NCBI GenBank assembly: GCA_903904755.1
Contig: CAIVDV010000015.1
Location: 62,001-126,000, forward strand
Direction: 5' to 3'
Length of the DNA: 64,000 nucleotides
Source: an uncultured Acidobacteriaceae bacterium
GTDB lineage: Bacteria > Acidobacteriota > Terriglobia > Terriglobales > Acidobacteriaceae
Shown here: piece after piece, positions 1 through 64,000 of the stretch
How positions within the stretch are numbered: the first letter of the stretch is position 1
Layout: every line of letters begins with the position of its first letter
Translations under genes and position numbers: made by a program
The notes under the pieces: model-generated
The model's input: the letters and a program-made list of their open reading frames with translations, nothing else
What the model was told of the DNA's origin: nothing
Database searches by the model: none

Positions 1-1007
1 CGGTCACGGCGGAACTGCTCGTACCAGTAGGCACGGCTGGCGGCGTTGATGTTCTCAAGTTCAGGCTGGTGGGTTCGGGCGAAGGCGAGAACCATCTCCA
101 CTTCGCGCTCGGCACCGATGCGGCTGGCTTCTTCCAGCTTGGCGATGAAGGTGCGGACGTTGGCAGCGGAGCCCATCATCTGGTCTGCGGTGGCAAGGTC
201 GGCCCAACTGCGGAAGCCGAGCAGCGTGGCGATGGCCTGGCGGGTGTACAGCAGGTCAAGCAGCACCTGCACGTTGGCAGGAAAGGCGCGGGTGTTGTAG
301 GCGATGAACATGCGCTCGCGCAGGGCCTGGGACCTGGCAAAGGTCATCACGGGCTGCATGTCTGGCTGGTCCGTGGTGAGCAGGTAGTGGCCGTCGCAGT
401 TGGGGGTGTGGCGGGCGAGGTAGTCCTCGGGGAGGCCATCGAGCTCGCCGGCGTCTTCGACGAGGACGGACTTTGCGCCTTCCTGGATGTTGCGGCCAAA
501 CTCGAGCGAGAGCCGCGTGGTGGTCTCGTGGAGCTGGGCGAGGTGGGCGCGGGTGGCTTCGTCCTTGTCCACGCCAGAGAGGCGGTAGCCGAGCAGGGTG
601 CGCTCGACAAGACGGCGGGTGGCGGGAGAGGCGGGCGTGAGGTTGACGGCGCTGAGCGCCTCGTAGACGTCGCGGTTGAGGCCGAGGGCGGTGCCAACCA
701 TGGCGACCTGCTGCGCGGCCTCCTGGGCCTGATCGCGCACGGCTTTGTCGGCAGCGACGGAGTTCAGAACACCTGCCTGGGAGCCGGCAAGGTTGAGCTG
801 TTCAATGGCAATGTCGTAGAGGCGCAGGGTGTTGTCGATGGTGCGGGGGCCCTGTACCGCGAGGAGGGCGGCAATGGCCGCGTCGGCGGTAGCAAGACGG
901 TCGCGCACCCAACCGGCAAAATCCTCGGCGGTGAGCGGATGGCCGATGGGCGTTTCCCAGGAATGGGTGCGCGGCGTGGGATCAAGCAGGGTGCCAGTTT
1001 CGCTCAT
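1..1007 (-). CDS. M3-family zinc oligopeptidase, N-terminal part (runs off the left edge)
   Basis: Read from the reverse complement, an open frame starts at ATG 1007 and is still open at base 1. It gives about 335 residues that match the helical N-terminal half of thimet-oligopeptidase-like M3 peptidases. Recognisable blocks are RRLVERTLLGYRLSGVD, FGRNIQEG, LDGLPEDYLARH, PVMTFARSQALRERM and ATLLGFRSWADLAT followed by MMGSAANV. M3 enzymes degrade short peptides, usually in the cytoplasm, and no signal peptide is visible here. The catalytic HExxH motif lies in the C-terminal half, outside this window, so activity cannot be judged. The gene diverges from aroDE across about 157 bp. The opposite strand of this region also stays open for a long way, but its translation is low-complexity and matches nothing. 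Confidence 0.85.
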   Translation of the reverse strand, partial: MSETGTLLDPTPRTHSWETPIGHPLTAEDFAGWVRDRLATADAAIAALLAVQGPRTIDNTLRLYDIAIEQLNLAGSQAGVLNSVAADKAVRDQAQEAAQQVAMVGTALGLNRDVYEALSAVNLTPASPATRRLVERTLLGYRLSGVDKDEATRAHLAQLHETTTRLSLEFGRNIQEGAKSVLVEDAGELDGLPEDYLARHTPNCDGHYLLTTDQPDMQPVMTFARSQALRERMFIAYNTRAFPANVQVLLDLLYTRQAIATLLGFRSWADLATADQMMGSAANVRTFIAKLEEASRIGAEREVEMVLAFARTHQPELENINAASRAYWYEQFRRD

Positions 1008-1164
1008 GATTACAGAAGCCTCCAAAAGTATAGGGTGCCATATTTGGCTGGGGGTGTGCTGCGGGAAGGGTGCAGCGTTGGCGCGCTGTGGCGGAATTGG
1101 AAGCACCCGCGCGGGAATACTTGCATAACCGGCGCATCCGCTTTAAGATGCCGCAGTTACCCCT

Positions 1165-2745
1165 ATGCCGGACCGGAGTTCCATCACGACTGCTTCTTCC
1201 CTGCGATCGCGGGCGGGGCGGCTGTGCGTTGCCCTGCAGGGAGCGACAGTGGACGAGATCCTGCGGCGCGCAGAAGCGGCGCTTGGGGAGAGCGCGTTTC
1301 TGGAGTTCCGGCTGGATTCGCTGGAAAAACCCGAGGCTGGGGTGGAGCCGATTGCGCGCGTCCTGGCCGAGCAGCAGGCGCGGCGCGGGGAGCTGGCCGC
1401 GATTGCCACCTGCCGGCGCAAGGAAGCCGGGGGCGGATTTGCCGGGACGCTGGACGAGGAAGTGGAGATTCTGACAGCAGCGGCCGAGGCGGGATTCTCG
1501 ATTCTGGACCTGGCAATTGAGTCGGCTGAGGCGCTGGGAGCGAGCCGCGTGGAGACGCTGCACGAAAGCTGGAACGATGCCGGAGCGGCGATGCTGGTCA
1601 GCTTCCACGACTTCCGGAAAGCAGCCGACCCGACCGCGGTGCTGGAGCGGGTGCGGCGGTTTGAGCCGGACTTCCTGAAGATTGTGACCACCGCGCGCAC
1701 GCTGGCCGACAGCCTGAATCTGCTGGATTGGCTGAAGGAGCACGCCGACGACGGCCAACTGGTGGCGATTGCGATGGGCGAGGCGGGGATACTGACGCGG
1801 ATTCTCAGCCTCAGGGCCGGGTCGGCATTTACCTTTGCCGCGGCACCGGACGGAGCGGAGACCGCGCCGGGCCAGATGACGGCTCGCACGCTGAAGGATC
1901 TGTACCACATTGGCGAGTTGGACCAGGCGACGCGGATTTACGGCGTGGCGGGCAATCCGGTCTCGCACTCCCTGAGCCCGCTGATGCAAAACACGGCCTT
2001 CCGGCGGGAACGGATGAATGCGGTGTATCTGCCGCTGAAGACCGAGAGCCTGGATGACCTGCTGACGCTGGTGCGCCGCCTGCCTGTGAGCGGCCTGAGC
2101 GTGACCATGCCGCTGAAGGTGCAGATATTGCCCTATTTGAGCAAGGTAGACCCACTGACGGCGAAGCTGGGGGCCTGCAACACGGTGCGCCTGGGTACGG
2201 ATGGGAAGCTGGTGGGCTTCAATACGGATGTGGCCGGGGTGGTGCGTCCGCTGGAAAAGCGGATGGCTCTGCGCGGAGCAAAGATTCTGGTGCTGGGCGC
2301 GGGCGGGGCAGCTCGGGCTGCGGTCTTTGGCCTGGCGGAAAAAGGTGCCGAGGTGCATGTATGGAGCCGAGGCAACAGCAAAGCGACGGAGCTGGCGCGC
2401 GAAGCCGGGGTGCAGGCGATTGAGCGGGGCGAGATTGCAAAGACCACCTTTGACGCCCTTATCAACAGCACGCCCTGCGGGATGACCGGGCAGGAGCATC
2501 CGCTGCCGCTGAAGTCGGAAGAGTGGGATGCACGCCTGGTCTTTGACCTTGTCTACAACCCGCTGGAGACCCCGCTGCTGGCAGAGGCGCGCAGACGCGG
2601 AGCGGCGGTCATTCAGGGTGTTGAGATGTTTGTGCAGCAGGGCGTGCGGCAGTTTGAGCTGTGGACCGGCAAGCCCGCGCCGGAGGCAGAGATGCAGCGT
2701 GTGGTGCTGTATGCGCTGCAGCAGGCGCAGGGCCACCATAAGTAA
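1165..2745 (+). CDS. aroDE: Bifunctional 3-dehydroquinate dehydratase / shikimate dehydrogenase
   Basis: This 526-residue fusion catalyses two consecutive cytoplasmic steps of the shikimate pathway. Residues about 15-230 are a type I dehydroquinase. They show EFRLD (E47, R49), VSFHDF (catalytic His148) and FLKIVTTA (Schiff-base Lys172). Residues about 257-520 are a shikimate dehydrogenase, with the substrate-binding SHSLSP stretch, Lys318 in SVTMPLK, Asp355 in FNTDVAGV and the NADP-binding loop LGAGGAARAA. The C terminus has the expected EMFVQQGVRQFELWTG segment. The usual TIPHK motif reads TMPLK, keeping the lysine. The same order is found in plant enzymes and some bacteria; most bacteria keep two genes. 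Start ATG 1165 has no strong ribosome-binding site, but the N terminus is the right length. DAHP synthase, trpE and trpG lie elsewhere in the window. Confidence 0.95.
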   Translation: MPDRSSITTASSLRSRAGRLCVALQGATVDEILRRAEAALGESAFLEFRLDSLEKPEAGVEPIARVLAEQQARRGELAAIATCRRKEAGGGFAGTLDEEVEILTAAAEAGFSILDLAIESAEALGASRVETLHESWNDAGAAMLVSFHDFRKAADPTAVLERVRRFEPDFLKIVTTARTLADSLNLLDWLKEHADDGQLVAIAMGEAGILTRILSLRAGSAFTFAAAPDGAETAPGQMTARTLKDLYHIGELDQATRIYGVAGNPVSHSLSPLMQNTAFRRERMNAVYLPLKTESLDDLLTLVRRLPVSGLSVTMPLKVQILPYLSKVDPLTAKLGACNTVRLGTDGKLVGFNTDVAGVVRPLEKRMALRGAKILVLGAGGAARAAVFGLAEKGAEVHVWSRGNSKATELAREAGVQAIERGEIAKTTFDALINSTPCGMTGQEHPLPLKSEEWDARLVFDLVYNPLETPLLAEARRRGAAVIQGVEMFVQQGVRQFELWTGKPAPEAEMQRVVLYALQQAQGHHK

Positions 2746-2843
2746 ATCTGATGTTTGCCCGGTCTTCCTCAAGGCAGGCGCGGAATCGCGCGCCCTGAGT
2801 GGGCAAAAGCATCGTACTCTATAGTGTGTATGGAAGGGGAGCG

Positions 2844-3563
2844 ATGAACGAGCCGCGAGATATGCGATTGGATGACCTTGGCCAGCGATTGCAGGCGATG
2901 GGCGACCCGGCGACCCGGCCTGGACCGGGCCCGACGCCGGTGCCGCGTCCTGCGCCGTCGTATGACAATTACGTGCCAGCCCGCCCCCAGCCGCCCCGCC
3001 AGGAGCCGCCGAACCAGATGCCCGAGCAAGAGTCGTATCAACCCGCCCCGCCACCCCAGCAGCCGCCCCAGGCCCAGCAACACCAGTTGCCTGCGTACGA
3101 TGACAATGACAGCCCGCGCAGTGGCCTGCAGCGCGCCGTCTCCGCGGTGAAGGCTGCGCTGCCTTTTGTGCAGAAGCTGCTGCCGCTGCTGGATGGCAAC
3201 GTGGTAACGGCCGTGAGTTCCCTGATCGCCCCGATGATGAACCAGCCCCGGCACGCGCCGCCGCCGGTGAAGGTGGACCTGGAGCCGATGGAGCGTGGAC
3301 TGGCCGAGTTGAAGGCAGGCCATCGCGAGTTGCGCAACCAGGTGGCAGACCAAGTAACCGCGATGAAGCGGGTGGAAGACCAGCTTGAGCGCGTCCGCGA
3401 GGCAACCGACCGGAACACCCTTGAGCAGCAGGAGATGGTGGAAGATCTGCGCGCGGTGGGCAACCGGGTGAGCACGCTGGCAATCGTCGGGGTGGTGCTG
3501 CTGGCGGTTTCCCTGGGGCTGAACATCTACCTCATGCTGCAACTGCAGCACCTGCTGCACTAG
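2844..3563 (+). CDS. Proline-rich, coiled-coil, tail-anchored membrane protein of unknown function
   Basis: The product has 239 residues and no family I recognise. Residues about 15-90 are rich in Pro and Gln and probably disordered. Residues about 150-205 are heptad-like and charged (ERGLAELKAGHRELRNQV onward), consistent with a coiled coil. One hydrophobic segment near the C terminus (LAIVGVVLLAVSLGLNIYL) leaves only about ten residues after it, so the protein is probably anchored by its tail with the bulk in the cytoplasm. Start ATG 2844 follows AGGGGAGCG, a good ribosome-binding site; an in-frame ATG 45 bp upstream lacks one. It follows aroDE by 98 bp and is closed by a strong terminator. 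Confidence 0.7.
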   Translation: MNEPRDMRLDDLGQRLQAMGDPATRPGPGPTPVPRPAPSYDNYVPARPQPPRQEPPNQMPEQESYQPAPPPQQPPQAQQHQLPAYDDNDSPRSGLQRAVSAVKAALPFVQKLLPLLDGNVVTAVSSLIAPMMNQPRHAPPPVKVDLEPMERGLAELKAGHRELRNQVADQVTAMKRVEDQLERVREATDRNTLEQQEMVEDLRAVGNRVSTLAIVGVVLLAVSLGLNIYLMLQLQHLLH

Positions 3564-3586
3564 AACAGTCGAGAGCAAACAGCAGG

Positions 3587-3613
3587 GGGCCGGCCTTCGG
3601 GCTGGCCCTTTTT
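3587..3613 (+). terminator. Rho-independent terminator
   Basis: A nine-base-pair GC stem (3587-3595 with 3600-3608, one G-T pair) is closed by a TTCG tetraloop and followed by five T. It lies 23 bp after the stop of the tail-anchored protein gene. Confidence 0.9.
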
Positions 3614-3615
3614 CT

Positions 3616-3960
3616 TGGTCTGAAGAAAGGCAGAACAGGGTTAACGGGAAAGGAACGCCGAATTCGAAACGTGGTACGAATGCATCAAAATGCGATACGC
3701 GGTGTAAGGAATTGCTCACATTTGGCCTATTTTTTACTTAAGCAAAAACACTTATTGACCCAGCGAAATCAACTTTCATCTTTGTGCTTACATTTCCTCA
3801 TTTGGTGACGTGCGACATTGCCAGTGGTGTTTTGAAACCGCTACTATTCGCCTAGTTCCAGGCCCTTTTTGCTGACCAGAGGCTCCCTGTACCGAGAGTG
3901 GGACTTCTGAAAACACAGGAACTTCACGAAACCGACCGCTGGCAACCCCCGAGCGGTCAC
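3616..3960. other. Gene-free leader region with a hairpin before the gvpL/F-like gene
   Basis: No convincing coding frame. Bases about 3700-3800 are AT-rich compared with the flanks and could hold the promoter. A perfect 7-bp inverted repeat (3934-3940 with 3952-3958, loop of 11) ends two bases before the GGAG ribosome-binding site of the next gene, so it could mask that site. The loop contains GGCAACC, which is reminiscent of SAM riboswitches, but the remaining conserved parts are not recognisable. Confidence 0.4.
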
Positions 3961-3967
3961 GGAGCAT

Positions 3968-4783
3968 ATGAATATGGCATGGTATGCCTACTGCATCGGA
4001 GAGAAACCTGCCTTCCCGGAATTAGCCCGCCACCGAAAACCCATCCCGCTTCAATCTGTTACCGGCATTGGCGGAAACCAGGTCTTCCTATATCCCGCCA
4101 GTGATTTAGCTATCGTTGTCAGCGAACATAATCCCGCAGAAGAAATGAACCAGAAGGCCGGCATGGACCATGCCAAGGTGATTGCCGACTGCTTCAAACA
4201 CTCCACTGTTCTCCCTTTCCGCTTCGGTACGGTTTTTGCCGATGATGAAGGGTTGCGCAAGTCGATCCGCTCGAACCAGCGGCAGTTCCAGTCGAACCTG
4301 GAGCGATTGCAGGGCAAGACGGAGATGCACCTGAAGATTGTGGTGGACACCTGCTGCAAGGATCTGGAGAAGCATCTTCCGCTGGAGGGAGTCGGCAAGG
4401 AGTATCTGTCGAACCTGCGGGAGAGCGCAACGCGGCAGCGTGAGCGGCAGACGCGGGCGCGTGCTGTGGCCTTCCAGATGCACCGGATGTTTGCGCCGCT
4501 GGACGAGGAAGTGAGCTGCCGGCTCACCGAATCTGGACGCATGGTACTGGATATTGCACACCTGATTGACCGCAAGAGCGTGGAACGCTACCACAACAAG
4601 TACGCAACCACGAGCGCGATGATGCGCGAGTGCCAGATGCAGCTCTCTGGTCCGTGGCCGCCGTATCATTTTGTGCATCGGCTAACCCGCGGCGCGCACA
4701 CTGCCACGCATGCACCGGCGCACCCGGTACAGGCTCCGGTGGCCCCGACGCTTGGCGTGCAGATGCAGCCGGCGATGGTGTAA
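3968..4783 (+). CDS. GvpL/GvpF-family gas-vesicle-type protein (orphan)
   Basis: The 271-residue product shows the hallmarks of the GvpL/GvpF family: a short N-terminal strand starting MAWYAYCIG, VLPFRFGTVF in the middle, and LSGPWPPYHFV near the end. The last 30 residues are a Pro/Ala/His-rich tail. In gas-vesicle clusters these accessory proteins help assemble GvpA shells. No gvpA, gvpN or other gvp gene is present in this window, so a gas vesicle is unlikely to be built from here alone. GGAG at 3961-3964 is closer to ideal spacing for ATG 3974 than for ATG 3968, so the true product may lack the first two residues. A terminator follows at 4806. Confidence 0.85.
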   Translation: MNMAWYAYCIGEKPAFPELARHRKPIPLQSVTGIGGNQVFLYPASDLAIVVSEHNPAEEMNQKAGMDHAKVIADCFKHSTVLPFRFGTVFADDEGLRKSIRSNQRQFQSNLERLQGKTEMHLKIVVDTCCKDLEKHLPLEGVGKEYLSNLRESATRQRERQTRARAVAFQMHRMFAPLDEEVSCRLTESGRMVLDIAHLIDRKSVERYHNKYATTSAMMRECQMQLSGPWPPYHFVHRLTRGAHTATHAPAHPVQAPVAPTLGVQMQPAMV

Positions 4784-4805
4784 CGCTGCCCTCCCAGATC
4801 AACCC

Positions 4806-4836
4806 AAAGCCCCGGTTTACGCCGGGGCTTTGTTTG
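4806..4836 (+). terminator. Rho-independent terminator
   Basis: A perfect 10-bp stem (4806-4815 with 4822-4831) with a six-base loop and a T-rich tail, 22 bp after the GvpL/F-type gene. Confidence 0.85.
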
Positions 4837-4877
4837 TACAGGTCCCCAAACTCCCCCGCGAAAGGGTCGTTGCTGCG

Positions 4878-5441
4878 ATGCAAAATGCGCTGAAGATAGC
4901 AGGGGCTGTGCTGTTGCTGGTGTTGCTGGCAGTAGGTCTGCGCGCCTGCAATCAGCGCCCACCGGTGCTGGCGGCTTTCCGGCGGGGGCTGGCGTTTCCT
5001 CCGGCCGGCTACGAGGGCTACGACTACAAGGCATACCTGACCAACTGGCACGCAATTCCGATGATCTTTGAGGCGCGGGAGGTGCAAAGCAAGGGCGGAC
5101 AGGGGTTCCTGGAGTAGCCATGCGAGGCTGAGGGGCGGGAGCGTGCCAGCGGCCAGTGGCACCGGCTCAGCTATTACCACTTCCCTGCCAAAGATGGTGG
5201 CCCGACCACCACCAGGCTGTTTCCGCTGGCGCATCAGCAGGTGTGCCGGGTGATTCTGCCGGCCGGCGCGCGGATGGGTCTGGACTGCCTGCGCTTTACG
5301 CTGAGCCCGCGGTTCAGCTCAACTCCGGAAGAGACGCTGGCCACCGTGACCATGCGGCTTCCGGAACCAGGCTCCGCCGAAGACCAGGCGGGCGGAACAA
5401 CGGTAGACATTCCCCTGGCGGCCTGCGATGCAAAGCCTTAG
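4878..5441 (+). pseudogene. Exported or membrane-anchored small protein, ORF split by an in-frame TAG
   Basis: From ATG 4878 the frame encodes a hydrophobic N-terminal segment (KIAGAVLLLVLLAVGL, then a Cys) and about 55 more residues before TAG at 5115-5117. Without changing frame, reading continues from 5118 for another 107 codons of ordinary protein-like sequence (GQWHRLSYYHFPAKDG, then CRVILPAGARMGLDC) to TAG at 5439-5441. Removing the single stop would give about 187 residues with one signal anchor or signal peptide. I do not recognise the family. The simplest readings are a nonsense mutation, a sequencing error or a recently inactivated gene. A restart at ATG 5271 or GTG 5238 could still make a C-terminal piece. 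There is no strong ribosome-binding site before 4878. Confidence 0.55.
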
Positions 5442-5483
5442 CCCCTGCGAAAGGTGTGCGCGAAACGGAGCGAGTGGGGACGG

Positions 5484-6125
5484 CTACTTGGCTTCGGCCG
5501 TGCCGCCGCGGCGGGTGAGGATGGCCGACTGACGGCGGTCGTTGGCAGACTTGTCAATCTTGCGCCAGAAGCCGATGAAGTAGTCCACCGCAGAGATGGT
5601 GGAAACCAGCGTGGCGAAGTAGATGGCGACAATGGCGGTCCAATGCACGGGGACGATGAAGCCCCAGAAGTCCCACTGATACCAGTGATGCGCGAGGATG
5701 GCGCTGGTAACGGCGACGATCTGGATGACGGTCTTCAGTTTGCCCAGGTCGCTGGCCTGGATGGCGAAGCCCTCGCCGGCGGCAATGGAGCGCAGGCCGG
5801 AGATGAGAAATTCGCGGCCGATGATGACGACGGCGATCCAGACCTTGACGACCGAAGGGATGAAGGCAACCAGCGCGATGAAGGCCGCGGCCACCATGAT
5901 CTTGTCGGCCAGCGGATCCAGCAGGATGCCCATCGTGGTGATTTGCCCGCGCTTGCGGGCCAGGTAGCCGTCAACGCCATCGGTGATGGAGGCGAGCACG
6001 AAGAGCACCGAAGCGGAAAGCTCTTGAATGCCGTCGCCACGCCACGGATAGTGGGGCGAAAGCATCCAGAGCAGCAGCGGGATCATGAAGATCCGGCTCA
6101 TCGTGATGGAGTTGGGCAGGTTCAC
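5484..6125 (-). CDS. pgsA: CDP-diacylglycerol--glycerol-3-phosphate 3-phosphatidyltransferase
   Basis: PgsA makes phosphatidylglycerophosphate, the committed step to phosphatidylglycerol and cardiolipin, in the inner membrane. The product carries the complete CDP-alcohol phosphotransferase signature: DGVDGYLARKRG, then GILLDPLADK, matching D-x2-DG-x2-AR-x8-G-x3-D-x3-D. Several hydrophobic segments flank it. The typical PgsA N terminus (NLPNSITMSR) begins at GTG 6125, which I take as the start, giving 213 residues. The frame stays open upstream to a GTG at 6200, but those extra 25 residues look non-native. A minus-strand terminator about 145 bp upstream isolates this gene from whatever is transcribed before it. 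Confidence 0.93.
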   Translation of the reverse strand: MNLPNSITMSRIFMIPLLLWMLSPHYPWRGDGIQELSASVLFVLASITDGVDGYLARKRGQITTMGILLDPLADKIMVAAAFIALVAFIPSVVKVWIAVVIIGREFLISGLRSIAAGEGFAIQASDLGKLKTVIQIVAVTSAILAHHWYQWDFWGFIVPVHWTAIVAIYFATLVSTISAVDYFIGFWRKIDKSANDRRQSAILTRRGGTAEAK

Positions 6126-6270
6126 TTGGGCTGTGCGTATCCTGTTGAAGCGGGGAGTGAATGGCGGTGCCGGGCTGCCTGGAACGCCATGGACTACCAC
6201 TACTATAACCGTCTTGCCGCTGGGGTTTACAGAGAGTTACACCGAGGAGGGAGAACGGGGATTCATGGGC

Positions 6271-6305
6271 AAAAATCAAAACGCCAGAGGCCGAAGCCCC
6301 TGGCG
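6271..6305 (-). terminator. Rho-independent terminator on the minus strand
   Basis: Read on the minus strand, a ten-base-pair stem with one mismatch (6300-6305 with 6282-6287, and 6296-6298 with 6289-6291) is capped by TTCG and followed by a T-rich run. No protein gene lies upstream of it on the minus strand for at least 900 bp, so it must end an RNA transcribed from the gene-free region next to it. Confidence 0.8.
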
Positions 6306-7217
6306 CCTGAACGCGATGTACACGGCGGTAAGCCGACGCATCACCGATCCTGTTTTGCCGTGCGGCCAGACTGCGGGTTTCCCCACACTCCGCCTTGCCT
6401 ACGGCACGCTGTCTTCAGGTGCCCGAGTGTCCCCGAATGCTCTTCCGGCAGAGTCTGACGGCAGATGGTTCCTGCAGGTTTCCCCGCAAGCCCAGGTCTT
6501 CCGCCTCGTCTGCGTTCAGGCCTTCGAGTTTACGAGGTGGCTTACTCCCGGGCAATTACAAACGGCTAAGTTACAAGTTACCCTGCATCTCGTTGCCGCT
6601 GCCGCGCCCAGGCTAAGTACCCGAATACTCCCGAGTCCCGCACTTACAGCCAGGCCGATGATGACCTCCCAGGAGCTTTCGAACTTTGCATCCTCTGCGG
6701 AGCAGCGGATGAATCTTCAATTGCTGGTGGGATTCGCCCATTCCTGCCTGAATCCTGCTACCTACTCAATCCCTTTTCGCATTCCGCCTGCCGTACTGGA
6801 CGGCGCTTGTACTTTGCGAAGGTAAGTGGCTCAGTAACTCTCACTCATGCTTGAACTGCGTTTCCGACTTCCTACTGCGTCATCAACTGAAACGAGAGTA
6901 GGCCGGAATTGATTTCATGCGCAAGTGCAAAACTGGGACAAATCTGTGGATATCACCATTAACAGTGCATTCATATTCACTTTTCTAAAAAGGTGACTTG
7001 GTTATGGTGCAAATCGCCGGATTACAGTGAAAGCGGAGCCTTGCCATAGCCGGAATTTGTGAGCTTCAGCCGGGGAAGTTTACAAGTTTTGGGGCGCATG
7101 CGGCGTTGCGCCGGTATGAGTTTTGCAAGCCTGGGCGATGGGCCCCGGGAGCGGGCGATGCCTGAGCAAGGCCAAACGGGATACACTGGCACTGCTGAAA
7201 TTGAATGGGAGAGTGCC
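6306..7217 (-). other. About 0.9-kb gene-free region, candidate structured non-coding RNA on the minus strand
   Basis: No frame on either strand gives a convincing protein. The left end is bounded by the minus-strand terminator. On the minus strand two near-identical hairpins capped by GAAA tetraloops occur 101 bases apart (6488-6473 and 6387-6372; consensus TGYGGGGAAACCYGCA), and there are other short stems, for example CCTCGT pairing with ACGAGG just upstream. I compared it by eye with RNase P RNA, tmRNA, SRP RNA, 6S RNA and the common riboswitches and could not match any. Bases 6900-7010 are AT-richer and could hold the promoter. The alternative is a decayed gene. Confidence 0.4.
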
Positions 7218-7721
7218 GTGTATCCGTCCGCAGCAAGCTCGAAGAAACTGTGGTCCCTGATGCCGCGCGAAGAGCGTGGTCTGGCCGCAAAGCATTTTTT
7301 TGACCCGGCCACCGGGGTAAACCCGGTTTTCCGCAACGCCGCCATTGCGGCCATCGCCAAATCGCGCAACTCGCGCGAGGTGAGCATCCGCAAGGCAACC
7401 CGCGAGCAGCAGGAAAACTGGCTGGCGGGCAACCAGATGATTATCGAAGAGATTGCCGACACCCTGATCCGGGTCTATCTGCTGCACGAGCAGTTGCCCA
7501 TGATCGAGGCCTTTTTAGACGATCTGAAGGTTCCCCACACCAAGGGCTTGATTGAAGACAGCTTTGACTGCTCGGCGCTTTCGACAGAAGACTTGACGGC
7601 AGCGGCGCGGAGGCTGAGTGAAGCCCATGGCGTGGAAGCGGTGGAGTTGTACCTGGTCTACACCGCCGGCAGCACGGGTGACTGGGCCGATGCAGTGAAG
7701 CGAATCCCGCTGCCGCTGTAA
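7218..7721 (+). CDS. Hypothetical soluble protein
   Basis: A 167-residue protein without signal peptide or membrane segment that I do not recognise. The start is placed at GTG 7218 because GGGAGAG lies eight bases before it and the sequence becomes protein-like from there (YPSAASSKKLWSLMPREERG). The frame remains open upstream to 7059, but those 53 residues look like leader DNA. The composition is mixed helical, with FDPATGVNPVFRNAAIAAI near residue 30 and SFDCSALSTEDLTAAARRL near residue 115. It lies 123 bp before the large histidine kinase gene and could share its transcript. Confidence 0.65.
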   Translation: MYPSAASSKKLWSLMPREERGLAAKHFFDPATGVNPVFRNAAIAAIAKSRNSREVSIRKATREQQENWLAGNQMIIEEIADTLIRVYLLHEQLPMIEAFLDDLKVPHTKGLIEDSFDCSALSTEDLTAAARRLSEAHGVEAVELYLVYTAGSTGDWADAVKRIPLPL

Positions 7722-7844
7722 GGCAGGCGACGCCTGGGCGCCATCCCCCTGCCGCTAAGGTGCCGTGCGAAAAAGCATTGACCGGTTGCGCATCAGCCGT
7801 GGCGCTGGGCAGCCGGGTTTCCCAATCCCAAAGGGGGGTGCTCC

Positions 7845-10800
7845 ATGGATGATGGCGGGGTGGCGCGGACGCAGGCACTGCTGGATGCCAGTCCTGACCT
7901 GATTTGGTCGGTGGACAAGGATTTGCACCTGACGGCCTGCAATGCAGGGGCGCGGCTTGCCTTTGCGGCGATCTTTCGTATTTCTCCCGTTCTGCATGCG
8001 CTCCCCGAAGAGATGTTCCCCCCTGGGGAGGCATCGCGCTGGCGAGATTTGTATGCCCAGACGATGACGCAGGGGCGCAACCGGGCCCCGCTGACCCTGA
8101 GCCAGGACGAAAGCATTGTTGTGGACCTGAACCCGATTCTGGTGGCGGGCGAGGTCAACGGAGTGGCCGCCTTTGGGGCCGATCGGGGCGGCAGTTCCGA
8201 GCGGCGGGAAACCTCCCGCGAGTTCCAGGTTCCGTCGGGATTTGTGGGCGGAACTTTCCGCACCACTCCGGATGGGCGGCTGCTGGCAGCCAATCTGACC
8301 ACGGCGCGGATGCTCGGTTATCAGTCAAGCGATGAGTTTCTGGAAGGGATTCAGGATGTAGGCCGTGAACTTTGGGCTTCTCCTGAGGCGCGCGAGCGCA
8401 TGGTTAGGCAGTTGGCCGCAACCGATGAGGTGCTGCGCCAGGAGGCGTTGTTCCGCTGGAAGGACAGAACACAGATATGGCTGGCTGTCTCGGCATACCG
8501 GCTTGCTCACCCGGATGGCGATGTCTTTTTCGAGGGATTCATTGAAGACATCGATGTTTTGAAGCGCGCCCAAGCGGGCTTCTGGGAGAGCGAAGAGCGG
8601 TTTCGGCGGATCTTTGACGAGAGCGGCTCCGTGATGATGTTGATTGACGCGGAGACCGGCAACATTGCCACAGCGAACGGTGCGGCCAGCCGGTTCTACG
8701 GGTACACACGTGCGGAACTGGCAAAGATGAATATCCGCCAGATTAACCAGATAACCGAGCGGGAGCTGAAAGAAGATTCCGACCGGGCAAAGCAGGTGCA
8801 CCGTTCGCAGATTCCGCGCCGGCACAGGCTGGCATCGGGCCAGTTACGCGATGTCGAGGTGTCAGTTTCGACAATCAACGTCGGCGGGCGGTCGCTGTTC
8901 TTTTCAATTATTCAGGATGTGACCGAGCAGCGGATGGCCGAGCACCAACTGCGGGAGAGCGAGGAACGCTTCCGCAGCCTGTTTGAAAATAATGGCTCGG
9001 TGATGCTGCTGATTGACCCGGAATCTGGAAGAATTCTCGATGCGAATGCGGCGGCGGTTGCGTATTACGGGTACTCCCGCGCGGAGTTTGCCCGGTTGAA
9101 GATCAGCGAGATCAACGTACTGGCAACACCCCAAGTGTATGCGGAGATGAAGACCGCCGTGACGGTACGCCAGCGCGAGTTCCAGTTCCGCCACCGGCTG
9201 AAATCGGGCGAGATACGCGATGTGGAGGCGCATGTTTCCGCGATTGCGCTGCATGGGAAGACGGCGCTGTTCTCAATTGTTCAGGACGTGACGGAAAAAT
9301 TGAAGGCAGAGCGGGAGCTGCGAGACAGCGAAGAGCGCTTTCGAACCACCTTCGAACAGGCTGTCATCGGCATGTCGCATACAACGCTGGACGGTGTGAT
9401 TCTGCGGTGCAACCGGCGATATGCGGAGATTCTTGGATACACGGTGGAAGAGGTTGTAGGAAAGAGCTTCCAGGACTTTACGGTGGAGGAAGACCTGGAA
9501 GTAGGGCGGATTGCGCTGGAGCGGAACCGCAGCGGCTTGAGCAGCGGAACATCGTTTGAGAAGCGGTACCGGCGCAAGGATGGCAGCGTTGTTTGGGTGA
9601 TGCTGTATGTTTCTCCGCAACTGGATGGGGACGGCAAGCTGACCCACATGACCACGCTTACGCAGGACATCCATGCCAGGAAGATGGCGGAAGCCCGCCT
9701 GAGCGAGGCACAGGCGCAACTGCTGCAGGCCAACAAGATGGAGGCGATTGGGCTGCTGGCGGGCGGGGTGGCGCACGACTTCAACAACATCATGGGCGTG
9801 ATTCTGGGCTACAGCGAGATGCTGGAGAAGCGTTTGGCTGCGGACGGCCCCAGCCTGCGGTACGTCAAGCAGATTATGGCTGCGCAGCAGAAGGCGCAGG
9901 GGCTCACGCGCCAGTTGCTGGCCTTCAGCCGCAAGCAGGTGATGCACCTGGACACGCTGAACGTGGAAGAAGTTGTCCGCGACATGACTGAGATGCTGCA
10001 GCTGCTGATTGGCTCGAATATTGAGCTAACGGTGCAGGCCGATGCGGATTTGTGGAGGATTCGTGGCGACCGCGCGCAACTGGAGCAGGTGCTGATGAAC
10101 CTGGTCATCAATGCGCGCGACGCGATGCCGGGTGGGGGCCTGCTTTCGATCCAGCTTGCGAATACGCCGTGCGGGCCGGGGACGAACGAAAGTTGCCCGA
10201 CGGTGCGGGATGGCAGATGGGTGAAGCTGATGGTTTCCGACACCGGAGAAGGGATGGATGAGGAGACCAGGCAGCGCATTTTTGAGCCGTTTTTTACCAC
10301 CAAGGCGCCGGGCAAGGGTACCGGTCTCGGGCTGTCAACCACCTACGGAATTGTGCAGCAAAGCGGTGGATGCATTTGCGTGCAGAGCACGGTCGGCAAA
10401 GGTACGACCTTTGAGCTGTGCTTCCCGGCGGTGGAGAACCTGTCGAGGGTGGCGCTTCCCTCCCCCGAGGACCGACGCGGGACGGCCAAAAAAGTGCTGG
10501 TGGTGGATGATGAGGAAGCGATCCGCAACCTGGTAACGACCTTCCTGGAAGCGGAGGGCTATGAGATGGCGCAGGCCAGCGATCCGGGGGTGGCGATGAC
10601 GCTGGCGCACAACAGCCAGCCGGCCTTTGACCTGATGGTTTGCGACGTGGTGATGCCCGGGATGAGCGGGCCCGCAATGGTGGCGCAACTGAAGGCCGAG
10701 GGCCTGGAGCCGAAGGTGATCTTCATCTCAGGCAATACGCGGGATTTGCTGTCGCGACACCAGGCGGTGGCCAACGGAGTAACGCTGCTGCAGAAGCCAT

Positions 10801-10868
10801 TCACTTCGCGAACGCTGCTGGGTGCCGTACGGGAGAGCCTGCAAACGGAGATGCCCCAGAAGGCCTAG
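7845..10868 (+). CDS. Hybrid histidine kinase with five PAS domains and a C-terminal receiver
   Basis: The 1007-residue product has no obvious membrane segment. It starts with five successive PAS-type domains (roughly residues 8-115, 126-245, 250-365, 375-490 and 495-615), the third and fourth being near duplicates ([19 protein letters not shown] and [19 protein letters not shown]). The kinase core follows, with the phospho-accepting His644 in GGVAHDFNN and ATP-binding N, G1 and G2 motifs ([31 protein letters not shown]). The receiver at about residues 885-1005 has VVDDEE and the phospho-accepting Asp934 in [14 protein letters not shown] domains usually sense redox state, light or ligands, but no cofactor can be named. 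ATG 7845 follows AAAGGGGGGTG. The stop overlaps the stop of the convergent tetR-type gene. Confidence 0.93.
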
Positions 10869-11470
10869 GGTGCTGGACTTTTCTCCAGCGCGGCCCACAC
10901 AAAGCCGGTGAGGTAATCGGATTCTTCCTCGACGGTGCCCGAACTGCGGCCCATGAGGCGGCGCTGGATGGCGCCGCGGGTGATGTCGGCGATATTCCAG
11001 GCGACTTTTTCCGCGGGAACATCGCGAATCTCGCCCCGGGAAACTGCCTCCGCAATCGCGGCCGCCAGGTGTTCAACCGGTTCGCGGACCCAGTCGCTGT
11101 ACTGCGTGCGGGTCATGGTCAGGTTCTGCTGCTCCTGGTCCATGATGCGGAAGAACTCGCGGCGGGCATCGCCATTCTGCAGGCGCACGAGCGTGAAGGC
11201 GGCGATCTTTTCCCGGAGCGTCGCGGCGGCGTCTACCCGATTGAGGGTGCTTTGCCGCAGGGTGCGCATGTCGTGATCGAGCACTGCCTTGTAGAGCTCT
11301 TCCTTGCCTTTGAAATAGAGGTAGAGCGTGCCCTTGGCGATGCCGGCTTCCTGAGCGATTTCGTCGAGGATGCCGCCGGCAAAGCCGCGCCTGGCAAAAA
11401 CGGTGCGCGCGGCGTCGAGGATGGCGCTGCGGCGATAGTCGGCGACAATTTCCTGCTTGGTCTTTTTCAT
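10865..11470 (-). CDS. TetR-family transcriptional regulator
   Basis: The N terminus is a typical TetR DNA-binding domain ([27 protein letters not shown], with helix-turn-helix [18 protein letters not shown]). The rest is a helical ligand-binding domain. The gene is divergent from the DHA2-type efflux gene, and a palindrome overlapping both promoters is its likely operator, so it probably represses both itself and the pump. I start it at ATG 11470 ([14 protein letters not shown], 201 residues). A TTG at 11518 would extend it, but it falls at or before the predicted transcription start (about 11517). The stop overlaps the histidine kinase stop: the bases CTAG at 10865-10868 serve both genes. 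Confidence 0.9.
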
Positions 11471-11521
11471 GAAGCGAGATGCGGAGCGAGAACGGGCTTT
11501 CTTCTGTAACTGACTCAACAG

Positions 11522-11552
11522 TACAATAAAATGACCGTATGGTCAGTGACAA
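11522..11552. promoter_or_regulatory. Divergent tetR/efflux promoters with a TetR operator
   Basis: For the regulator (minus strand) TTGTCA at 11552-11547, a 17-bp spacer and TATTGT at 11529-11524 form a good sigma-70 promoter. The near-palindrome TGACCGTATGGTCA (11532-11545, perfect 5-bp arms) sits inside that spacer. On the plus strand TACAAT at 11522-11527 is a likely -10 with a weak -35, placing transcription start near 11534. The operator would therefore cover that start and also the efflux gene's ATG at 11539. Binding would block both directions. Confidence 0.7.
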
Positions 11553-13182
11553 GCAAAATCCGACCCCAGCGACACTGACCGCACCTGAGACGGCAAAGAC
11601 TGAGCCGCACGACGAGCACCACGACTGGAAGCCGTCGGTGAATCCGTGGTGGGTAGCGGCGTCGGTCATGCTGTCAACCTTTATGGTGGTGCTCGACTCG
11701 TCGGTGGCAAATGTGGCACTGCCGCACATTGCCGGCAACCTCTCGGCGTCGAATGACGAGTCGACGTGGGTTCTGACGAGCTACCTGGTTTCGAACGCAA
11801 TCATGCTGCCCGCCAGCGGCTGGATAGCGCGGCGCATTGGCCGCAAGCGGCTGATGATGATCTCGATTCTGGTCTTCACTGGCGCTTCCCTGCTGTGCGG
11901 GATGGCGCCGACCATGCCGCTGCTGATTGTGGCGCGGGTGCTGCAGGGGATGGGCGGAGGCGGCATGCAGCCGCTGGCGCAGTCGATTCTGCTGGAGAGC
12001 TTTCCCCCTCGGCAGCATGGAACCGCGATGGCCGTGTACGGCATGGGGATTGTGGTTGCGCCCATCATTGGGCCGACGCTGGGGGGCTGGATTACCGACA
12101 GTTACAGTTGGCGATGGATTTTCTACATCAACCTGCCGGTGGGGCTGCTGGCATTGCTGATGGCGAATACCTTTCTGGAAGATCCGCCCTACCTGCGGCA
12201 GGCCTTCAAGGGTGCGATTGACTACCTGGGCTTTGGGCTGATGGCACTGTGGCTGGGCACGCTGCAACTTGTGCTGGACAAGGGCCAGGAGGCGGATTGG
12301 TTCAGGAGCCCGTGGATTTGCTGGACCATGGCCGCCTCAGTCGCGGCGCTGGCCGCGTTTATTGTGCGGGAGTTCACAGCCCACGATCCCATTGTGCAAA
12401 TGAAGGTCTTTGCCAACCGGGACTTTGCCGTTGGCACGACGGTGGCGGTGCTGTACGGCTTTACGCTCTACGGCGTCACGGCGCTGCTGCCGCTCTTCCT
12501 GCAAACGCTGCTGGGCTACAGCGCGACAGACAGCGGCCTGGCGGTCAGCCCGCGCGGGATTGGCTCCATCCTCTCGATGGTCCTGGTGGGCATGCTGGTC
12601 AACAAGATTGACAGCCGCATACTGCTGGCCTTTGGGTGCGTGCTGATTGCGGCCTCAACCTTCGCGCTGAGCCGCCTGAACCTGGAGATCGGGATGAGTT
12701 CGGTGGTGTGGCCCAACATCCTGAACGGCTTCTCTGGCGGCTTCCTGTTTGTGCCGCTGACCACGCTGACCATGGGCCGGCTGAGCAAGCAGCAGATTGG
12801 CAACGCGGCGGGCATCTACAACCTGACGCGAAACATCGGCGGGTCCATCGGCATTGCTACGGTAACGACGATGCTGGTGCGGGGCGCGCAGACGCACCAG
12901 AACGACCTGGCCGGGAACCTCACAACCTCAACTCCCCTGGCGGCGATGGCATATGAGGGGCTGATGGGGCGCTTTCACATTGCCGGGGCCACCCAGACCC
13001 TGGCGGGCGAGCAGGCCCTGGGCGCCATGTACCGGGCCATGCAGCAACAGGCGGCGCTGCTGGCCTATGCCGACAACTTCCGCATCATGACCGGCCTGAT
13101 GATTGTGTGTCTGCCGCTGCTGCTGCTGTTCCACAAGCCGCAGAAGCACGAGGGCCCGCAGCCTGAGGTTCACGCGGAGTGA
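11539..13182 (+). CDS. DHA2-family (EmrB/QacA-type) major facilitator efflux pump
   Basis: A 547-residue, roughly 14-helix inner-membrane drug/proton antiporter. After a polar 35-residue N terminus the first helix contains the family motif [13 protein letters not shown]. Motif A is seen as [13 protein letters not shown], and motif C-like residues as [16 protein letters not shown], followed by [13 protein letters not shown], which is typical of EmrB relatives. No HlyD/EmrA-type membrane-fusion gene is adjacent. The ATG lies inside the TetR operator and only about five bases after the predicted transcription start, so the mRNA is nearly leaderless. The next in-frame Met is inside helix 1, so a downstream start is unlikely. 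Divergence from tetR implies induction by a pump substrate. Confidence 0.93.
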
Positions 13183-13275
13183 TTTCGCCTAGATTGACCC
13201 GGACTGAGCATTTGTCAATGCATTTCAGGCGTATACTCGAATGGCAATTTTTGTCGCTTCATTTCCGCAGCGAAA

Positions 13276-15003
13276 ATGCAGGGGCCCATGACAAAAGATC
13301 AGTCCGGAACAGAAGGAAGCTACGCCGCTGCAGAACTTGCAGCAATTATCGAGAGTACCCGTGACCTGATCTGGTCTGTCGACTTGGATTACCGTCTGAT
13401 TACATTCAACCGGGCGTACGCAGACCACATCCTCAAGAATTTCGGCAACATTGCTTCCGTGGGGATGCTGCCGCAAGACCTGGTGGATTTGCCGACCGCA
13501 GCCAATTGGCCCCCGATGTACTCCCAGGCCCTGTCGGAAGGGTCACTTCATACCGAATACGCACTGCCGGACGAGCGCTGGCTGGAACTTTCGCTGAATC
13601 CCATCTTGAAGGATGGGGAAGCGATTGGCATTTCAGTCTTTGGCAAGGACATCACCCTGCGCAAGCAGGCGTATGAAGCTTTGCAGCAGAGCGAAGAGCT
13701 GTTAATCGAGACAGGCGAGACAGCAAAAATCGGGGGCTGGGAGTTCAATCCCGAGACCGGGAATCTGGTTTGGACACGTGAGGTATTTCGCATCCACGAA
13801 GTAGCTGCCGATTTCCTGCCCACGCTGGAATCCGCAATAGGTTTTTACACTCCCGAGTCCCGCCCAGTCATTGAACAGGCGGTGGGCCGCGCCATCTCGC
13901 ATGGAGACCCGTTTGACGTTGAACTTGCCATCTGCACAGCGAAGGGAAATCGCAAAGACGTTCACTCAATCGGGCGGGTGCGGATTCAGCAGAATGGGAC
14001 CCGCGTTGTTTCCGGCACCTTCCAGGATATTACCGAGTACAAGCGTTCGCGGGATGCCCTGCGGGAGAGCGAAGCGCGCCTGAGAGAGGCTGAGATTCTG
14101 GGAGATTTCGGCAGTTCCAGCTGGGATTTCGGGACTGACACGATTCGCTGGTCAGAGGGACTTTATCGGATTACGGGCCGACGCGCAGGAGAGGCTCCAC
14201 AGGATCATGCGGAACGCGCAAAACTGTATACGCCGGAGAGCTGGAGCCGCCTGCAGGCAGCAGTGCAGCGCACCATTGCAATGGGCGAACGCTACGACCT
14301 GGAACTGCAAATCGTACTCCCGGACGGGAGCCTGCGCTGGACGCGCGGCAGAGGCGAAGCGGTTCTCGACAGCGAAGGCAAGGTCAAGAGGCTTTTCGGT
14401 ACGCTGCAGGATATCGACACCAAGAAGCGGCTCGAAGCCGAGATGCGTGAGAGCGAAGAACGTTATCGCGCCACCTTCTCTCAGGCTCCCATAGGCATTG
14501 TGCATACCGGGCGAGACGGGCGGATGCTGCGCTGCAATGTCCGCTTTGCGGAGTTCCTGGGCTACTCGATTGAGGAAGTGGTTGGCATGAATCTGAGCCA
14601 GGTTACGCTTGCTTCGGATATTGACCGAAGCAGTGGCCTTCTCAAGAAAATCTGGGAAGGAGAAGCGGAATCCGGAACCCTGGAGAAGCAGTACCTTCGG
14701 AAGGACGGCAGCAGTGTTTGGGGCCGGGTCTCATTTTCGACTCAGCACGACACGCATGGAAATGCCATTCACACCATCTCAGTGATCGAAAATATCCAGG
14801 CGCAGAAGGTTGCCGAAGAGTTGGTCGCCAAGGCCGAGCAGAAGTTCCGCCAAATCTTCGAGGACGCTCCGGAAGGGATATTCCAGACAACTCCGGAAGG
14901 CAAGTCTCTGGCATTGAACCAGGCTGGAGCCAATTTGCTGGGTTTCGCCTCTTCGGAAGAGGCGGTCGGGAAGATTCGAAACTCAGCTCAGGATGTGTGG
15001 TGA
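13276..15003 (+). CDS. Multi-PAS sensor, N-terminal part of a frameshifted PAS-GAF-HD-GYP protein
   Basis: This 575-codon frame encodes about five PAS domains, beginning with LAAIIESTRDLIWSVDLDYR, which resembles the first PAS of the histidine kinase upstream. The fifth PAS is cut off in mid-domain by TGA at 15001-15003. The same PAS continues in another reading frame (VNPADRAHYAEVLE from 15000). Inserting one G in the TGTGGTGAATCC stretch would restore QDVWVNPADRAHY, which reads like ordinary PAS sequence. So this is the front of one gene of about 1,020 codons with a one-base loss, a sequencing error or a slippage site. ATG 13276 has no clear ribosome-binding site; ATG 13288 follows AGGGG with short spacing. 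Confidence 0.85.
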   Translation: MQGPMTKDQSGTEGSYAAAELAAIIESTRDLIWSVDLDYRLITFNRAYADHILKNFGNIASVGMLPQDLVDLPTAANWPPMYSQALSEGSLHTEYALPDERWLELSLNPILKDGEAIGISVFGKDITLRKQAYEALQQSEELLIETGETAKIGGWEFNPETGNLVWTREVFRIHEVAADFLPTLESAIGFYTPESRPVIEQAVGRAISHGDPFDVELAICTAKGNRKDVHSIGRVRIQQNGTRVVSGTFQDITEYKRSRDALRESEARLREAEILGDFGSSSWDFGTDTIRWSEGLYRITGRRAGEAPQDHAERAKLYTPESWSRLQAAVQRTIAMGERYDLELQIVLPDGSLRWTRGRGEAVLDSEGKVKRLFGTLQDIDTKKRLEAEMRESEERYRATFSQAPIGIVHTGRDGRMLRCNVRFAEFLGYSIEEVVGMNLSQVTLASDIDRSSGLLKKIWEGEAESGTLEKQYLRKDGSSVWGRVSFSTQHDTHGNAIHTISVIENIQAQKVAEELVAKAEQKFRQIFEDAPEGIFQTTPEGKSLALNQAGANLLGFASSEEAVGKIRNSAQDVW

Positions 15004-16343
15004 ATCCCGCAGACCGGGCCCATTACGCTGAGGTCCTCGAGCGCGAAGGCGAGATTCGGGATTTCACCTGTCAGCTCAGAGGCGTGAGTGGAATCTCCAA
15101 ATGGGTTTCCCTGACGGCTCGCAAAATCTGCGGGGCCGATGGCAAGACGCAATACTATCAGGGCTTCATGCAGGACTTGACCGCGCATATGCTGCTGGAA
15201 GACCGCCTGCAGACCAAAATTCGGGAGCTGCAGCTATTGAGCGAGATCAACAGCGCCATGCTGCGCGCCGAGAGCGAACAGGAACTGCTGGAAGAGTGCT
15301 GCCGCATCATCGTTGAGCGCGGAGGATACCGGATGGCCTGGGTGGGCTTTGCCGAAGATGGCCCAGTGAAGAGGGTCAAGCCTGTTGCCCACTTTGGTTA
15401 CGAAGACGGATACCTGAAGGTTGTGACCCTAACCTGGGACGAGACTGAGCTGGGCAGAGGACCAACTGGAATGGCCATCCGTACCGAGGCCATCCAATGC
15501 TCGCATGAGATTGCCACTGACCCGAATCTCAAAGCTTGGCGCACGGAAGCGGCAGAGCGCGGCTATTGCTCGTCCATCGCCCTTCCCTTCCGCGTGTCTG
15601 AAGACCAGATGGCCTGCCTGACAGCCTATGCTGACAAGCCAAACAATTGGTCCCAGTCCGAGAAAGACCTGATGCAGGATGTCGCCGAAGATCTCGGCTT
15701 TGGTTTGAAGGGACTGCGGACAGAGGTTGCCAAAAACCAGTACCAGCAGGATTTGCGCGCGACCCTGCTCGAGACGATTGAGGTGATTGCCGAGACCGTC
15801 GACCAGCGCGACCCATACACCGCCGGCCACCAGCATCGCGTGGCCGATTTGTGCTGTCTCATCGCAAACAAGCTGGGGCTGAGCGAAGACCGGACTTTGG
15901 GCCTGGAGCTGGCTGCCATGATTCACGACCTGGGAAAGATTGGAGTCCCGATCGAGTTGCTGACCAAGCCTGGGCGGCTAAGTCTTGCCCAGCTGAATGT
16001 AATCAAGGAGCACGCCCAGATCGGCTACGACATCATCAAGAACGTGCACTTCCCTTGGCCGATTGCCGACATTGTCCACCAGCACCATGAACGCCTCGAC
16101 GGCTCAGGCCATCCACTTGGGCTGAAGGCAGAGGATATCCTGCTTGAGGCCAAGATACTGGGCGTCGCCGACGTTGTTGAGGCGATGGGAACCGATCGCC
16201 CCTACCGCAAGGCCCATGGCATTGAAGTGGCACTGCAAGAGATAACCAGCAAGCGCGACATTCTGTATGACCCTGCGGTAGCAGATGCCTGCGTAGAGCT
16301 CTTCCACAAAGACGGTTACACGCTACCCTCCACTGCTTCCTAA
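15000..16343 (+). CDS. GAF-HD-GYP part of the frameshifted sensor (candidate cyclic-di-GMP phosphodiesterase)
   Basis: This frame first completes the interrupted PAS domain. It continues with a GAF-like domain (QLLSEINSAMLRAESEQEL through WSQSEKDLMQDVAEDLGFGL) and ends with an HD-GYP domain of about 180 residues: GHQHRVADLC, MIHDLGKIGVP and HHERLDGSGHPLGL. HD-GYP enzymes hydrolyse cyclic-di-GMP. The signature GYP reads GHP here while the metal-binding His and Asp residues are kept. It is out of frame by one base with the upstream PAS array. If the frameshift is real, this half needs slippage or reinitiation, for example at the ATG near 15168. Together the two halves would make a signal-regulated phosphodiesterase that could lower c-di-GMP. 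Confidence 0.85.
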   Translation: MNPADRAHYAEVLEREGEIRDFTCQLRGVSGISKWVSLTARKICGADGKTQYYQGFMQDLTAHMLLEDRLQTKIRELQLLSEINSAMLRAESEQELLEECCRIIVERGGYRMAWVGFAEDGPVKRVKPVAHFGYEDGYLKVVTLTWDETELGRGPTGMAIRTEAIQCSHEIATDPNLKAWRTEAAERGYCSSIALPFRVSEDQMACLTAYADKPNNWSQSEKDLMQDVAEDLGFGLKGLRTEVAKNQYQQDLRATLLETIEVIAETVDQRDPYTAGHQHRVADLCCLIANKLGLSEDRTLGLELAAMIHDLGKIGVPIELLTKPGRLSLAQLNVIKEHAQIGYDIIKNVHFPWPIADIVHQHHERLDGSGHPLGLKAEDILLEAKILGVADVVEAMGTDRPYRKAHGIEVALQEITSKRDILYDPAVADACVELFHKDGYTLPSTAS

Positions 16344-16550
16344 GGCGGCTGGGCCTGCTGAGCCGGCTGACCTGCCCCGTTGTCGCCGGACGACGCGATT
16401 CTGTGCCATGCGGGACGGCCAGCCAGCTTCTGCAACGGAGCTGCAGGGATGAGACGTGGAAGGGCTGATAGTCTAGGAATGGGGGAATTTGCTTCCCCTG
16501 CCTTCCGGGTGCCGCTTGTGGCCCGGATGTATTTTGCCAGGAAGAAGCTT

Positions 16551-17612
16551 ATGCTGCACATTACAGAAGACCTGCGGATTCAGACGTCGAAAGTCCTGCT
16601 GCCCCCGGTGTTCCTTGAGGAACAACTGCCCGAAACGGACAACACGACGGCGACGATTTTCAATGCCCGGCTGGATATAGCCCGGATTCTGAATGGCGGC
16701 GATGACCGCCTGCTGGTGCTGGTGGGGCCGTGCTCCATCCACGACACACAGGCTGCGCGCGAGTACGCGAAACTGCTGAAGACGGCCATCAAGCAGCACT
16801 CGGCCGACCTGCGCATTGTGATGCGCGTCTACTTTGAAAAGCCGCGGACGACCGTTGGCTGGAAGGGCCTGATCAACGACCCGTACCTGGATGAATCCTT
16901 CAAGATCAACGACGGGCTGCGGATGGCGCGCCACCTGCTGCTGGACCTGGCAGAGATGGGCGTGCCGGCGGGGACTGAGTTCCTGGACATGATTTCACCG
17001 CAGTACCTGGCGGGGATGGTGAGCTGGGGAGCGATTGGCGCGCGGACGACCGAGAGCCAGGTGCATCGCCAACTGGTTTCCGGTCTGAGCTGCCCGGTGG
17101 GCTTCAAGAACGCGACCTCGGGCGACATCCAGGTGGCGATTGACGCCATTCACTCCGCAGCGGAGTCGCACACTTTCCTGAGCCATACCAAGTATGGTCA
17201 AACAGCGATTTTTGTTACCACAGGCAACCGCGACTGCCACATTATTCTGCGTGGCGGCAAAGACCTGGTGAACTACAACGCCGAGGCTGTGGCCGAAGCG
17301 GGCGCAAAGCTGGAGAAGGCCGGGCTGCCGCGGCGCATCATGATTGACGTGAGCCACGCCAACAGCAACAAGGACCACCGCCGGCAGCCGATTGTCTGCC
17401 GCGATGTGGCGGCGCAGGTGGCCGCAGGCAACCACGACATTATGGGCGTGATGATTGAGAGCAACCTGGTGGCCGGTGCGCAGAAGCTGGCGCCGGGCTG
17501 CGAGCTGACCTACGGCCAAAGCATCACCGACGGCTGCATCGACTGGGCCGATACCCAGGTGCTGCTGGACGAGCTGGCAGCAGCGGTGCGGGCGCGCCGG
17601 GCGGGGAAATAG
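16551..17612 (+). CDS. 3-deoxy-7-phosphoheptulonate (DAHP) synthase, class I
   Basis: DAHP synthase condenses phosphoenolpyruvate and erythrose 4-phosphate, the first step of the shikimate pathway. The 353-residue length and motifs match the AroF/AroG/AroH class: VLVGPCSIHD, MRVYFEKPRTTVGWKG, GTEFLDMISPQY, GARTTESQ, PVGFKNATSGD, ILRGG, and IDVSHANSNKDH near the C terminus (metal and substrate ligands). ATG 16551 is chosen because AGGAAGAAG precedes it by six to eight bases and the length fits the E. coli enzymes; the frame is open further upstream but that part looks non-coding. Which aromatic amino acid inhibits it cannot be told from sequence. A terminator follows. Confidence 0.95.
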   Translation: MLHITEDLRIQTSKVLLPPVFLEEQLPETDNTTATIFNARLDIARILNGGDDRLLVLVGPCSIHDTQAAREYAKLLKTAIKQHSADLRIVMRVYFEKPRTTVGWKGLINDPYLDESFKINDGLRMARHLLLDLAEMGVPAGTEFLDMISPQYLAGMVSWGAIGARTTESQVHRQLVSGLSCPVGFKNATSGDIQVAIDAIHSAAESHTFLSHTKYGQTAIFVTTGNRDCHIILRGGKDLVNYNAEAVAEAGAKLEKAGLPRRIMIDVSHANSNKDHRRQPIVCRDVAAQVAAGNHDIMGVMIESNLVAGAQKLAPGCELTYGQSITDGCIDWADTQVLLDELAAAVRARRAGK

Positions 17613-17656
17613 CGCAGCCTGGCGGAGCTTTCGCATTGGGCAAAAATGGATTGACA

Positions 17657-17706
17657 GGGGAAGTTGGGGATGCGATTCAGCACCCCGCTTCCCTTTTCGT
17701 TTTTCC
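17657..17706 (+). terminator. Rho-independent terminator after the DAHP synthase gene
   Basis: A broken stem (GGGAAG 17658-17663 with CTTCCC 17688-17693, and GGGG 17666-17669 with CCCC 17683-17686) is followed by two T-rich runs. Confidence 0.65.
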
Positions 17707-17737
17707 CAATTCCCCGCAGTGAAAGAAAGAGCCCCGC

Positions 17738-18223
17738 ATGAAGAGAGCATTGCTTCCCCTGCTTGCTGCAATCCTGTTGCTTGCCGCTACCCCTACCCCC
17801 TCGAAGGCCGCGCCGGCCGACGATGTCACCGCCAACATCCACCACTTCATTGACGCCTTCAACTCGGGCGAATTCAAGGCATTCTATGCTGCGTTTGCGG
17901 CGGGCAGCGTGAGCATTGTGGATGAGTTTGCGCCGCACTTCTGGGCTGGGCCGCACGCCGCCCAAACCTGGGGCGACGACTATGACAAGCACGCCAAGGC
18001 GACCGGCGTGACCGATGGCGTGGTGGCCTACGGCGAGCCGACCCGCAAGGTGGTCTCCGGTGCCCTGGCCTACGTGATTGTGCCTTGCGTCTACAAGTAC
18101 AAAGAGAACGGCAAGGCCACCGAGGAAGAGGGGCAGTTGACCTTTGTGCTGCATCACGAGGCGGGCGCGTGGAAGATTCGCAGTTGGACCTGGACCGGCG
18201 TCTATCCGCACCCAGCGAAGTAG
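17738..18223 (+). CDS. Exported NTF2/SnoaL-like protein
   Basis: A 161-residue protein with a clear cleavable signal peptide (KRALLPLLAAILLLAATPTPSKA, cleavage after AKA or nearby). The mature part resembles the NTF2/SnoaL fold: a helical start (NIHHFIDAFNSGEFKAFYAAF), then strands, ending in a Trp-rich strand (GAWKIRSWTWTGV). Such domains bind small ligands or, less often, catalyse reactions, and no active site can be assigned. Here the function is most likely periplasmic. It lies 89 bp before the small cytochrome c gene and may share its transcript. Confidence 0.75.
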   Translation: MKRALLPLLAAILLLAATPTPSKAAPADDVTANIHHFIDAFNSGEFKAFYAAFAAGSVSIVDEFAPHFWAGPHAAQTWGDDYDKHAKATGVTDGVVAYGEPTRKVVSGALAYVIVPCVYKYKENGKATEEEGQLTFVLHHEAGAWKIRSWTWTGVYPHPAK

Positions 18224-18312
18224 CCCGCCGTGCCAGCGCTGCGCGGTGGGCGATATACTGGCCGCAGTGCGGGCCAATTTCGTCCGAATCCCGCAACAAG
18301 GAGCTGACTGAC

Positions 18313-18624
18313 GTGAAGCGCAATCTTTTAACCGCAGTTTGTATGGCGATTCTGCTGGCCGGAACGGCACTGGCAGATGGTGGAGCGGATATCTACAAGG
18401 CGAAATGCGCGCTGTGCCATGGGCCGGATGGCCTGGCTGGAACCCCGGCGGGCAAGGCGCTGAAGGCTGTCTCCTTCAAGGATCCCGCAGTGGTAAAGGC
18501 GAAGGACGCTGACCTGATTGCCGCGGTCACGAACGGCAAGAACAAGATGCCGGCCTTCAACGGCAAGCTGAGCCCGGCAGATATCAAGGCCGCTGTCGGC
18601 TATATCCGGACGCTGGCCAAGTAA
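18313..18624 (+). CDS. Small periplasmic c-type cytochrome
   Basis: A 103-residue monohaem cytochrome c. It has a signal peptide (NLLTAVCMAILLAGTALA), one CALCH haem site about residue 34, and a distal Met in NKMPAFNGKL. The class I pattern (GADIYKAKCALCHGPDG at the N side, IKAAVGYIRTLAK at the C side) is intact. The GTG start at 18313 follows AAGGAG nine bases upstream. It probably shuttles electrons in the periplasm. The convergent neighbours encode a bd-like oxidase complex with its own c-haems, so an electron-donor role to that complex is a reasonable guess but is not shown by the sequence. Confidence 0.88.
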   Translation: MKRNLLTAVCMAILLAGTALADGGADIYKAKCALCHGPDGLAGTPAGKALKAVSFKDPAVVKAKDADLIAAVTNGKNKMPAFNGKLSPADIKAAVGYIRTLAK

Positions 18625-18635
18625 GGCACAAATGC

Positions 18636-18684
18636 AAAATGCCCGAGTCGCCCACCCAGTAGGGGCGGCTCGGGCATTTTTGCG
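18636..18684. terminator. Bidirectional terminator between convergent cytochrome genes
   Basis: A perfect 12-bp stem (18636-18647 with 18669-18680), extended inward by six more pairs, is flanked by A-rich and T-rich sequence on opposite sides. It can end the cytochrome c transcript (plus strand) and the transcription coming from the other side. Confidence 0.85.
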
Positions 18685-18699
18685 TTTTGGCGCAGCGGC

Positions 18700-19806
18700 T
18701 CAGGCTTCGCGCTTGAAGAAGCCGTAGCGCATGAGCATGATGAACCACAGCACGATGCCGGCCACGAAGAGAACCAGGAAGCCGATCATGGGCGACCACT
18801 GCGTGCTGACGGCCATCTCCTGCGGGTGGTGCCAGGGCTTCAGGTAGGCGTCGCGCAGAGTTTCCCGCATCACCGACATGCTGAGGATGATGGCTGCGGT
18901 GAGCCCGGTGACCGTAATGCCCGCCAAGCGGATGTTGGCCGTTCGCACCGCGCGCGACATGAGCATGATGGCCACGCCCGCGCCCAGGAAGCCGAAGCCG
19001 AAGAGGGCTGTTGCCAGCGGATTGTCGCCCATGAAGAGCAGACGCATCTCCCGCGGCAGGCTCATCAGGAACCAGCTGCCCACCAGGTACTGCGCCATGG
19101 TGGCATAGAGAAACGCCTTGCCGCCGAGGTGGAAGATGGCCTTGGCGTACTCCTCATCGCGCTTCCAGTTGGCCCAGGCCACCATCACCAGCAGCAGGCC
19201 GCCAACCGCCACCGCCGAGACCATGAAGTGCAGGTAACGCGGGATCAGAGTAGGCTCGGCAAGGTTCAAGTTCCAGCCCGTGGGGTTGGCCAGGTACTTC
19301 TGCGCCCAGGTGGCGGGGGTTTGGCTGAGGGTGAAGTTGTTGGAATAGATAAACCCGATGATGAGGCAGAGCGCGATGCTGAAAAGCATCACCTTGCCGG
19401 CTGCCGCGGGCTTTTTCTCGCCCTTGTGGGCCACGAAGTAGAAGCCGTAATAGGCGAACATCAACAGCAGAATCACCAGGAACCACGGCCACGCCATTAC
19501 GATGGACGAGGTGTAGATGTACTGCCCGTAGAGCACCTGCACAAACAGCAGCGGCGCGATGCCGAGCGTGATGGTGGCGGCCAGCAGGGTGGGAACCTTT
19601 TTGGCAATGTCGAGAAAGATGCGGCTGCCGTAGGCGCTGGTGCGGCCTCGCCAGCGGGCAAACAGAGCCAGCCCCGCGCCGCCCAGCATACAGTTCATCG
19701 CCGTGATGTGCAGGAAAAAGGTGACAATCAGCAGCAGCTTGAAGACCCAGTAAGGCGCCGGCAACGGATTGGGATCGATGGTGGGAACTGCGGTGGGATC
19801 AAACAC
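18700..19806 (-). CDS. Polytopic membrane subunit paired with a bd-like oxidase subunit
   Basis: A 368-residue protein with about eight hydrophobic helices and no haem-c motif. It contains HITAMNCMLGG early and RYLHFMVSAVAVGGL in the middle, so several membrane histidines could bind haem b. GTG 19806 shares a base with the stop of the upstream gene (TAGTG), and a perfect AAAGGAGG lies eight bases before it, so the two genes are translationally coupled. By position it is the second subunit of the cytochrome complex encoded upstream, corresponding loosely to CydB, although direct sequence similarity to CydB is not evident by eye. Family membership is therefore an inference from context. Confidence 0.75.
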   Translation of the reverse strand: MFDPTAVPTIDPNPLPAPYWVFKLLLIVTFFLHITAMNCMLGGAGLALFARWRGRTSAYGSRIFLDIAKKVPTLLAATITLGIAPLLFVQVLYGQYIYTSSIVMAWPWFLVILLLMFAYYGFYFVAHKGEKKPAAAGKVMLFSIALCLIIGFIYSNNFTLSQTPATWAQKYLANPTGWNLNLAEPTLIPRYLHFMVSAVAVGGLLLVMVAWANWKRDEEYAKAIFHLGGKAFLYATMAQYLVGSWFLMSLPREMRLLFMGDNPLATALFGFGFLGAGVAIMLMSRAVRTANIRLAGITVTGLTAAIILSMSVMRETLRDAYLKPWHHPQEMAVSTQWSPMIGFLVLFVAGIVLWFIMLMRYGFFKREA

Positions 19807-21377
19807 TAGTTGCCTCCTTTGGCCGGTGCGGCGGGGGCGGGAAATGCGGCGCGCTGGGTATTCACCCAGGCAACCAGAGCGCGGCGTTCGCCCTCGGGCA
19901 GCTTCAGGTCAGGCATCACCGGGAAGAGGCTGGTCAGGTCCTTCAGCGCGTCGGTGGCCTGCTGCGGGTCACGCGGCAGGTTGCTGAAGAGATGGTCCGC
20001 GGCCTTCACCTGGTGGCACATGGCGCAGTTGCGCTCGTAGACTTCGTGGCCGTCGGCGATTTCCGCCGGGTGGATGCTCTGCAGCGAGTTCACGTAGGCC
20101 ACCAGCGCCTCGCGCTCCGCGTCAGTCCCGGCAAAGTCGGGCATCACGCCATTGTGCATCAGGTAGATGCCGCCCAGCATGGCGTGAACCTTGTCGGGGT
20201 CCCACTGGCGCTTTTCAATCAGCTGGTGAATGCCGCGGTAGCCGGTCGGCGTGTGGCAGGCCTGGCACTCCACGCGGAAGATCTCGTGGCCGACAGCAAC
20301 CTGGTTGGCCGGCGTAAGGGTGCGTGTGCTGATAAAGCGCGCCGCGTTGAGCACTCCGGCCTGGTTCACGCCGGGCACGGTGAATCCGCCGTCACCAGGA
20401 ATGGCAGCCGAGTACAGCGAGTTGGCGTAGAGGTAGTTGGCGATGACGTAGGGCTTGCGAACCGACTCGCGGACGAACTCGAAGGAGTCCATGGCGCCCA
20501 GAGCGGCCACCGCGACGATGAGCGCGAAAGCGATGTGCAGGCGACGCGGCATGACCAGCGCAACCAGCGCCAGCAGCAGCGTGATCCCGAGGAAGCAGCA
20601 GGCGTAGAGGGCAAAGCGGCTGCCGGTGGGCATGGCTCCCTGGGCGCTGGCCCACAGATCCGCCGGGATGCGTCCGATGTACCACTTTGCGCACAGCGGC
20701 AGCAGCAGCAGCGTGGGAACGGTCCATAGCGAAGCCCATCGCACGATGCGGGCCTTGAGGTCGGCGTCCTTGATGAGGCTGGCGGTGATGAGCGCGTAGA
20801 TGCCGGCCAGCGACAGCGAAAGGCAGGAGCGGAAGGCCAGCGATGGCCAGTAGGTGGGGTTGAAGAACCCAGTCCAGAACTGGTGGTCTTCAATCCACTT
20901 GCCGGGGGTGAGCATGAAGGTGATGATGCCGTTGATGACGACCATCGAAGCAAAGGCGGTCCAGAAGTAGATCCAGCCGTACCACTGGTGCACCTTGGGC
21001 TCCAGCTTGTCCCAGCCGTAGAGGTAGAAGAGAGCTGCCGAGATTTCCAGGAAGAAGAAGACCCACTCGATGGCCCAGCCCCAGACGTAGATGTGGATGA
21101 GGTCGCTGGTGGCTGTGGGGCTGATGAGGCCGATGGTGAACCAGATGCCGACGCCGGTGACCGCGCCAAAGACGACGGTGAGCAGCACGAAGAACTTGGT
21201 GTGGGCCTTGAGCCAGCCAAGCAGCGCCGTGTCGCCAGAGCGCCGGGCCTTGATTTCCGTAAGGATAAGGAACAGGCCGCCACCAACGGCGAAGTGCGAA
21301 ACAAAGACATGGATGCCTGCCACGAGCGCCATCAGCAATCCGGCACCGAAAGCGACATCCCAAACTGGGTAATTCAT
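19806..21377 (-). CDS. Cytochrome bd-like large subunit fused to a two-haem cytochrome c domain
   Basis: A 523-residue membrane protein. The first 330 residues have about nine helices and CydA-like features (AGIHVFVSHFAVGGGLFL, WGWAIEWVFFFLEISAAL, WYGWIYFWTAFASMVVING). The quinol-binding GRQPW motif of classical CydA was not found. The C-terminal 170 residues are periplasmic and carry two c-haem sites, CQACH (371-375) and CAMCH (451-455), with Met-containing segments HNGVMPDFAG and LFPVMPDLKLPEG as likely distal ligands. The arrangement fits members of the bd superfamily proposed to take electrons from cytochrome c and not from quinol. ATG 21377 follows GGGGGGAG. With the next gene it forms a two-gene operon. 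Oxygen reduction is inferred; another acceptor is possible. Confidence 0.8.
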   Translation of the reverse strand: MNYPVWDVAFGAGLLMALVAGIHVFVSHFAVGGGLFLILTEIKARRSGDTALLGWLKAHTKFFVLLTVVFGAVTGVGIWFTIGLISPTATSDLIHIYVWGWAIEWVFFFLEISAALFYLYGWDKLEPKVHQWYGWIYFWTAFASMVVINGIITFMLTPGKWIEDHQFWTGFFNPTYWPSLAFRSCLSLSLAGIYALITASLIKDADLKARIVRWASLWTVPTLLLLPLCAKWYIGRIPADLWASAQGAMPTGSRFALYACCFLGITLLLALVALVMPRRLHIAFALIVAVAALGAMDSFEFVRESVRKPYVIANYLYANSLYSAAIPGDGGFTVPGVNQAGVLNAARFISTRTLTPANQVAVGHEIFRVECQACHTPTGYRGIHQLIEKRQWDPDKVHAMLGGIYLMHNGVMPDFAGTDAEREALVAYVNSLQSIHPAEIADGHEVYERNCAMCHQVKAADHLFSNLPRDPQQATDALKDLTSLFPVMPDLKLPEGERRALVAWVNTQRAAFPAPAAPAKGGN

Positions 21378-21544
21378 GCGTTCTCCCCCCGAGAGTGTGG
21401 CGGCGCCTGGAGGTCCAGCTTGCAGCACACAGCCAACGTTCGATTGTATCGCCGTGGAATGGCTGGCCGTGTGTGCCGGAACACTCCGCGTTGACTCGGT
21501 GGAATGAGTGCGCTCGAAGGCGCGGCCGCAGCAGGCTCAGCGGC

Positions 21545-21577
21545 AAGAAAAAAGGCGCCGGTCGCCCGACGCCCTTT
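21545..21577 (-). terminator. Rho-independent terminator after the glutamate dehydrogenase gene
   Basis: On the minus strand an 8-bp GC stem (73-66 with 61-54 of 215xx, one G-T pair) with a GCGA loop is followed by CTTTTTTCTT. It lies 23 bp downstream of the gdhA stop. Confidence 0.75.
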
Positions 21578-21599
21578 CTGTTTTGCAATGCCTGGGAGC

Positions 21600-22868
21600 C
21601 TACGCGTAGATGCCGCGCTGCTTGATGGTGAAGGCGACGCGGTCAATGGCCAGCATGTAGGCCGCGATGCGGTTGTTGACGCCGTGGGCTTCGGCATAGC
21701 GAACGACATCGTCGAAGCTGTCTTTCATGATGTTTTCCAGCCGCTCGATGACGTCGGCCTCGCGCCAGAAGTAGCCCATGCGGTCCTGCACCCACTCAAA
21801 ATAGCTGGCGGTGACGCCGCCGGAGTTGGCCAGAATGTCGGGCATGACGAAGATGCGCTTTTCCGCCAGAATCTCATCGGCGACCGCGGTGGTGGGGCCA
21901 TTTGCGCCCTCCACAATGATGCGGGCCTGGATGCGGTCGGCATTGCGGCTGGTGATGACGTTCTCGGTCGCGGCCGGAATGAGGATGTCGCACTCGGAGA
22001 CCATGACTTCGTCAGACGGGACGGCCTCGGCATTGGGGAAGCCCAGGATGGAGCCATTACGGTCCTTGAACTCCAGCAGTTGATGAATATCGATGCCGGC
22101 GGGGTTGAAGAGGCCGCCGTCATATTCGGCGATGCCGATGACTTTGTAGCCGGCGTCGTGCAGCAGGCGGGCGGCATTTGAGCCGACGTTGCCGAAGCCC
22201 TGCACGATGACGCGGCAACCCTGCTGGGGCATGTGCAGATAGTTCAGGCTCTGGTCGCAAATGACCTTGATGCCTCGGCCGGTGGCTTCCTTGCGTCCGC
22301 GCGAGCCGCCGATATTCAACGGCTTGCCGGTGACCACGCTGGTGACGGTGTGGCCCATGTGCATGGAGTAGGTATCCATAATCCACGCCATGGTCTGCTC
22401 GTTGGTGTTCATGTCGGGCGCGGGCACGTCTTTTTCCGGGCCGATGAACTCGATGATCTCTGACGTGTAGCGGCGAGTCATGCGCTCCAACTCGCCCTGG
22501 CTCATCTGCTTGGGATTGCAGATGACGCCGCCCTTGGCTCCGCCAAAGGGGATGTTGACGACGGCGCACTTCCAGGTCATCCAGCTTGCCAGGGCGCGCA
22601 CTTCGTCAAGCGTAACGTCGGGAGCGTAGCGGATGCCGCCTTTGCCGGGGCCGCGCGCGATGGAGTGCTGCACTCGGTAGCCGGTGAAGAGCTCAATGCG
22701 GCCGTCGTCCATTACTACCGGAAAGTGCACGATAATCTCGCGCGAGGGCGAGTTGAGGACCTTCCAGATATTGGGGTCCAGGTTGAGTTTGCGCGCTGCG
22801 AAGTCGAATCGAGCACTCTGTGCTTCCCAGGGGTTAATCTCGTGCTCGAGGCTGATGGTGGTTGCCAT
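21600..22868 (-). CDS. gdhA: Glutamate dehydrogenase
   Basis: The 422-residue product matches hexameric Glu/Leu/Phe/Val dehydrogenases of the small (about 420 residue) type. Visible are [19 protein letters not shown] (substrate-binding Lys), [16 protein letters not shown] (catalytic Lys region), [17 protein letters not shown] (catalytic Asp), the dinucleotide-binding [14 protein letters not shown], and VEGANGPTT. It interconverts glutamate and 2-oxoglutarate plus ammonia in the cytoplasm. After the beta2 strand the residues IAEYDGG might suggest NAD over NADP, but coenzyme choice is not certain. ATG 22868 follows GGAG nine bases upstream; the frame stays open for 88 codons more, but that stretch reads as leader DNA. 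Confidence 0.93.
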
Positions 22869-23323
22869 TGGGTATATCTCCAGTCCTGACCGCCCTGCGC
22901 ATGGGGCCGACGATGGGCCGGGTGCGCGGGCGCTGCGGTTGCCAACTCTCTCTGGCTTTGGCGGCCACTCTGGGGTCCGCGCTGGAGTGTTGGACGCAAC
23001 AGCAGGGTACTCCGGTTCGGAAAAGCCGCGCCTGTTTGCTGCCCCATCGTCCAGACCCGAGATGCTTGCCTGTCGGGTCGGAGAGGGTGCCGCAGCGCTG
23101 CCGTCGTCTGGGGTGGGAACCGGTTGCTCCACGCCAAACCGGAGACGAGCCTACGCCTGCCCCCTGAGAACAGTCAACCCCACTTTGGTACCCCCGCGCT
23201 CGAAGCGCGTTGGGTGGAACCAGCGAGGGTAATGGAAGTCCAGTATGGAATATCGGCGGGCGCAGGTTTGTATAGATTTGGTAAGGATTTGGGGAATTTT
23301 CGGTGGCGGGCCGAACGCATGAA
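22869..23323. other. 455-bp gene-free region upstream of gdhA
   Basis: No credible gene. It contains a perfect 7-bp inverted repeat with a 12-base loop (23054-23060 with 23073-23079), which would lie in the gdhA leader if transcription starts upstream of it. I could not match it to a known riboswitch. Confidence 0.4.
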
Positions 23324-25288
23324 TCAATTTCGGTCCAGGTGCCCCCCGCAGTGACCGATGATAATTAGTTTCCGCTCGGCGAGCCATTCGAAGTGGATGC
23401 GTAGGGTTTCGGCATCGCTCCATTTCACACCCATTTTCAGATGCTTTTCCATGAACAGGGATTCCCCTTCAAAGTCAAAGGTGCGACGCTTGCGACCAGC
23501 TTTGGGCAGGATGCTGCCTTCATTGGTCGCATAGGATGTCCCAAAAAGACTTCGAGCAACGGCATCGCCACTGCCCTTCTGAATTTCTTCCCAATACTCA
23601 GTGCTGAGTGTCCAAAGTAAGGCAAAAGCATCTTCGGCATAACGGAAATCCTCCGCAGACCGAGCGGATTTGTAGGCGCTTGCAAGCACGACAATGCGAT
23701 CGGGGAAGAGTGCTTCGAGGATGACCAGCGCGGCTTCCAGAACGGGTAGCTTCTCCCCAAACCTTGGTAGAAGACCCTTGAGAGCTTCCGGGGATATGCG
23801 TTGGTTATCAATCGGTGCGGTTGCATTCTGGCGCCTGCTGACGGAGTCCAGTGTCGCCTTCAAGTCGTTGACCTGGCGTTCATAGTCCTTCAAAACATCA
23901 TCAATCTGCTCAGCGCGTTGGGCTTCCAGCTCAATGCGGCGGAACTTTACGGCCAAAGTATCCAGTTCTCGGGAAAGCTCGTTGAAAGCTTTGCGCATGG
24001 GGCGAAGACTGGCGGAAGGCTCGCGTTCGCTGTCCTTGGCAATTGCCTGTTTTTCGTTAAGTTCTTCAAATTCTGACAGGTAAAGGTCCCGGTCTTCCTT
24101 CGCCTGGGTTAGCTCTGACTCAGATCTGGAGCGACCAACGCGCTCCTGCTCGAGCGTAGCCCGAAGCGAATCGATCTCTTTTTCGTATTTCGAGACTCTC
24201 TCAACGAGCCCCTCGTTTTCTTCCTGCAGAATTTTGTGCAGTGCGGCCGCAATCTCGGCCTCATCCTGGTTCGGTTGGGCAGGCGCCTCTGGAACCTCTT
24301 CCGTGAGCTGGCCGGTATCCACCGCCGGCAAAATCGCGGCAATTGGTAATCGCGGGGCGGAGTCGGCAAGCTGACGATTTTGGATTTCCAACTCACGACG
24401 GAGGGTTTCCGGCGAGAGGAGCGGTGATGCCTCAAATTGAGCGGTGACGAGACGAAACACATGCGCGGTGCATTGGTTGAGGAATCCGTCGCGATAGGCG
24501 GCATCGGCGCGCTGGACTGCTTCTGCAAGCCAGAGCTTGTGCTGCATCTTGTCGCCAGCGCGGCTGAATCCAGGGTTGTAACAGCGCACCCCACCAAGGT
24601 AGGTCGACCACTCCTTTCCCCATTTCCTGGAAAGGTCCCAAGCAGTCGCTCCGTCGATACGGACCACATGAGCCGTACCCGCGAGCTCACGCGCGAGTCG
24701 GTCGGCATCCGCAAAAACTTCTCCTGTGTCCGGGTCTTCACTGACGAGGATCACGGGGAGCATTCGTTCCGGGTGCTCAAGCAGGAACATCAGACCGTCG
24801 AGGTCCTCGCCTCGGTAGGTTCGGGTGGTTGATTCGAGGACTTCGAGATCCAAGGTGCCAACGCAATCCACGATTTCGCGAAGCAGACGGGGCGCTCGGT
24901 GCAGAGGTTGGACTGTAAATTCGTTGGGTTGGCGGAAACTGAGCCGCAGCGACAGCTTTGCTCCCGCCCCCACGCGGCGCAACGAGACCTCGCATATCCA
25001 GGTTCGAAAACCTGCGCTGGAATCAGGCTCTTCCATTGCGAGGGCTAATGCATCATAGGTGCGCGCAAATTCAAGCTTGAATCGATCTCTTGCGAAGCTC
25101 AGGTCGTTTTGCCCTTCTGCAATCTCCGCATCGTAAGGGACTCCCTTGCGGTTCCACCATCCGACAATAATTGCCTCAGTCTGTTCGATGGCACTATCCG
25201 ACTCTCGTAGCATCAAGTCGAGTCGTAAGACGGTGGAAAGCCGAGGAATGGAAAGTGTAGATAACTGATCTTGCAGAGTAAGACCCAC
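23324..25288 (-). CDS. Large coiled-coil protein of unknown function (possible defence-island gene)
   Basis: A 654-residue soluble protein whose family I cannot name. Residues 1-300 are a mixed alpha/beta region with LARELAGTAHVVRIDG, then YLGGVRCYNPGFSRAGDKM and HKLWLAEAV, suggesting a conserved nucleotide- or nucleic-acid-handling domain. Residues about 350-500 are strongly heptad-like (EENEGLVERVSKYEKEIDSL onward). The last 65 residues form a compact module with FEGESLFMEKHLKMG, then LRIHFEWLAERKLIIIGHCG. GTG 25288 follows GGAGGTGA, a strong ribosome-binding site. Its base composition looks less GC-rich than its neighbours, hinting at horizontal acquisition. It sits alone, with no recognised nuclease, methylase or toxin beside it, between gdhA and trpE. 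A defence or DNA-processing role is only a guess. Confidence 0.75.
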   Translation of the reverse strand: MGLTLQDQLSTLSIPRLSTVLRLDLMLRESDSAIEQTEAIIVGWWNRKGVPYDAEIAEGQNDLSFARDRFKLEFARTYDALALAMEEPDSSAGFRTWICEVSLRRVGAGAKLSLRLSFRQPNEFTVQPLHRAPRLLREIVDCVGTLDLEVLESTTRTYRGEDLDGLMFLLEHPERMLPVILVSEDPDTGEVFADADRLARELAGTAHVVRIDGATAWDLSRKWGKEWSTYLGGVRCYNPGFSRAGDKMQHKLWLAEAVQRADAAYRDGFLNQCTAHVFRLVTAQFEASPLLSPETLRRELEIQNRQLADSAPRLPIAAILPAVDTGQLTEEVPEAPAQPNQDEAEIAAALHKILQEENEGLVERVSKYEKEIDSLRATLEQERVGRSRSESELTQAKEDRDLYLSEFEELNEKQAIAKDSEREPSASLRPMRKAFNELSRELDTLAVKFRRIELEAQRAEQIDDVLKDYERQVNDLKATLDSVSRRQNATAPIDNQRISPEALKGLLPRFGEKLPVLEAALVILEALFPDRIVVLASAYKSARSAEDFRYAEDAFALLWTLSTEYWEEIQKGSGDAVARSLFGTSYATNEGSILPKAGRKRRTFDFEGESLFMEKHLKMGVKWSDAETLRIHFEWLAERKLIIIGHCGGHLDRN

Positions 25289-25463
25289 TCGTCACCTCCG
25301 TGGTGAAGCGAAGCACAGGCGAACGGCACAGTTTTAAGTGCAATCAGTATGGGCCTGCCGGGAGGAAAATTAAAGGGGGAAGAATTCCACACCCCCCGCA
25401 GTGTGACCGGCACCCGCCAGATGGCTCCTGTTGCACCCCACCGCCATTTACACTGGGACTGAG

Positions 25464-27005
25464 ATGGCCACCCAAGACCCAGTTTCGCCCAGCCGAAAAG
25501 AGTTCCTCGCCCTGGCGAAGGACCACACCCTTGTCCCTGTCTACCGCACCCTCGTCGCTGACCTGGAGACTCCGGTTTCGGCGTTTTTGCGGGCGGCCTG
25601 GGAGGCGCCGGAGTGCTTTCTGCTGGAGTCCGTGGAGAACGGCGAGAAGGTGGGCCGGTACACCTTTATCGGGCTGAATCCCTACAAGCGCATCGTCTCG
25701 CGCGGACGCCAGATTACGATTACCGAAGGCAAGCGGACGACACAACTGGAAGGCGATGTTTTTGACCTGCTGCGCGAGGCGCTGAGCGGACATACGCCGG
25801 CCACGCTGCCTGGGCTGCCCCCTTTCACCGCAGGCGCCGTGGGCTTCCTGAGCTATGACGTGGTGCGCCTGGTAGAGAAGCTGCCGGCGACGGCGGCCGA
25901 CGAGCTGCAGGTGCCGGATGCCTGCCTGCTCTTCTTTGATGAAGTGCTGGCCTTTGACCATGTCCGCAAAGAGATTCTGCTGATTGCCACCGCCGATGTG
26001 ACGCTCACCAATCCTGCTGCAGCCTATGACGACGCAGTGAAGCGGCTGAAGCGGCTGGAAAAGCGCCTGGCGCAACCTCTGCCCAAGCTGCCCAGGCCCA
26101 AGGGCGGCGCCAAGCTGAAGGTGACCCACCGGACGAAGAAGAAGGATTACCTGGCCGGAGTCGAGAAGATTCGCGAGTACATTCGCGCCGGGGACGTCTT
26201 CCAGACCGTCTACTCCCAGCGGCTTGACCTGGATCTCGATGTGGACCCGTTTGCTGTCTATCGCGCGCTGCGGACGGTGAATCCCTCGCCGTATATGTAC
26301 TTTCTGCGGGTCACTCCGGATGCTGTGCCGGGTGCGAAGGCCAAGCCGGTGCGGGCGGGGAAGCCGGTGGCTGGGCGGCTGGAGGTTGCGGGCTCTTCGC
26401 CGGAGCTGCTGGTGCGCGTGCACCAGGGCACGGTGGAGTACAGGCCGATTGCCGGCACCCGCAAGCGCAGCGCCGATGAGGCGGAAGACCTGGCGCTGGA
26501 AGCCGAGATGATGGCCGACGAGAAGGAACTGAGCGAACACGTGATGCTGGTGGACCTGGGCCGCAACGACGTGGGCCGAGTGTCGAAGTTTGGCAGCGTG
26601 AGCGTGGACCGGCTGATGTTTGTGGAGCGGTACAGCCACGTGATGCACATGGTTTCCGCCATCAGCGGGCAACTGCGGCCTGAGTTGAGTGCAGTGGACG
26701 CGATGCGCGCCTGCTTCCCTGCCGGGACGCTCTCAGGCGCGCCCAAGGTGCGGGCGATGGAAGTGATTGAGGAGCTGGAGCCGGCGCGGCGCGGGATCTA
26801 CGGCGGCGCGGTGCTCTACGCGGATTTCAGCGGCAACCTCGACAGTTGCATCACTATCCGCTCGCTGGTGGCGCAGGGCGGCCGCGGCCATGTGCAGGCC
26901 GGTGCCGGAATTGTGGCTGATTCCGTGCCGGAATCAGAAAACCAGGAGTGCCTGAACAAAGCCCAGGCCGTGCTGCGGGCGATTGAGCGGGCGCGGGGAA
27001 ACTGA
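25464..27005 (+). CDS. trpE: Anthranilate synthase component I
   Basis: TrpE converts chorismate to anthranilate, the first step of tryptophan synthesis, with ammonia supplied by TrpG. The 513-residue product shows the N-terminal tryptophan-binding region (CFLLESVENGEKVGRYTFIG; LLES motif), then the chorismate-binding core: EYIRAGDVFQTVYSQR, NPSPYMYFL, GSSPELLVR, RPIAGTRKRSADEAED, ELSEHVMLVDLGRNDVGRV, FPAGTLSGAPKVRAMEVI, GIYGGAVLY and the C-terminal GAGIVADSVPESENQE. An extra short loop follows NPSPYMYFLRVTPDAVPG. ATG 25464 is preferred over an upstream in-frame TTG. It is monocistronic, with a strong terminator. The trpG gene is about 25 kb away on the other strand. Confidence 0.96.
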   Translation: MATQDPVSPSRKEFLALAKDHTLVPVYRTLVADLETPVSAFLRAAWEAPECFLLESVENGEKVGRYTFIGLNPYKRIVSRGRQITITEGKRTTQLEGDVFDLLREALSGHTPATLPGLPPFTAGAVGFLSYDVVRLVEKLPATAADELQVPDACLLFFDEVLAFDHVRKEILLIATADVTLTNPAAAYDDAVKRLKRLEKRLAQPLPKLPRPKGGAKLKVTHRTKKKDYLAGVEKIREYIRAGDVFQTVYSQRLDLDLDVDPFAVYRALRTVNPSPYMYFLRVTPDAVPGAKAKPVRAGKPVAGRLEVAGSSPELLVRVHQGTVEYRPIAGTRKRSADEAEDLALEAEMMADEKELSEHVMLVDLGRNDVGRVSKFGSVSVDRLMFVERYSHVMHMVSAISGQLRPELSAVDAMRACFPAGTLSGAPKVRAMEVIEELEPARRGIYGGAVLYADFSGNLDSCITIRSLVAQGGRGHVQAGAGIVADSVPESENQECLNKAQAVLRAIERARGN

Positions 27006-27027
27006 CCGCAGGTGCAACAGAATGGAA

Positions 27028-27062
27028 GAAGGCCGGGGCGGGTGCCCTGGCCTTCTTTTTTT
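27028..27062 (+). terminator. Rho-independent terminator after trpE
   Basis: A 12-bp stem with one G-T pair (27028-27039 with 27044-27055), a GGGT loop and seven T. Confidence 0.9.
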
Positions 27063-27895
27063 ACTGAGCTCGGGGCAGCCCTGCTCTGAGGGACCGCTCT
27101 GCCCCATACTCAACCTGAAGAAGTTGCGGCGCAGTGGTGCGGATCAGCGACGAGCCTGCAGACGGCACGCCGAGCTGCCCCGGAAACGGCCCTCAGACAT
27201 GCTGCCGATTGCAGGCCGCAGCCACAAGTGCCGGTTCTCTGCTGCCATGCAGCAACTTCCCCTTCCTTTCGCCCAGGCCGCACCCGGCTGACTTCCCCGC
27301 CCCCTTCTTTGGCAAAACCCAACCACTCCCCTATATGAATTCACCTTATGTTTACTGTTCCCGAGATAGGCTCGATATATACCTAAGTCACGCGGAAGTA
27401 GTTTGCTTCGGCTTCGTTCACCAAAGGTTAACAGTAGCCGAAGCGTATTCACGAGAAATAAATATTCAGGTGGTTGGGAAAACATCAACGAATCCGTCAT
27501 TCTTTCGCGGCTCTTCGTTTTATGCGCTTCTGGAGCGGGTGTACAGCAAAACATGTCGCGGGTCATTGCGTATCAGAAAGGGTGGACAGGCCATCCTTTT
27601 GATAAGTGCGCCAATTTTTCGACTGCATCGCAAAGGGATGCAGTTATCTTTCACGTCCGGCAGCAAGTAAGTCAAGGTTCCGTTTCGATTGCCTTGGCAG
27701 TAAGTTCTCGGGCCCAATTGTTTCAGTTTGTTCATCTTTCAACACGTGGTGGCCAGTTTGTGGATTGTCAGCGACATAACTTGCCTAACCATGCAGCTAT
27801 CCTGCGGCCGGACGGTGCATGGCGCAGATGCCTCACGCAGAACGGCAAAGGGCAGCAACCCGGCACAACCGGGACCTTGGGGGGAATTGTCGGCG
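27063..27895. other. AT-richer gene-free region before the sigma-factor gene
   Basis: More than 800 bp with no convincing gene. From about 27320 to 27750 it is visibly AT-richer than the rest of the window. A perfect 9-bp inverted repeat (27405-27413 with 27436-27444, loop of 22) is present. Several short open frames occur but none has a ribosome-binding site or protein-like sequence. It probably carries the promoter and a long leader for the ECF sigma gene, or remnants of an inserted element. Confidence 0.45.
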
Positions 27896-28501
27896 ATGGC
27901 TCTTGGAATGATTGACTGGACGGAGTTCGATCGCGCCTCGGTGAACTCCCGTGCCCGCGTCTATCCAGTTGCCAGTTCCGCCCAGGAACAGGAGGGTACC
28001 CCGCCCTGGCAGGAGATTGCAGCTCGTACGTATAAGGACCTGCGAAACCGCCTCGTCCGCTTTCTCTGGAACCAGGGGCTCTCCACCGATGCCGCGGAAG
28101 ACGTCATTCAGGAGGCCTTTTTTCGCCTGGCCGGCCAGCTCCACGGTGGCGAGCAGATTGACAACCCATCGGCCTGGATCTTCCAGGTGGCGCACCACTT
28201 GTGTATGGACTACCACCGTGCGATTAGCCAGAGCCGCTCCAGAATGACCTCGGAGTTTGGCGCAATCGCCGAGCCCCTCGAATTCCGCACGAATCCGGAA
28301 TGGGTCTTTCTACAGAAGGAAAAGCAGGGACTGGTACGCACAGCCATGGTCCGACTGACACCTCAGCAGTGCCGCGGCTTTCAATTGCGCGCCTCGGGCC
28401 TGCGCTACAGGGAGATTGCCGCAGACCTGGGCGTGAGCGAGCAGCGCGCCATCCATCTGGTCAAGCGGGCGCTGGAGCGGCTGGGACGGATTCAACGATG
28501 A
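27896..28501 (+). CDS. ECF-type RNA polymerase sigma factor
   Basis: About 201 residues with sigma region 2 (YKDLRNRLVRFLWNQG, then DAAEDVIQEAFFRLAGQL and NPSAWIFQVAHHLCMDYHR) and region 4 (RLTPQQCRGFQLRASGLRYREIAADLGVSEQRAIHLVKRAL). Regions 1.1 and 3 are absent, as in the ECF group. I place the start at ATG 27896; ATG 27908 is an alternative, and the open frame upstream looks non-coding. No anti-sigma gene is adjacent. The next gene, a giant lipoprotein, begins 100 bp downstream on the same strand, so the factor is a natural candidate for controlling the surface-protein block that follows. That link is inferred from position. Confidence 0.88.
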   Translation: MALGMIDWTEFDRASVNSRARVYPVASSAQEQEGTPPWQEIAARTYKDLRNRLVRFLWNQGLSTDAAEDVIQEAFFRLAGQLHGGEQIDNPSAWIFQVAHHLCMDYHRAISQSRSRMTSEFGAIAEPLEFRTNPEWVFLQKEKQGLVRTAMVRLTPQQCRGFQLRASGLRYREIAADLGVSEQRAIHLVKRALERLGRIQR

Positions 28502-28601
28502 AGTAGCCGTCGGAAATCGATAAGGATGCGCTGTCCTGCGGTCAGGGCGGCCCAGATTGGGAAGCGGAAGCAAACAACCAAATGGATGGGCTCAGGGAGT
28601 G

Positions 28602-31600
28602 ATGGTTCATAAAGTTCAAAACAGCGATCCTGCACGGCCGCCGCAGCAGCATGGTACCGACTGCGCCTCCGAGCGCGCTTTTGCGTATGCCTCCTCTGCT
28701 GAGCGACTCATCCTGGCGATAGATCGCACCGCCGCGACGGCCGCCCATAGCCGGCGGCTCCGCCAAAAGGCTTTCACGACTCGTTTTGCGGGACGCGTCG
28801 CGGGTTTCGCCATCTTCGGCCTTGGGATGGCATCTTTCATCGGTTGTAACAGCAGTTCCAGCGTGCATGCGGGAGCCGTCGTCGTCTCCATTGCGGGCAT
28901 CACCACCAGCGGAAAGCCCGTCTCCATTGCCGCCGGCGGCAAGGCCACCGTCTCCATGAGTCCGGTCAACGATTCTCATGGGGCGGGCGTGGACTGGACA
29001 GCGATTTGCCTGGGAAACCCGGTCACCGGAAAAGCCACCGGCGGAGCCTGTGGAACCTTCTCACCGTCACACACGGCTGCGGGCGTTCCTGCCCTCTACA
29101 CGGCCCCTGCTCAGGTCCCCATCGGCAGTACGGTCACGCTCAGCGCCTCGGTCACCAGCGACCCATCCGCTACCAGCACGGCGGTCGCCACCATTTACGC
29201 GCCTGCCGTCTCCATCGCCTTCGCCTCCACCCCGCCCGCTTCCATCCAGCAGGGGCAGCAGGTCACGCTCAGCGCCCAGGTTACCAACGACAGCACCAGT
29301 GCCGGCCTCACCTGGTCAGTCAGTTGCGGCTCGGCCGCCGCAGGCGCCTGCGGAAGCTTCAGCAGCACAAGCGGCGCCACCACCATCTACACCGCGCCCG
29401 ACAACACCGTTGGCAGCCCGGTTACGATTACAGCGGCTTCCGTCGCCGTACCCTCTGTTACGGTCACCGCAACCATCACCATCAACCCAGCACCGGCAAT
29501 TTCGGTCGCCGTCGCTCCCGCCAGCTTTACCCTTGGCGCAGCGCACAACGGTGAGACCGCCAACCTGATTGCCACTGTTACGGGCGACAGCTCCGACGCG
29601 GGTGTGGACTGGTCCTTGCAGTGCACCAGTACCCTCGGCAACTGCGGCTCGCTCACCCCTGCCACCAGCGCCAGCGGCGCGGTCATTACCTACAAGGCGC
29701 CCCCAACTGTCCCCACCGGCGGCACAGTCATCATCACCGCCACGGCCCGCGCAAGCGAGGGCCAGCCCCATGTGCAGTCCGCCGTCACCACTGCCACCAT
29801 CACTTCCACCAAGACAATCTCTGTGAATGTCACCGCCCCGCCCAGCCTTACCGTGCAGGGCAGCACCACCCTGACCGCTACCGTGACCAACGATGACAGC
29901 GACGCCGGCGTCACCTGGACGGTTTCCTGTGCCACATCCGGCAAATGCGGCTCGGTTAGCGCCCCCACCGGCTCCAGTGGAGTCTTCACGGCGACCTACA
30001 CCGCGCCTGCCACCATCCCGTCCGGGGCGGTCGTAACCATCACCGCCAGCCCCATTGCAGCATCTCCGGGCGGTAATCCGGGCCTGGCGCAGACCACCAT
30101 CACGCCTGTGCTGCCCAGCATCACCTTCGGCACCCAGCCGCCGGCTACCATGACCGCCAACACCCGGTCGACTGTGAACGCCAAGGTTGCCAACGACGTT
30201 GCACCCGGCGGGGTCACCTGGTCAGTTGCGTGCGGAGCTGCCAACGCATGGGAGTGCGGATTTGTGGCGCCCTATCAGACTGCGAGCGGAGCCAACGCGG
30301 TCTACACCGCTCCCCCGATTGCCCCCTCTGGCCCGGTCACCCTCGTTGCCTCGGCCACTGCAACGTGCGTCCAGGATTCCTGCGCATCCTCGGTTTCGGT
30401 GCCGGTAACCATCGCGCCCGCCACGGCACTTTCCATCGGCTTTGTGCCTGCGCCGCCCACACAGATTGAGGCAGCCACGTCCGCGTATCTCAACGCGGCT
30501 GTGCAGAATGACTCCACCAGCGCGGGTGTCGACTGGAAGGTCTGCGCCAGTGGGTGCGGCTACTTTACCGTCACCCCGGCCATTCCTCCGAACCCCAAAA
30601 CCCCCACCTTGCCCACCATCCCCGCCGTCACTGCGACCACCGTGAAGGCCTGGCCCAATGGCGTGCCAATCCTCTACACCGCGCCGGCAACTCCGCCAAC
30701 TGACGGCCTTGTCGCCATCCAGGCAACCGCCCACGCAAACAGGTCGGCTATCGTTGTCTCGGCCGCAACCATCTCCACCGTGAACGGCGGGCCCACGCTC
30801 AATGGCACGGTTATGGCAGGAACCACCCCGGTGGCCGGCGCACAGGTGGCGCTGTACGCTGCGGGCAGCTCTGGCTACGGCTCAGCTTCCACGCTGGTTT
30901 CCCCCCCGGGGCAGAATCCGTTCGTCACCACCGATGCGCACGGGGTCTTCACCATCCCGGCCGGCTACGGGTGCCCCCAGGCCACCAGCCAAATGTACCT
31001 GGTTGCCATCGGCGGTACCACCGGCTCCAGCACTCCGAACTCCGCCCTGGCCATGATGACTGCGCTCGGCAGTTGCGGGGTGCTCAGCTCGTCGCCTGTC
31101 GTTGTCAATGAAGCCACCACAGTGGGCTCGGTCTGGGCACTGGCACCGTTTGCCGCCAACCCCCTCACAACCGGACTGAACAGCTACCTGAACATCGGCA
31201 CCAGCAGCGGCAACGCCACCGGCCTGGCCAACGCCTTTGCCGCAGTCAACAACCTGGTGGACATCTCCACCGGCCAGCCCCAGTTCAGCGTCCCTGCCGG
31301 CAACGCCACCGTGCCCTACGCGGAAATCAACATGCTGGCCGACATTCTGAATGCCTGCACGGCCACCGCCGGCGGACTGGCCGGGGACGGCACCGTGTGC
31401 GGAAACCTGCTCACGTCCGCCAATCCCTATCGCAACGTCAATGGACAGACGCTCTACACCGGCATCCCCACCGATACCCTGCAGGCATCGTTTGAGATTG
31501 CTCAAAACCCCGATTACAGCGCGGGCAGCGGCCCCAGCAACGTAACCGCAGCCATTGACGGAGCCGCGCTCTTCGCACTGGTTCAGCCCGGGGCGCCCTT

Positions 31601-32750
31601 CCAGCCACTTTTGAGCGCGCTGCCCTATGACTTCTCCGTTTCGCTGAACTTCACGGGCGGCGGGGGTCTGAGCCCAGCCAGCGGCAGCAACGCACTGGCG
31701 CTGGACTCCAGCGGAAACCTTTGGATTTCCAACTCGGCAACCAATAGCGTTACTGAATGGAACAACCTGGGAGCGCCCATCACTTCGCTCAGTGGCTACA
31801 CAACCTCCACCCTGGTTGCTCCCGGACCTATCGCCATCGATGCCTCAGGCTACGTTTGGATCTGCGGCCAAAACGGATTGACCCAGCTCAATTTGCTGGG
31901 AACGGAGATGGCGGACAGCCCCTTCTTTGGCGGGGGACTTACCACCGCCGGCTGCCAGAGCCTGGTGATGGACCCCTCCCAGAACATCTGGGCCGGCGGT
32001 GCGGAGAACCTGGCGAAGTTTGACCTTTACGGCAATCCGGTCTCGCCCGCGGCGGGCTATACCATCGCTGCCTCGCCGACCAACCACACCACCGTGCCGC
32101 TGGCCGGCGCGCTCGCGGTCGACCAGTCCGGCAATATCTGGGCCGGGGTCAACGCCCCCATCTACAACGGTTCGCTGGGCCTGGCGGAGTTGAACGGCGG
32201 CAGTGCTCTGCCCTATTACCTCAGCCCGCAGCCGGTTACCGGGTCTCCGTCAAACTTCGTCAACACCGGCGGCTATCCCACCGAGACGCAGATTGCCATT
32301 GACGCGGCCGGCAACGTCTGGGGCGCAGCCACCCAATCAACCTGCGCCCCCGGAACCCTCTTCAAGGTTCCTTCCTACAAAGGTACCGGCACCACGGACG
32401 CGGCCTCTTCCATCGCCTCCAACTCCGGCATCGATCCCTTCCGCTGCTCAGACGGAGTCGCAGTCGACGGTGCCGGGGTGATCTGGACCGCCAACGCCGG
32501 CGGTGCGGCAGATCCCCTGCTGACCCCGCCCAATGTCGGTGCCTACAACCCTTCCCTGCCGGCAAATACCTATGGGTACACCTCCGGCAGCCTGGCCAGC
32601 GGCCCCGTCAGTCTCTCCGTAGATGCCTCGGGGAACGTCTGGGTACTCCTGCATAACAACACCGTCACCGAATTCATCGGAGTCGGAACTTCGGCGGTCA
32701 CCCCGCTGTCATCGGCCGTGAAAAACAAAAAGCTCGGAGCAAAGCCTTGA
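28602..32750 (+). CDS. Giant lipoprotein: six Cys-paired Ig-like repeats plus C-terminal propeller-like region
   Basis: A 1382-residue secreted protein. The lipobox is FIGC (Cys82) after a helix; the 60 residues before it are unusually long and polar for a signal n-region. Residues about 90-740 contain six Ig-like repeats of 95-110 residues, each with the pattern V-ND..S.AGV.W.V.C....CG.F followed by YTAP..P.G..V.ITA; the two Cys of each repeat probably form a disulphide. Next is a carboxypeptidase-regulatory-like segment (LYAAGSSGYG). The C-terminal third has NHL-type units such as ALDSSGNLWISN, AIDASGYVWICG and SVDASGNVWVLL, suggesting a beta-propeller. ATG 28602 follows GGGAG. It is likely an outer-surface lipoprotein for adhesion or ligand binding. 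Confidence 0.85.
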   Translation: MVHKVQNSDPARPPQQHGTDCASERAFAYASSAERLILAIDRTAATAAHSRRLRQKAFTTRFAGRVAGFAIFGLGMASFIGCNSSSSVHAGAVVVSIAGITTSGKPVSIAAGGKATVSMSPVNDSHGAGVDWTAICLGNPVTGKATGGACGTFSPSHTAAGVPALYTAPAQVPIGSTVTLSASVTSDPSATSTAVATIYAPAVSIAFASTPPASIQQGQQVTLSAQVTNDSTSAGLTWSVSCGSAAAGACGSFSSTSGATTIYTAPDNTVGSPVTITAASVAVPSVTVTATITINPAPAISVAVAPASFTLGAAHNGETANLIATVTGDSSDAGVDWSLQCTSTLGNCGSLTPATSASGAVITYKAPPTVPTGGTVIITATARASEGQPHVQSAVTTATITSTKTISVNVTAPPSLTVQGSTTLTATVTNDDSDAGVTWTVSCATSGKCGSVSAPTGSSGVFTATYTAPATIPSGAVVTITASPIAASPGGNPGLAQTTITPVLPSITFGTQPPATMTANTRSTVNAKVANDVAPGGVTWSVACGAANAWECGFVAPYQTASGANAVYTAPPIAPSGPVTLVASATATCVQDSCASSVSVPVTIAPATALSIGFVPAPPTQIEAATSAYLNAAVQNDSTSAGVDWKVCASGCGYFTVTPAIPPNPKTPTLPTIPAVTATTVKAWPNGVPILYTAPATPPTDGLVAIQATAHANRSAIVVSAATISTVNGGPTLNGTVMAGTTPVAGAQVALYAAGSSGYGSASTLVSPPGQNPFVTTDAHGVFTIPAGYGCPQATSQMYLVAIGGTTGSSTPNSALAMMTALGSCGVLSSSPVVVNEATTVGSVWALAPFAANPLTTGLNSYLNIGTSSGNATGLANAFAAVNNLVDISTGQPQFSVPAGNATVPYAEINMLADILNACTATAGGLAGDGTVCGNLLTSANPYRNVNGQTLYTGIPTDTLQASFEIAQNPDYSAGSGPSNVTAAIDGAALFALVQPGAPFQPLLSALPYDFSVSLNFTGGGGLSPASGSNALALDSSGNLWISNSATNSVTEWNNLGAPITSLSGYTTSTLVAPGPIAIDASGYVWICGQNGLTQLNLLGTEMADSPFFGGGLTTAGCQSLVMDPSQNIWAGGAENLAKFDLYGNPVSPAAGYTIAASPTNHTTVPLAGALAVDQSGNIWAGVNAPIYNGSLGLAELNGGSALPYYLSPQPVTGSPSNFVNTGGYPTETQIAIDAAGNVWGAATQSTCAPGTLFKVPSYKGTGTTDAASSIASNSGIDPFRCSDGVAVDGAGVIWTANAGGAADPLLTPPNVGAYNPSLPANTYGYTSGSLASGPVSLSVDASGNVWVLLHNNTVTEFIGVGTSAVTPLSSAVKNKKLGAKP

Positions 32751-33574
32751 ACCTGAAATTGAGGACGACACCACGCATCAAAGCGAAGATTTCTGCGGCG
32801 GCGGCCGAGCGTTCGGCGCTCCGGCTTCTGGGCGCCATGTCGGTTGCACTGGCAGTCACGCTGTCTGGCTGCGGCAGCAATGTGGTTCCCATCAAAGTCG
32901 GCCCCATCACATTTACTGACTCCAACGGGAAGCATGTCTCCAAGCCGGAATCGTTGACCGCCGGCGCCTCCAACTCGATGGAGGTAACCGTTGCCAAGGA
33001 TGTCCAGTTGCTGGGCGTCAACTGGAGCGTTGCCTGCGGCAGCAAGCCGCCGACCGGCACACCGCTGCCTCCCGGAACCCCGGTGGATGCCTCCTGCGGA
33101 ACCTTTACGCCGGTTCACACCGCCAGCGGCCCGGTGCCGAGCTATGCCACCAGCGGGGCCGGGGTTGTCACGTTGTACACAGCGCCGGCAGCTCCTCCCA
33201 AGGAGGGCGTGGTCACGCTCTATGCGGCGTCCACTGCAGATCCCACCCGGTACTCGTACTTGACCCTGCCTATCGTCGGCGGAGCCATCGCAATCGAATT
33301 CGGTTCGGTCCCTCCCACCTCCCTTCAGGTGTCCACTACGGCAGTCTTCAAGGCCGTACTCACCAACGACTACGCCGCAGCGGGAGCCACCTGGAGCGTC
33401 ACCTGCGGGGTAAGCGATTGCGGCACCTTCAGCCCGCAGGTTACTTCCAGCGGAGTTGCCACCAGCTACCTGGCTCCGTCTGCGGTACCGCCGTCCGGTT
33501 CGGTAGTCATCACCGCTACCTCGGTCACCGACTCCACCAAGTCCATCAGCGCCACGGTTGCAATTGCACCCTGA
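32747..33574 (+). CDS. Lipoprotein with two Cys-paired Ig-like repeats
   Basis: A 275-residue lipoprotein with lipobox LSGC (Cys42) following a long Arg/Lys-rich n-region. It carries two copies of the same Ig-like repeat found in the upstream giant lipoprotein: VNWSVACG...SCGTFTP...LYTAPAAPP and ATWSVTCGVSDCGTFSP...YLAPSAVPP. TTG 32747 is the start: GGAG lies eight bases before it, and TTG overlaps the upstream TGA (TTGA), so the two lipoproteins are translationally coupled and probably act together at the cell surface. No enzymatic motif is seen. Confidence 0.85.
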   Translation: MNLKLRTTPRIKAKISAAAAERSALRLLGAMSVALAVTLSGCGSNVVPIKVGPITFTDSNGKHVSKPESLTAGASNSMEVTVAKDVQLLGVNWSVACGSKPPTGTPLPPGTPVDASCGTFTPVHTASGPVPSYATSGAGVVTLYTAPAAPPKEGVVTLYAASTADPTRYSYLTLPIVGGAIAIEFGSVPPTSLQVSTTAVFKAVLTNDYAAAGATWSVTCGVSDCGTFSPQVTSSGVATSYLAPSAVPPSGSVVITATSVTDSTKSISATVAIAP

Positions 33575-33683
33575 ACGCCGATTGCTCAGGCTCTGCCGCT
33601 TCGGCAAAGGGCACTGAAACGCCAGTGAAATACCGTTTTCGACCGCCGCAGGTGCGGCTCAAGGGATCAAGGAGAAACGATTC

Positions 33684-35543
33684 ATGAATCACACTGGAAG
33701 AATCTTCGGCGCACTGCTGCTTGGCATCGCCGTGGCCGGCGCTCAAGCCCAAACAGCCTCCAGCACAGAGAAAAAGCCCCGCGCACAGGCTGCCGCCGAC
33801 CAAAAGCTGCTTCTCGAACAACTGAGCCAGGAAGTTCAGCAGTTGCAGAAGACCAGCCGGAACTACGACCAGCTTCGCAAAGAGGTCGATGACCTGAAGA
33901 AGCAGTTGCAGGCCGCCAACGCGGCCGCTGCCGCTGCCGCTCAAACCGCGCAGCAAGCCAAGCAGGACCTGGCGGGCGTTGTCTCCCGCAATGACGAGGC
34001 GGTAACCAAGCTGCAGGACGCTGTCAGCACGATGAAGAGTGCCACCGCCTCAATCGCCGATACCATCCAGACCGGGCAAGCTGAGGTGAAGGCGCTGGAA
34101 TCTCCAGACGCGCTCCGCCTCAAGGGAATCTCCCTGACTCCAGGCGGCTTCATGGCCGGGGAAACCGTGTGGCGTCAGCGCGGCATCGGCGGCGACATCA
34201 ACACGCAGTTCAACGGCATCCCGTTTGCCGGGCAAACCGCCGGCCGCCTCTCGGAGTTCAACGCCAGCGCCCGCCAGTCGCGTGTCTCGTTCCTGGCTAC
34301 CGGGAAAATGCCCAGTTCCACTCTGCGCGGCTACCTGGAAGGCGACTTCCTCTCTGCCGGCACGACTTCCAACAATAACCAGAGCAACAGCTACACCTTC
34401 CGCCTTCGTCAGGCATGGGCCCAGGCCCAACTGCCCAAGGGCTGGGAGATTACAGCCGGCCAAATGTGGTCGCTCGCCACGGAGCTCAAATCCGGCCTGG
34501 CCAATCTCCAGGAAGCTCCCCCGCTTACCATCGACGCGCAATACAACGTCGGCTTCAGTTGGGCGCGCCAGTACGGCTTCCGCATCACCAAGAAGCTTGA
34601 CAACCATCTCTGGGTTGCGGCCAGCGTGGAAGAGCCGCAAACCCTCAATATTGGTGGACACAACCTGCCCACCATCGCCTATCAGCAGGCCGGCAATGGC
34701 AGCGGGCTTTATAACTCCACCGCCAACTACAGCTTCAACCTGGCACCCGATTTGCTCGCCAAGCTGGTCTACGAGCCCTCCTTCGGCCACTTTGAACTCT
34801 TTGGAGTTGGCCGCTTCTTCCGCGACCGCGTCTTCCCGAACGGTGCTGCGCCTCCGGGAGCCACCCAGCCCACCACTCCATCAGCCCTCGGTGCCTTTAC
34901 TTCCAAGGCTGCCGGTGGCGGTGCAGGCGCCAATGGCCGCGTCTCCCTCTTTGCCAAGACCCTCGATGTCGGCGCGCATATTCTCGTCGGCGACGGCATC
35001 GGCCGCTACAGCAACTCCACCCTGCCTGACGCTACCGCCCACCCGGACGGCTCTCTGGAACTGCTCACCGGCGGCTCCGCCCTGGCTTCGGCAGAGTGGC
35101 ATCCTGTCAAACGCTTCGACCTCTACGGCTACTACGGCGCTGAGTACGCCAAGCGTGCCTATTACAACACCGGTTACTTTGTGGTAACCCCCGGCCCGAC
35201 GCAGGGCCAGCCGATTCTGAGCGGCTACGGCGCCCCCAACAACCTCGTCTATGGCTGCTACACCGAGGTTCTCCCCGTGTCCTCGCCCAACGGTGGCGGA
35301 AGTGTCCCCGGAGCCGCCGCCAACTGCCAGGCCGACACCCGGAACATCCAGGAAGGAACGCTTGGCTACTGGTACCGCTTCTATCAGGGCCCCCGCGGCA
35401 CCTTCCAGCAGGGCATCCAGTACTCCTATGTGGTTCGTCACACATGGCTCGGAATCGGAGACCCGCTCACCGGTCTCAGCGGTTCCCCCAAAGCGATCGA
35501 CAACATGATCTTCACCTCGTTCCGGTACTACTTGCCCAAGTAA
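33684..35543 (+). CDS. Outer-membrane porin-like protein with N-terminal coiled coil
   Basis: The product has 619 residues. A signal peptide (GALLLGIAVAGAQA) is followed by about 100 residues of heptad-rich, Ala/Gln-rich coiled coil (LLLEQLSQEVQQLQK, then LRKEVDDLKKQLQAAN), then a 450-residue beta-barrel-like region of alternating aromatic strands ending in the aromatic-rich FTSFRYYLPK. A coiled coil before the barrel is known in trimeric porins, where it extends into the periplasm and may contact peptidoglycan or an inner-membrane partner. Substrate is unknown. The ribosome-binding site AAGGAG lies before ATG 33684. It follows the small lipoprotein by 109 bp and precedes the TonB-dependent receptor. 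Confidence 0.85.
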   Translation: MNHTGRIFGALLLGIAVAGAQAQTASSTEKKPRAQAAADQKLLLEQLSQEVQQLQKTSRNYDQLRKEVDDLKKQLQAANAAAAAAAQTAQQAKQDLAGVVSRNDEAVTKLQDAVSTMKSATASIADTIQTGQAEVKALESPDALRLKGISLTPGGFMAGETVWRQRGIGGDINTQFNGIPFAGQTAGRLSEFNASARQSRVSFLATGKMPSSTLRGYLEGDFLSAGTTSNNNQSNSYTFRLRQAWAQAQLPKGWEITAGQMWSLATELKSGLANLQEAPPLTIDAQYNVGFSWARQYGFRITKKLDNHLWVAASVEEPQTLNIGGHNLPTIAYQQAGNGSGLYNSTANYSFNLAPDLLAKLVYEPSFGHFELFGVGRFFRDRVFPNGAAPPGATQPTTPSALGAFTSKAAGGGAGANGRVSLFAKTLDVGAHILVGDGIGRYSNSTLPDATAHPDGSLELLTGGSALASAEWHPVKRFDLYGYYGAEYAKRAYYNTGYFVVTPGPTQGQPILSGYGAPNNLVYGCYTEVLPVSSPNGGGSVPGAAANCQADTRNIQEGTLGYWYRFYQGPRGTFQQGIQYSYVVRHTWLGIGDPLTGLSGSPKAIDNMIFTSFRYYLPK

Positions 35544-35550
35544 ACCACTT

Positions 35551-35583
35551 CGGCGCCTGAGGCCCATACGGCATCAGGCGCCG
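35551..35583 (+). repeat. Inverted repeat after the porin gene
   Basis: A perfect 10-bp inverted repeat (35551-35560 with 35574-35583, loop of 13) starts seven bases after the porin stop. There is no T-run, so it is a weak or Rho-assisted terminator or an mRNA 3' stabiliser. Confidence 0.5.
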
Positions 35584-35742
35584 CAGTCATCCGACCATCT
35601 ACGGCAAACGCCTCCCAAGGGAAGCCGCAAGCCGTCACCTCCGGAGGCAAATCTGGATCTGGCACCACCGGATCTCCAGGCTTGCCCGGGCCGGAAAACT
35701 TACCCCCTCGCGGGATGTGTCTTTTTGGGGAGTGCCAGAAAA

Positions 35743-38700
35743 ATGGACCGAATGCTTCGTAGAGCCTGGCCAATCGTATTGGCGCTGTGGCTGGCTGGGG
35801 CCGCCTGTGGAATCGCACAGACAGGTGCCTCAATCAAAGGGCACGTGACCGACCAGCAGGCCGCCGTTATCCCTGGCGCGTCCATCCACGTCATCAGCGA
35901 AGATGGCGCAATCAAGAAGGACGCCATCTCTGACCAGGAAGGCAACTACATCGTTCCTGACCTGCCTCCGGCTAGCTATCGCGTTTCTTCCGAGATGGAG
36001 GGCTTTGAAGCCTTCCGCAGCCAGACGGTGACGCTTGCCACAGGGCAAACTCTGGTCTTCGACGTTCAGTTGGCCATCGCTGCGCAAACTTCCGAGGTGA
36101 AGGTCTTCGCCAACAACGCTGAGGCCAGCGTTGAGACGGATAACGCCAATATCTCCACGACCATCTCAGAAAAAGAAGTCTCCGAGATTGGCTTGAACGG
36201 GCGAAATCTCTCCCAGTTAATCGCCATCGCTCCGGGTGTCAGCAACCAGAGCGGCCAGGACGAGGGCAAAGTGGGCGTGGCCGGGAGCGCCAAGTTCAGC
36301 GTCAACGGCGGCCGCGTGGAGTACAACACGTTTGAAGTGGATGGCAGCGACGTGCTGAATACCAGCATCAATGCCAGCCGCGGCCAGGGCCAGCCCCTCA
36401 TGGTCTACGCCAGCGTCGATGCCGTCCAGGATATGAAGATCCTGACCTCGAACTACGACGCCATGTACGGCAAAAGTGCTTCCGGCACGGTCATCACCAC
36501 CACCAAATCCGGCACTCCCGCTCTCCACGGCAACGCATATGAGTTCCTGCGCAATGAGGTCTTCAACGCTCGCAACTTCTTTGACCAGCCGGTGCAGCAG
36601 CGAAACGGAAGCACCAAAAAGAAGACCCCGCTTTATCGGCGCCAGGACTTCGGCGCAACCCTTGGCGGGCCCATTTTTGTGCCCCACATCTACAACGAGA
36701 AACGGGACAAGACCTTCTTTTTCATCTCGGAAGAAGGCCGCCTGGAGAAGACCCCGGTTGACTTCAACCAGGCCGTGCCCACCGCAGCCGAGCGCAAGGG
36801 CGACTTCTCCGATGTGTGCCCGGCGTTTGTTCCGGGCGGCAGCCTCTATTTCAACCCGGCCTCCTACCCGGACTGCCCCTATGACCGCCTGAACAACAAC
36901 AGCGGCTCAGGCTTTGTTCCCGGACGCCAGATTATCGTCGGCAATATCAGCCAGTCCATTCTCGATACCGGCATCCTCCCGGCCCCCAACTCCAACTTCG
37001 GCTGCAACACCACCAACCAGACCACCCTGCCGCGTTGCTACACGGCCTCGGTCTCCCCTTCCACCTACTGGCACGAAGATCTCTTCCGGGTTGACCACAC
37101 CATCAGCGCCAGTCACCAGATCTTTTTCCGGTACATTCACGACGCCTGGAACACCACAACGCTGACCCCGCAGTGGGGCGTGGTCCAGAACAGTTTCCCC
37201 ACGGTCGAAAACAAGTTGAAAGGCCCTGGTCTGGATGTGGTGGCAAGCCTCGTCGAGACCCTGCCGCACAACTTCGTCAATCGCATTGACCTCAGCTTTG
37301 CCATGCAGCACATCACCCTTACCCCCCAGCCAGGGCAGGGCGTGAGCAGCCTGGCCCGTCCCAGCGCACTCGACGCGCCCTGCAATTCGGTGGGGACCAT
37401 CACCGATTGCCCGATGGGCAAGATCTTTGACAATGCCGCCTCCCAGTCCGGAGCAGTCAAGATGCCCGGCCTGGTCTTCCAGGGAACCAATGGCGCCTAC
37501 GGCGGCCACGGCTTTGCCGCAGATACCGGTTACGCCCCCTGGGACCAGCACAACCCCACCTACCTGATTCGCGACGACCTCAGCAAAGCTTTTGGCAAGC
37601 ACCTCATCCAGGCCGGTGGACTCGCAACGCTGGTCCAGCAGGACGAGCTCAGCGCGGTCAACGGCGCAAACTCCGGCGACACGCAGGGGCTGATCAGCTT
37701 CAGCAATCAGCAGTCCATGTTTACCTCGGGCAACGCCTTTGCAGATTTCCTGATGGGCCCCGGCGTAAACCCCAACTCCTACGACCAGCAGACCGCCATC
37801 AAGAGCTTTACCCAGGACAGCGGCCAGACCAACTACTACAACAGTTACAAGATGGCCGAGTTCTACCTGCAGGACACCTGGCAGGCAAACAGCCACCTCT
37901 CCATCAATCTTGGCCTCCGCGGCAGCTTCTTCGGGATGTGGCGCAACCTGAAAAACAGCGCCTTCAACTGGCGGCCCGAGGCCTTTGACCAATCCCTCGG
38001 CGCCTCAGTCGCAGTCGATCCAACCTTCGGATACCTGGTTCATCAGACGGGCTCCGGCACCGGCGCAGCGGGTTCTCCCATCACCTTGCCAAACCGTACC
38101 GGGGCCTACTCGCTGAAGGATCTTGACCCGGTGATGACCAACGGTCTGATCCAGTGCGGCGTGAACGGCGTAAGCCCAAGCTGCATGAAAAACCATCTCT
38201 TCAACCCGGCACCCCGCATCGGATTCTCGTGGGATCCCAAGGGCAATGCCAAAACCGCGATTCGTGGCGGCTACGGGTTCTTCTGGGAGCACGGTACCGG
38301 CTATGAAGCCAACGTCGGCTCGCTCATCGGCAGCGCACCGACCGTGCTGAGCGAGACTCAGTCCAATGTCCCCTCAATTTCGGGCGGCAATGCCGGCGCC
38401 TATAACCTGATTGGCTATTCCTGCCAGGGTGGCGAGACGCAATGCCCAGGCTACTCCGGCGCCGGTGTTGTCACCTTCCCGCTGAACGTCACTTCCATTC
38501 CCACCAAGGCCGTCTATGGATACACGCAGCAGTGGAGCCTCAGTATCCAGCAGGAACTGCACAAGGGCATGGTGGCCTCGCTTGCTTATGTCGGCACCAA
38601 GGGAACGCACCTGACCGCGGTGCGCGACCTGAACCAGTTGCAGCCGCTCGCCTCGTCGCTCAATCCATTCGCGCCGGGCCAGCCTATCAACGCCAGCGTC

Positions 38701-39849
38701 TGCAACAGTGGCGCAAACTACAACTACTTCTCGGTGACCGGCTCCAACGCGGTCGGGCAGAATGGAATCCCAAGCTCACCCGGCATTGGCCCCACTTCAC
38801 CCGGCTACATCAACATGATTGTGGCCTGCACGGGCAACTCCGGCTTCGTCAGTTCCAGCCAGCACGCGCTCGGCATCAGCCCTGACGTAGTTCGCCCCTA
38901 CCGCGGTTTTGCCAATATCATTTCGCTCGACAACATCGCCACTTCCGCCTATCACGGTCTGCAGAGCACCCTGCGGGAAACGACCGGCGGACTCACCCTT
39001 GGCCTCTCCTACAGCTATAGCCACTCCATCGACGATTCCTCAGACCGGTCGTCGGCAAACTTCGCCAACTCGCTCGACCTCAAGTCCAATCGCGCCAGCT
39101 CTGACTTCGATCAGCGCCACATGCTCAATGTGACCTATCTGTACGACCTGCCGCTGGTTGAGGTATTGGGCGGGTTGACGCACCTGCTGGGGCCGCTTGC
39201 CGACGACGAACCGAAGGATGCCCCAGCCCCGGCTCAGGGCCGCCGCATCAGTGCGGTATGGCGCAACCTGCTGGATAAGTGGCAGTTGAGCGGCATCACC
39301 ATGTACCAGTCCGGCTCGCCCTTCAGCGTCATCAATGGCGGTGGCTCTGACGGCACCGGAGAAGCCGACAACGCCGGCGTTGGCGACGGCCTTGGCATCG
39401 GTTCCTTTGCCGATGTCATCGGCAGTGTCCACAGCGTGAAGCCGGTTGTCGCCAGCTCCAGCGCCAATGTTGGCCCGCTGCTGCTCAATCCGGGCGCATT
39501 CGCCGCACCCCGCGGACTTACCTTCGGAAACTCCGGAAGAAACTCGCTCAACAACCCTTCGCGCATCAACTTCAACGCTTCCCTGCTGAAGAACTTCAAG
39601 TTCGCCAAGGACCGGGTGAATGTCGAATTCCGCACCGAAGGCTACAACATCTTCAACCACACTCAGTTCCGGATCTACGACCCCAGCCATCCGGGCAACT
39701 CCGGCAACAACGTCATCAATTGCTATGGCGATGAGTCCACGCAATACTCCGCAGGCGCACCAGGCTGCCTGGTCGGCAACTCCTTTCTGCATCCAGTCGA
39801 TGCCCACGATCCTCGCATCCTTCAGTTCGGTCTGAAGGCTTCCTTCTAG
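35743..39849 (+). CDS. TonB-dependent receptor with carboxypeptidase-regulatory N-terminal domain (Oar-like)
   Basis: The product has 1368 residues. After a signal peptide (PIVLALWLAGAACGIAQ), residues 30-115 form a carboxypeptidase-regulatory/Ig-like domain (ASIKGHVTDQQAAVIPGASI, then GNYIVPDLPPASYRVS). A plug domain (LNGRNLSQLIAIAPGVSNQ, FSVNGGRVEYNTFEVDG, VITTTKSGTPALHGNAYEFL) and a long 22-strand-type barrel follow, ending in Phe (LQFGLKASF). This architecture is very common in Acidobacteriota. Such receptors import large or scarce ligands using TonB energy; the ligand is unknown, and no tonB/exbBD genes lie here. ATG 35743 is preceded by GGGGAG at ten bases; ATG 35752 is an alternative. 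Confidence 0.95.
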   Translation: MDRMLRRAWPIVLALWLAGAACGIAQTGASIKGHVTDQQAAVIPGASIHVISEDGAIKKDAISDQEGNYIVPDLPPASYRVSSEMEGFEAFRSQTVTLATGQTLVFDVQLAIAAQTSEVKVFANNAEASVETDNANISTTISEKEVSEIGLNGRNLSQLIAIAPGVSNQSGQDEGKVGVAGSAKFSVNGGRVEYNTFEVDGSDVLNTSINASRGQGQPLMVYASVDAVQDMKILTSNYDAMYGKSASGTVITTTKSGTPALHGNAYEFLRNEVFNARNFFDQPVQQRNGSTKKKTPLYRRQDFGATLGGPIFVPHIYNEKRDKTFFFISEEGRLEKTPVDFNQAVPTAAERKGDFSDVCPAFVPGGSLYFNPASYPDCPYDRLNNNSGSGFVPGRQIIVGNISQSILDTGILPAPNSNFGCNTTNQTTLPRCYTASVSPSTYWHEDLFRVDHTISASHQIFFRYIHDAWNTTTLTPQWGVVQNSFPTVENKLKGPGLDVVASLVETLPHNFVNRIDLSFAMQHITLTPQPGQGVSSLARPSALDAPCNSVGTITDCPMGKIFDNAASQSGAVKMPGLVFQGTNGAYGGHGFAADTGYAPWDQHNPTYLIRDDLSKAFGKHLIQAGGLATLVQQDELSAVNGANSGDTQGLISFSNQQSMFTSGNAFADFLMGPGVNPNSYDQQTAIKSFTQDSGQTNYYNSYKMAEFYLQDTWQANSHLSINLGLRGSFFGMWRNLKNSAFNWRPEAFDQSLGASVAVDPTFGYLVHQTGSGTGAAGSPITLPNRTGAYSLKDLDPVMTNGLIQCGVNGVSPSCMKNHLFNPAPRIGFSWDPKGNAKTAIRGGYGFFWEHGTGYEANVGSLIGSAPTVLSETQSNVPSISGGNAGAYNLIGYSCQGGETQCPGYSGAGVVTFPLNVTSIPTKAVYGYTQQWSLSIQQELHKGMVASLAYVGTKGTHLTAVRDLNQLQPLASSLNPFAPGQPINASVCNSGANYNYFSVTGSNAVGQNGIPSSPGIGPTSPGYINMIVACTGNSGFVSSSQHALGISPDVVRPYRGFANIISLDNIATSAYHGLQSTLRETTGGLTLGLSYSYSHSIDDSSDRSSANFANSLDLKSNRASSDFDQRHMLNVTYLYDLPLVEVLGGLTHLLGPLADDEPKDAPAPAQGRRISAVWRNLLDKWQLSGITMYQSGSPFSVINGGGSDGTGEADNAGVGDGLGIGSFADVIGSVHSVKPVVASSSANVGPLLLNPGAFAAPRGLTFGNSGRNSLNNPSRINFNASLLKNFKFAKDRVNVEFRTEGYNIFNHTQFRIYDPSHPGNSGNNVINCYGDESTQYSAGAPGCLVGNSFLHPVDAHDPRILQFGLKASF

Positions 39850-39858
39850 GAGAAGTAC

Positions 39859-41322
39859 ATGGCGTACTCGCAGACTCACTCACCCGCTACACTACTGCGC
39901 CGCAGGAGCGCATCCGCGCTGGTCCTTCTGGCTGCAGGCTGGATTTGCGCATGCGGTGGCGGCACAAAAACTACCACCACCGGGCCCACCGCAAACACGC
40001 CTGCGACCTATTTCGCTGCCGCGGTGGCGGGTGCCTATGCGGGCAGCGCCATCAGCGACTCGGAGTATCTCTCCACTTATACGGTCGATGACCAGAAGCA
40101 TACCTTCGCCGAGTCTATCTATACCTTCGGCAGCGGCGACCAGCAGGGCCCCCAACTGGACTACTCCGGCACAACCGCAGCCAGTGCCCGCGGCCTCTCC
40201 GAATTCCAGATAGATTACTCGAACAGCCTCTACGGCTCGGCCGTCAACAGCGGCAAGGGCATTACCTACAATCCCCCGCTCAGCGGTAACTGGTTCTTCG
40301 AACTTCCGGACCAGGCCGGCGGGTTGGTCACTCTGAGGGGCTTGCCGTTTGTCCCGTTGGTTGCCGCTGAAAAGTGCCCATCCGGTACGGCGAGCACGAC
40401 TTATAACTTCGTCAGCATCCCAACCTATATCGGACCGAACCTGGCGGGGTCGTCCGGTGGCATTTCAAACTGGATTCCCGCTGACGACACAGCCTACGGA
40501 AGCGTGCAGGTCAGCGGCAAGGGCAGTAATGTCACTTTTGACAGCATCCGGCAGTTTTCCGCATCCGGGGCAGCAATCACAAGCTACAAGGACCTCAAGA
40601 GCAGCCCCGCCGCCGTCACCTCTGCGACAGGCGTATGCGCGTCCACTTTCTACGGAAACACGATCAGCGTTCCGGCCGAGGTCGTCATCACCAATCCGGG
40701 CCAGGGGGAAACCATCTCCAGCCCCGCCGTGGTCGCAATTGGACCCACCGGACTACTGATCGAGAACAACGGAGAAACCTCGAACCTGGTTTCCAACGCC
40801 CAAATCACGGGCTATCAGCCGTTTATGGGCTCGGGTACGGGAGCTATGGGTCTTCCGCAGCCGGGCAGCGCCGTAAGCGTTTCCGCTCTGAGTGCCGCGC
40901 AATATGTGGGCGTCACCTATGGCGGCGGCACCGGTGCCAAGGACTGGTCTTCGCTGATTACTTCCTTCGGATTCCCCAGTGCGCCTGCCTCCTGCCCCAC
41001 CGGCAGCTTTACCGCGCCGCTCTTTGGGGGCGACTTTCCGGGCAATGATCCGACCCAGTCCGCAGCAGGCTCTGCCGCCGGCTACGGCAACTGCAATCTC
41101 GTCGTGGATCTGGGTACGCAGGATCCCTCGACCAATGGCCTTTTCCCGCACGCCACGGTTGTTGTCGGCGCTGCCTTCGGCGGCAATCAGAAAGCCCACA
41201 CCTTCCCGGCAACCGCAATCGCAGGCCAACTCGGCGGCAAGTACGCGGTTTTCCTGATTGGCGTGGATACCAGTGGAACGCCCCAGCAGGCTTGGGGAAT
41301 TTATCTGTTTCAGTCCAACTGA
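39859..41322 (+). CDS. Secreted lipoprotein of unknown function
   Basis: A 487-residue lipoprotein with an Arg-rich n-region, hydrophobic stretch and lipobox ending in CACGGG (Cys30 or Cys32). The mature protein is rich in Ser, Thr, Gly and Ala, with many predicted strands and no domain I recognise. It begins ten bases after the TonB-dependent receptor stop and has a strong ribosome-binding site (AGGAGAAG), so the two are almost certainly co-transcribed. It may therefore be a surface partner of the receptor, in the way SusD-type lipoproteins partner SusC, although no SusD similarity is visible. Confidence 0.85.
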   Translation: MAYSQTHSPATLLRRRSASALVLLAAGWICACGGGTKTTTTGPTANTPATYFAAAVAGAYAGSAISDSEYLSTYTVDDQKHTFAESIYTFGSGDQQGPQLDYSGTTAASARGLSEFQIDYSNSLYGSAVNSGKGITYNPPLSGNWFFELPDQAGGLVTLRGLPFVPLVAAEKCPSGTASTTYNFVSIPTYIGPNLAGSSGGISNWIPADDTAYGSVQVSGKGSNVTFDSIRQFSASGAAITSYKDLKSSPAAVTSATGVCASTFYGNTISVPAEVVITNPGQGETISSPAVVAIGPTGLLIENNGETSNLVSNAQITGYQPFMGSGTGAMGLPQPGSAVSVSALSAAQYVGVTYGGGTGAKDWSSLITSFGFPSAPASCPTGSFTAPLFGGDFPGNDPTQSAAGSAAGYGNCNLVVDLGTQDPSTNGLFPHATVVVGAAFGGNQKAHTFPATAIAGQLGGKYAVFLIGVDTSGTPQQAWGIYLFQSN

Positions 41323-41457
41323 CCTGTGACCGCGCGCGCCGTCACAGCCCGCGGAAGAGCAAGCGGGAAAGGCAGAGGACCAGTCAACAGCGCCGGTGCA
41401 ACTTCCAAGCGACCGACGCAAAAGATTCGCAGCAGTGCTATCGAAAGGGTCAGGACC

Positions 41458-44400
41458 GTGAGATTGATTCCAGTGGAAGTTCAAACGAGTGTGGGTGCTG
41501 AGAAGCCGGCTTTTCGTGCCATTCAGCGAGTTGCTTTGTTGCTGATGACAACCACTGGGTTGCTGCTCGCTGCCGGATGCGGTGGCAGCGCCACCAAACC
41601 CGTCACCGCTACGCCCACTCTTACCCCTGGTGCCGGTGCCTATAAGTCCTCGCAAACGGTCACCATTGGCGATACGACCGCCGGTGCCGTGCTGTACTGC
41701 ACCACCGACGGCAGCACGCCCACTTCCTCGTCTACGCAGTGCACTGAGCCGGTTACGGTAGCCAAGAGCGAGACCCTCAGCGTTCTTGCGGTTGCGCCCG
41801 GATACAGCCCCAGCGCAGTCGTAACCGCGGCGTACACCATCAATCTGCCCGCCGCCGCCACCCCGGTTATCAGCCCCAACGGCGGAACCGTGAACGCGGG
41901 GCAGTTGGTCGCCATCACCGATGCCTCGGCAAACACCACCATCTACTACACCACGGATGGCTCCACGCCAAGTTCCACGAACGGTGCCCAGTACACAGCA
42001 CCAATTGTCGTTTCCGCTCCGGAAACAATCAGCGCCATTGCTGTCGGCAGTCAGTTCAGCCCCAGCAAAGTGGCAACTGCCACATTCAGCATCCTTTACC
42101 GGCCCGCGATTACCAGTCTTAGCCCCACCTCCGGCCCGGTTGGCTCCGCAGTCACCCTCACCGGCACCAACTTCGGCGCAACCCAGGGCTCCTCCACCGT
42201 AACCTTTAACGGCGCCAAAGCCACCGTCACCGCCTGGAGCGGCAGTTCCATCACCGCCGTTGTTCCGGCCGGCGCCACCACCGGCAACGTCGTCGTCACA
42301 GAAGGCGGCTTGGCCAGCAATGGTGTGGCCTTCACCGTTCTGCCCACCCCCACGGTTTCCGCCGTTTCGCCCGCTTCCGGCGCGGCAGGGGCTTCCGTCA
42401 CGCTCACCGGAACCCACTTCGGCACCACCCAGGGATCCAGCACAATCAGCTTCAATGGCACTGTTGCCACCGCAATCACAAGCTGGAGCAATACCTCCAT
42501 CACTGCACTGGTTCCGGCGGGGGCAACCACCGGGAGCGTCGTCGTCACGGTTGACGGAGTCGCCAGCGCCGGCACCGCCTTCACGGTTCTGCCCACCCCC
42601 GCAATCTCCGGCCTCAGCCTCACGTCTGCCGCCGTTGGTGCATCGGTCACCGTCAATGGATCCAATTTCGGCGCTACTCCCGGCTCAGTTACGATCAACG
42701 GCACGGTAGCCACCATCTCCTCCTGGACCGCATCTTCGATCACCTTCACCGTACCCGCAGGTGCCACCTCGGGCACCCTGGCAGTCAAGGCCAGCGGCAT
42801 CACGGTCAGCGGCGGCACCTTCACGGTCCTGCCAACCCCCACCGTCAGCAGTTTCAACCCCGCTTCGGGCGCAGTGGGTTCCACGGTCACCCTCACCGGC
42901 AGCAATCTCGGTGCAACGGCGGGCTCTGTGACCTTTAACGGCACCCCCGCCAGCATTTCCGCCTGGACCGCCACTTCCATCACCGTCACCGTTCCCAGCG
43001 GTGCCACCACTGGCACCCTGGCAGTGAAGGCGAGCGGCATCACCGTCAATGCGGGCACCTTCACCATTCTGGCCACGCCCACAGTCACAAGCCTCAATCC
43101 CGCCTCGGGCCCGGTCGGCTCAACCGTCACAATAACCGGCACCAACTTTGGCGCAACTCAGGGCACGGTCAGCTTCAACGGCACCGCGGCGACCATCTCC
43201 TCCTGGACCGCCACTTCCATCGCCGTCGTGGTTCCGGCCGGTGCCACCACCGGCAACGTCTCGGTCACCGTCAGCGGCGTCACTGTGAATGCGGGCGCCT
43301 TTACGGTTCTGCCCCGGCCCACCATCACCAGTCTCAACCCGGCAACCGGTGCCGCAGGTGCCACAGTCACCGTCACCGGCACCAACTTCGGCGCAACCCA
43401 GGGCACCAGTTCGCTCACCTTCAACGGCACGGCTGCCACCTCCATCTCAAGCTGGAGCGCGACTTCCATCACCGCAGTCGTCCCCAGCGGGGCCACCAGC
43501 GGCAGCGTAGTGGTCACGGTCAACGGTGTCGCCAGCAGCGGCACCGCCTTCACGGTTCTGCCCACACCGGCCGTCACCAGCATCAATCCCACCTCGGGCG
43601 CGATTGGCGCCACGGTCACCATCACCGGCAGCAACTTCGGCGCAACCCAGGGCACGGTCAGTTTCAACGGCACCGCGGCCACAGTATCCTCCTGGACCGC
43701 CACCTCCATCGCCGTGACCGTTCCGGCCGCAGCCACCACCGGCAACGTCTCGGTCACCGTCAGCGGCGTCACCGTCAACGCGGGCACCTTCACGGTTCTG
43801 CCAAGGCCCACCATCACCAGCCTCAACCCTGCTTCCGCAGCGGTCGGTGCCACGGTCACCATCACCGGCACCAACTTCGGCGCAACCCGGGGCACCAGCA
43901 CGCTCACCTTTAACGGCACTCCGGCAACCTCTATTTCAAGCTGGAGCGCCACTTCCATCACCGCGGTCGTCCCCAACGGTGCCACCAGCGGTAGCGTAGT
44001 GGTCACGGTCAGCGGTGTCGCCAGCGCCGGCACATACTTCACCGTTCCCGGAACCCCCGCCATTTCGAGCATCAATCCCACCGCCGGCCCAGTCGGAACC
44101 ACGGTCACCATCACCGGCAGCAACTTCGGCGCCACCCAGGGATCCGTCAGCTTCAACGGCACCGCGGCCAACGTCACTTCCTGGACTGCCACCTCCATCA
44201 CCGTGACTGTGCCCGCAGGCGCCACCACCGGCAGCGTGGCCATCACGGTCAGCGGTGTCACCGTCACCGGCGGCACCTTTACGGTCCTGGCCGTGCCCAC
44301 CATCAGCAGTCTCAATCCCACCTCGGGCGCAGTCGGCTCCACGGTCACCATCACCGGCACCAACTTCGGCGCCACCCAGGGCTCCAGTTCCCTCACCTTC

Positions 44401-47400
44401 AACGGCACTCCGGCCACTTCCATTTCAAGCTGGAGCGCAACATCCATCACCGCCGTCGTCCCCAACGGCGCCACCAGCGGCAACGTGGTCGTCACTGTCA
44501 GCGGGGTTGCCAGCAGCGGCACCGCGTTCACGGTCCTGCGCACCCCCTCCATTACCAACGTGAGCCCGACCTCTGCCGCCGCAGGCGCTACGGTTACCAT
44601 CACGGGCTCCAATTTCGGCGCGACCAGCGGGACCGTCGCCTTCAATGGCACCGCCGCAACCGTCTCTTCCTGGACTGCCAGCTCCATCGCCGTGACCGTG
44701 CCGACCGGCGCCACCACCGGCAACCTGGTCGTAACGGCCAGCGGAGTCGCGGTCAGCGGCGGTACCTTCACGGTTCTGCCCACGCCCACCATCACCAGCT
44801 TCACCCCAACTTCCGCAGCCGCAGGCGCAATCGTCACCATCACCGGCACCAACTTCGGAGCCACCCAGGGCCAGGTGACTTTCCATGGCACCAGCGCCGC
44901 CATCTCCTCCTGGAGCGCCACTTCCATTGCCGTGACAGTCCCGGCTGCGGCCACCACCGGCAACCTGGCAGTCTCAGCCAGCGGCGTAACGGTCAATGGC
45001 GGGACATTCACCTTGCTGCCAACGCCCACCGTCACCAGCCTCACCCCCACATCCGGCTCAGCCGGGGACACGGCAACCATTTCCGGCTCCAACTTCGGCG
45101 CAACCCAGGGCCAGGTCACTTTCCATGGCACCAGCGCCGCCATCTCCTCCTGGAGCGCCACATCCATCGCCGTGGTCGTTCCCAAGGGTGCCACGACCGG
45201 CCCTGTGGTCGTCTCCACAAGCGGAGTATCGGTCAATGCGGGCACATTTACCATCGTTGCCTCGGCACCCCCGGCACCTGTATTGGTCCCCGCGGGCGGC
45301 CTCACCACAGCCACCTATCCCGCTACGCTTTCCTTCACTCTCAGCGATACGGATGCGTCCGCCACGCTCTACTACACCACCGATGGCAGTACGCCCAGCG
45401 CAACCAACGGAACCGCGTACACCACCGCCGTCACTGTCAGCTCGACTGAGACGGTCACCGCCATCGCCATCGACGCGGCACTCTCCAACAGCAGCCCCTC
45501 CGTCTCGCAGTTGATGACGGTCGTTGAGGCGACGCCCACCTTCACACCCTCCGCCGGGCTGGTCGCTTCCGGCACTTCCGTCGCCATCCAGGATGCCGAC
45601 GCAACGGCGTCCATCTTCTACACACTCGATGGCTCCCCGGCCACACCGGCTTCTACCCCATACACGATTCCGCTCATCGTCACCGGCTCTGAGACCATCC
45701 ATGCCGTCGCCGTTGACACCAACCCAGGCACCAACTACACCCAGAGCGCGCAGGCTTCAGCAGCGTACGCAATCTGCACCAGCACCATCTGCGGCAATGT
45801 CGCCAGCGGAACCGCCCCCATCGCGGGCGCAACTGTCACGCTCTACTCCGCAGGCACAACCGGCTATGGCAAGGGCGCAAAATCCCTGACCTCGACAACG
45901 ACGGATGCCAGCGGCGTCTTCTCGCTTACCCTCGCCAAGTGCCCCGCAGCTCCGGCCGATCTGCTCTACCTGGTCGCCTCCGGCGGCTCCACAATCGGGG
46001 TCGGCTCTGAGCCCTCCATCGGCCTGATGACGGCTCTCGGCAAGTGCGGTTCCCTGCCGGCCAACGCCTCAGTCCGCGTCAATGAACTCACCACAGTCGC
46101 GGCAATCTACTCGCTCTCTGGATTCACCACTGCCAACGCTGGCACAACCGGAGTCGTCGTCGGTGTCTCTGCGCCGAGCACCACATGCACCAGTTCCGGG
46201 GTCAGCACCATGGGCAACGCGACCTGCAACTACACCGGCCTCGGCAACGCCTTCCTGACCCCCACCAATCTGGTCAACCCATCGTCGGGCGCGGCCCTCA
46301 CCACAACCGAGTTCTACTCTGGCACCGACCCCAACAACCTCAACGGCTGGAGCAGCTCCTACGGCGACTCCGCCGCTGCCTGCCCCGGCGCAAAGTGCCT
46401 GAGCCCCAACAATCCTGTTCCGGCGCCCGCGCTCAACACCAGCACCGCGCCCTTCCAGCGTGTGAACACGCTCGGCAATGTCCTCGCCGCCTGCGTGCAG
46501 AACCCGGCCAACTGCATCGCACTCTTCAGCCTGGCAGGCAACGCGTCAGACACGCTGCAGGCCGCGCTCTACATCGCCCACCACCCCGGCGCTTTCAGCG
46601 GAACTTCCGGTCTCTATTCCCTGATAACCTCACCCGCCGCAACCTTCACCCAGCCCTACGGACCGGCTCTCACCGCCGAGCCCAACGACTGGGCCCTCGC
46701 CCTCACCTTTACCGGTGCTGGACTCGGAGTCGATCCCCAGGTTGACTCCGCCGATGCGCTCACCAATCTCGGCCTTGCCATCGATGTCAATGGCAACGTC
46801 TGGGCCACCGCCTCAGCGCTGGACAGCAGCAACGTGGCGGGGATCGCTGTCGGTACCGTTGCAGGCTTTGATCCCCTGGGCCGTGCTCTCACTCCTGCAA
46901 CCTCGCTGGTCGGCGGAGCTATCGCCTACGACAGCACCAAGGGATACAGCAGCTACGGTGGCTATGGCCCAGATGTCCTGGCAAACGGCCAACCCGGTAT
47001 CTTTGGAGAGCCCAACTCGTTCTTCATCGATGCCAGCCAGCATCTGTGGATCAGCAACAGCTATCTCAGCAACGATTCTGCCGGTGGCTCCGAACTCACC
47101 ATCGCCAAAGCCTCCGCGCCGGGATCCAAAAACCTCGGCCCCACCGGAGGCAGCGGCAGCCCCAGCTTCAGTCTTCCAGATGCCGGCATCAGCCTGCTCG
47201 CAGACGCCAGCGGCAATCTCTGGCAAACCGCCAATACTGAGCTCCTCTACGAGTACGACTCGCTCGGCAACCTCGCTGCCTTCATCCCGGTAACGCTGGA
47301 TCCGTCGACCAAGGCCAACCTTATCGGCTTCTGCAACGCCACTTTCGATGGCAACGGCACCCTTTGGGCCGATGACTGCGGAACCAGCGGCAACGGCGGT

Positions 47401-47985
47401 CAGGTCTTTGCATTCTCTGATGGCTCTTCCGGCAACCCGCTGCTGGCCACCTACAACGGGGCGCTCACGCAAATCACCACCTCCGGCACTCTCGCCTCCG
47501 GAAGCGGTGGCAACGTCTACGCCTGCAACGCAACTGAGACCGGCTACCTGGTCTTTAACGTCGCCACCAGCACCACCGGGCCCGTCAATACCTTCACCCC
47601 GGCCAGCCATCGCTGCGGTCACTTCCTCACCGTCGATGGTGCCGGCCACGTCTGGTCTTATCTGAACACCGTCTCCGGCGGCGTCCTTGACGCAGTGGAT
47701 GCCAACGGGAACCAGCTCACTCCCAGCAACGGCCTTACCGCCTCCAGCAACGACGAAGTCAACGCCACCGGCCTGGGCACCTTCAATGAAACCGCCGGCG
47801 GTGGGCAGGGGGGCATGGCCATTGATCGTTCAGGAAACCTCTGGTTCCTGAACGGAGCTGCCGGCACCCTGAATAGCGGCATCGCCCCTGCAAACGCCCT
47901 CGTCGAGTTCATCGGAGTCGCGGCCCCCACCGTCTCCCCCGCTGCAATCGCAACCCAGAATGGCGCCCAGGGAACCCTTCCGTAG
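41458..47985 (+). CDS. Giant lipoprotein with 13 TIG repeats, chitobiase-type units and C-terminal propeller region
   Basis: About 2175 residues. The lipobox is LAAGC (Cys41). Near the N terminus are two Fn3-like chitobiase C-terminal units (CTTDGSTPT, YYTTDGSTPS). Thirteen tandem IPT/TIG repeats of about 80 residues follow, each starting P.I.SL.P.S...G..VTITGTNFGATQG. Two more chitobiase-type units (YYTTDGSTPS, FYTLDGSP), a carboxypeptidase-regulatory-like segment (LYSAGTTGYGKG) and six NHL-like units (AIDVNGNVWATA to AIDRSGNLWFLN) complete it. GTG 41458 follows AGGA and gives a normal signal peptide; a GTG at 41326 would add 44 basic residues and lacks a ribosome-binding site. It has the architecture of an extended surface stalk carrying a binding head. 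It is probably co-transcribed with the upstream genes. Confidence 0.85.
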   Translation: MRLIPVEVQTSVGAEKPAFRAIQRVALLLMTTTGLLLAAGCGGSATKPVTATPTLTPGAGAYKSSQTVTIGDTTAGAVLYCTTDGSTPTSSSTQCTEPVTVAKSETLSVLAVAPGYSPSAVVTAAYTINLPAAATPVISPNGGTVNAGQLVAITDASANTTIYYTTDGSTPSSTNGAQYTAPIVVSAPETISAIAVGSQFSPSKVATATFSILYRPAITSLSPTSGPVGSAVTLTGTNFGATQGSSTVTFNGAKATVTAWSGSSITAVVPAGATTGNVVVTEGGLASNGVAFTVLPTPTVSAVSPASGAAGASVTLTGTHFGTTQGSSTISFNGTVATAITSWSNTSITALVPAGATTGSVVVTVDGVASAGTAFTVLPTPAISGLSLTSAAVGASVTVNGSNFGATPGSVTINGTVATISSWTASSITFTVPAGATSGTLAVKASGITVSGGTFTVLPTPTVSSFNPASGAVGSTVTLTGSNLGATAGSVTFNGTPASISAWTATSITVTVPSGATTGTLAVKASGITVNAGTFTILATPTVTSLNPASGPVGSTVTITGTNFGATQGTVSFNGTAATISSWTATSIAVVVPAGATTGNVSVTVSGVTVNAGAFTVLPRPTITSLNPATGAAGATVTVTGTNFGATQGTSSLTFNGTAATSISSWSATSITAVVPSGATSGSVVVTVNGVASSGTAFTVLPTPAVTSINPTSGAIGATVTITGSNFGATQGTVSFNGTAATVSSWTATSIAVTVPAAATTGNVSVTVSGVTVNAGTFTVLPRPTITSLNPASAAVGATVTITGTNFGATRGTSTLTFNGTPATSISSWSATSITAVVPNGATSGSVVVTVSGVASAGTYFTVPGTPAISSINPTAGPVGTTVTITGSNFGATQGSVSFNGTAANVTSWTATSITVTVPAGATTGSVAITVSGVTVTGGTFTVLAVPTISSLNPTSGAVGSTVTITGTNFGATQGSSSLTFNGTPATSISSWSATSITAVVPNGATSGNVVVTVSGVASSGTAFTVLRTPSITNVSPTSAAAGATVTITGSNFGATSGTVAFNGTAATVSSWTASSIAVTVPTGATTGNLVVTASGVAVSGGTFTVLPTPTITSFTPTSAAAGAIVTITGTNFGATQGQVTFHGTSAAISSWSATSIAVTVPAAATTGNLAVSASGVTVNGGTFTLLPTPTVTSLTPTSGSAGDTATISGSNFGATQGQVTFHGTSAAISSWSATSIAVVVPKGATTGPVVVSTSGVSVNAGTFTIVASAPPAPVLVPAGGLTTATYPATLSFTLSDTDASATLYYTTDGSTPSATNGTAYTTAVTVSSTETVTAIAIDAALSNSSPSVSQLMTVVEATPTFTPSAGLVASGTSVAIQDADATASIFYTLDGSPATPASTPYTIPLIVTGSETIHAVAVDTNPGTNYTQSAQASAAYAICTSTICGNVASGTAPIAGATVTLYSAGTTGYGKGAKSLTSTTTDASGVFSLTLAKCPAAPADLLYLVASGGSTIGVGSEPSIGLMTALGKCGSLPANASVRVNELTTVAAIYSLSGFTTANAGTTGVVVGVSAPSTTCTSSGVSTMGNATCNYTGLGNAFLTPTNLVNPSSGAALTTTEFYSGTDPNNLNGWSSSYGDSAAACPGAKCLSPNNPVPAPALNTSTAPFQRVNTLGNVLAACVQNPANCIALFSLAGNASDTLQAALYIAHHPGAFSGTSGLYSLITSPAATFTQPYGPALTAEPNDWALALTFTGAGLGVDPQVDSADALTNLGLAIDVNGNVWATASALDSSNVAGIAVGTVAGFDPLGRALTPATSLVGGAIAYDSTKGYSSYGGYGPDVLANGQPGIFGEPNSFFIDASQHLWISNSYLSNDSAGGSELTIAKASAPGSKNLGPTGGSGSPSFSLPDAGISLLADASGNLWQTANTELLYEYDSLGNLAAFIPVTLDPSTKANLIGFCNATFDGNGTLWADDCGTSGNGGQVFAFSDGSSGNPLLATYNGALTQITTSGTLASGSGGNVYACNATETGYLVFNVATSTTGPVNTFTPASHRCGHFLTVDGAGHVWSYLNTVSGGVLDAVDANGNQLTPSNGLTASSNDEVNATGLGTFNETAGGGQGGMAIDRSGNLWFLNGAAGTLNSGIAPANALVEFIGVAAPTVSPAAIATQNGAQGTLP
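42102..45262 (+). repeat. Tandem array of 13 TIG-encoding repeats
   Basis: Thirteen units averaging about 243 bp repeat in tandem inside the giant lipoprotein gene. Adjacent units share long near-identical nucleotide runs around the GGCACCAACTTCGGCGCAAC box, so the array was probably expanded by recent duplication and may vary in copy number or be prone to mis-assembly. Confidence 0.85.
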
Positions 47986-48314
47986 GCCCCGCAACCCGCC
48001 CGTTTCCCACCACCGTACCCCGGCCGATCGCCACCTCTGGCGGTCATCCGGGGTACACAAATCAGGTCTGAAACACTCCCTTAACACCGTCATTCCCCGA
48101 TTGTGAATTGCTCGTGATTTCCCGCTCAGGAACAGGCCTTCCTCGTTGGGAAAACTGGCACCCTCCCGTCTCATACCCAGAGCGCTCAGAAGGCTCGGTC
48201 CGCTGCGGGTCGAGTGAATTTGAAGTCACGGCCACATGCTCTAGCGGCCATTTCCGGGACTGCAATGCAACAGCCCCCCCCGCGATAGCTTGCAGAACCA
48301 TGGAGCACAAAATA
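47986..48314. other. Gene-free spacer with a two-part hairpin
   Basis: About 330 bp without a credible gene. A long hairpin at 48015-48056 has a perfect outer stem (48015-48023 with 48048-48056) and a perfect-but-one inner stem (48026-48033 with 48038-48045). There is no T-run, but its place 30 bp after the giant lipoprotein stop suggests transcription termination or mRNA end protection. Confidence 0.55.
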
Positions 48315-50042
48315 GTGAAGAATCTTGTCAGAGCTCTGCTCATCCCAGCCATCGTCCTCTGCGCCCTGTCGAGTGCTCATGCACAGACCACGAAGTTCAA
48401 CGCAGTTGGCTCGTCGGCTATGTTCCTGGAACTTGGTGAAGCGGCCTACACCGCCAATTACAGCACCGTGGCCAATGCCGCCCCCGCCTGCGTCTGGTCT
48501 GGCGCCGGCGCCAAAGCCACTGACACCAGCACCGGCACCTCGCTGACCGACTCCGGTAATGCGTTTGTCGTTTGGGTTCCCGCAATCTCCGGCAACATCC
48601 TCGGCTCCACCGGCAAGGTCCTCGGGCACACCTACTATGCCTGCTCCGACGCGACCCAGCCCACCCCCACCAAGGTCTATGGCTATCTCCAGACAGACTC
48701 GGTGGTCGGCAACCGCTGCTTCTTCAACGCCATCAACTCGGCCTCGTGCACCCTCAGCTACCCCAGCACGACGCCCACCAACGCCAACCTGATTGCCACT
48801 GCCAAGAACCTCATCGTTGAGGTTCCGCTTCCGCCCTCAGTTGCCGCTACCCTGAACGGCCTGCCGAACGCGGCCGGCACCGACATCCGTCCTGAAGATG
48901 CCGAGTTTGCCACCACCCGCGCGCTCACCCCTTGCGGCGCCACCGAGTACACTTCCGGCGGCACCACCTACTCCATCGCACCGTTCCTCGGCCTCGGCTA
49001 CAACCCTGGCGACAAGATCCACGATGGTTTCGGCGCTGGCAAGAGCTTCAACGTCATCCCCTTCACCCTGTCGGCGTCCTACAACGTGCAGTCGGTCGGC
49101 ATTGACCCCATGATTGTCGCCATCAACAGCACTGACGCTGTCGGCACCGGCCTGAACGATACCCACATCACCTCCATCAGCAGGCTCCAGCTTGCCCAGT
49201 TCCTCGACGGTTCGGTCGGCTCCTCCGCCGCTCTGATTCCCGTGGGCATCGCGAACGTGGATCAGCCCGTCACCACCATCATTCGCGAGCCGCTCTCTGG
49301 CACCTACAACACCATGGAGTACAACGTTCCCGCCTCCCGGATGCTGCAGACCTCCCAGGATGTGGGCGTTCTCCAGCCCGCAGCCCAGCAGAACTGCTCC
49401 GGCAGCTCGGTTGGTTCCTACTCCCTCAACGCACCGGCGCAGGGTGAAGGCACCCGTATCCGCGCGATCGGCACAGGCCAGGAAATCAGCAAGATTCTCG
49501 CCACCAACGACTCGCTCGGTTATGCCTTCTGGGGTGTAACCAACTTCGCTGCTGCCGGTTCTTCCACCCGCTATCTCGCTGTGGACGGCATCGACCCGCT
49601 TCACGCCAGCTACCTTGGTGGTGCCATTCCGACCGCGGCCGGAACCACCTCCGCCACGCTGCTCAGCAACATCACCTTCTACAACCTCAAGAACGGCACC
49701 TACCCCATCTGGTCGATGGTTCGTCTTGTCACGGCAGACCCTGTCTCCGCAGCCAACGCCAAGATTCTGGCAATTGGTGCGGCCAAGTACTCCTCCCCAT
49801 CCACCAGCCCGGACTTCGTCTCCTACTACAACACCCTGGGTGCAGTGAACGTTCATGTTGTCCGTTCGCACTTCACGCCCCCCGGAATCAACTTCACCGC
49901 GACGCCTGCCAATGGCTTCTGCTCAGCTGCTGAAGTCGGCGGCGACGTAGGCGGCGTGATCATCCCCAACGTTCAGAACTTTGAAACCGCGTATTGCACC
50001 GACACCACCAGCACCACCGGCGTCACTGGCCGCCGCTACTAA
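48315..50042 (+). CDS. Secreted phosphate-binding-like (PstS-type) substrate-binding protein
   Basis: About 575 residues with a signal peptide (KNLVRALLIPAIVLCALSSAHA). The mature start FNAVGSSAMFLELGEAAY resembles the ligand-binding start of PstS-type proteins, where the Ser-Ser after Gly contacts phosphate. Later GEGTRIRAIG and DSLGYAFWGVTNFA resemble the second ligand lobe. Several Cys (CVW, YAC, CFF, SCT) suggest disulphides. No ABC permease or ATPase gene is nearby, so it may bind ligand without importing it. I choose GTG 48315 because GGAG lies nine bases upstream and the signal peptide then starts normally; ATG 48300 is in frame. A strong terminator follows. The family call is by eye and moderate. 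Confidence 0.65.
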   Translation: MKNLVRALLIPAIVLCALSSAHAQTTKFNAVGSSAMFLELGEAAYTANYSTVANAAPACVWSGAGAKATDTSTGTSLTDSGNAFVVWVPAISGNILGSTGKVLGHTYYACSDATQPTPTKVYGYLQTDSVVGNRCFFNAINSASCTLSYPSTTPTNANLIATAKNLIVEVPLPPSVAATLNGLPNAAGTDIRPEDAEFATTRALTPCGATEYTSGGTTYSIAPFLGLGYNPGDKIHDGFGAGKSFNVIPFTLSASYNVQSVGIDPMIVAINSTDAVGTGLNDTHITSISRLQLAQFLDGSVGSSAALIPVGIANVDQPVTTIIREPLSGTYNTMEYNVPASRMLQTSQDVGVLQPAAQQNCSGSSVGSYSLNAPAQGEGTRIRAIGTGQEISKILATNDSLGYAFWGVTNFAAAGSSTRYLAVDGIDPLHASYLGGAIPTAAGTTSATLLSNITFYNLKNGTYPIWSMVRLVTADPVSAANAKILAIGAAKYSSPSTSPDFVSYYNTLGAVNVHVVRSHFTPPGINFTATPANGFCSAAEVGGDVGGVIIPNVQNFETAYCTDTTSTTGVTGRRY

Positions 50043-50067
50043 CCTGTTCCTGAAACCCGGAACTCCT

Positions 50068-50110
50068 GGGCAGATGCGGGAAAAACATTCCGCATCTGCC
50101 CATTTCTCTT
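50068..50110 (+). terminator. Rho-independent terminator
   Basis: A perfect 12-bp stem (50068-50079 with 50090-50101), a 10-base loop and a T-rich tail, 26 bp after the substrate-binding protein gene. Confidence 0.85.
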
Positions 50111-50167
50111 CCCAATATCCAAGTGCCATTTCCTATCTTCCAAGACAAACCCACCGGAGTCGGTTGC

Positions 50168-51166
50168 ATGTATCGCTTCACCCTATCGTTGTTCGCAGTC
50201 TTCCTCGTCAGCCTGGTTTCTCTCTCCGCCCAGGTGCCCGCCCCCGTTGCGCCCGCCTCTGCCCCAACCCAGCCCGCAGGAGCCGCGTCTCTTGCCTGGG
50301 GCCATGAGAACTGGGGTGCCCTACCCCTCGCCGCCAGCGGATTGAACACCTCCAGATACGTCGCCCTGGTCCTGAGCAAACACGACGAAGCCAACTACAC
50401 CCGCGAAATCGTCCGCCTGCAGTGGCGCGCCGCCGATCCCGTCGATATCTACATCCTGCTGCCGCACAACGTCACCCGCCCCGCAGCCATCGTCTATCTC
50501 TACGACTATCGCTTTGACTCCGACCGATTCCGCGACGATGCCTGGTGCACCCGGGCCACCAAGGACGGCGTGGCTGCTATCGGCTTCACCACCGCCCTTT
50601 CCCTGGAGCGCACGCGCAATCGCCCACTGAAGGAATGGTTCGTCTCAGAACTTCAGGAAGCCCTGGGCACCACCACGCACGACGTGCAGATGATCTTGAA
50701 TTACCTCTCCTCCCGCGGTGACATTGACCTGGGCAGAATCGGCATCTTTGGCCAGGGCGCAGGTGGCGCCGTGGCCCTGCTCGCCGCCGACGTAGACCCC
50801 CGCATCCAGGCTATTGACCTGCTCAATCCCTGGGGCGACTGGCCCGATTGGCTCAAATACTCCCGCCAAATCCCCGACGAAGAGCGCCCAGACTATCTCA
50901 CCCCCGAGTTTCTTGGCCGGGTCAAGAATCTTGACCCGCTGCTCTCCATCCCCCGGCTCACCACCCGCCACCTGCGCATCCAGCAGGTCCTGGACGACAC
51001 CGTCACTCCGTCCCAGGCCAGAGACAAGATCGCCGCCGCCGTCCGCGCGCCCCAGCTCCTCGCCCGCTTCAACGACACCGCAGCCCACGCGGCAAGCTGG
51101 CGCAAGTCCGGCCTCTCCGGCTGGCTCATCGAGCAGCTCACAGCCACGCAGCAACCCAAACCCTGA
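50168..51166 (+). CDS. Exported alpha/beta-hydrolase-fold protein lacking the usual nucleophile
   Basis: A 332-residue protein with a signal peptide (MYRFTLSLFAVFLVSLVSLSA). The fold is recognisable: VDIYILLPHNVTRPAAIVYLY (strand and oxyanion region), GRIGIFGQGAGGAVALL at the nucleophile elbow, and LDDTVTP toward the acid position. The elbow reads G-Q-G-A-G where hydrolases have G-x-S-x-G, so the catalytic Ser is missing and the protein may bind and not cleave. It stands alone between terminators. ATG 50168 fits the signal peptide; the open frame 15 codons upstream is leader. Confidence 0.75.
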   Translation: MYRFTLSLFAVFLVSLVSLSAQVPAPVAPASAPTQPAGAASLAWGHENWGALPLAASGLNTSRYVALVLSKHDEANYTREIVRLQWRAADPVDIYILLPHNVTRPAAIVYLYDYRFDSDRFRDDAWCTRATKDGVAAIGFTTALSLERTRNRPLKEWFVSELQEALGTTTHDVQMILNYLSSRGDIDLGRIGIFGQGAGGAVALLAADVDPRIQAIDLLNPWGDWPDWLKYSRQIPDEERPDYLTPEFLGRVKNLDPLLSIPRLTTRHLRIQQVLDDTVTPSQARDKIAAAVRAPQLLARFNDTAAHAASWRKSGLSGWLIEQLTATQQPKP

Positions 51167-51261
51167 AGCGAACCTGGGAGAGGTTCAAATCGACCGGCAC
51201 CCGCTGAGAGTCACTTCCATGCCATTCATGAAAAACAACACTTTGACTCCATTTGACTGAC

Positions 51262-52167
51262 CTATTTGCCGCCGAAGATGCGGCTGAGCCAGTGGCCGAA
51301 GCGGGCCATGGCACCGGGCTTTTTGGCGGCTGGGGCCGGAGTCGGCGGGGGTGCTGGCGCTGCATCCGGCGCGGCATTGTGGCTCAGCGTGGCGGAGAGC
51401 TGGGCGTGCGGTTCGCCCACACTCACGGCATTTGCCGGAGGCTGGGGCACGGGAGCTAGCCCGGCGGCGACAGCTTCGGGGAACGGATTCGGCTCATCGG
51501 GTTTGGGCGGGGGCGGGCAACCGCAGGACTCCGAGGCGTGGTCGATGACCTCGCGCAGGCTGCCATGCTGGAAGATGACGCGCTGCCCCGGCTGGACGGA
51601 GTAGGCCCCGCCCTCAAAAACGCTGGAGACGACGACCGTTGCCGGGTGGTCGCCGTGGTTGTCCACGCAGGTGTCTCCGTGATCGGCCAGGCGCACGTCC
51701 ACGCTGGCCACGCCGGGGCCGCTGATTGCGATGCGAAAGTCCGGAGTCAGGATGAGGTCGGCGTTGCGGCCGGTCTGGTAGCGGGCCTCCAGCGCGCCGC
51801 GCGAGAGCGACAGCATCAGGCCGGAAAGATCCTCCGTTCGCGGGTTGGCGGCGGCCAGGGCGACGGTGGTCGTGGGGCACAGGTGGAGCTCGCCGCGATG
51901 GGTAAGCTGCACCCGGGTGGAGTGCGCGCCGGCCGTAACCTCCCCGCTGCTGGCCAGGATGGCTTTGCCGCCCTCGACCTCAATTTGCCCCTTCACCTTG
52001 TCTGCCGCCATGGGGTCCGGTCCGCCAAACGGGACGAAGGCGATGGGCGCAAGATCCTGTGCGGCCTGGGGCGCGGAAGCAGCGGCCGGAGCCTGGGCCT
52101 GCGCACCGATGGACAGCGCAATCCCTGCCACAGTCAGAAGTACGGATTGGCCGAGCCGACGCGCCAT
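51262..52167 (-). CDS. Exported FecR-like domain protein
   Basis: A 301-residue protein with a signal peptide (VLLTVAGIALSIGAQAQA). The central part resembles FecR-type beta domains: KAILASSGEVTAGAHSTRVQL, LHLCPTTTVALA, LSLSRGALEARYQTG, TPDFRIAISGPGVASVDVRL. The C terminus is Pro/Ala-rich and ends with a basic amphipathic stretch (MARFGHWLSRIFGGK). In other bacteria FecR domains sense or relay surface signals to ECF sigma factors, but no sigma gene is next to it. It begins eight bases after the trpG stop with an AAGGA ribosome-binding site, so it is co-transcribed with trpG for no obvious functional reason. Confidence 0.75.
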   Translation of the reverse strand: MARRLGQSVLLTVAGIALSIGAQAQAPAAASAPQAAQDLAPIAFVPFGGPDPMAADKVKGQIEVEGGKAILASSGEVTAGAHSTRVQLTHRGELHLCPTTTVALAAANPRTEDLSGLMLSLSRGALEARYQTGRNADLILTPDFRIAISGPGVASVDVRLADHGDTCVDNHGDHPATVVVSSVFEGGAYSVQPGQRVIFQHGSLREVIDHASESCGCPPPPKPDEPNPFPEAVAAGLAPVPQPPANAVSVGEPHAQLSATLSHNAAPDAAPAPPPTPAPAAKKPGAMARFGHWLSRIFGGK

Positions 52168-52175
52168 GGGGTTCC

Positions 52176-52751
<576 letters not shown>

Positions 52752-52797
52752 GATGGATTGAGTGTACCGTGCGGGCTGGCGTGGTGCGACGGGCCGG

Positions 52798-53901
52798 TTA
52801 CGCGCCTGCCAGCAGTTGGGACTCCCCGGCGAAGTATTTTCGGCGCATCCAGAAGGCGACATTGACCAGGCCGATGAGGGCGGGAACCTCAATGAGCGGG
52901 CCGACGACGCCGACGAAAGCCTCGCCGGAGTTGAGTCCGAAGACCGCGACGGCGACGGCAATGGCGAGCTCAAAGTTGTTGCCGGCGGCCGTGAAGGAGA
53001 GCGTTGCCGACTGCGCGTAGTTGGCGCCGAGCCGCTTGCCCATCCAGAAGCTGACCAGGAACATGATGAGGAAGTAGACGACCAGCGGGCCGGCAATGCG
53101 CAGCACGTCGAGCGGCAGGCGCACGATGAGGTCGCCCTTGAGCGAGAACATGACCAGGATGGTGAACAGCAGCGCCACCAGCGTCAGCGGGCTGATGCGC
53201 AGGATGAAGCGAGTGCGATACCAGGGCTCGCCCTTGAGGCGAATCAGCGTATAGCGGGTGAGGAAGCCGGCAACAAAGGGAATGCCGAGATAGATGGCAA
53301 CGCTTTTGGCGATTTGCGCGATGCTGACATCGACAATGCCGCCCTGCAGGCCAAACCAGCGCGGCAGCACTGTGATGAAGACCCACGCGTAGAGGCTGTA
53401 AAAGAGAACCTGAAAGACGCTGTTGATGGCCACCAAACCGGCGACGTAGTCTGTGTCGCCATCGGCCAGTTCGTTCCACACCAGAACCATGGCAATGCAG
53501 CGGGCGATGCCGATGAGGATGAGCCCGCGCATATAAGCGGGCTCGCCGCGCAGGAAGAGGACGGCGAGGGCAAACATCAGCGCCGGGCCGATAATCCAGT
53601 TCTGCACCAGCGAGAGGCCGAGGACGCGCTTGTTGCGGAAGACTTCGCCGAGCTTTTCATAGCGGACCTTGGCCAGCGGCGGAAACATCATGATGATGAG
53701 GCCGATGGCGATGGGAATGTTGGTGGTGCCGCTTTGGAAGCGGTTCACAAGGCCGGCCGAGCCGGGGACGAAGTGGCCCAGGGCAACGCCAAGGGCCATG
53801 GCCAGGAAGATCCAGATCGTGAGAAAGCGGTCAAGGAAGGAGAGGCGCTTGCGTTGGGCGGGTGCGCAGTTCTGTGCCTGCGTGAAGGGTCGGGTTGCCA
53901 T
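52798..53901 (-). CDS. acr3: Arsenite efflux permease, ACR3 family
   Basis: A 367-residue, ten-helix inner-membrane carrier that exports arsenite. Family marks include [32 protein letters not shown] with the conserved thiolate Cys in helix 4, VAGFLTR and [17 protein letters not shown]. It begins two bases after the arsR stop and has GAGG upstream, so arsR and acr3 form one operon, self-controlled through ArsR. The divergent arsM-arsC genes are expected to respond to the same regulator. Confidence 0.95.
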
Positions 53902-53903
53902 GA

Positions 53904-54335
53904 CTAATTGACCTCGATGGTGCTGCCGCAATCGGAAGTGCAGCCGACAGGGATGGGTTTTGGAGCGCCCGCCAGCGCGTTGAAGCGGGCTGGCGAGCAG
54001 CAGGCTTTGTTGAGCCGGGCACGGTCTGCCTGCATGGCTCGCTCGTCCTTCAGCCAGTCGAGGGTTTGCCGCAGAACCTGGGCGGCACCGATGTTTGGCG
54101 GCATCACGATGCGATAGTGCATCCACTTCCCTTCGCGGCGAGCCTGGACGATTCCGGCGCGGCGAAGGTAGGCAAGATGTCGCGAGATTTTTGGCTGCCC
54201 CTGCTGCAGAATCTCCACAAAATAGCAGACGCAAATTTCCTGGTCGCCCATGAGATTGAGCAGGCGCAGGCGCGTCTGGTCGCCCAGCGCCTGGAAAAAC
54301 AATTCCATGTCAAATGATTTGCTTCGCCCGGTCAT
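53904..54335 (-). CDS. arsR: ArsR-family arsenic-responsive repressor
   Basis: A 143-residue winged-helix repressor. The DNA-binding helices ([21 protein letters not shown]) are clear, and the arsenite-sensing site is seen as [11 protein letters not shown], with the CxC pair of classical ArsR. More Cys lie in the C terminus (ACCSP, CTSDCGS) and could be a further metal site. Binding of As(III) should release it from DNA and induce both the acr3 side and the arsM side. The predicted transcription start coincides with ATG 54335, implying a leaderless mRNA. Confidence 0.93.
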
Positions 54336-54341
54336 GCTTTA

Positions 54342-54395
54342 CTTATACGCATTGACGAATATATTGGCAAGGCATATAGTTGGCTTTGCGAATAT
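54342..54395. promoter_or_regulatory. Divergent ars promoters and candidate ArsR sites
   Basis: Plus strand: TTGACG (54352-54357), 17-bp spacer, TATAGT (54375-54380) drives arsM. Minus strand: TTGCCA (54370-54365), 17-bp spacer, TATAAG (54347-54342) drives arsR. Two direct repeats, GCATTGACGAATAT (54349-54362) and GCTTTGCGAATAT (54383-54395), flank the plus-strand -35 and the region just after the -10, and are the best candidates for ArsR half-sites. Confidence 0.7.
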
Positions 54396-54412
54396 GTTTT
54401 GAGGTGGCAATC

Positions 54413-55336
54413 ATGGCAACGGAGATTCTCGATTCAGTTCGGACCAAATACGGCGCGGTGGCAGAGAGCACGCTCTCCAGCAACGACGCCGGCGTGAAGG
54501 CGGTTGCCGAGGCCTTTGGGTACACAGCGGAAGAGCTGACGTCGATTCCGGCGGAAGCCAACATGGGCTTATCGTGCGGAAACCCGACGGCGACCGCGCA
54601 CATCCGCGAGGGCGAAGTGGTGGTGGATCTGGGTTCCGGCGGCGGACTGGACGTGTTTCTGGCAGCGCGCATGGTGGGGCCCACTGGGCGTGCAATCGGC
54701 ATTGACATGACTCCGGCGATGCTGGAGCGGGCACGGGTGAATGCGGTTGCCGGCGGATACACCAATGTGGAGTTTTACGAATCAACAATCGACCGCATCC
54801 CGCTGCCCGATGCCTCAGTGGATTGCGTGATTTCCAACTGCGTCGTGAACCTGGCGCCCGACAAGCCGGCGGTCTTCCGCGAAATTGCACGAGTCCTGAA
54901 GCCGGGCGGCCGTGTGGCGCTGAGCGACATTGCCCTCAAGCAGGAATTGCCAGAAGCAATCTCCAGCAGTATCGCGGCCTACGTGGGCTGCATTGCCGGG
55001 GCCATCCGGATTGACGACTACCGCAAGGGGCTGCTGGCAGCGGGCTTTGAGGCAGTCGAAATTGTGGACAGCGGCGCCGACCTGAACGCCTATGCCAAGG
55101 TGGAAAACCAGGCGGGCTGCTGCTCGCCTGCGATGGAAGAGCCGGCACCGGCAGCAAGCCCCTTCCAGGTGGTCAGTTGCTGCACCCCTGCGCCCGCGGC
55201 GGAGACGCTGCACAACGATTTGAAGACGCTGCTCGATCAGTACGACGTGAACGCCGCAGCGGCCAGCGTGAAGGTGTATGCCCTCAAGCCGGGCGGAAGC
55301 GCCCAGAAGTCTTGCTGCGGGCCGTCCTGCTGCTAA
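54413..55336 (+). CDS. arsM: Arsenite methyltransferase
   Basis: A 307-residue SAM-dependent methyltransferase that converts As(III) to methylated, partly volatile species. The SAM motif is [16 protein letters not shown], followed by GIDMTPAML. The arsenite-binding cysteines are in [20 protein letters not shown] and AYVGCIAGA. After the catalytic core is a C-terminal extension of about 100 residues with extra Cys clusters ([20 protein letters not shown]). ATG 54413 follows GAGGTGG. It is the first gene of arsM-arsC-arsC, divergent from arsR. Confidence 0.93.
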
Positions 55337-55375
55337 AACCAAGGGTTGCACCACAACTCTTCAAAGGAAAAGTTC

Positions 55376-55870
55376 ATGCCAATGGCTCGTTACAACGTGT
55401 TGTTTCTCTGCACCGGGAACTCTGCGCGCTCCATCATGGCCGAAGCAATCATGAAGCGCAAAGGTTTCCCCACATTTGCAGCCTTCAGCGCCGGCAGCCA
55501 TCCTTCCGGCGCGGTGCGGCCTGAGGCTATTCACCAGATTGAAAAGGCTGGCCTGAGTGGAGCCGATTTCCGGAGCAAGTCCTGGGACGAGTTTTCCCTG
55601 CCGGATGCGCCGCCGTTGCACTTCGTTTTTACCGTGTGCGACAACGCGGCCAACGAGGTATGCCCATTGTGGCCCGGACAACCGATGACGGCGCATTGGG
55701 GCATCTCCGACCCCGCGGCCGTAAAAGGTTCGCCCGAAGAGATTGAGCGGGCTTTCTTCAAGGCTTTTGCCGCGCTCGATCGGCGCATCAGCCTCTTCCT
55801 GTGTCTGCCGCTGGCAACGCTGGATTCTTTTGCCCTGCAGCGCGAACTCGACAACATTGGAAAGCAGTGA
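55376..55870 (+). CDS. arsC: Low-molecular-weight phosphatase-type arsenate reductase
   Basis: A 164-residue protein of the LMW tyrosine-phosphatase fold. The P-loop is FLCTGNSARS (Cys12), followed by FSAGSHPSG, and FVFTVCDNAANEVCPLWPGQP supplies the extra Cys used by arsenate reductases. The WGISDPAAVKGSPEEI segment is typical of the ars-operon version. It reduces arsenate to arsenite in the cytoplasm so that Acr3 can export it or ArsM methylate it. AAAGGA precedes ATG 55376. It lies 39 bp after arsM. Confidence 0.92.
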   Translation: MPMARYNVLFLCTGNSARSIMAEAIMKRKGFPTFAAFSAGSHPSGAVRPEAIHQIEKAGLSGADFRSKSWDEFSLPDAPPLHFVFTVCDNAANEVCPLWPGQPMTAHWGISDPAAVKGSPEEIERAFFKAFAALDRRISLFLCLPLATLDSFALQRELDNIGKQ

Positions 55871-55886
55871 ACCGGAGAAGAAACCC

Positions 55887-56288
55887 ATGACCAAAGTGAT
55901 TTTTGCGTGCATCCACAACGCCGGCCGCTCGCAGATGGCGGCGGCATTTTTCAACCAGTTGGCCGACCCGGCAAAGGCAGTGGCCGTTTCCGCTGGAACC
56001 GATCCTGGGTTGCGCGTGCATCCTGAGGTGCTGGCAGCGATGGGCGAACTTGGCATTGACCTGAGCCACGCAAAACCCCAGAAGCTGACCGAGGAACTGG
56101 CGCGTGATGCGCAACTGCTGCTGACCATGGGCTGCGGGGACAAGTGCCCGTATGTACCGGGGCTGCGGATTGAGGACTGGCCGCTGCAGGACCCGAAAGG
56201 GCAGAGTGTTGAGCAGGTGCGGCTCATCCGCGACGACATCCGCAACCGTGTGCTGGCGCTGCTGGAGCGGGAAGGACTGGGCCTGTAA
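55887..56288 (+). CDS. arsC: Second arsenate reductase, thioredoxin-coupled LMW-phosphatase type
   Basis: A 133-residue relative of the preceding reductase with P-loop ACIHNAGRS (Cys8), VSAGTDPG, and the redox cysteines in TMGCGDKCPY followed by EDWPLQDPKG, matching the ArsC subgroup recycled by thioredoxin. It starts 16 bp after the first arsC with GGAG before ATG 55887. Two different arsenate reductases in one operon are common in soil bacteria and may differ in redox partner. Confidence 0.92.
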   Translation: MTKVIFACIHNAGRSQMAAAFFNQLADPAKAVAVSAGTDPGLRVHPEVLAAMGELGIDLSHAKPQKLTEELARDAQLLLTMGCGDKCPYVPGLRIEDWPLQDPKGQSVEQVRLIRDDIRNRVLALLEREGLGL

Positions 56289-56402
56289 CCCTGCGGCCAG
56301 GACGGATTGCGTGGGTGCGCGAAACCCGGCTCGTTTACAATAGAAAAAGGGCCAAAACCGAAAATTCCGCCCATCTGTTCACGAGCAAGGAGCACCTTCT
56401 TT

Positions 56403-56963
56403 ATGGCGATTCCCGCCACGCAAATGCGTCCCGGCATGATCATCAAACACAACGAGCAGCTTCACCTGGTTTTCGCTGTGGAACACCGCACGCCGGGCAA
56501 CCTGCGCGCCTTTATCCAGGCCAAGCTGCGCAATGTGCGCACCAACGCGATGTTCGAACACCGCTTCCGCTCCGGCGATGCCATTGAGCGCGTGATTGTG
56601 GACGAAGTGGCGATGGAGTTCCTCTACAACGACGGGGACGACTACTACTTCATGAACCCCGAAAACTACGAGCAGACGGTGCTGAAGGCCTCCACGCTGG
56701 GTGATGCGGTGGAATACCTGACCGCCAACCTGCAGATTCACGTGAGCTACTTTGACGGCGTGGCTGTCGGCATTGACCTGCCTGCGTCGGTGGAGCTTAT
56801 GGTGGTGGAGACCGAGCCGGGTATCAAGAGCGCTACGGCAAGTTCCGTAACCAAGCCTGCCAAGACCGAAACCGGCCTGGTGGTTGCGGTTCCCCCGTTC
56901 ATCAACGAGGGCGAGAAGATCAAGGTGGATACCAGCGAAGGCACCTACCTGAGCCGCGCATAA
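56403..56963 (+). CDS. efp: Translation elongation factor P
   Basis: A 186-residue EF-P with three beta domains, which relieves ribosome stalling at consecutive prolines. Domain I is complete (ATQMRPGMIIKHNEQLHLV). The loop that reaches the peptidyl-transferase centre reads RTPGNLRAF, with Asn33 at the tip where E. coli has a modified Lys and Pseudomonas a rhamnosylated Arg. The end has VVAVPPFINEGEKIKVDTSEGTYLSR, which is standard. No epmA, epmB or earP is nearby. It is 114 bp after arsC, probably with its own promoter, and is followed by a strong terminator. Confidence 0.95.
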   Translation: MAIPATQMRPGMIIKHNEQLHLVFAVEHRTPGNLRAFIQAKLRNVRTNAMFEHRFRSGDAIERVIVDEVAMEFLYNDGDDYYFMNPENYEQTVLKASTLGDAVEYLTANLQIHVSYFDGVAVGIDLPASVELMVVETEPGIKSATASSVTKPAKTETGLVVAVPPFINEGEKIKVDTSEGTYLSRA

Positions 56964-56981
56964 GGCGGGCTCACAGCAATG

Positions 56982-57022
56982 AAAAGCGGCGCATCCTCAT
57001 GGCAGGATGCGCCGCTTTTCTA
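56982..57022. terminator. Bidirectional terminator between efp and vapC
   Basis: A perfect 16-bp stem (56982-56997 with 57004-57019) with a six-base loop; A-run on the left, T-run on the right. It can stop both convergent transcripts. Confidence 0.92.
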
Positions 57023-57037
57023 TTGACAGGAAATTTA

Positions 57038-57454
57038 CTACTCGGCGAGCAGGCAGCGCAGGGTACCCTCGGCGGCGTATCGCAGCAGAAGCTGGTCTGC
57101 GGTGATGAGGGTTGCACCAAGGGCGCGTGCGGTTGCGACGAGGATTCTGTCAGCCGGATCCGCGTGGATCTCCCCAGGCAAACGTGTACTATCTACCGCA
57201 ATCTTGGGCGTGAGCGGATGAAGAACAACTCCGGGAAATGATAGTGCCTTGTCAATCCAGAGTTGAACTTCGGTATCGAGAAACAGCCGCTTCTTTGACA
57301 CCAGCAAGCCGATTTCCCACGGTGTAATCGCCGAAACGATGAGGCAACCGTCGTCTGACGCTTTTCGAAGGACAGCTTTGGCCGCATCGCTGAGACGCTG
57401 ATTGTCCTGCATCAACCAGACAAGCACGTGGGTGTCTACGAGGTAGGTGGTCAT
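57038..57454 (-). CDS. vapC: PIN-domain toxin (VapC-type ribonuclease)
   Basis: A 138-residue PIN-domain protein with the acidic metal-binding residues in LVDTHVLVW, SAITPWEIG and HADPADRILVATA. VapC toxins cleave tRNA or rRNA in the cytoplasm when freed from the antitoxin. Its ATG overlaps the antitoxin stop (ATGA), the usual coupling in these pairs. The frame extends five codons further upstream, but MTTYLVDTH is the natural start. Confidence 0.9.
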   Translation of the reverse strand: MTTYLVDTHVLVWLMQDNQRLSDAAKAVLRKASDDGCLIVSAITPWEIGLLVSKKRLFLDTEVQLWIDKALSFPGVVLHPLTPKIAVDSTRLPGEIHADPADRILVATARALGATLITADQLLLRYAAEGTLRCLLAE

Positions 57455-57735
57455 TTCATTGCTTCCCACTCCACATCAATCGGAGAGATGATGTCGCCCT
57501 CCCACAGCACAGAGCCACGCATTGCACCGACGATGTCGAACTTCTCCTCGATGACGGGGACAATCTTCACCACAGGCTTGCCGAACTTGGTGACGATGAC
57601 AGGCTCGCGTGTCTGGGCGATTTCGTCCATGATTTGCAGGCACTTGGCCTTGAACTGGCCGGCAGGGACAGTCCGCGGCTTGCCAGTCGCAACGCTCTCG
57701 GTCGAAAGAAACTCGGACTTCGGAAGGTTGGCCAT
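57451..57735 (-). CDS. Antitoxin of the Phd/YefM type partnering the PIN toxin
   Basis: A 94-residue antitoxin. The DNA-binding N-terminal region (TVPAGQFKAKCLQIMDEIAQ, then REPVIVTKFGKPVVKIVPV) matches the Phd/YefM fold often paired with VapC. The acidic C terminus (GDIISPIDVEWEAMK) would embrace the toxin. ATG 57735 follows GGGAG. Autoregulation is supported by a palindrome just upstream. Confidence 0.87.
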   Translation of the reverse strand: MANLPKSEFLSTESVATGKPRTVPAGQFKAKCLQIMDEIAQTREPVIVTKFGKPVVKIVPVIEEKFDIVGAMRGSVLWEGDIISPIDVEWEAMK

Positions 57736-57745
57736 TGCACTACTC

Positions 57746-57767
57746 CCATGGTCACTGACCATGGTCA
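57746..57767. promoter_or_regulatory. Palindromic operator of the toxin-antitoxin operon
   Basis: CCATGGTC-ACT-GACCATGG (57746-57764) is a perfect 8-bp inverted repeat, and TGACCATGGTCA (57756-57767) is a second perfect palindrome overlapping it. It lies 11 bp upstream of the antitoxin ATG, where Phd-type antitoxins bind cooperatively to repress their operon. Confidence 0.75.
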
Positions 57768-57848
57768 TACTTTAGCACGAATCCTCCTCCCTTGCGGCTT
57801 CGCGCGCGGGGTGAAAGACTGGGGGTACTTCAAGGAGCGCGTTTGCCG

Positions 57849-58130
57849 ATGGTCCGCCATTTTCTCGTTCGTGGTCGTGTGCAGGGGGTTGGATTCCGCT
57901 GGTTTGTGCAGCGCGAGGCCAGTGAGCTGAGCCTGAGCGGCTGGGTGCGCAACACCGAAGAGGGCGAAGTTGAGCTGGTGGTCTCTGGCGACGCAGCGGG
58001 GCTGGACGAGCTGCGGCAGTCGCTGGAAAAGGGCCCCCGGGGCAGCCGTGTGGACCAGGTGCTGGAGCACGCCCTGGCGGAGTCTGAGGCCGAAGGACTA
58101 GCCGCCTTCCGCATTGAGGGTGCCTGGTAG
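57849..58130 (+). CDS. acyP: Acylphosphatase
   Basis: A 93-residue cytoplasmic enzyme that hydrolyses acyl phosphates. The signature GRVQGVGFRWFV (catalytic Arg) and GWVRNTEEGEVE (catalytic Asn) are intact. ATG 57849 gives the standard length; AAGGAG lies 12 bases upstream. It is divergent from the toxin-antitoxin pair and likely monocistronic. Confidence 0.93.
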   Translation: MVRHFLVRGRVQGVGFRWFVQREASELSLSGWVRNTEEGEVELVVSGDAAGLDELRQSLEKGPRGSRVDQVLEHALAESEAEGLAAFRIEGAW

Positions 58131-58230
58131 GGCGACCGCCCCCCTGATTCCCCGCATCGAAGCATCCACTCAATCTTTGGATGGAAGCACACTGCCTGCT
58201 GGCATGGGTAGGATTGCGCCATACCCGTAA

Positions 58231-59517
58231 TTGCTGAAGATTGCGGCAATTCCCACCGCTGGAGTGCTTCCCTTGCCTCGTTTTCGCTCACCCGTTCTGC
58301 CTGAGGGAGTTCGCCTTGCGCTGGTTGCCGCGCTGCTTGGCACACTGGGCGCCGTCTTTTGCCTGGTCTTTCCGATTTACATCATCCGCCCTTTCCGCCC
58401 CCAGGACCCAACCCAGCTTGCACAAGCGCTGACGGTGCGCGGGCTGGCGCCCTGGCTTTCAGCCACAGCTTCCATCGTGGCGCTGCTGGCCAGCTTCCGG
58501 GCGTGGCAGCAGGTGCGGTCGTGGATTCCGCGAACTCTGTTTGGCTTTCTCTCGCTGATAGCCGTCGCGGCCGCCGGCCTCACCCACGTCAACATCTTCG
58601 AGATCATGTTCCACCCCTACCCTGCGCCGCAGTTCGCCGCAGCAACTGCTGTCCCCTTAGATGCCGAGGACAGGGTCCTCTCCGTCACCATTCAGGGCGA
58701 AGACCACGCCTACCCAGTCCGCACCATGGGCTACCACCACATTGTGAATGACGTGGTGGGCGGGGTGCCGATTGCCGTCAGCTACTGCACGCTGTGCCAC
58801 ACCGGGCTGGTGTGGAGCAGGCTTGTCGACGGCCAGACGCTCTATTTCCGGCTCGCCGGCATCAATAACGGCAATGCGCTGCTGCGCGATACCGCCACCA
58901 GCAGCATCTGGCAGCAGAGCACCGGGCAGGCAATCTTCGGCCCGCTGAAGGGGCGACAACTGGCACTCATCCACAGCGATGAGCTGCGCTTTGCGCTGTG
59001 GCGGCAGGAGAATCCCGCGGGACTGGTCCTGAAGTCGAACCCGGAGTACGCCGACCAGTACGAAACCAAAGACTGGGATGCCCACATCGGGAAATATCCA
59101 ACGGTGGTGGACACCCGGGCCTCGGGCATCGCGCCGCATGACCTGATGCTGGGGGTCACTGTGGACGGAGTGAGCAAGGCCTATCCGGTCCAGGCGATTC
59201 TGGCCGCAAAGCTGATTGAGGACAAGGTGGGCGGAGTGCCCGTATTGCTGCTGGTTGGCCCGGATGGCAGCTCAATTCGGGTCTTTCGGGCTGCGCTGTC
59301 GGAGGCGCCAATGACCTTCCTGCTGCCGAACGGAACCGACTCGGGCCGGCAGGCGCGCACGGTCCGCGACGCCGAGACCGGCAGCCTGTGGAACTTTGCC
59401 GGCTGCGCGATAGACGGAGCCCTCGCCGGCAAATGCCTGGCTCCGCTCGACGGCTACAAGGACTACTGGTTTGACTGGATGAACCACCATCCGGCAACGA
59501 AGGTCTATCGCGGGTGA
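58231..59517 (+). CDS. DUF3179-family membrane protein
   Basis: A 428-residue protein. Residues about 25-125 hold three hydrophobic helices; the remainder is an extracytoplasmic DUF3179 domain, with YPVRTMGYHHIVNDVVGGVP, SYCTLCHTGLVW, ESLW-like TGSLWNFAGCAIDG and DYWFDWMNHHP. The function of DUF3179 is not established. The YCTLCH stretch resembles a CxxC-H motif, and it is part of the domain's usual sequence, so I would not call it a haem site. The start at TTG 58231 is uncertain; GTG 58262 is an alternative. Confidence 0.8.
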   Translation: MLKIAAIPTAGVLPLPRFRSPVLPEGVRLALVAALLGTLGAVFCLVFPIYIIRPFRPQDPTQLAQALTVRGLAPWLSATASIVALLASFRAWQQVRSWIPRTLFGFLSLIAVAAAGLTHVNIFEIMFHPYPAPQFAAATAVPLDAEDRVLSVTIQGEDHAYPVRTMGYHHIVNDVVGGVPIAVSYCTLCHTGLVWSRLVDGQTLYFRLAGINNGNALLRDTATSSIWQQSTGQAIFGPLKGRQLALIHSDELRFALWRQENPAGLVLKSNPEYADQYETKDWDAHIGKYPTVVDTRASGIAPHDLMLGVTVDGVSKAYPVQAILAAKLIEDKVGGVPVLLLVGPDGSSIRVFRAALSEAPMTFLLPNGTDSGRQARTVRDAETGSLWNFAGCAIDGALAGKCLAPLDGYKDYWFDWMNHHPATKVYRG

Positions 59518-59600
59518 GTTCGGCCTTCTGAAACCTCGCCAACTATAATGGGACGAGCGGCCTGCTGACGAAATGGCACCGCACAGGAGCAGGGCAACCC

Positions 59601-60140
59601 ATGGCGCAGCCACTGAATGTCGAAGCCATCAAGGCGCTGGTACGCACGGTTCCGGACTTTCCCAAGCCCGGGATTCTCTTTTATGACATCACGACGGTCT
59701 TGAAGGACAAGACCGGCTTTGCCCAGCTGATTGATGCACTGGCGGCCCGCTACATTGACCAGCACATTGACCTGGTGCTGGGCATTGAGGCGCGCGGGTT
59801 CATCTTTGGCCCGGCGCTGGCCTATCGCCTGAATGCCGGCTTTGTGCCGGTGCGCAAGCCCCGCAAGCTGCCCGCCCCCGTGGCACGCGTCACCTATGAC
59901 CTGGAGTACGGGTCAGACACGCTCGAAATCCACCTCGACGCAATTCAGCCCGGGCAGCGGGTGCTGCTGGTGGACGACCTGCTGGCCACCGGCGGAACCA
60001 TGGAAGCCACGCTGAAGCTGGTGAAAGAGCTGGGCGGCGAAGTAGTTGGCCTGGCCTTTGCCATTGAGCTGGACTTCCTGAAGGGCCGCGACCGCTTCCC
60101 CGATGTGGACGTCTTCAGCCTGCTGCACTACGACGAATAG
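59601..60140 (+). CDS. apt: Adenine phosphoribosyltransferase
   Basis: A 179-residue purine-salvage enzyme that makes AMP from adenine and PRPP. Typical features are [55 protein letters not shown] and the PRPP-binding loop [14 protein letters not shown]. The gene is monocistronic with a terminator 22 bp after the stop. Confidence 0.97.
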
Positions 60141-60162
60141 ATTTGACCAGGAGCAACAACAG

Positions 60163-60190
60163 GGCGTGCCGTTGCGGCGCGCCTTTTTTG
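60163..60190 (+). terminator. Rho-independent terminator after apt
   Basis: A 9-bp GC stem with one G-T pair (60163-60171 with 60175-60183), a TTG loop and six T. Confidence 0.85.
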
Positions 60191-60236
60191 CTGCGTATCG
60201 ACTGTTGCAATGTCTGAACAAAATCCCGTCAACCTG

Positions 60237-60512
60237 CTACTGGGCAGAAGGGGTGAGTTCCGTGACCGAGAGAGAATCCTCCGTCTTCAGGTAGCCCTTG
60301 CGGCGGAACCAGTCTTCCATGGCGGGTCCCAGACGATCCAGCGGTACATTGTGCCCGGCCTCAAGCAGCCCGTCGCCGGCCGGCAGCGTGTCATCAAAAA
60401 CCGCATCGTTGGTAAAGTTGCGCATGGCAAAGTTGTCAATCCAGTGGATGGGGCACAACGCCCGCTCCCCCGCCGCATTTACCCGCTCCACCTGTATCCG
60501 CCGCACAAACAT
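60237..60512 (-). CDS. Small hypothetical protein
   Basis: A 91-residue soluble protein with no recognised domain: mixed charged sequence with CPIHWIDNFAMRNF in the middle and AMEDWFRRKGYLKTEDSL toward the end. ATG 60512 has GAG/GGA-rich sequence upstream. It is convergent to apt and 80 bp downstream of the hydrolase gene on the same strand, so it could be the last gene of that transcript. The sequence looks protein-like, but the call is moderate. Confidence 0.6.
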   Translation of the reverse strand: MFVRRIQVERVNAAGERALCPIHWIDNFAMRNFTNDAVFDDTLPAGDGLLEAGHNVPLDRLGPAMEDWFRRKGYLKTEDSLSVTELTPSAQ

Positions 60513-60592
60513 ATTTCCACTCTACCGGAGCGCGCAGGCCCGCGCCAAACGCTGGCGGCGGCCGGGTTTGATTGAGCGAATGGGCGCAGTGG

Positions 60593-61723
60593 TCATCCGA
60601 CGCTGCTCCACCACGAAGTTGATTCCGGTACGGGATTGCTGAGCGGCACAACCTCGCCAAGCAACGGGGTGATGAGCTGCGGCGGGTTGGGGTGCTGGAG
60701 CGCGGTGATGCTGCGCAACGGTGCGTCCCAGTCGTGGTTGGAGATGCAGAACTTTGAGTTGTGCACCGGGAAGACGAGCATGGCATTCAGGTCGCGGGCC
60801 GCCTGCATCGTTTCCCAGGGCATCATGTGGATGTACTTCCAGGCCTGGTCGTACTGGCCATTTTCCAGGATAGCCAGATGAAATCCGCCGAACTGCGCGC
60901 CAATCCGCTGGAAGTGCGGGCCGTAGCCGCTGTCTCCGCCAAGGTAAGCCTTGAAGCCGGTGGGCGTGACCAGGGCGTACGAAGCCCAAAGCGTGCGATT
61001 GCGCCGCAGCGTGCGGCCGGAAAAATGCCGCGCCGGCAGGATGTGCGCCGCAAATCCGCCGGGCAGCGAGACGGTGTCGCCCCAGTCGCCCTCATGGATC
61101 AGTACCGGCGAGAAGCCCCAGCGCTCAAGGTGCGCGCCCACACCCAGCGGGCAAACCACCTGCTTCACCCGCGGACGCAGGCGCGTGACAGTCTCGTAGT
61201 CCAGGTGGTCCCAGTGGTCGTGGGTGAGGAACAGAATGTCAATCTCCGGCAGGTCGTCGACGGTGTAGGGGTCGGTGCCCTCAAATGCCTTGGTGGTGAA
61301 CGAAACAGGAGAGGCGCGCCCGCTCAGGACCGGATCAACAAGGATGCGCTGGCCCTCAATCTGCAGGAAATAGGAGGAGTGGCCGAACCACACCATCACG
61401 TTCTCGCCGGTCGGCAGGTGCAGCAGGTCCCGCTTCACTGACGGGATGGGCCCCAGGGGCTTCAGCCGCTTGCTGCGGTTGAAGGCGAACTTGCGCATGG
61501 TCTCAAACTGGCTGGCGTCGCCGGTCATCATGGGAGTATCAAGCTCGTTGTGGAACTGCCCCTCGCGGAAGTTCGGCGATTTGCGGATGCGCTCAAGGCG
61601 TGCGTCGGCGGGCAGGCTGCCAAAACGCGGCGTTTGCAGGAAGAGCCATATGCCCCCAGCCAGCAGGCCCGCGGTGGAAAGCGCACTGCCGGCCGCGCCG
61701 CGCAGGAAAGAACGTCGATTCAA
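60593..61723 (-). CDS. Tat-exported metallo-beta-lactamase-fold hydrolase (NAPE-PLD/UlaG-like)
   Basis: A 376-residue protein with a twin-arginine signal (NRRSFLRGAAG then a hydrophobic stretch), indicating export of a folded metalloprotein. The metal site is LTHDHWDHLD; VMVWFGHSSYFLQIEG, ILVDPVLSGRASP, PARHFSGRTLRRNRTLW and YLGGDSGYGPHF are typical of the NAPE-PLD-like branch acting on phosphodiester or lactone bonds. The substrate is unknown. I start at TTG 61723, because GGAGG lies nine bases upstream and the product then begins at the Tat motif; an in-frame TTG at 61753 is less likely. Confidence 0.88.
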   Translation of the reverse strand: MNRRSFLRGAAGSALSTAGLLAGGIWLFLQTPRFGSLPADARLERIRKSPNFREGQFHNELDTPMMTGDASQFETMRKFAFNRSKRLKPLGPIPSVKRDLLHLPTGENVMVWFGHSSYFLQIEGQRILVDPVLSGRASPVSFTTKAFEGTDPYTVDDLPEIDILFLTHDHWDHLDYETVTRLRPRVKQVVCPLGVGAHLERWGFSPVLIHEGDWGDTVSLPGGFAAHILPARHFSGRTLRRNRTLWASYALVTPTGFKAYLGGDSGYGPHFQRIGAQFGGFHLAILENGQYDQAWKYIHMMPWETMQAARDLNAMLVFPVHNSKFCISNHDWDAPLRSITALQHPNPPQLITPLLGEVVPLSNPVPESTSWWSSVG

Positions 61724-61783
61724 GAGAGATTGCCTCCGAAGATGAGTACGCAAGGTGGTCGGCTGGGCGTTCCCCGTAAGCCG

Positions 61784-62662
61784 CTAGCCCTGGGGCTTGG
61801 CGACTGTGCCGGCCTTGGCGGGCTCCGCATCCACGCGGAAACGCTGATAGTTGAGGTCGTGCTCCACAAAATGCTGGCGCATCCCCTTGAACAGCAGAAC
61901 CCGCGCGTCCACGCGGGCCTCCGCCATGGTGGGCAGCCAGATTTCCCCGTTCACCGGCGCCTGCTCAAAGGTGAAGTTGGAGCCGCTCTGGATGTTGGCC
62001 ACCAGCCCGCCGCCAATGTGGAAGTTGTCCGTAAACCGGGCCTCCAGCCGGGCAACCTGGTGGTCGCGCTCGTCAATCCAGATGGTTCCGGCAATTTTCT
62101 TGCTCGCGTCCTCGGCCATGCCGTGGGTTTTGGCGTCCTTTTTGCCGACGAACTCAAAGAGGATGGTGGGCCGCCCGCGGAAGGCCTCGCGCCGAGGGTT
62201 GCGCAGGTCCATGATGTCGAGCAGGCGGCTGATGCTGATGGGCTGCTCGCGGCTCTCAATGGGCTGGCCGGGCGGCGTATTCTGCGCCTTTTCCACCAGC
62301 TTGGTAATGCGCTCCTGCTCCTTGTCCTCATCGTGGCCGGCAAGCGGCTGGCCATCCTTCTCCACACGGCGGGCAATCTGATGGCTGTTGACGAAGAAGA
62401 TTTCCACGGCTTCGCGCTCGGTTTTGGTCACCCGGCCGCTCGAGTCCAAATCTTCCGTCACCGCCTGGCTGCGCCATGTGTAGTTTTCCTTGATCTTCTC
62501 CAGCTCCTTCTGGTGGTCTGAAACTTGCTGGATGAGGGCGCGGATATCGGGAATGGAGGGTGCACTTTGAGCCAGACATGGCCGAGCAAGGAAGAGGACA
62601 ATGACCACGGAGGCGGCCAGCAGGTTGCCGACAAGCGGGGCATAAGGTCGGATTGGCAGCAC
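61784..62662 (-). CDS. Exported protein of unknown function
   Basis: A 292-residue protein with a signal peptide (VGNLLAASVVIVLFLARPCLAQ). The mature part starts helical (LIQQVSDHQKELEKIKENYTW), then contains strands reminiscent of outer-membrane lipoprotein-sorting folds (GRPTILFEFVGKKDA, GTIWIDERDHQVARLEARF, GEIWLPTMAEARVDARVLLF). GTG 62662 follows AAGGGAAG; upstream codons in frame are not needed. It lies 60 bp before the Tat hydrolase on the same strand, so they may be co-transcribed. Confidence 0.75.
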   Translation of the reverse strand: MLPIRPYAPLVGNLLAASVVIVLFLARPCLAQSAPSIPDIRALIQQVSDHQKELEKIKENYTWRSQAVTEDLDSSGRVTKTEREAVEIFFVNSHQIARRVEKDGQPLAGHDEDKEQERITKLVEKAQNTPPGQPIESREQPISISRLLDIMDLRNPRREAFRGRPTILFEFVGKKDAKTHGMAEDASKKIAGTIWIDERDHQVARLEARFTDNFHIGGGLVANIQSGSNFTFEQAPVNGEIWLPTMAEARVDARVLLFKGMRQHFVEHDLNYQRFRVDAEPAKAGTVAKPQG

Positions 62663-62818
62663 GCGTACTTCCCTTCCCCAAATATGATCGTGGAACTGGT
62701 GGGGCGGTAAACCCATACCCATCGTAGCGGATGTGCTGATAGGACGCGGCGAGCGGCGAAAAGTCGCAGAAATCCGCAGGAATGGAATTCCCCACAGAGC
62801 GGGGAGAAGGGTTTTGCG

Positions 62819-63172
62819 ATGCTTCGGTTAGTAGTGAACTGGATATTGAGCGCATGCGCGCTGGTGGTGGTGTCGCGACTGGTGCCCGGCTTCCACATTG
62901 ATTCGCCCGGAACCGCACTGGCAGCTGCACTGGTCTTCGGCTTCCTGAATGCCACCGTGGGTCTGGTCCTGAAGATTATTTCGCTGCCGGCCGTGATTCT
63001 TAGCCTCGGCGTTTTTCTGGTGGTCATCAACGCCTTTGTGCTGGAGATGGCTGCCACCTTCGTGCCGGGATTCCACATTCGCAACTTCTACTCGGCGTTC
63101 TGGGGCGCGCTGGTACTCTCGGTGCTGCAGCTCATCTTCCGCATGGCTGCGCCGGAGGAAAAGCGCAGCTAA
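62819..63172 (+). CDS. Small four-helix membrane protein, phage-holin-4 family (DUF360-like)
   Basis: A 117-residue inner-membrane protein with four hydrophobic helices and the repeated signature VPGFHIDS and VPGFHIRNFYSAFWGALVLS, typical of the holin-4 superfamily members that are widespread on bacterial chromosomes. It is not associated with a prophage here, and lytic activity should not be assumed. GGAGAAGGG precedes ATG 62819. Confidence 0.9.
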   Translation: MLRLVVNWILSACALVVVSRLVPGFHIDSPGTALAAALVFGFLNATVGLVLKIISLPAVILSLGVFLVVINAFVLEMAATFVPGFHIRNFYSAFWGALVLSVLQLIFRMAAPEEKRS

Positions 63173-63179
63173 GACTTAG

Positions 63180-63710
63180 CTAGGGCTGAGCTGGCCCTGC
63201 AACCGCGGCCGGCAGGGGACCATTCGATGCCGGCTTGGCCGTGGTCGATTTGGGCATGCCGGTCTTGCCGTTCCGCAGCCGCTTTTTGGGTACGGGTGCA
63301 ACGTGCAGCGGGGTCAGCGTGGGCGGAACACGCTGAGCGCCAGCGGTGCGGAAACCGCCACCGGCATCCTGAGCCGGCGAAGTTGGCACGGGTGCCTGGG
63401 CCGGCAAGGCGGCACCGTGCGAGCTGGTCTGGGACGGCAATCCGTTGTAGCGATGCGGAAACGCGAACTCCACCACCAGAGCCACTGCGGCAAGCGCACA
63501 AGCCCCCACGGCCAGGCGAAGCCCCATGGGGCCGCTGAGCCCAAGCCGGGCCAGCAGGCCGGGCCGGGCATGAGCATCCGCAAGGCGAGCCGCGGCAATT
63601 CGCGCATGGATGCGGTCCTGCAAGCCGTCAGGCTCGGGAGCCAGGGCAAGCTGGCGCAGCGTTTCCTCGGCCTGATCGACGGTGATGGGCGGCTTGGTGT
63701 GGTCAATCAT
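63180..63710 (-). CDS. Single-pass membrane protein, probable anti-sigma factor
   Basis: A 176-residue protein with a cytoplasmic helical N terminus (VDQAEETLRQLALAPEPDGLQDRIHARI), one membrane helix (LRLAVGACALAAVALVVEFAF) and a Pro/Ala-rich outer part. The ATG overlaps the stop of the adjacent sigma-factor gene (ATGA), the arrangement expected for a cognate anti-sigma. It lacks the ZAS zinc motif, so the role rests mainly on context. Confidence 0.7.
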   Translation of the reverse strand: MIDHTKPPITVDQAEETLRQLALAPEPDGLQDRIHARIAAARLADAHARPGLLARLGLSGPMGLRLAVGACALAAVALVVEFAFPHRYNGLPSQTSSHGAALPAQAPVPTSPAQDAGGGFRTAGAQRVPPTLTPLHVAPVPKKRLRNGKTGMPKSTTAKPASNGPLPAAVAGPAQP

Positions 63711-64000
63711 CGGCTCCCCCTGGTGTGGCCCAGCAGCTCTGCCATCATTTGCCGCGCCCGAAAGAGGCGCGAGCGGACAGTGGATTCCGTGGTGTTCAGG
63801 ACCTGCGCAATTTCCACGCTGGATAGCTCCTCAAATGCGGAAAGAACCAGCACTTCGCGCTCTTTGGCGGGGAGCTGGTCCACGGCGTGCAGAACAGTGG
63901 CGCGATGCTGCCCGGCAGCAACGTGCTCGTCCGCCGTCAGGCCGCCCGCGGGCAACACCCGCTCCATCTCAGCCAGATCGTCCGTCTCGGGGCGGGTCTT
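63707..64000 (-). CDS. ECF-type sigma factor, C-terminal part (runs off the right edge)
   Basis: The open frame enters from the right edge, so 63707-64000 gives 97 C-terminal residues. Region 4 is clear: AVDQLPAKEREVLVLSAFEELSSVEIAQVLNTTESTVRSRLFRAR. The start and region 2 lie outside the window. It is followed with a 4-bp overlap by the probable anti-sigma gene. Confidence 0.88.
   Translation of the reverse strand, partial: KTRPETDDLAEMERVLPAGGLTADEHVAAGQHRATVLHAVDQLPAKEREVLVLSAFEELSSVEIAQVLNTTESTVRSRLFRARQMMAELLGHTRGSR

Follow-up and report, generated by a model that had tools for sequence, protein, structure and literature searches.

Acidobacteria, which rank among the most abundant bacteria of soils, have many Oar-type receptors, and for few of these is it clear what they carry or how they are controlled. 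In the window analysed here, a 64,000-nt stretch of DNA from an uncultured Acidobacteriaceae bacterium, such a receptor gene lies within a long run of genes for exported products headed by an ECF sigma factor. What does this sigma factor control, what restrains it, and what might the receptor carry? We read the block as a self-amplifying, sigma-controlled outer-membrane receptor locus that would ancestrally have included an anti-sigma factor, a reading to which we give a probability of roughly 0.6.

Gene order in the window and in related genomes

Nine co-oriented genes, for a sigma factor followed almost only by exported products, had been proposed from the sequence, and annotation bears out this gene set: the region from 27.8 to 51.2 kb is filled by nine genes on one strand, in the order sigma factor, LP1, LP2, putative porin, Oar, LP3, giant LP4, PstS-like protein and hydrolase-like protein. 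Locus and flanks comprise:

25431..27005, + strand: trpE, left flank, outside the locus (Pfam); marks the insertion site
27473..27497, + strand: predicted promoter P1, GTTGGGAAA-N11-TCCGT, exact match upstream of the sigma gene
27791..28501, + strand: ECF sigma factor (Pfam and NCBIfam matches); alternative start at 27896
28502..28601, + strand: site of the anti-sigma gene of four relatives, missing here (comparison with relatives)
28602..32750, + strand: LP1, giant lipoprotein (Reg_prop match, lipobox FIGC)
32747..33574, + strand: LP2, lipoprotein (lipobox LSGC, orthologues)
33684..35543, + strand: coiled-coil putative porin (identity to syntenic relatives)
35743..39849, + strand: Oar-type TonB-dependent receptor (PF13620 and PF25183)
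39859..41322, + strand: LP3, partner-like lipoprotein directly 3' of Oar (kept beside Oar in fused-sigma modules)
41326..47985, + strand: LP4, giant IPT/TIG-repeat lipoprotein (13 TIG stretches, lipobox AAGC)
48145..48169, + strand: predicted promoter P2, ECF-type, one mismatch, about 130 nt 5' of the PstS-like ATG
48300..50042, + strand: PstS-like exported phosphate-type binding protein (PstS1 profile match, fold of model)
50123..51166, + strand: exported alpha/beta-hydrolase-fold pseudoenzyme (nucleophile column, profile alignment)
51262..52167, - strand: periplasmic FecR-like protein, right flank, outside the locus (follows trpE in genomes G102 and G044)

The two end couplings predicted at the outset are real on coordinates: LP1 and LP2 overlap by 4 nt (32747/32750) and the ends of Oar and LP3 nearly overlap (39849/39859); LP3 and LP4 are spaced by 3 nt. 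The four lipoproteins, two of them giant, also stand, with lipoboxes on LP1 to LP4 (the lipobox-like sequence of LP3 being ICAC) and lengths of about 1380 aa for LP1 and 2219 aa for LP4. The locus contains no TonB/ExbBD, inner-membrane transporter or phosphatase genes, which counts against the receptor reading; the earlier statement that no transporter gene is present thus holds for the inner membrane only, since Oar is itself a protein of the TonB-dependent-transporter type. An Rfam search of 27.0-51.3 kb returned zero matches.

Lack of a conserved order in relatives had been named as grounds for abandoning the original prediction. The comparison was run: Paracidobacterium acidisoli and Acidobacteriaceae bacterium ZG23-2, which represent two other genera, have the full series with order and strand unchanged, and two MAGs have its first half. 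In the same-genus genome G102, trpE directly faces the FecR-like/GATase pair, leaving an empty site; the gap between trpE and the FecR-like gene, whose product has no Pfam match, is about 30 bp in G102 and about 1 kb in G044. Horizontal acquisition probably brought the block to its place between trpE and the adjacent gene. This reading rests on the empty site and the patchy presence, since the block does not stand out as foreign by its base composition; the patchiness may instead reflect loss of the block in relatives.

A promoter motif at the sigma factor and PstS-like genes

The sigma factor is recognised by Sigma70_r2 (Pfam, 3.6e-9) and TIGR02937 (7.5e-19), and its orthologues are 33-41% identical across their full length. 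A shared ECF promoter had been suggested as a check, and one was found: the motif GTTGGGAAA-N11-TCCGT, derived de novo, occurs exactly 5' of all five orthologous sigma genes (window and four relatives), two of which played no part in finding it. About 0.02 exact sites would be expected per genome, and none of the long form in the shuffled window. Throughout the bacterium's own 4.2-Mb genome the motif appears just twice at one mismatch or fewer, 5' of the sigma gene and 5' of the PstS-like gene. P2 has a counterpart at the same position in ZG23-2, with two mismatches, and P. acidisoli carries an exact copy 5' of LP4. The motif is absent at the Oar/PstS loci of genomes that have no sigma orthologue, as well as from a diverged paralogous copy in P. 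acidisoli whose sigma factor is 35% identical; as a spacing control, a variant with a 12-nt spacer gave zero locus matches in the genomes. The canonical ECF pattern GGAAC-N-CGT was rejected, with three scattered matches only and none in the window.

Four sites had originally been listed for such a motif. The one before the PstS-like gene, at 48.3 kb, was confirmed, with the correction that the start given for this gene, 48315, is an internal GTG and the ATG lies at 48300; before 28602, 33684 and 35743 the motif is absent. Its presence at P1 and P2 and absence from the other three fits a long transcript from 27.47 kb together with an internal start. Being conserved and locus-specific, the motif makes the link between sigma factor and targets, at first only inferred, well supported in silico. 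The predicted regulation of the locus, with a sigma-specific promoter governing the receptor genes, is its well-supported part, and that the sigma factor binds the motif is what we infer from it. In the proposed scheme, RNA polymerase carrying the sigma factor would start at P1, the promoter of the sigma gene itself, and at the internal P2, and the output would comprise Oar, LP3, the giant surface lipoproteins, the porin, the PstS-like protein and a catalytically dead hydrolase partner.

Gaps of 110-315 nt could house other promoters, and the genes might be chance neighbours or be transcribed from unrelated promoters. We hold this to be highly improbable, given an order kept at different genomic sites, a locus-specific promoter and tight couplings. 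Scans for sigma-70 promoters and terminators stayed at chance level, and the sigma-70-like sites so found are neutral toward that explanation.

The anti-sigma factor of related loci

In four of the five loci, those of the relatives, a gene for a membrane anti-sigma factor of about 590 aa, some 450 aa of it periplasmic, stands between the sigma gene and LP1. No homologue was found in the window or elsewhere in its own genome, and the sigma-LP1 interval of the window holds no anti-sigma remnant: judged by this comparison, the gene has been lost here. All 21 members of the anti-sigma family have HxxxCxxC and a single TM, and zf-HC2 scores above cut-off in one. The next gene on the same strand is Oar in every evaluable case outside the expanded locus (17/17 anti-sigma-family genes), and three further families within the phylum show this adjacency as well. 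Many modules of relatives have a single chain of about 870-1010 aa that combines a sigma region, HxxxCxxC, one TM and a periplasmic sensor. Within the family and the phylum, the anti-sigma gene (often sigma-fused) is followed by Oar and often then by LP3 and a giant protein; LP3 stays next to Oar in the fused-sigma modules, which are closed by giant NHL proteins.

The ancestral form, as in the four relatives, would have a membrane-spanning, zinc-binding anti-sigma factor holding the sigma factor until a signal in the periplasm, most likely given by Oar, sets it free, as in FecA-FecR-FecI and the Bacteroidota SusC/anti-sigma/sigma systems. With the anti-sigma gene lost, the sigma factor of the window would be constitutive, or have no checks other than autoregulation and an N-terminal extension of its own. 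Such a natural loss in one member would provide a ready-made test of the effects of constitutive activation, and the recurring sigma/anti-sigma-Oar-lipoprotein unit, together with its promoter sequence, a direct route to the signals and substrates of these receptors.

The original view that the locus matches no known operon was too strong: once the relatives' anti-sigma factor is included, a sigma/anti-sigma/TonB-receptor/lipoprotein plan emerges. We take the locus for the acidobacterial equivalent of FecIRA, or of the sigma/anti-sigma-SusCD loci of Bacteroidota, with a phosphate-type binding cassette attached; the plan is shared, but the protein families that build it are different. FecI/FecR/FecA likewise place an ECF sigma factor beside a TonB-receptor-type gene, with an anti-sigma factor (here in the relatives) and a sigma promoter at the locus. 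The anti-sigma factor of the relatives, however, belongs to a zinc-binding HxxxCxxC family rather than to FecR, and the window has none; Oar has a carboxypeptidase-regulatory N-domain and no STN, and iron genes are absent from the locus. The SusC-SusD loci share sigma/anti-sigma, a TonB transporter, an adjacent surface lipoprotein and further large lipoproteins, but LP3 has no SusD domain, hydrolases are missing, the lipoprotein families are unrelated and the phylum is another. IutY of P. putida (PMC8999054) resembles the relatives' modules in being a single-chain sigma/anti-sigma next to a TonB receptor; it belongs to another sequence family, and the sigma factor of the window is separate and unfused. 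PUMA3/VreI of Pseudomonas was rejected as a family and serves as analogy only.

The repeats of the giant lipoproteins suggest another emphasis. LP1, with syntenic orthologues at 45-54%, has an Ig-like repeat N part and a propeller-like C part, and LP4 combines its 13 IPT/TIG stretches with chitobiase-C/Fn3-assoc repeats (Pfam). An adhesive or matrix surface layer, with these proteins as its main components and Oar and porin as accessories, would account for about half of the coding length (the two giants plus LP2) and for the giant NHL proteins at the ends of fused-sigma modules. We find it distinctly improbable: what the modules have in common is sigma/anti-sigma-Oar-LP3 rather than the LP1/LP2 repeats, and it is hard to see how the PstS-like cassette would serve adhesion.

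The receptor, its partners and the PstS-like cassette

Under the preferred reading of a sigma-controlled receptor locus, the receptor is Oar. It matches CarboxypepD_reg (PF13620, 1.7e-17), OMP_b-brl_4 (PF25183, 1.1e-148) and, weakly, Plug, with no STN signalling domain in Pfam, and in the tree it groups with other PstS- and sigma-linked Oars in a 100/100 clade. Oar is presumably the signal input and TonB-driven import the presumed function; lacking STN, signalling from receptor to anti-sigma factor would need a different contact. We put at even odds a trans-envelope signalling system of the Acidobacteriota's own, in which the carboxypeptidase-regulatory domain of Oar, in place of an STN domain, drives the zinc-binding membrane anti-sigma factor (often fused with its sigma factor into one chain), the window having a horizontally moved member without this anti-sigma factor.

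LP3 has no Pfam match and no SusD-like structural match. The best PDB matches of its model (mean pLDDT 70) are all TbpB, at an E-value of 5.5e-6 and a TM-score of only about 0.22; the two-lobed handle/barrel fold of TbpB is a tentative candidate for LP3. The search of solved structures gave no identification, and TbpB has no sequence match to LP3. TbpA/TbpB resemble the locus in a lipoprotein gene adjoining a TonB receptor and in these model matches, but not in sequence, and with a TM-score of about 0.2. The proposed coiled-coil porin owes this label to its length, its signal peptide and a conserved N-terminal coiled coil; it is 65-70% identical to the proteins of syntenic relatives and belongs to a family present in 92 of 120 genomes of the bacterial family, but its structure search matched no solved porin.

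The PstS-like protein, without a match in a single-sequence Pfam search, matches PstS1 (4exl) by profile, and the best 41 PDB matches of its model are all phosphate-binding proteins or mutants: as modelled, its fold is that of a phosphate-binding protein. Its REPxSGT, in which R, E, S, G and T are invariant in 17 homologues, aligns with RxxxSG of PstS1, the phosphate-site R..SG motif. PstCAB genes are absent from the locus. The hydrolase-fold protein had been described as inactive-looking, and indeed the GxSxG nucleophile serine is missing in 18 of 18 homologues (Gly in 17, Asn in one), the replaced column aligning by profile to the lipase catalytic serine.

That an Oar-type receptor may work outward has precedent: Oar of Myxococcus xanthus is needed for secretion of the PopC protease and works in E. 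coli (PMC11658791), and a Pseudomonas ECF sigma regulon, a possible parallel, includes both a receptor and a secretion system, along with the secreted phosphatase PA0688 (PMC2729926). TonB-energised secretion and display through Oar, with the PstS-like protein, pseudo-hydrolase or lipoproteins as its substrates, would suit a block whose products are nearly all exported and in which the PstS-like and hydrolase-like genes track the Oar clade. We consider it unlikely, though the strongest competitor to import: sigma/anti-sigma beside Oar fits a sensing receptor, the block has no protease, and other surface routes are open to most lipoproteins. The Myxococcus system shares the Oar-type receptor, but here there is no protease or ExbBD neighbour and there are a sigma factor and lipoprotein partners instead.

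For the import reading, phosphorus is the first candidate cargo, as a phosphate-type binder is constantly paired with a dead hydrolase and with one Oar clade; a phosphate-bearing ligand is our guess, and the most tentative part of the reading. The phosphate-repressed PusCD shows that sigma/SusCD-type loci can serve phosphorus (PMC3878776, PMC8115612). The PstS-like and hydrolase genes co-occur in 18 of 18 cases, the bacterium's own genome left out (p 2e-19), and about 13 genomes that lack this sigma factor have PstS/hydrolase/Oar sets nonetheless, so that the cassette does not depend on it, a point against the sigma-controlled reading.

Gene order and genomic setting of the block

The nine cell-surface genes originally predicted between 27.8 and 51.2 kb of the window were confirmed, on one strand and with tight spacing. 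Family searches gave the following order:

ECF sigma factor: first gene of the block
LP1 and LP2: lipoproteins, with a 4-nt overlap between their genes
Porin: putative coiled-coil porin, after LP2
Oar-type receptor: carboxypeptidase-regulatory domain and Oar barrel
LP3: lipoprotein, starting 9 nt past Oar
LP4: giant lipoprotein with 13 IPT/TIG stretches, 3 nt past LP3
PstS-like protein: exported
Hydrolase-fold protein: exported

The left neighbour is trpE, and a hairpin followed by a T-run, seen in the sequence directly past its stop (about 27028-27062), makes transcription reading through from trpE unlikely.

Gene order proved to be conserved among relatives: the complete series recurs, in identical order and strand, in Paracidobacterium acidisoli 4G-K13 (G035) and Acidobacteriaceae bacterium ZG23-2 (G117), at differing genomic sites. 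A second, diverged copy in P. acidisoli runs LP4-sigma-antisigma-LP1-LP2-porin-Oar-LP3 and lacks both the PstS-like and the hydrolase gene. A sigma-alignment scan of 84,980 species genomes added just two orthologous loci, a lower bound since pattern scans may overlook diverged relatives. These metagenome-assembled genomes (MAGs), JAATGG010000274 and JAATFM010000116, read sigma-antisigma-LP1-LP2-porin as far as sequence reaches, with Oar next in JAATFM010000116.

On its right the block adjoins a FecR-like gene (51262-52167). In two genomes that do not carry the block at this position, trpE and this gene are close together: about 30 bp separate the trpE stop from the end of this gene in G102, of the same genus, and the two are about 1 kb apart in G044. 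The simplest reading is insertion between them in the window's lineage, although loss from both G102 and G044 is a possible alternative. Base composition is uninformative on acquisition; on balance, we consider horizontal acquisition probable. The FecR-like gene encodes a 301-aa periplasmic protein, with likeness judged by eye and no Pfam family found, and stands beside a trpG-type amidotransferase gene; both are kept next to trpE within the genus.

A shared promoter motif and a missing anti-sigma factor

A shared ECF-type promoter, as envisaged in the original prediction, was sought de novo by comparing spaced word pairs across the 27 upstream regions taken from the five loci compared. One family of overlapping pairs, reading GTTGGGAAA-N11-TCCGT, occurred in up to 6 of the 27 regions, against at most 4 in any of ten shuffled control sets. 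The window holds two sites:

P1: 27473, exact match
P2: 48145, one mismatch

No corresponding pattern appeared in shuffles of the window, and these two are the only sites at one mismatch or fewer in the whole source assembly. Two exact sites in P. acidisoli lie upstream of sigma and of LP4, and a third, weaker one lies elsewhere in that genome. ZG23-2 has a single site at that stringency, before sigma, and a two-mismatch site directly before the PstS-like gene. Among family members without an orthologous sigma, G044, G102 and G066 have no motif sites and G056 has two weak ones, located elsewhere. Both MAGs, found after the motif was defined, carry an exact site upstream of sigma, which at the sequence level is independent confirmation. 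The motif is not present in the diverged P. acidisoli copy, as expected if its sigma recognises another sequence. With three mismatches allowed, the window count falls to chance level, so only strong sites count.

We infer that sigma itself recognises the motif, and estimate at about 0.85 the probability that it controls the block. The layout implies that sigma would regulate itself from P1, with an internal boost of transcription at P2. The roughly 500 nt around P1 (27250-27750) have 49% GC, clearly A+T-richer than the flanking 61-64%, and in this region sigma is preceded by a long untranslated leader.

Between sigma and LP1, each of the four relatives, like the second copy in P. acidisoli, carries a gene of about 590 codons. 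The encoded protein shows an HxxxCxxC motif close to its N-terminus, a single transmembrane segment and a large portion in the periplasm. One family member exceeds the Pfam zf-HC2 cut-off; the nearest solved structures to the family profile are the ChrR and DdvA anti-sigmas, at E values of only 0.04-0.1. In the window, 100 nt separate the sigma stop from the LP1 ATG, with no anti-sigma remnant found between them and no homologue in the source assembly (97.5% complete). Since relatives carry the gene, the orphan sigma, originally viewed as the design, is most simply explained by loss, which we regard as very probable. The window's locus may therefore be permanently on, or its sigma may be kept in check, either by the N-terminal extension it carries or by a low basal level of expression.

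A wider sigma/anti-sigma-Oar module and its possible working

Other members of the anti-sigma family are single chains, about 870-1010 aa long, in which a sigma-like region is joined to HxxxCxxC, a single transmembrane segment and that same periplasmic part. Readable loci held 21 members: three in the expanded, block-type locus, one cut by a contig end, and 17 others, in all of which (17/17) the next same-strand gene is Oar, by mechanical ORF calls and an iterated Oar profile. Three further families of the phylum show the order sigma, anti-sigma, Oar as well. One Oar clade (100/100 support) unites the window and its syntenic relatives, the PstS/hydrolase loci and the fused-sigma LP3 loci. In five of the 17, Oar is followed by LP3 and then a giant protein of 1400-2070 aa, with a hydrophobic tail:

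L180: 2155-6669
L181: 11086-16950
L184: 11654-17872
L185: 4157-8344
L186: 732-6638

In these giants two hydrophobic stretches flank a basic patch at the end, and an internal lipobox-like TGCGG lies near the C-terminus; the tail looks as if it were an anchor. In P. acidisoli, at least six genes encode fused sigma/anti-sigma proteins, and an Oar gene comes next in every case (L180-L183, L131, L192).

In the proposed mechanism, a ligand bound at Oar/LP3 would send a signal via the anti-sigma, freeing sigma and amplifying block expression. FecA-FecR-FecI is one model for such signalling from receptor to anti-sigma to sigma; Bacteroidota loci, where the periplasmic part of the anti-sigma contacts a SusC-like porin (PMC3878776), are a second for the Oar-to-anti-sigma step. 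A single-chain sigma/anti-sigma works in the IutY siderophore surface-signalling system (PMC8999054), and Flavobacterium PusCD is an example of a sigma/anti-sigma-receptor-type locus devoted to phosphorus (PMC8115612). That no FecR, STN domain or SusD was found argues against simple membership of the block in the FecA-FecR-FecI or SusCD systems. By analogy, we lean towards receptor-type signalling and import; the main rival, modelled on Oar/PopC (PMC11658791), is that Oar would export proteins.

TbpB accounts for the eight best PDB matches to the LP3 model (mean pLDDT 70, pTM 0.77), with E values as low as 5.5e-6 but TM-scores near 0.2; no sequence-level support for this likeness was found. 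TbpB is a surface lipoprotein partnering a TonB receptor and LP3 adjoins Oar, which makes a TbpB-like LP3 a good lead, not a result.

The PstS-like/hydrolase cassette and minor observations

Of 120 family genomes, the PstS-like gene is present in 19 and a strong hydrolase match in 21, the 19 all falling within the 21 (p about 2e-19, source assembly left out, assuming an independence that related genomes do not have). In most cases the two genes lie next to an Oar gene from the 100/100 clade. Phosphate-binding proteins are the best 41 PDB matches to the PstS-like model (mean pLDDT 70, pTM 0.78), the profile search retrieves PstS1, and R329 and S333-G334-T335 of the phosphate-site motif (ATG numbering) are unchanged across 17 homologues. 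A phosphate-bearing cargo is possible but less likely than not. The suspected inactivity of the hydrolase-fold protein extends to its family, a pseudoenzyme with Gly (17 proteins) or Asn (one) at the nucleophile position. In G046, a single 2414-aa open reading frame (L147:8493-15737) joins a PstS-like domain to LP4-like repeats; this naturally occurring fusion supports the idea that the two are functionally linked.

A separate recurring layout was seen in L132, L135, L137, L138, L140, L142 and L143, where other ECF sigma genes point away from an adjacent Oar-profile-matching frame of 775-955 aa where complete.

Follow-up and report, generated by a model that had tools for sequence, protein, structure and literature searches.

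Two lipoproteins of Cys-paired Ig-like repeats in a conserved Acidobacteriaceae gene cassette with porin-like and Oar-type barrels

Acidobacteria are abundant in soil, and little is known of their outer-membrane biology. For a locus from this group, several described bacterial systems offer points of comparison. Oar-type transporters, exemplified by Oar of Myxococcus, combine a CarboxypepD_reg domain with an outer-membrane barrel domain. In one survey, which found 34,893 TonB-dependent transporters, this architecture was assigned to 28% of those tallied (PMC6434023). The SusCD utilisomes of Bacteroidetes comprise a TonB-dependent barrel encoded together with lipoproteins, and FecIRA-type cell-surface signalling involves an ECF sigma factor and a membrane anti-sigma factor near a TonB-dependent barrel. 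The Big-type domains of intimin, FdeC, LigA and InvE are tandem Ig-like sandwiches, and propellers of the NHL and virginiamycin B lyase kind complete the list. The cassette presented here resembles each of these in part, and no description of it was found among the titles and abstract openings that literature searches listed.

The stretch analysed, hereafter the window, is 64,000 nucleotides of DNA from an uncultured Acidobacteriaceae bacterium, and all features named below lie on its plus strand. An ECF sigma factor gene (27728..28501; Sigma70_r2 3.6e-9, Sigma70_r4_2 7.6e-6, TIGR02937 7.5e-19) comes first; its true start is probably downstream of 27728, region 2 beginning near residue 102 of the open frame. 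Next are the genes for a giant lipoprotein (28602..32750; 1382 aa from its ATG) and a small one (32747..33574; 275 aa from a TTG start). They are followed by a presumed outer-membrane barrel with an N-terminal coiled coil (33684..35543), 60-66% identical to 12 relatives and called porin-like for a presumed resemblance to DcaP-like porins; at E up to 0.01 it had no PDB profile match. An Oar-type TonB-dependent barrel (35725..39849; OMP_b-brl_4 1.1e-148, CarboxypepD_reg 1.7e-17, Plug below cut-off) and a third lipoprotein of no known family (39859..41322; Pfam matches below cut-off) complete the series. A preliminary description of the lipoprotein pair was right about its repeats and gene overlap but overlooked both this surrounding cassette and a propeller module that the giant has in common with a second giant protein.

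The same gene order recurs in relatives, which were collected in two ways. Twelve loci from nine genomes were picked for having matches to the giant and the small protein, so the presence of these two is there by selection while the other genes are unselected. A first contig scan with the small protein as query returned no relative; a second, with the porin alignment as query, returned 49 loci, of which 15 have a porin more than 60% identical and 13 of these carry the cassette. With six duplicates removed, the twelve and the thirteen make 19 distinct loci, each counted once. All 19 have the order ECF sigma factor, putative membrane anti-sigma factor, giant, small protein and porin-like barrel, and in 18 the Oar-type TonB-dependent barrel and then the third lipoprotein follow, the remaining contig ending in the porin. 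The 34 porin loci of lower identity (L110-L143; best segment 36-51%) showed no giant or small protein and were excluded from the cassette counts, and a 3.4-kb contig (L106) holds only the porin and the Oar barrel. The linkage is not strict, since the porin can occur apart from the cassette: on a 5.5-kb contig outside the 19 (L107:917-2941), a porin about 70% identical over residues 100-546, with a different N-terminus, has unrelated genes and no cassette neighbour on either side. Across loci the pairwise identities of six cassette proteins correlate (rho 0.66-0.89, with 0 of 499 permutations reaching this in each case), in a set that includes four cassettes of one genome and to which shared organism history contributes.

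Set against the known systems, the window's Oar-type barrel shares with Myxococcus Oar a CarboxypepD_reg domain (63.9 bits, cut-off 32.3) and an outer-membrane barrel domain; it differs in a Plug match of 21.0 bits that stays under the cut-off of 23.9, and in having Ig lipoproteins and a porin-like barrel as fixed neighbours. The likeness to SusCD lies in a TonB-dependent barrel encoded with lipoproteins, but Pfam and NCBIfam at E up to 1 listed no SusD-like family for the giant, small or third lipoprotein, and Pfam listed no glycoside hydrolase family for the cassette proteins. The likeness to FecIRA lies in the ECF sigma factor and the putative membrane anti-sigma factor near the barrel; however, no STN domain is among the six families that Pfam listed for the barrel at E up to 1, and an anti-sigma gene adjacent to sigma is absent from the window and occurs in relatives only if the putative one is genuine.

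This putative anti-sigma factor is a protein of about 600 aa encoded between sigma and the giant in all 13 porin-found loci, in the four cassettes of G004 and in those of G100 and G121, which makes 19 of 19. Each of the 13 porin-found members has an HxxxCxxC motif and one strong hydrophobic segment, features that suggest a membrane anti-sigma factor; the one member scanned had no Pfam match at E up to 0.001. In the window no such gene fits at 28502-28601, because sigma and the giant are only 100 bases apart. Searched at E up to 0.01, a profile of the 13 proteins drew a blank in the window's genome; in three genomes that had not contributed to it, the profile matched six cassettes, each with an E of at most 5.8e-188. 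With the window's genome rated 97.5% complete, a copy could lie on sequence that is missing, though this is unlikely. One 979-aa open frame (L100:17634-20573) matches the putative anti-sigma factor only from about residue 127, and similar partial matches occur in G004 and G121. Upstream of sigma, as many as 8 of 20 regions had dyads in common, compared with 3-4 for shuffled sequence; these dyads could fall within coding sequence and played no further part.

Turning to the lipoprotein pair, both proteins have a lipobox, in keeping with the description of them as lipoproteins. The giant's open frame extends over 28557..32750, from a TTG at 28557 that marks the upstream limit, through the ATG at 28602, to the closing TGA. 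Its presumed lipid-attachment Cys (28845-28847; Cys82 in ATG numbering) is invariant in 14 of 14 aligned giants, as is that of the small protein (32870-32872; Cys42) in 14 of 14 aligned small proteins. The TTG of the small gene (32747-32749) does overlap the giant's TGA (32748-32750), as had been noted, and by eye a GGAG stands 7 bases upstream of that TTG. The further proposal that the overlap fixes the ratio of the two products is unsupported: such an arrangement permits translational coupling and sets no ratio. Coupling is plausible in the window. Among the 19 relatives, a start/stop overlap (ATG or GTG over TGA) is kept in 13, the genes abut (TAAATG) in two, and neither arrangement is present in four; in 14, an in-frame ATG lies 53-63 bases beyond the giant's stop. 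A Shine-Dalgarno-like stretch precedes 10 of the 14 downstream ATGs as against 5 of the 15 overlapping or abutting starts, and coupling in the relatives is uncertain.

Beyond its six repeats, the giant ends in a C-terminal module (30792..32747) that comprises a small beta domain, a poorly modelled middle and an NHL/Vgb-like beta-propeller (about 31674-32747). The module's profile matches PDB propellers at 5e-23, Reg_prop reaches 28.2 bits on the giant (cut-off 20.4), and Foldseek returns propellers of the NHL, Pizza and virginiamycin B lyase kind. The likeness to the NHL and virginiamycin B lyase propellers lies in repeat profile and predicted fold, with weak identity and a low-confidence model (mean pLDDT 52.9). 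The module is homologous (1e-38) to the C-terminus of a second giant encoded downstream (41326..47985), in which CHB_HEX_C_1, Fn3_assoc and 13 TIG stretches (TIG 5.8e-145) precede it. The second giant has TIG stretches in place of Cys repeats, so that one head is carried by two different stalks. A protein best matching the second giant flanks 16 of the 19 distinct cassette loci. Farther along, a 644-aa secreted-looking protein (48108-50042) without matches in Pfam (E up to 0.001), NCBIfam (0.01) or PDB (10) has a relative beside two other cassettes (L079, L104). The small lipoprotein shows no trace of the module in 12 of 19 relatives; in the other seven a C-terminal extension matches the first half of it, and this retained half makes the small gene resemble a duplicate of the giant that was cut short.

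The repeats themselves form a single family, as had been claimed, with six copies in the giant and two in the small protein. Those of the giant lie at 28878..29198 (profile 6.0e-31), 29205..29489 (9.4e-31), 29496..29798 (2.1e-30), 29811..30104 (5.3e-28), 30111..30419 (1.1e-31) and 30426..30779 (7.2e-27), the last with a long insert past its second Cys. The small protein has one at 32882..33277 (7.6e-30), with 19 residues between the Cys, and one at 33284..33571 (1.0e-31), where model strands flank Cys220-x4-Cys225. To avoid circularity, each protein's repeats were searched with the other's profile. The profile of the six giant repeats found both small repeats at 67.8 and 54.1 bits, against 6.4 for the best of 1000 shuffles, and that of the two small repeats recovered the giant's six with scores from 17.2 to 31.3 bits, shuffles being absent from the reported matches. 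A motif W..C...CG...AP occurs six times in the giant and twice in the small protein, against means of 0.002 and 0.000 per shuffle. The alignment of all eight has 12 invariant columns (D, G, W, Cys, Cys, G, G, Y, A, P, V, A). The consensus given in the preliminary description stands as to both Cys and the Trp, while its 'ND' and the 'GV' before the Trp each hold in only six of eight repeats. Searched against the window's own genome, the repeat profile returned these eight (E < 1e-26) and four weak others (4.9e-7 to 0.0066).

Neither Pfam (E up to 1) nor NCBIfam listed a family above its cut-off over the repeats of the two window proteins, so the earlier proposal survives the comparison with existing Pfam families having the same Cys pair. 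A2M reached 19.7 bits (cut-off 21). With E up to 1, neither of the two proteins was assigned a Pfam Big family, and tallies over 14 giants (E up to 0.01) and 14 small proteins (E up to 0.1) contain no Big or Ig-like family. Matches to a single member among these 14-member tallies, namely DUF6093 (0.01), PliI (0.051), Dioxygenase_C (0.0037) and A2M (0.00076), were taken as chance. The Cys-stapled repeat is a clean domain family for which no Pfam or NCBIfam model was found.

The Ig-like character first ascribed to the repeats agrees with the predicted fold. The model of the small protein (mean pLDDT 79.3) has two beta domains, each predicted as an Ig-like beta-sandwich. With E up to 0.001, Foldseek matched it to 786 chains of the PDB; those ranked highest are mostly eukaryotic and antibody Ig domains, with low TM-scores (0.21-0.39 by query length). 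In a second structural comparison the top rows were bacterial Ig domains: intimin D00-D0 (Z 9.0, rmsd 8.0, 179 aligned), FdeC (Z 8.7, rmsd 10.4, 200 aligned), LigA (Z 8.4, rmsd 7.4, 155 aligned) and InvE (Z 8.0, rmsd 5.3, 185 aligned). These Z values are modest and, given rmsd values between 5 and 10, could stem from nothing more than the shared Ig fold. Like the Big-type domains of these four proteins, the Cys repeats are predicted to form tandem Ig-like sandwiches; they differ in having a conserved Cys pair beside strand C and no listed Big model. On its predicted fold, the repeat is filed as a Big-like variant and not as a member of a Pfam Big family. In L016, a distant protein of the same genome, a further domain does reach Big_2 (25.7 bits, cut-off 22.8).

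What might such an assembly do? The gene content of the cassette points to an outer-membrane complex around the TonB-dependent barrel, and the first choice among the readings, with a probability of roughly 40%, is a surface receptor complex that imports a bulky ligand via this barrel. The giant and the small protein would be outer-membrane lipoproteins built of rigid Ig-like domains, each shut by a local disulfide from the end of strand C to the next strand. The six-domain Ig stalk of the giant would keep its beta-propeller away from the membrane, and the small protein would be a shortened relative. These two, the porin-like barrel, the Oar-type barrel and the third lipoprotein most likely make up one surface complex that binds the ligand and hands it to the TonB-dependent barrel. 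The ECF sigma factor and the putative membrane anti-sigma factor would turn the cassette on, the window's copy being without the anti-sigma gene. No cassette gene indicates a substrate.

Traffic through the TonB-dependent barrel could instead run outward, in an Oar-like export. The N-terminal CarboxypepD_reg domain of the window's barrel is Oar-like, and genes for large stalk proteins adjoin it, but an Oar architecture does not predict export, because 28% of the transporters tallied in the survey have it (PMC6434023), and export is a rather unlikely reading. Unlikelier still is an adhesin or surface coat whose Ig stalks contact soil particles or other cells while the neighbouring barrels are merely co-regulated. 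Adhesin and S-layer Ig domains are indeed the top structural rows, and the distribution is patchy with four copies in one genome; against this, matches at Z 8-9 and rmsd 5-10 could mean no more than a shared Ig fold, and the order is kept with the porin-like barrel in 19 of 19 distinct loci and with the TonB-dependent barrel in 18 of 19. Returning to uptake by a receptor complex, a bolder and doubtful version sees an undescribed, self-contained Acidobacteriaceae outer-membrane machine that is duplicated as a unit. In it, the disulfide-stapled Ig stalk with its propeller head and the shortened twin would be capture arm and lid for the Oar-type barrel, switched by a dedicated sigma/anti-sigma pair and unlocked in the window's lineage by loss of the anti-sigma factor. 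As a fixed set of lipoproteins and barrels with its own sigma factor, the cassette offers a concrete target for asking what Acidobacteria take up or display, and also whether Oar-type barrels import or export.

The stapling supposed here rests on the Cys pair of each repeat, and the pairing proposed earlier is borne out in a far larger set. Among 303 distinct repeats from the fetched loci (E up to 0.01; the number is unchanged when contained copies are dropped), 241 have two Cys in the hairpin, 57 lack Cys there, four have a single one and one has three; for the 301 with full flanks the counts are 240 with two, 57 with none and four with one. Independence of the two Cys would predict about 95 single-Cys repeats where four were observed, although no P value is claimed, as the repeats are related by descent. 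By open frame (86 in all), 68 contain only two-Cys repeats, 12 only repeats without Cys, four both kinds, and two include singles. Three of the four repeats with a single Cys belong to one protein, and in all four a second Cys lies further along the domain. All twelve Cys of the giant's six repeats are invariant in 14 aligned giants, and so are Cys97, 117, 220 and 225 in 14 aligned small proteins, while the residues between paired Cys vary from 3 to 19. Five of 157 repeats from cassette loci (open frames below 1500 aa) are without Cys at one or both exact columns; they are read as alignment slips, since in every one of the five a pair of Cys is visible nearby.

Repeat 2 of the small protein is modelled with one Cys where strand C ends and the other immediately ahead of the following strand, so a staple would close this hairpin. 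Classical Ig domains have a disulfide between strands B and F, and the putative staple of the Cys repeats differs from that. Because the Cys pairing is nearly all-or-none and the pair flanks the strand-C hairpin in the model, we infer one local disulfide staple per two-Cys repeat. That the Cys instead bind metal or stay reduced, their pairing being a matter of descent, has in its favour that the 303 repeats share descent and are not independent, yet it is improbable given that both Cys are retained at spacings from 3 to 19, that every single-Cys repeat has a second Cys further on, and that lipoboxes on the giant and the small protein mean that both should leave the cytoplasm. A relative in the same genome (L016:1252-3246) has three repeats in which only one Cys lies near the place of the staple and its partner comes later, in the TVTA strand; these may form a disulfide of another kind. 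In the small protein, the loop between the first two paired Cys (33035-33097) is 19 residues long in 14 of 14 sequences, with several Pro and Gly invariant, a conservation suggestive of a functional surface.

The repeat is widespread and the cassette patchy: within the order, 98 of 150 genomes gave matches to a looser repeat profile, whereas a sample of 399 genomes from the class yielded full-length small orthologs (profile, E < 1e-100) in 7. These seven are all in the window's family, and six of them had fed the small-protein profile. Of 14 other genomes of the genus, one has four cassettes and none of the other 13 gives a match better than 5.6e-16. A sample of 396 genomes of the phylum (E up to 1e-50) returned the window's own genome only, which says little on rarity because other known carriers were not returned, and plasmid records gave no match to the small protein. 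Among the carriers found via the porin are Paracidobacterium acidisoli (two loci), Silvibacterium bohemicum, Granulicella mallensis and other Granulicella. The repeat also occurs apart from the cassette, on eight open frames (L087-L094) that are 714-793 aa long; of these loci, L090 encodes two distant Oar relatives as well (22% and 31%).
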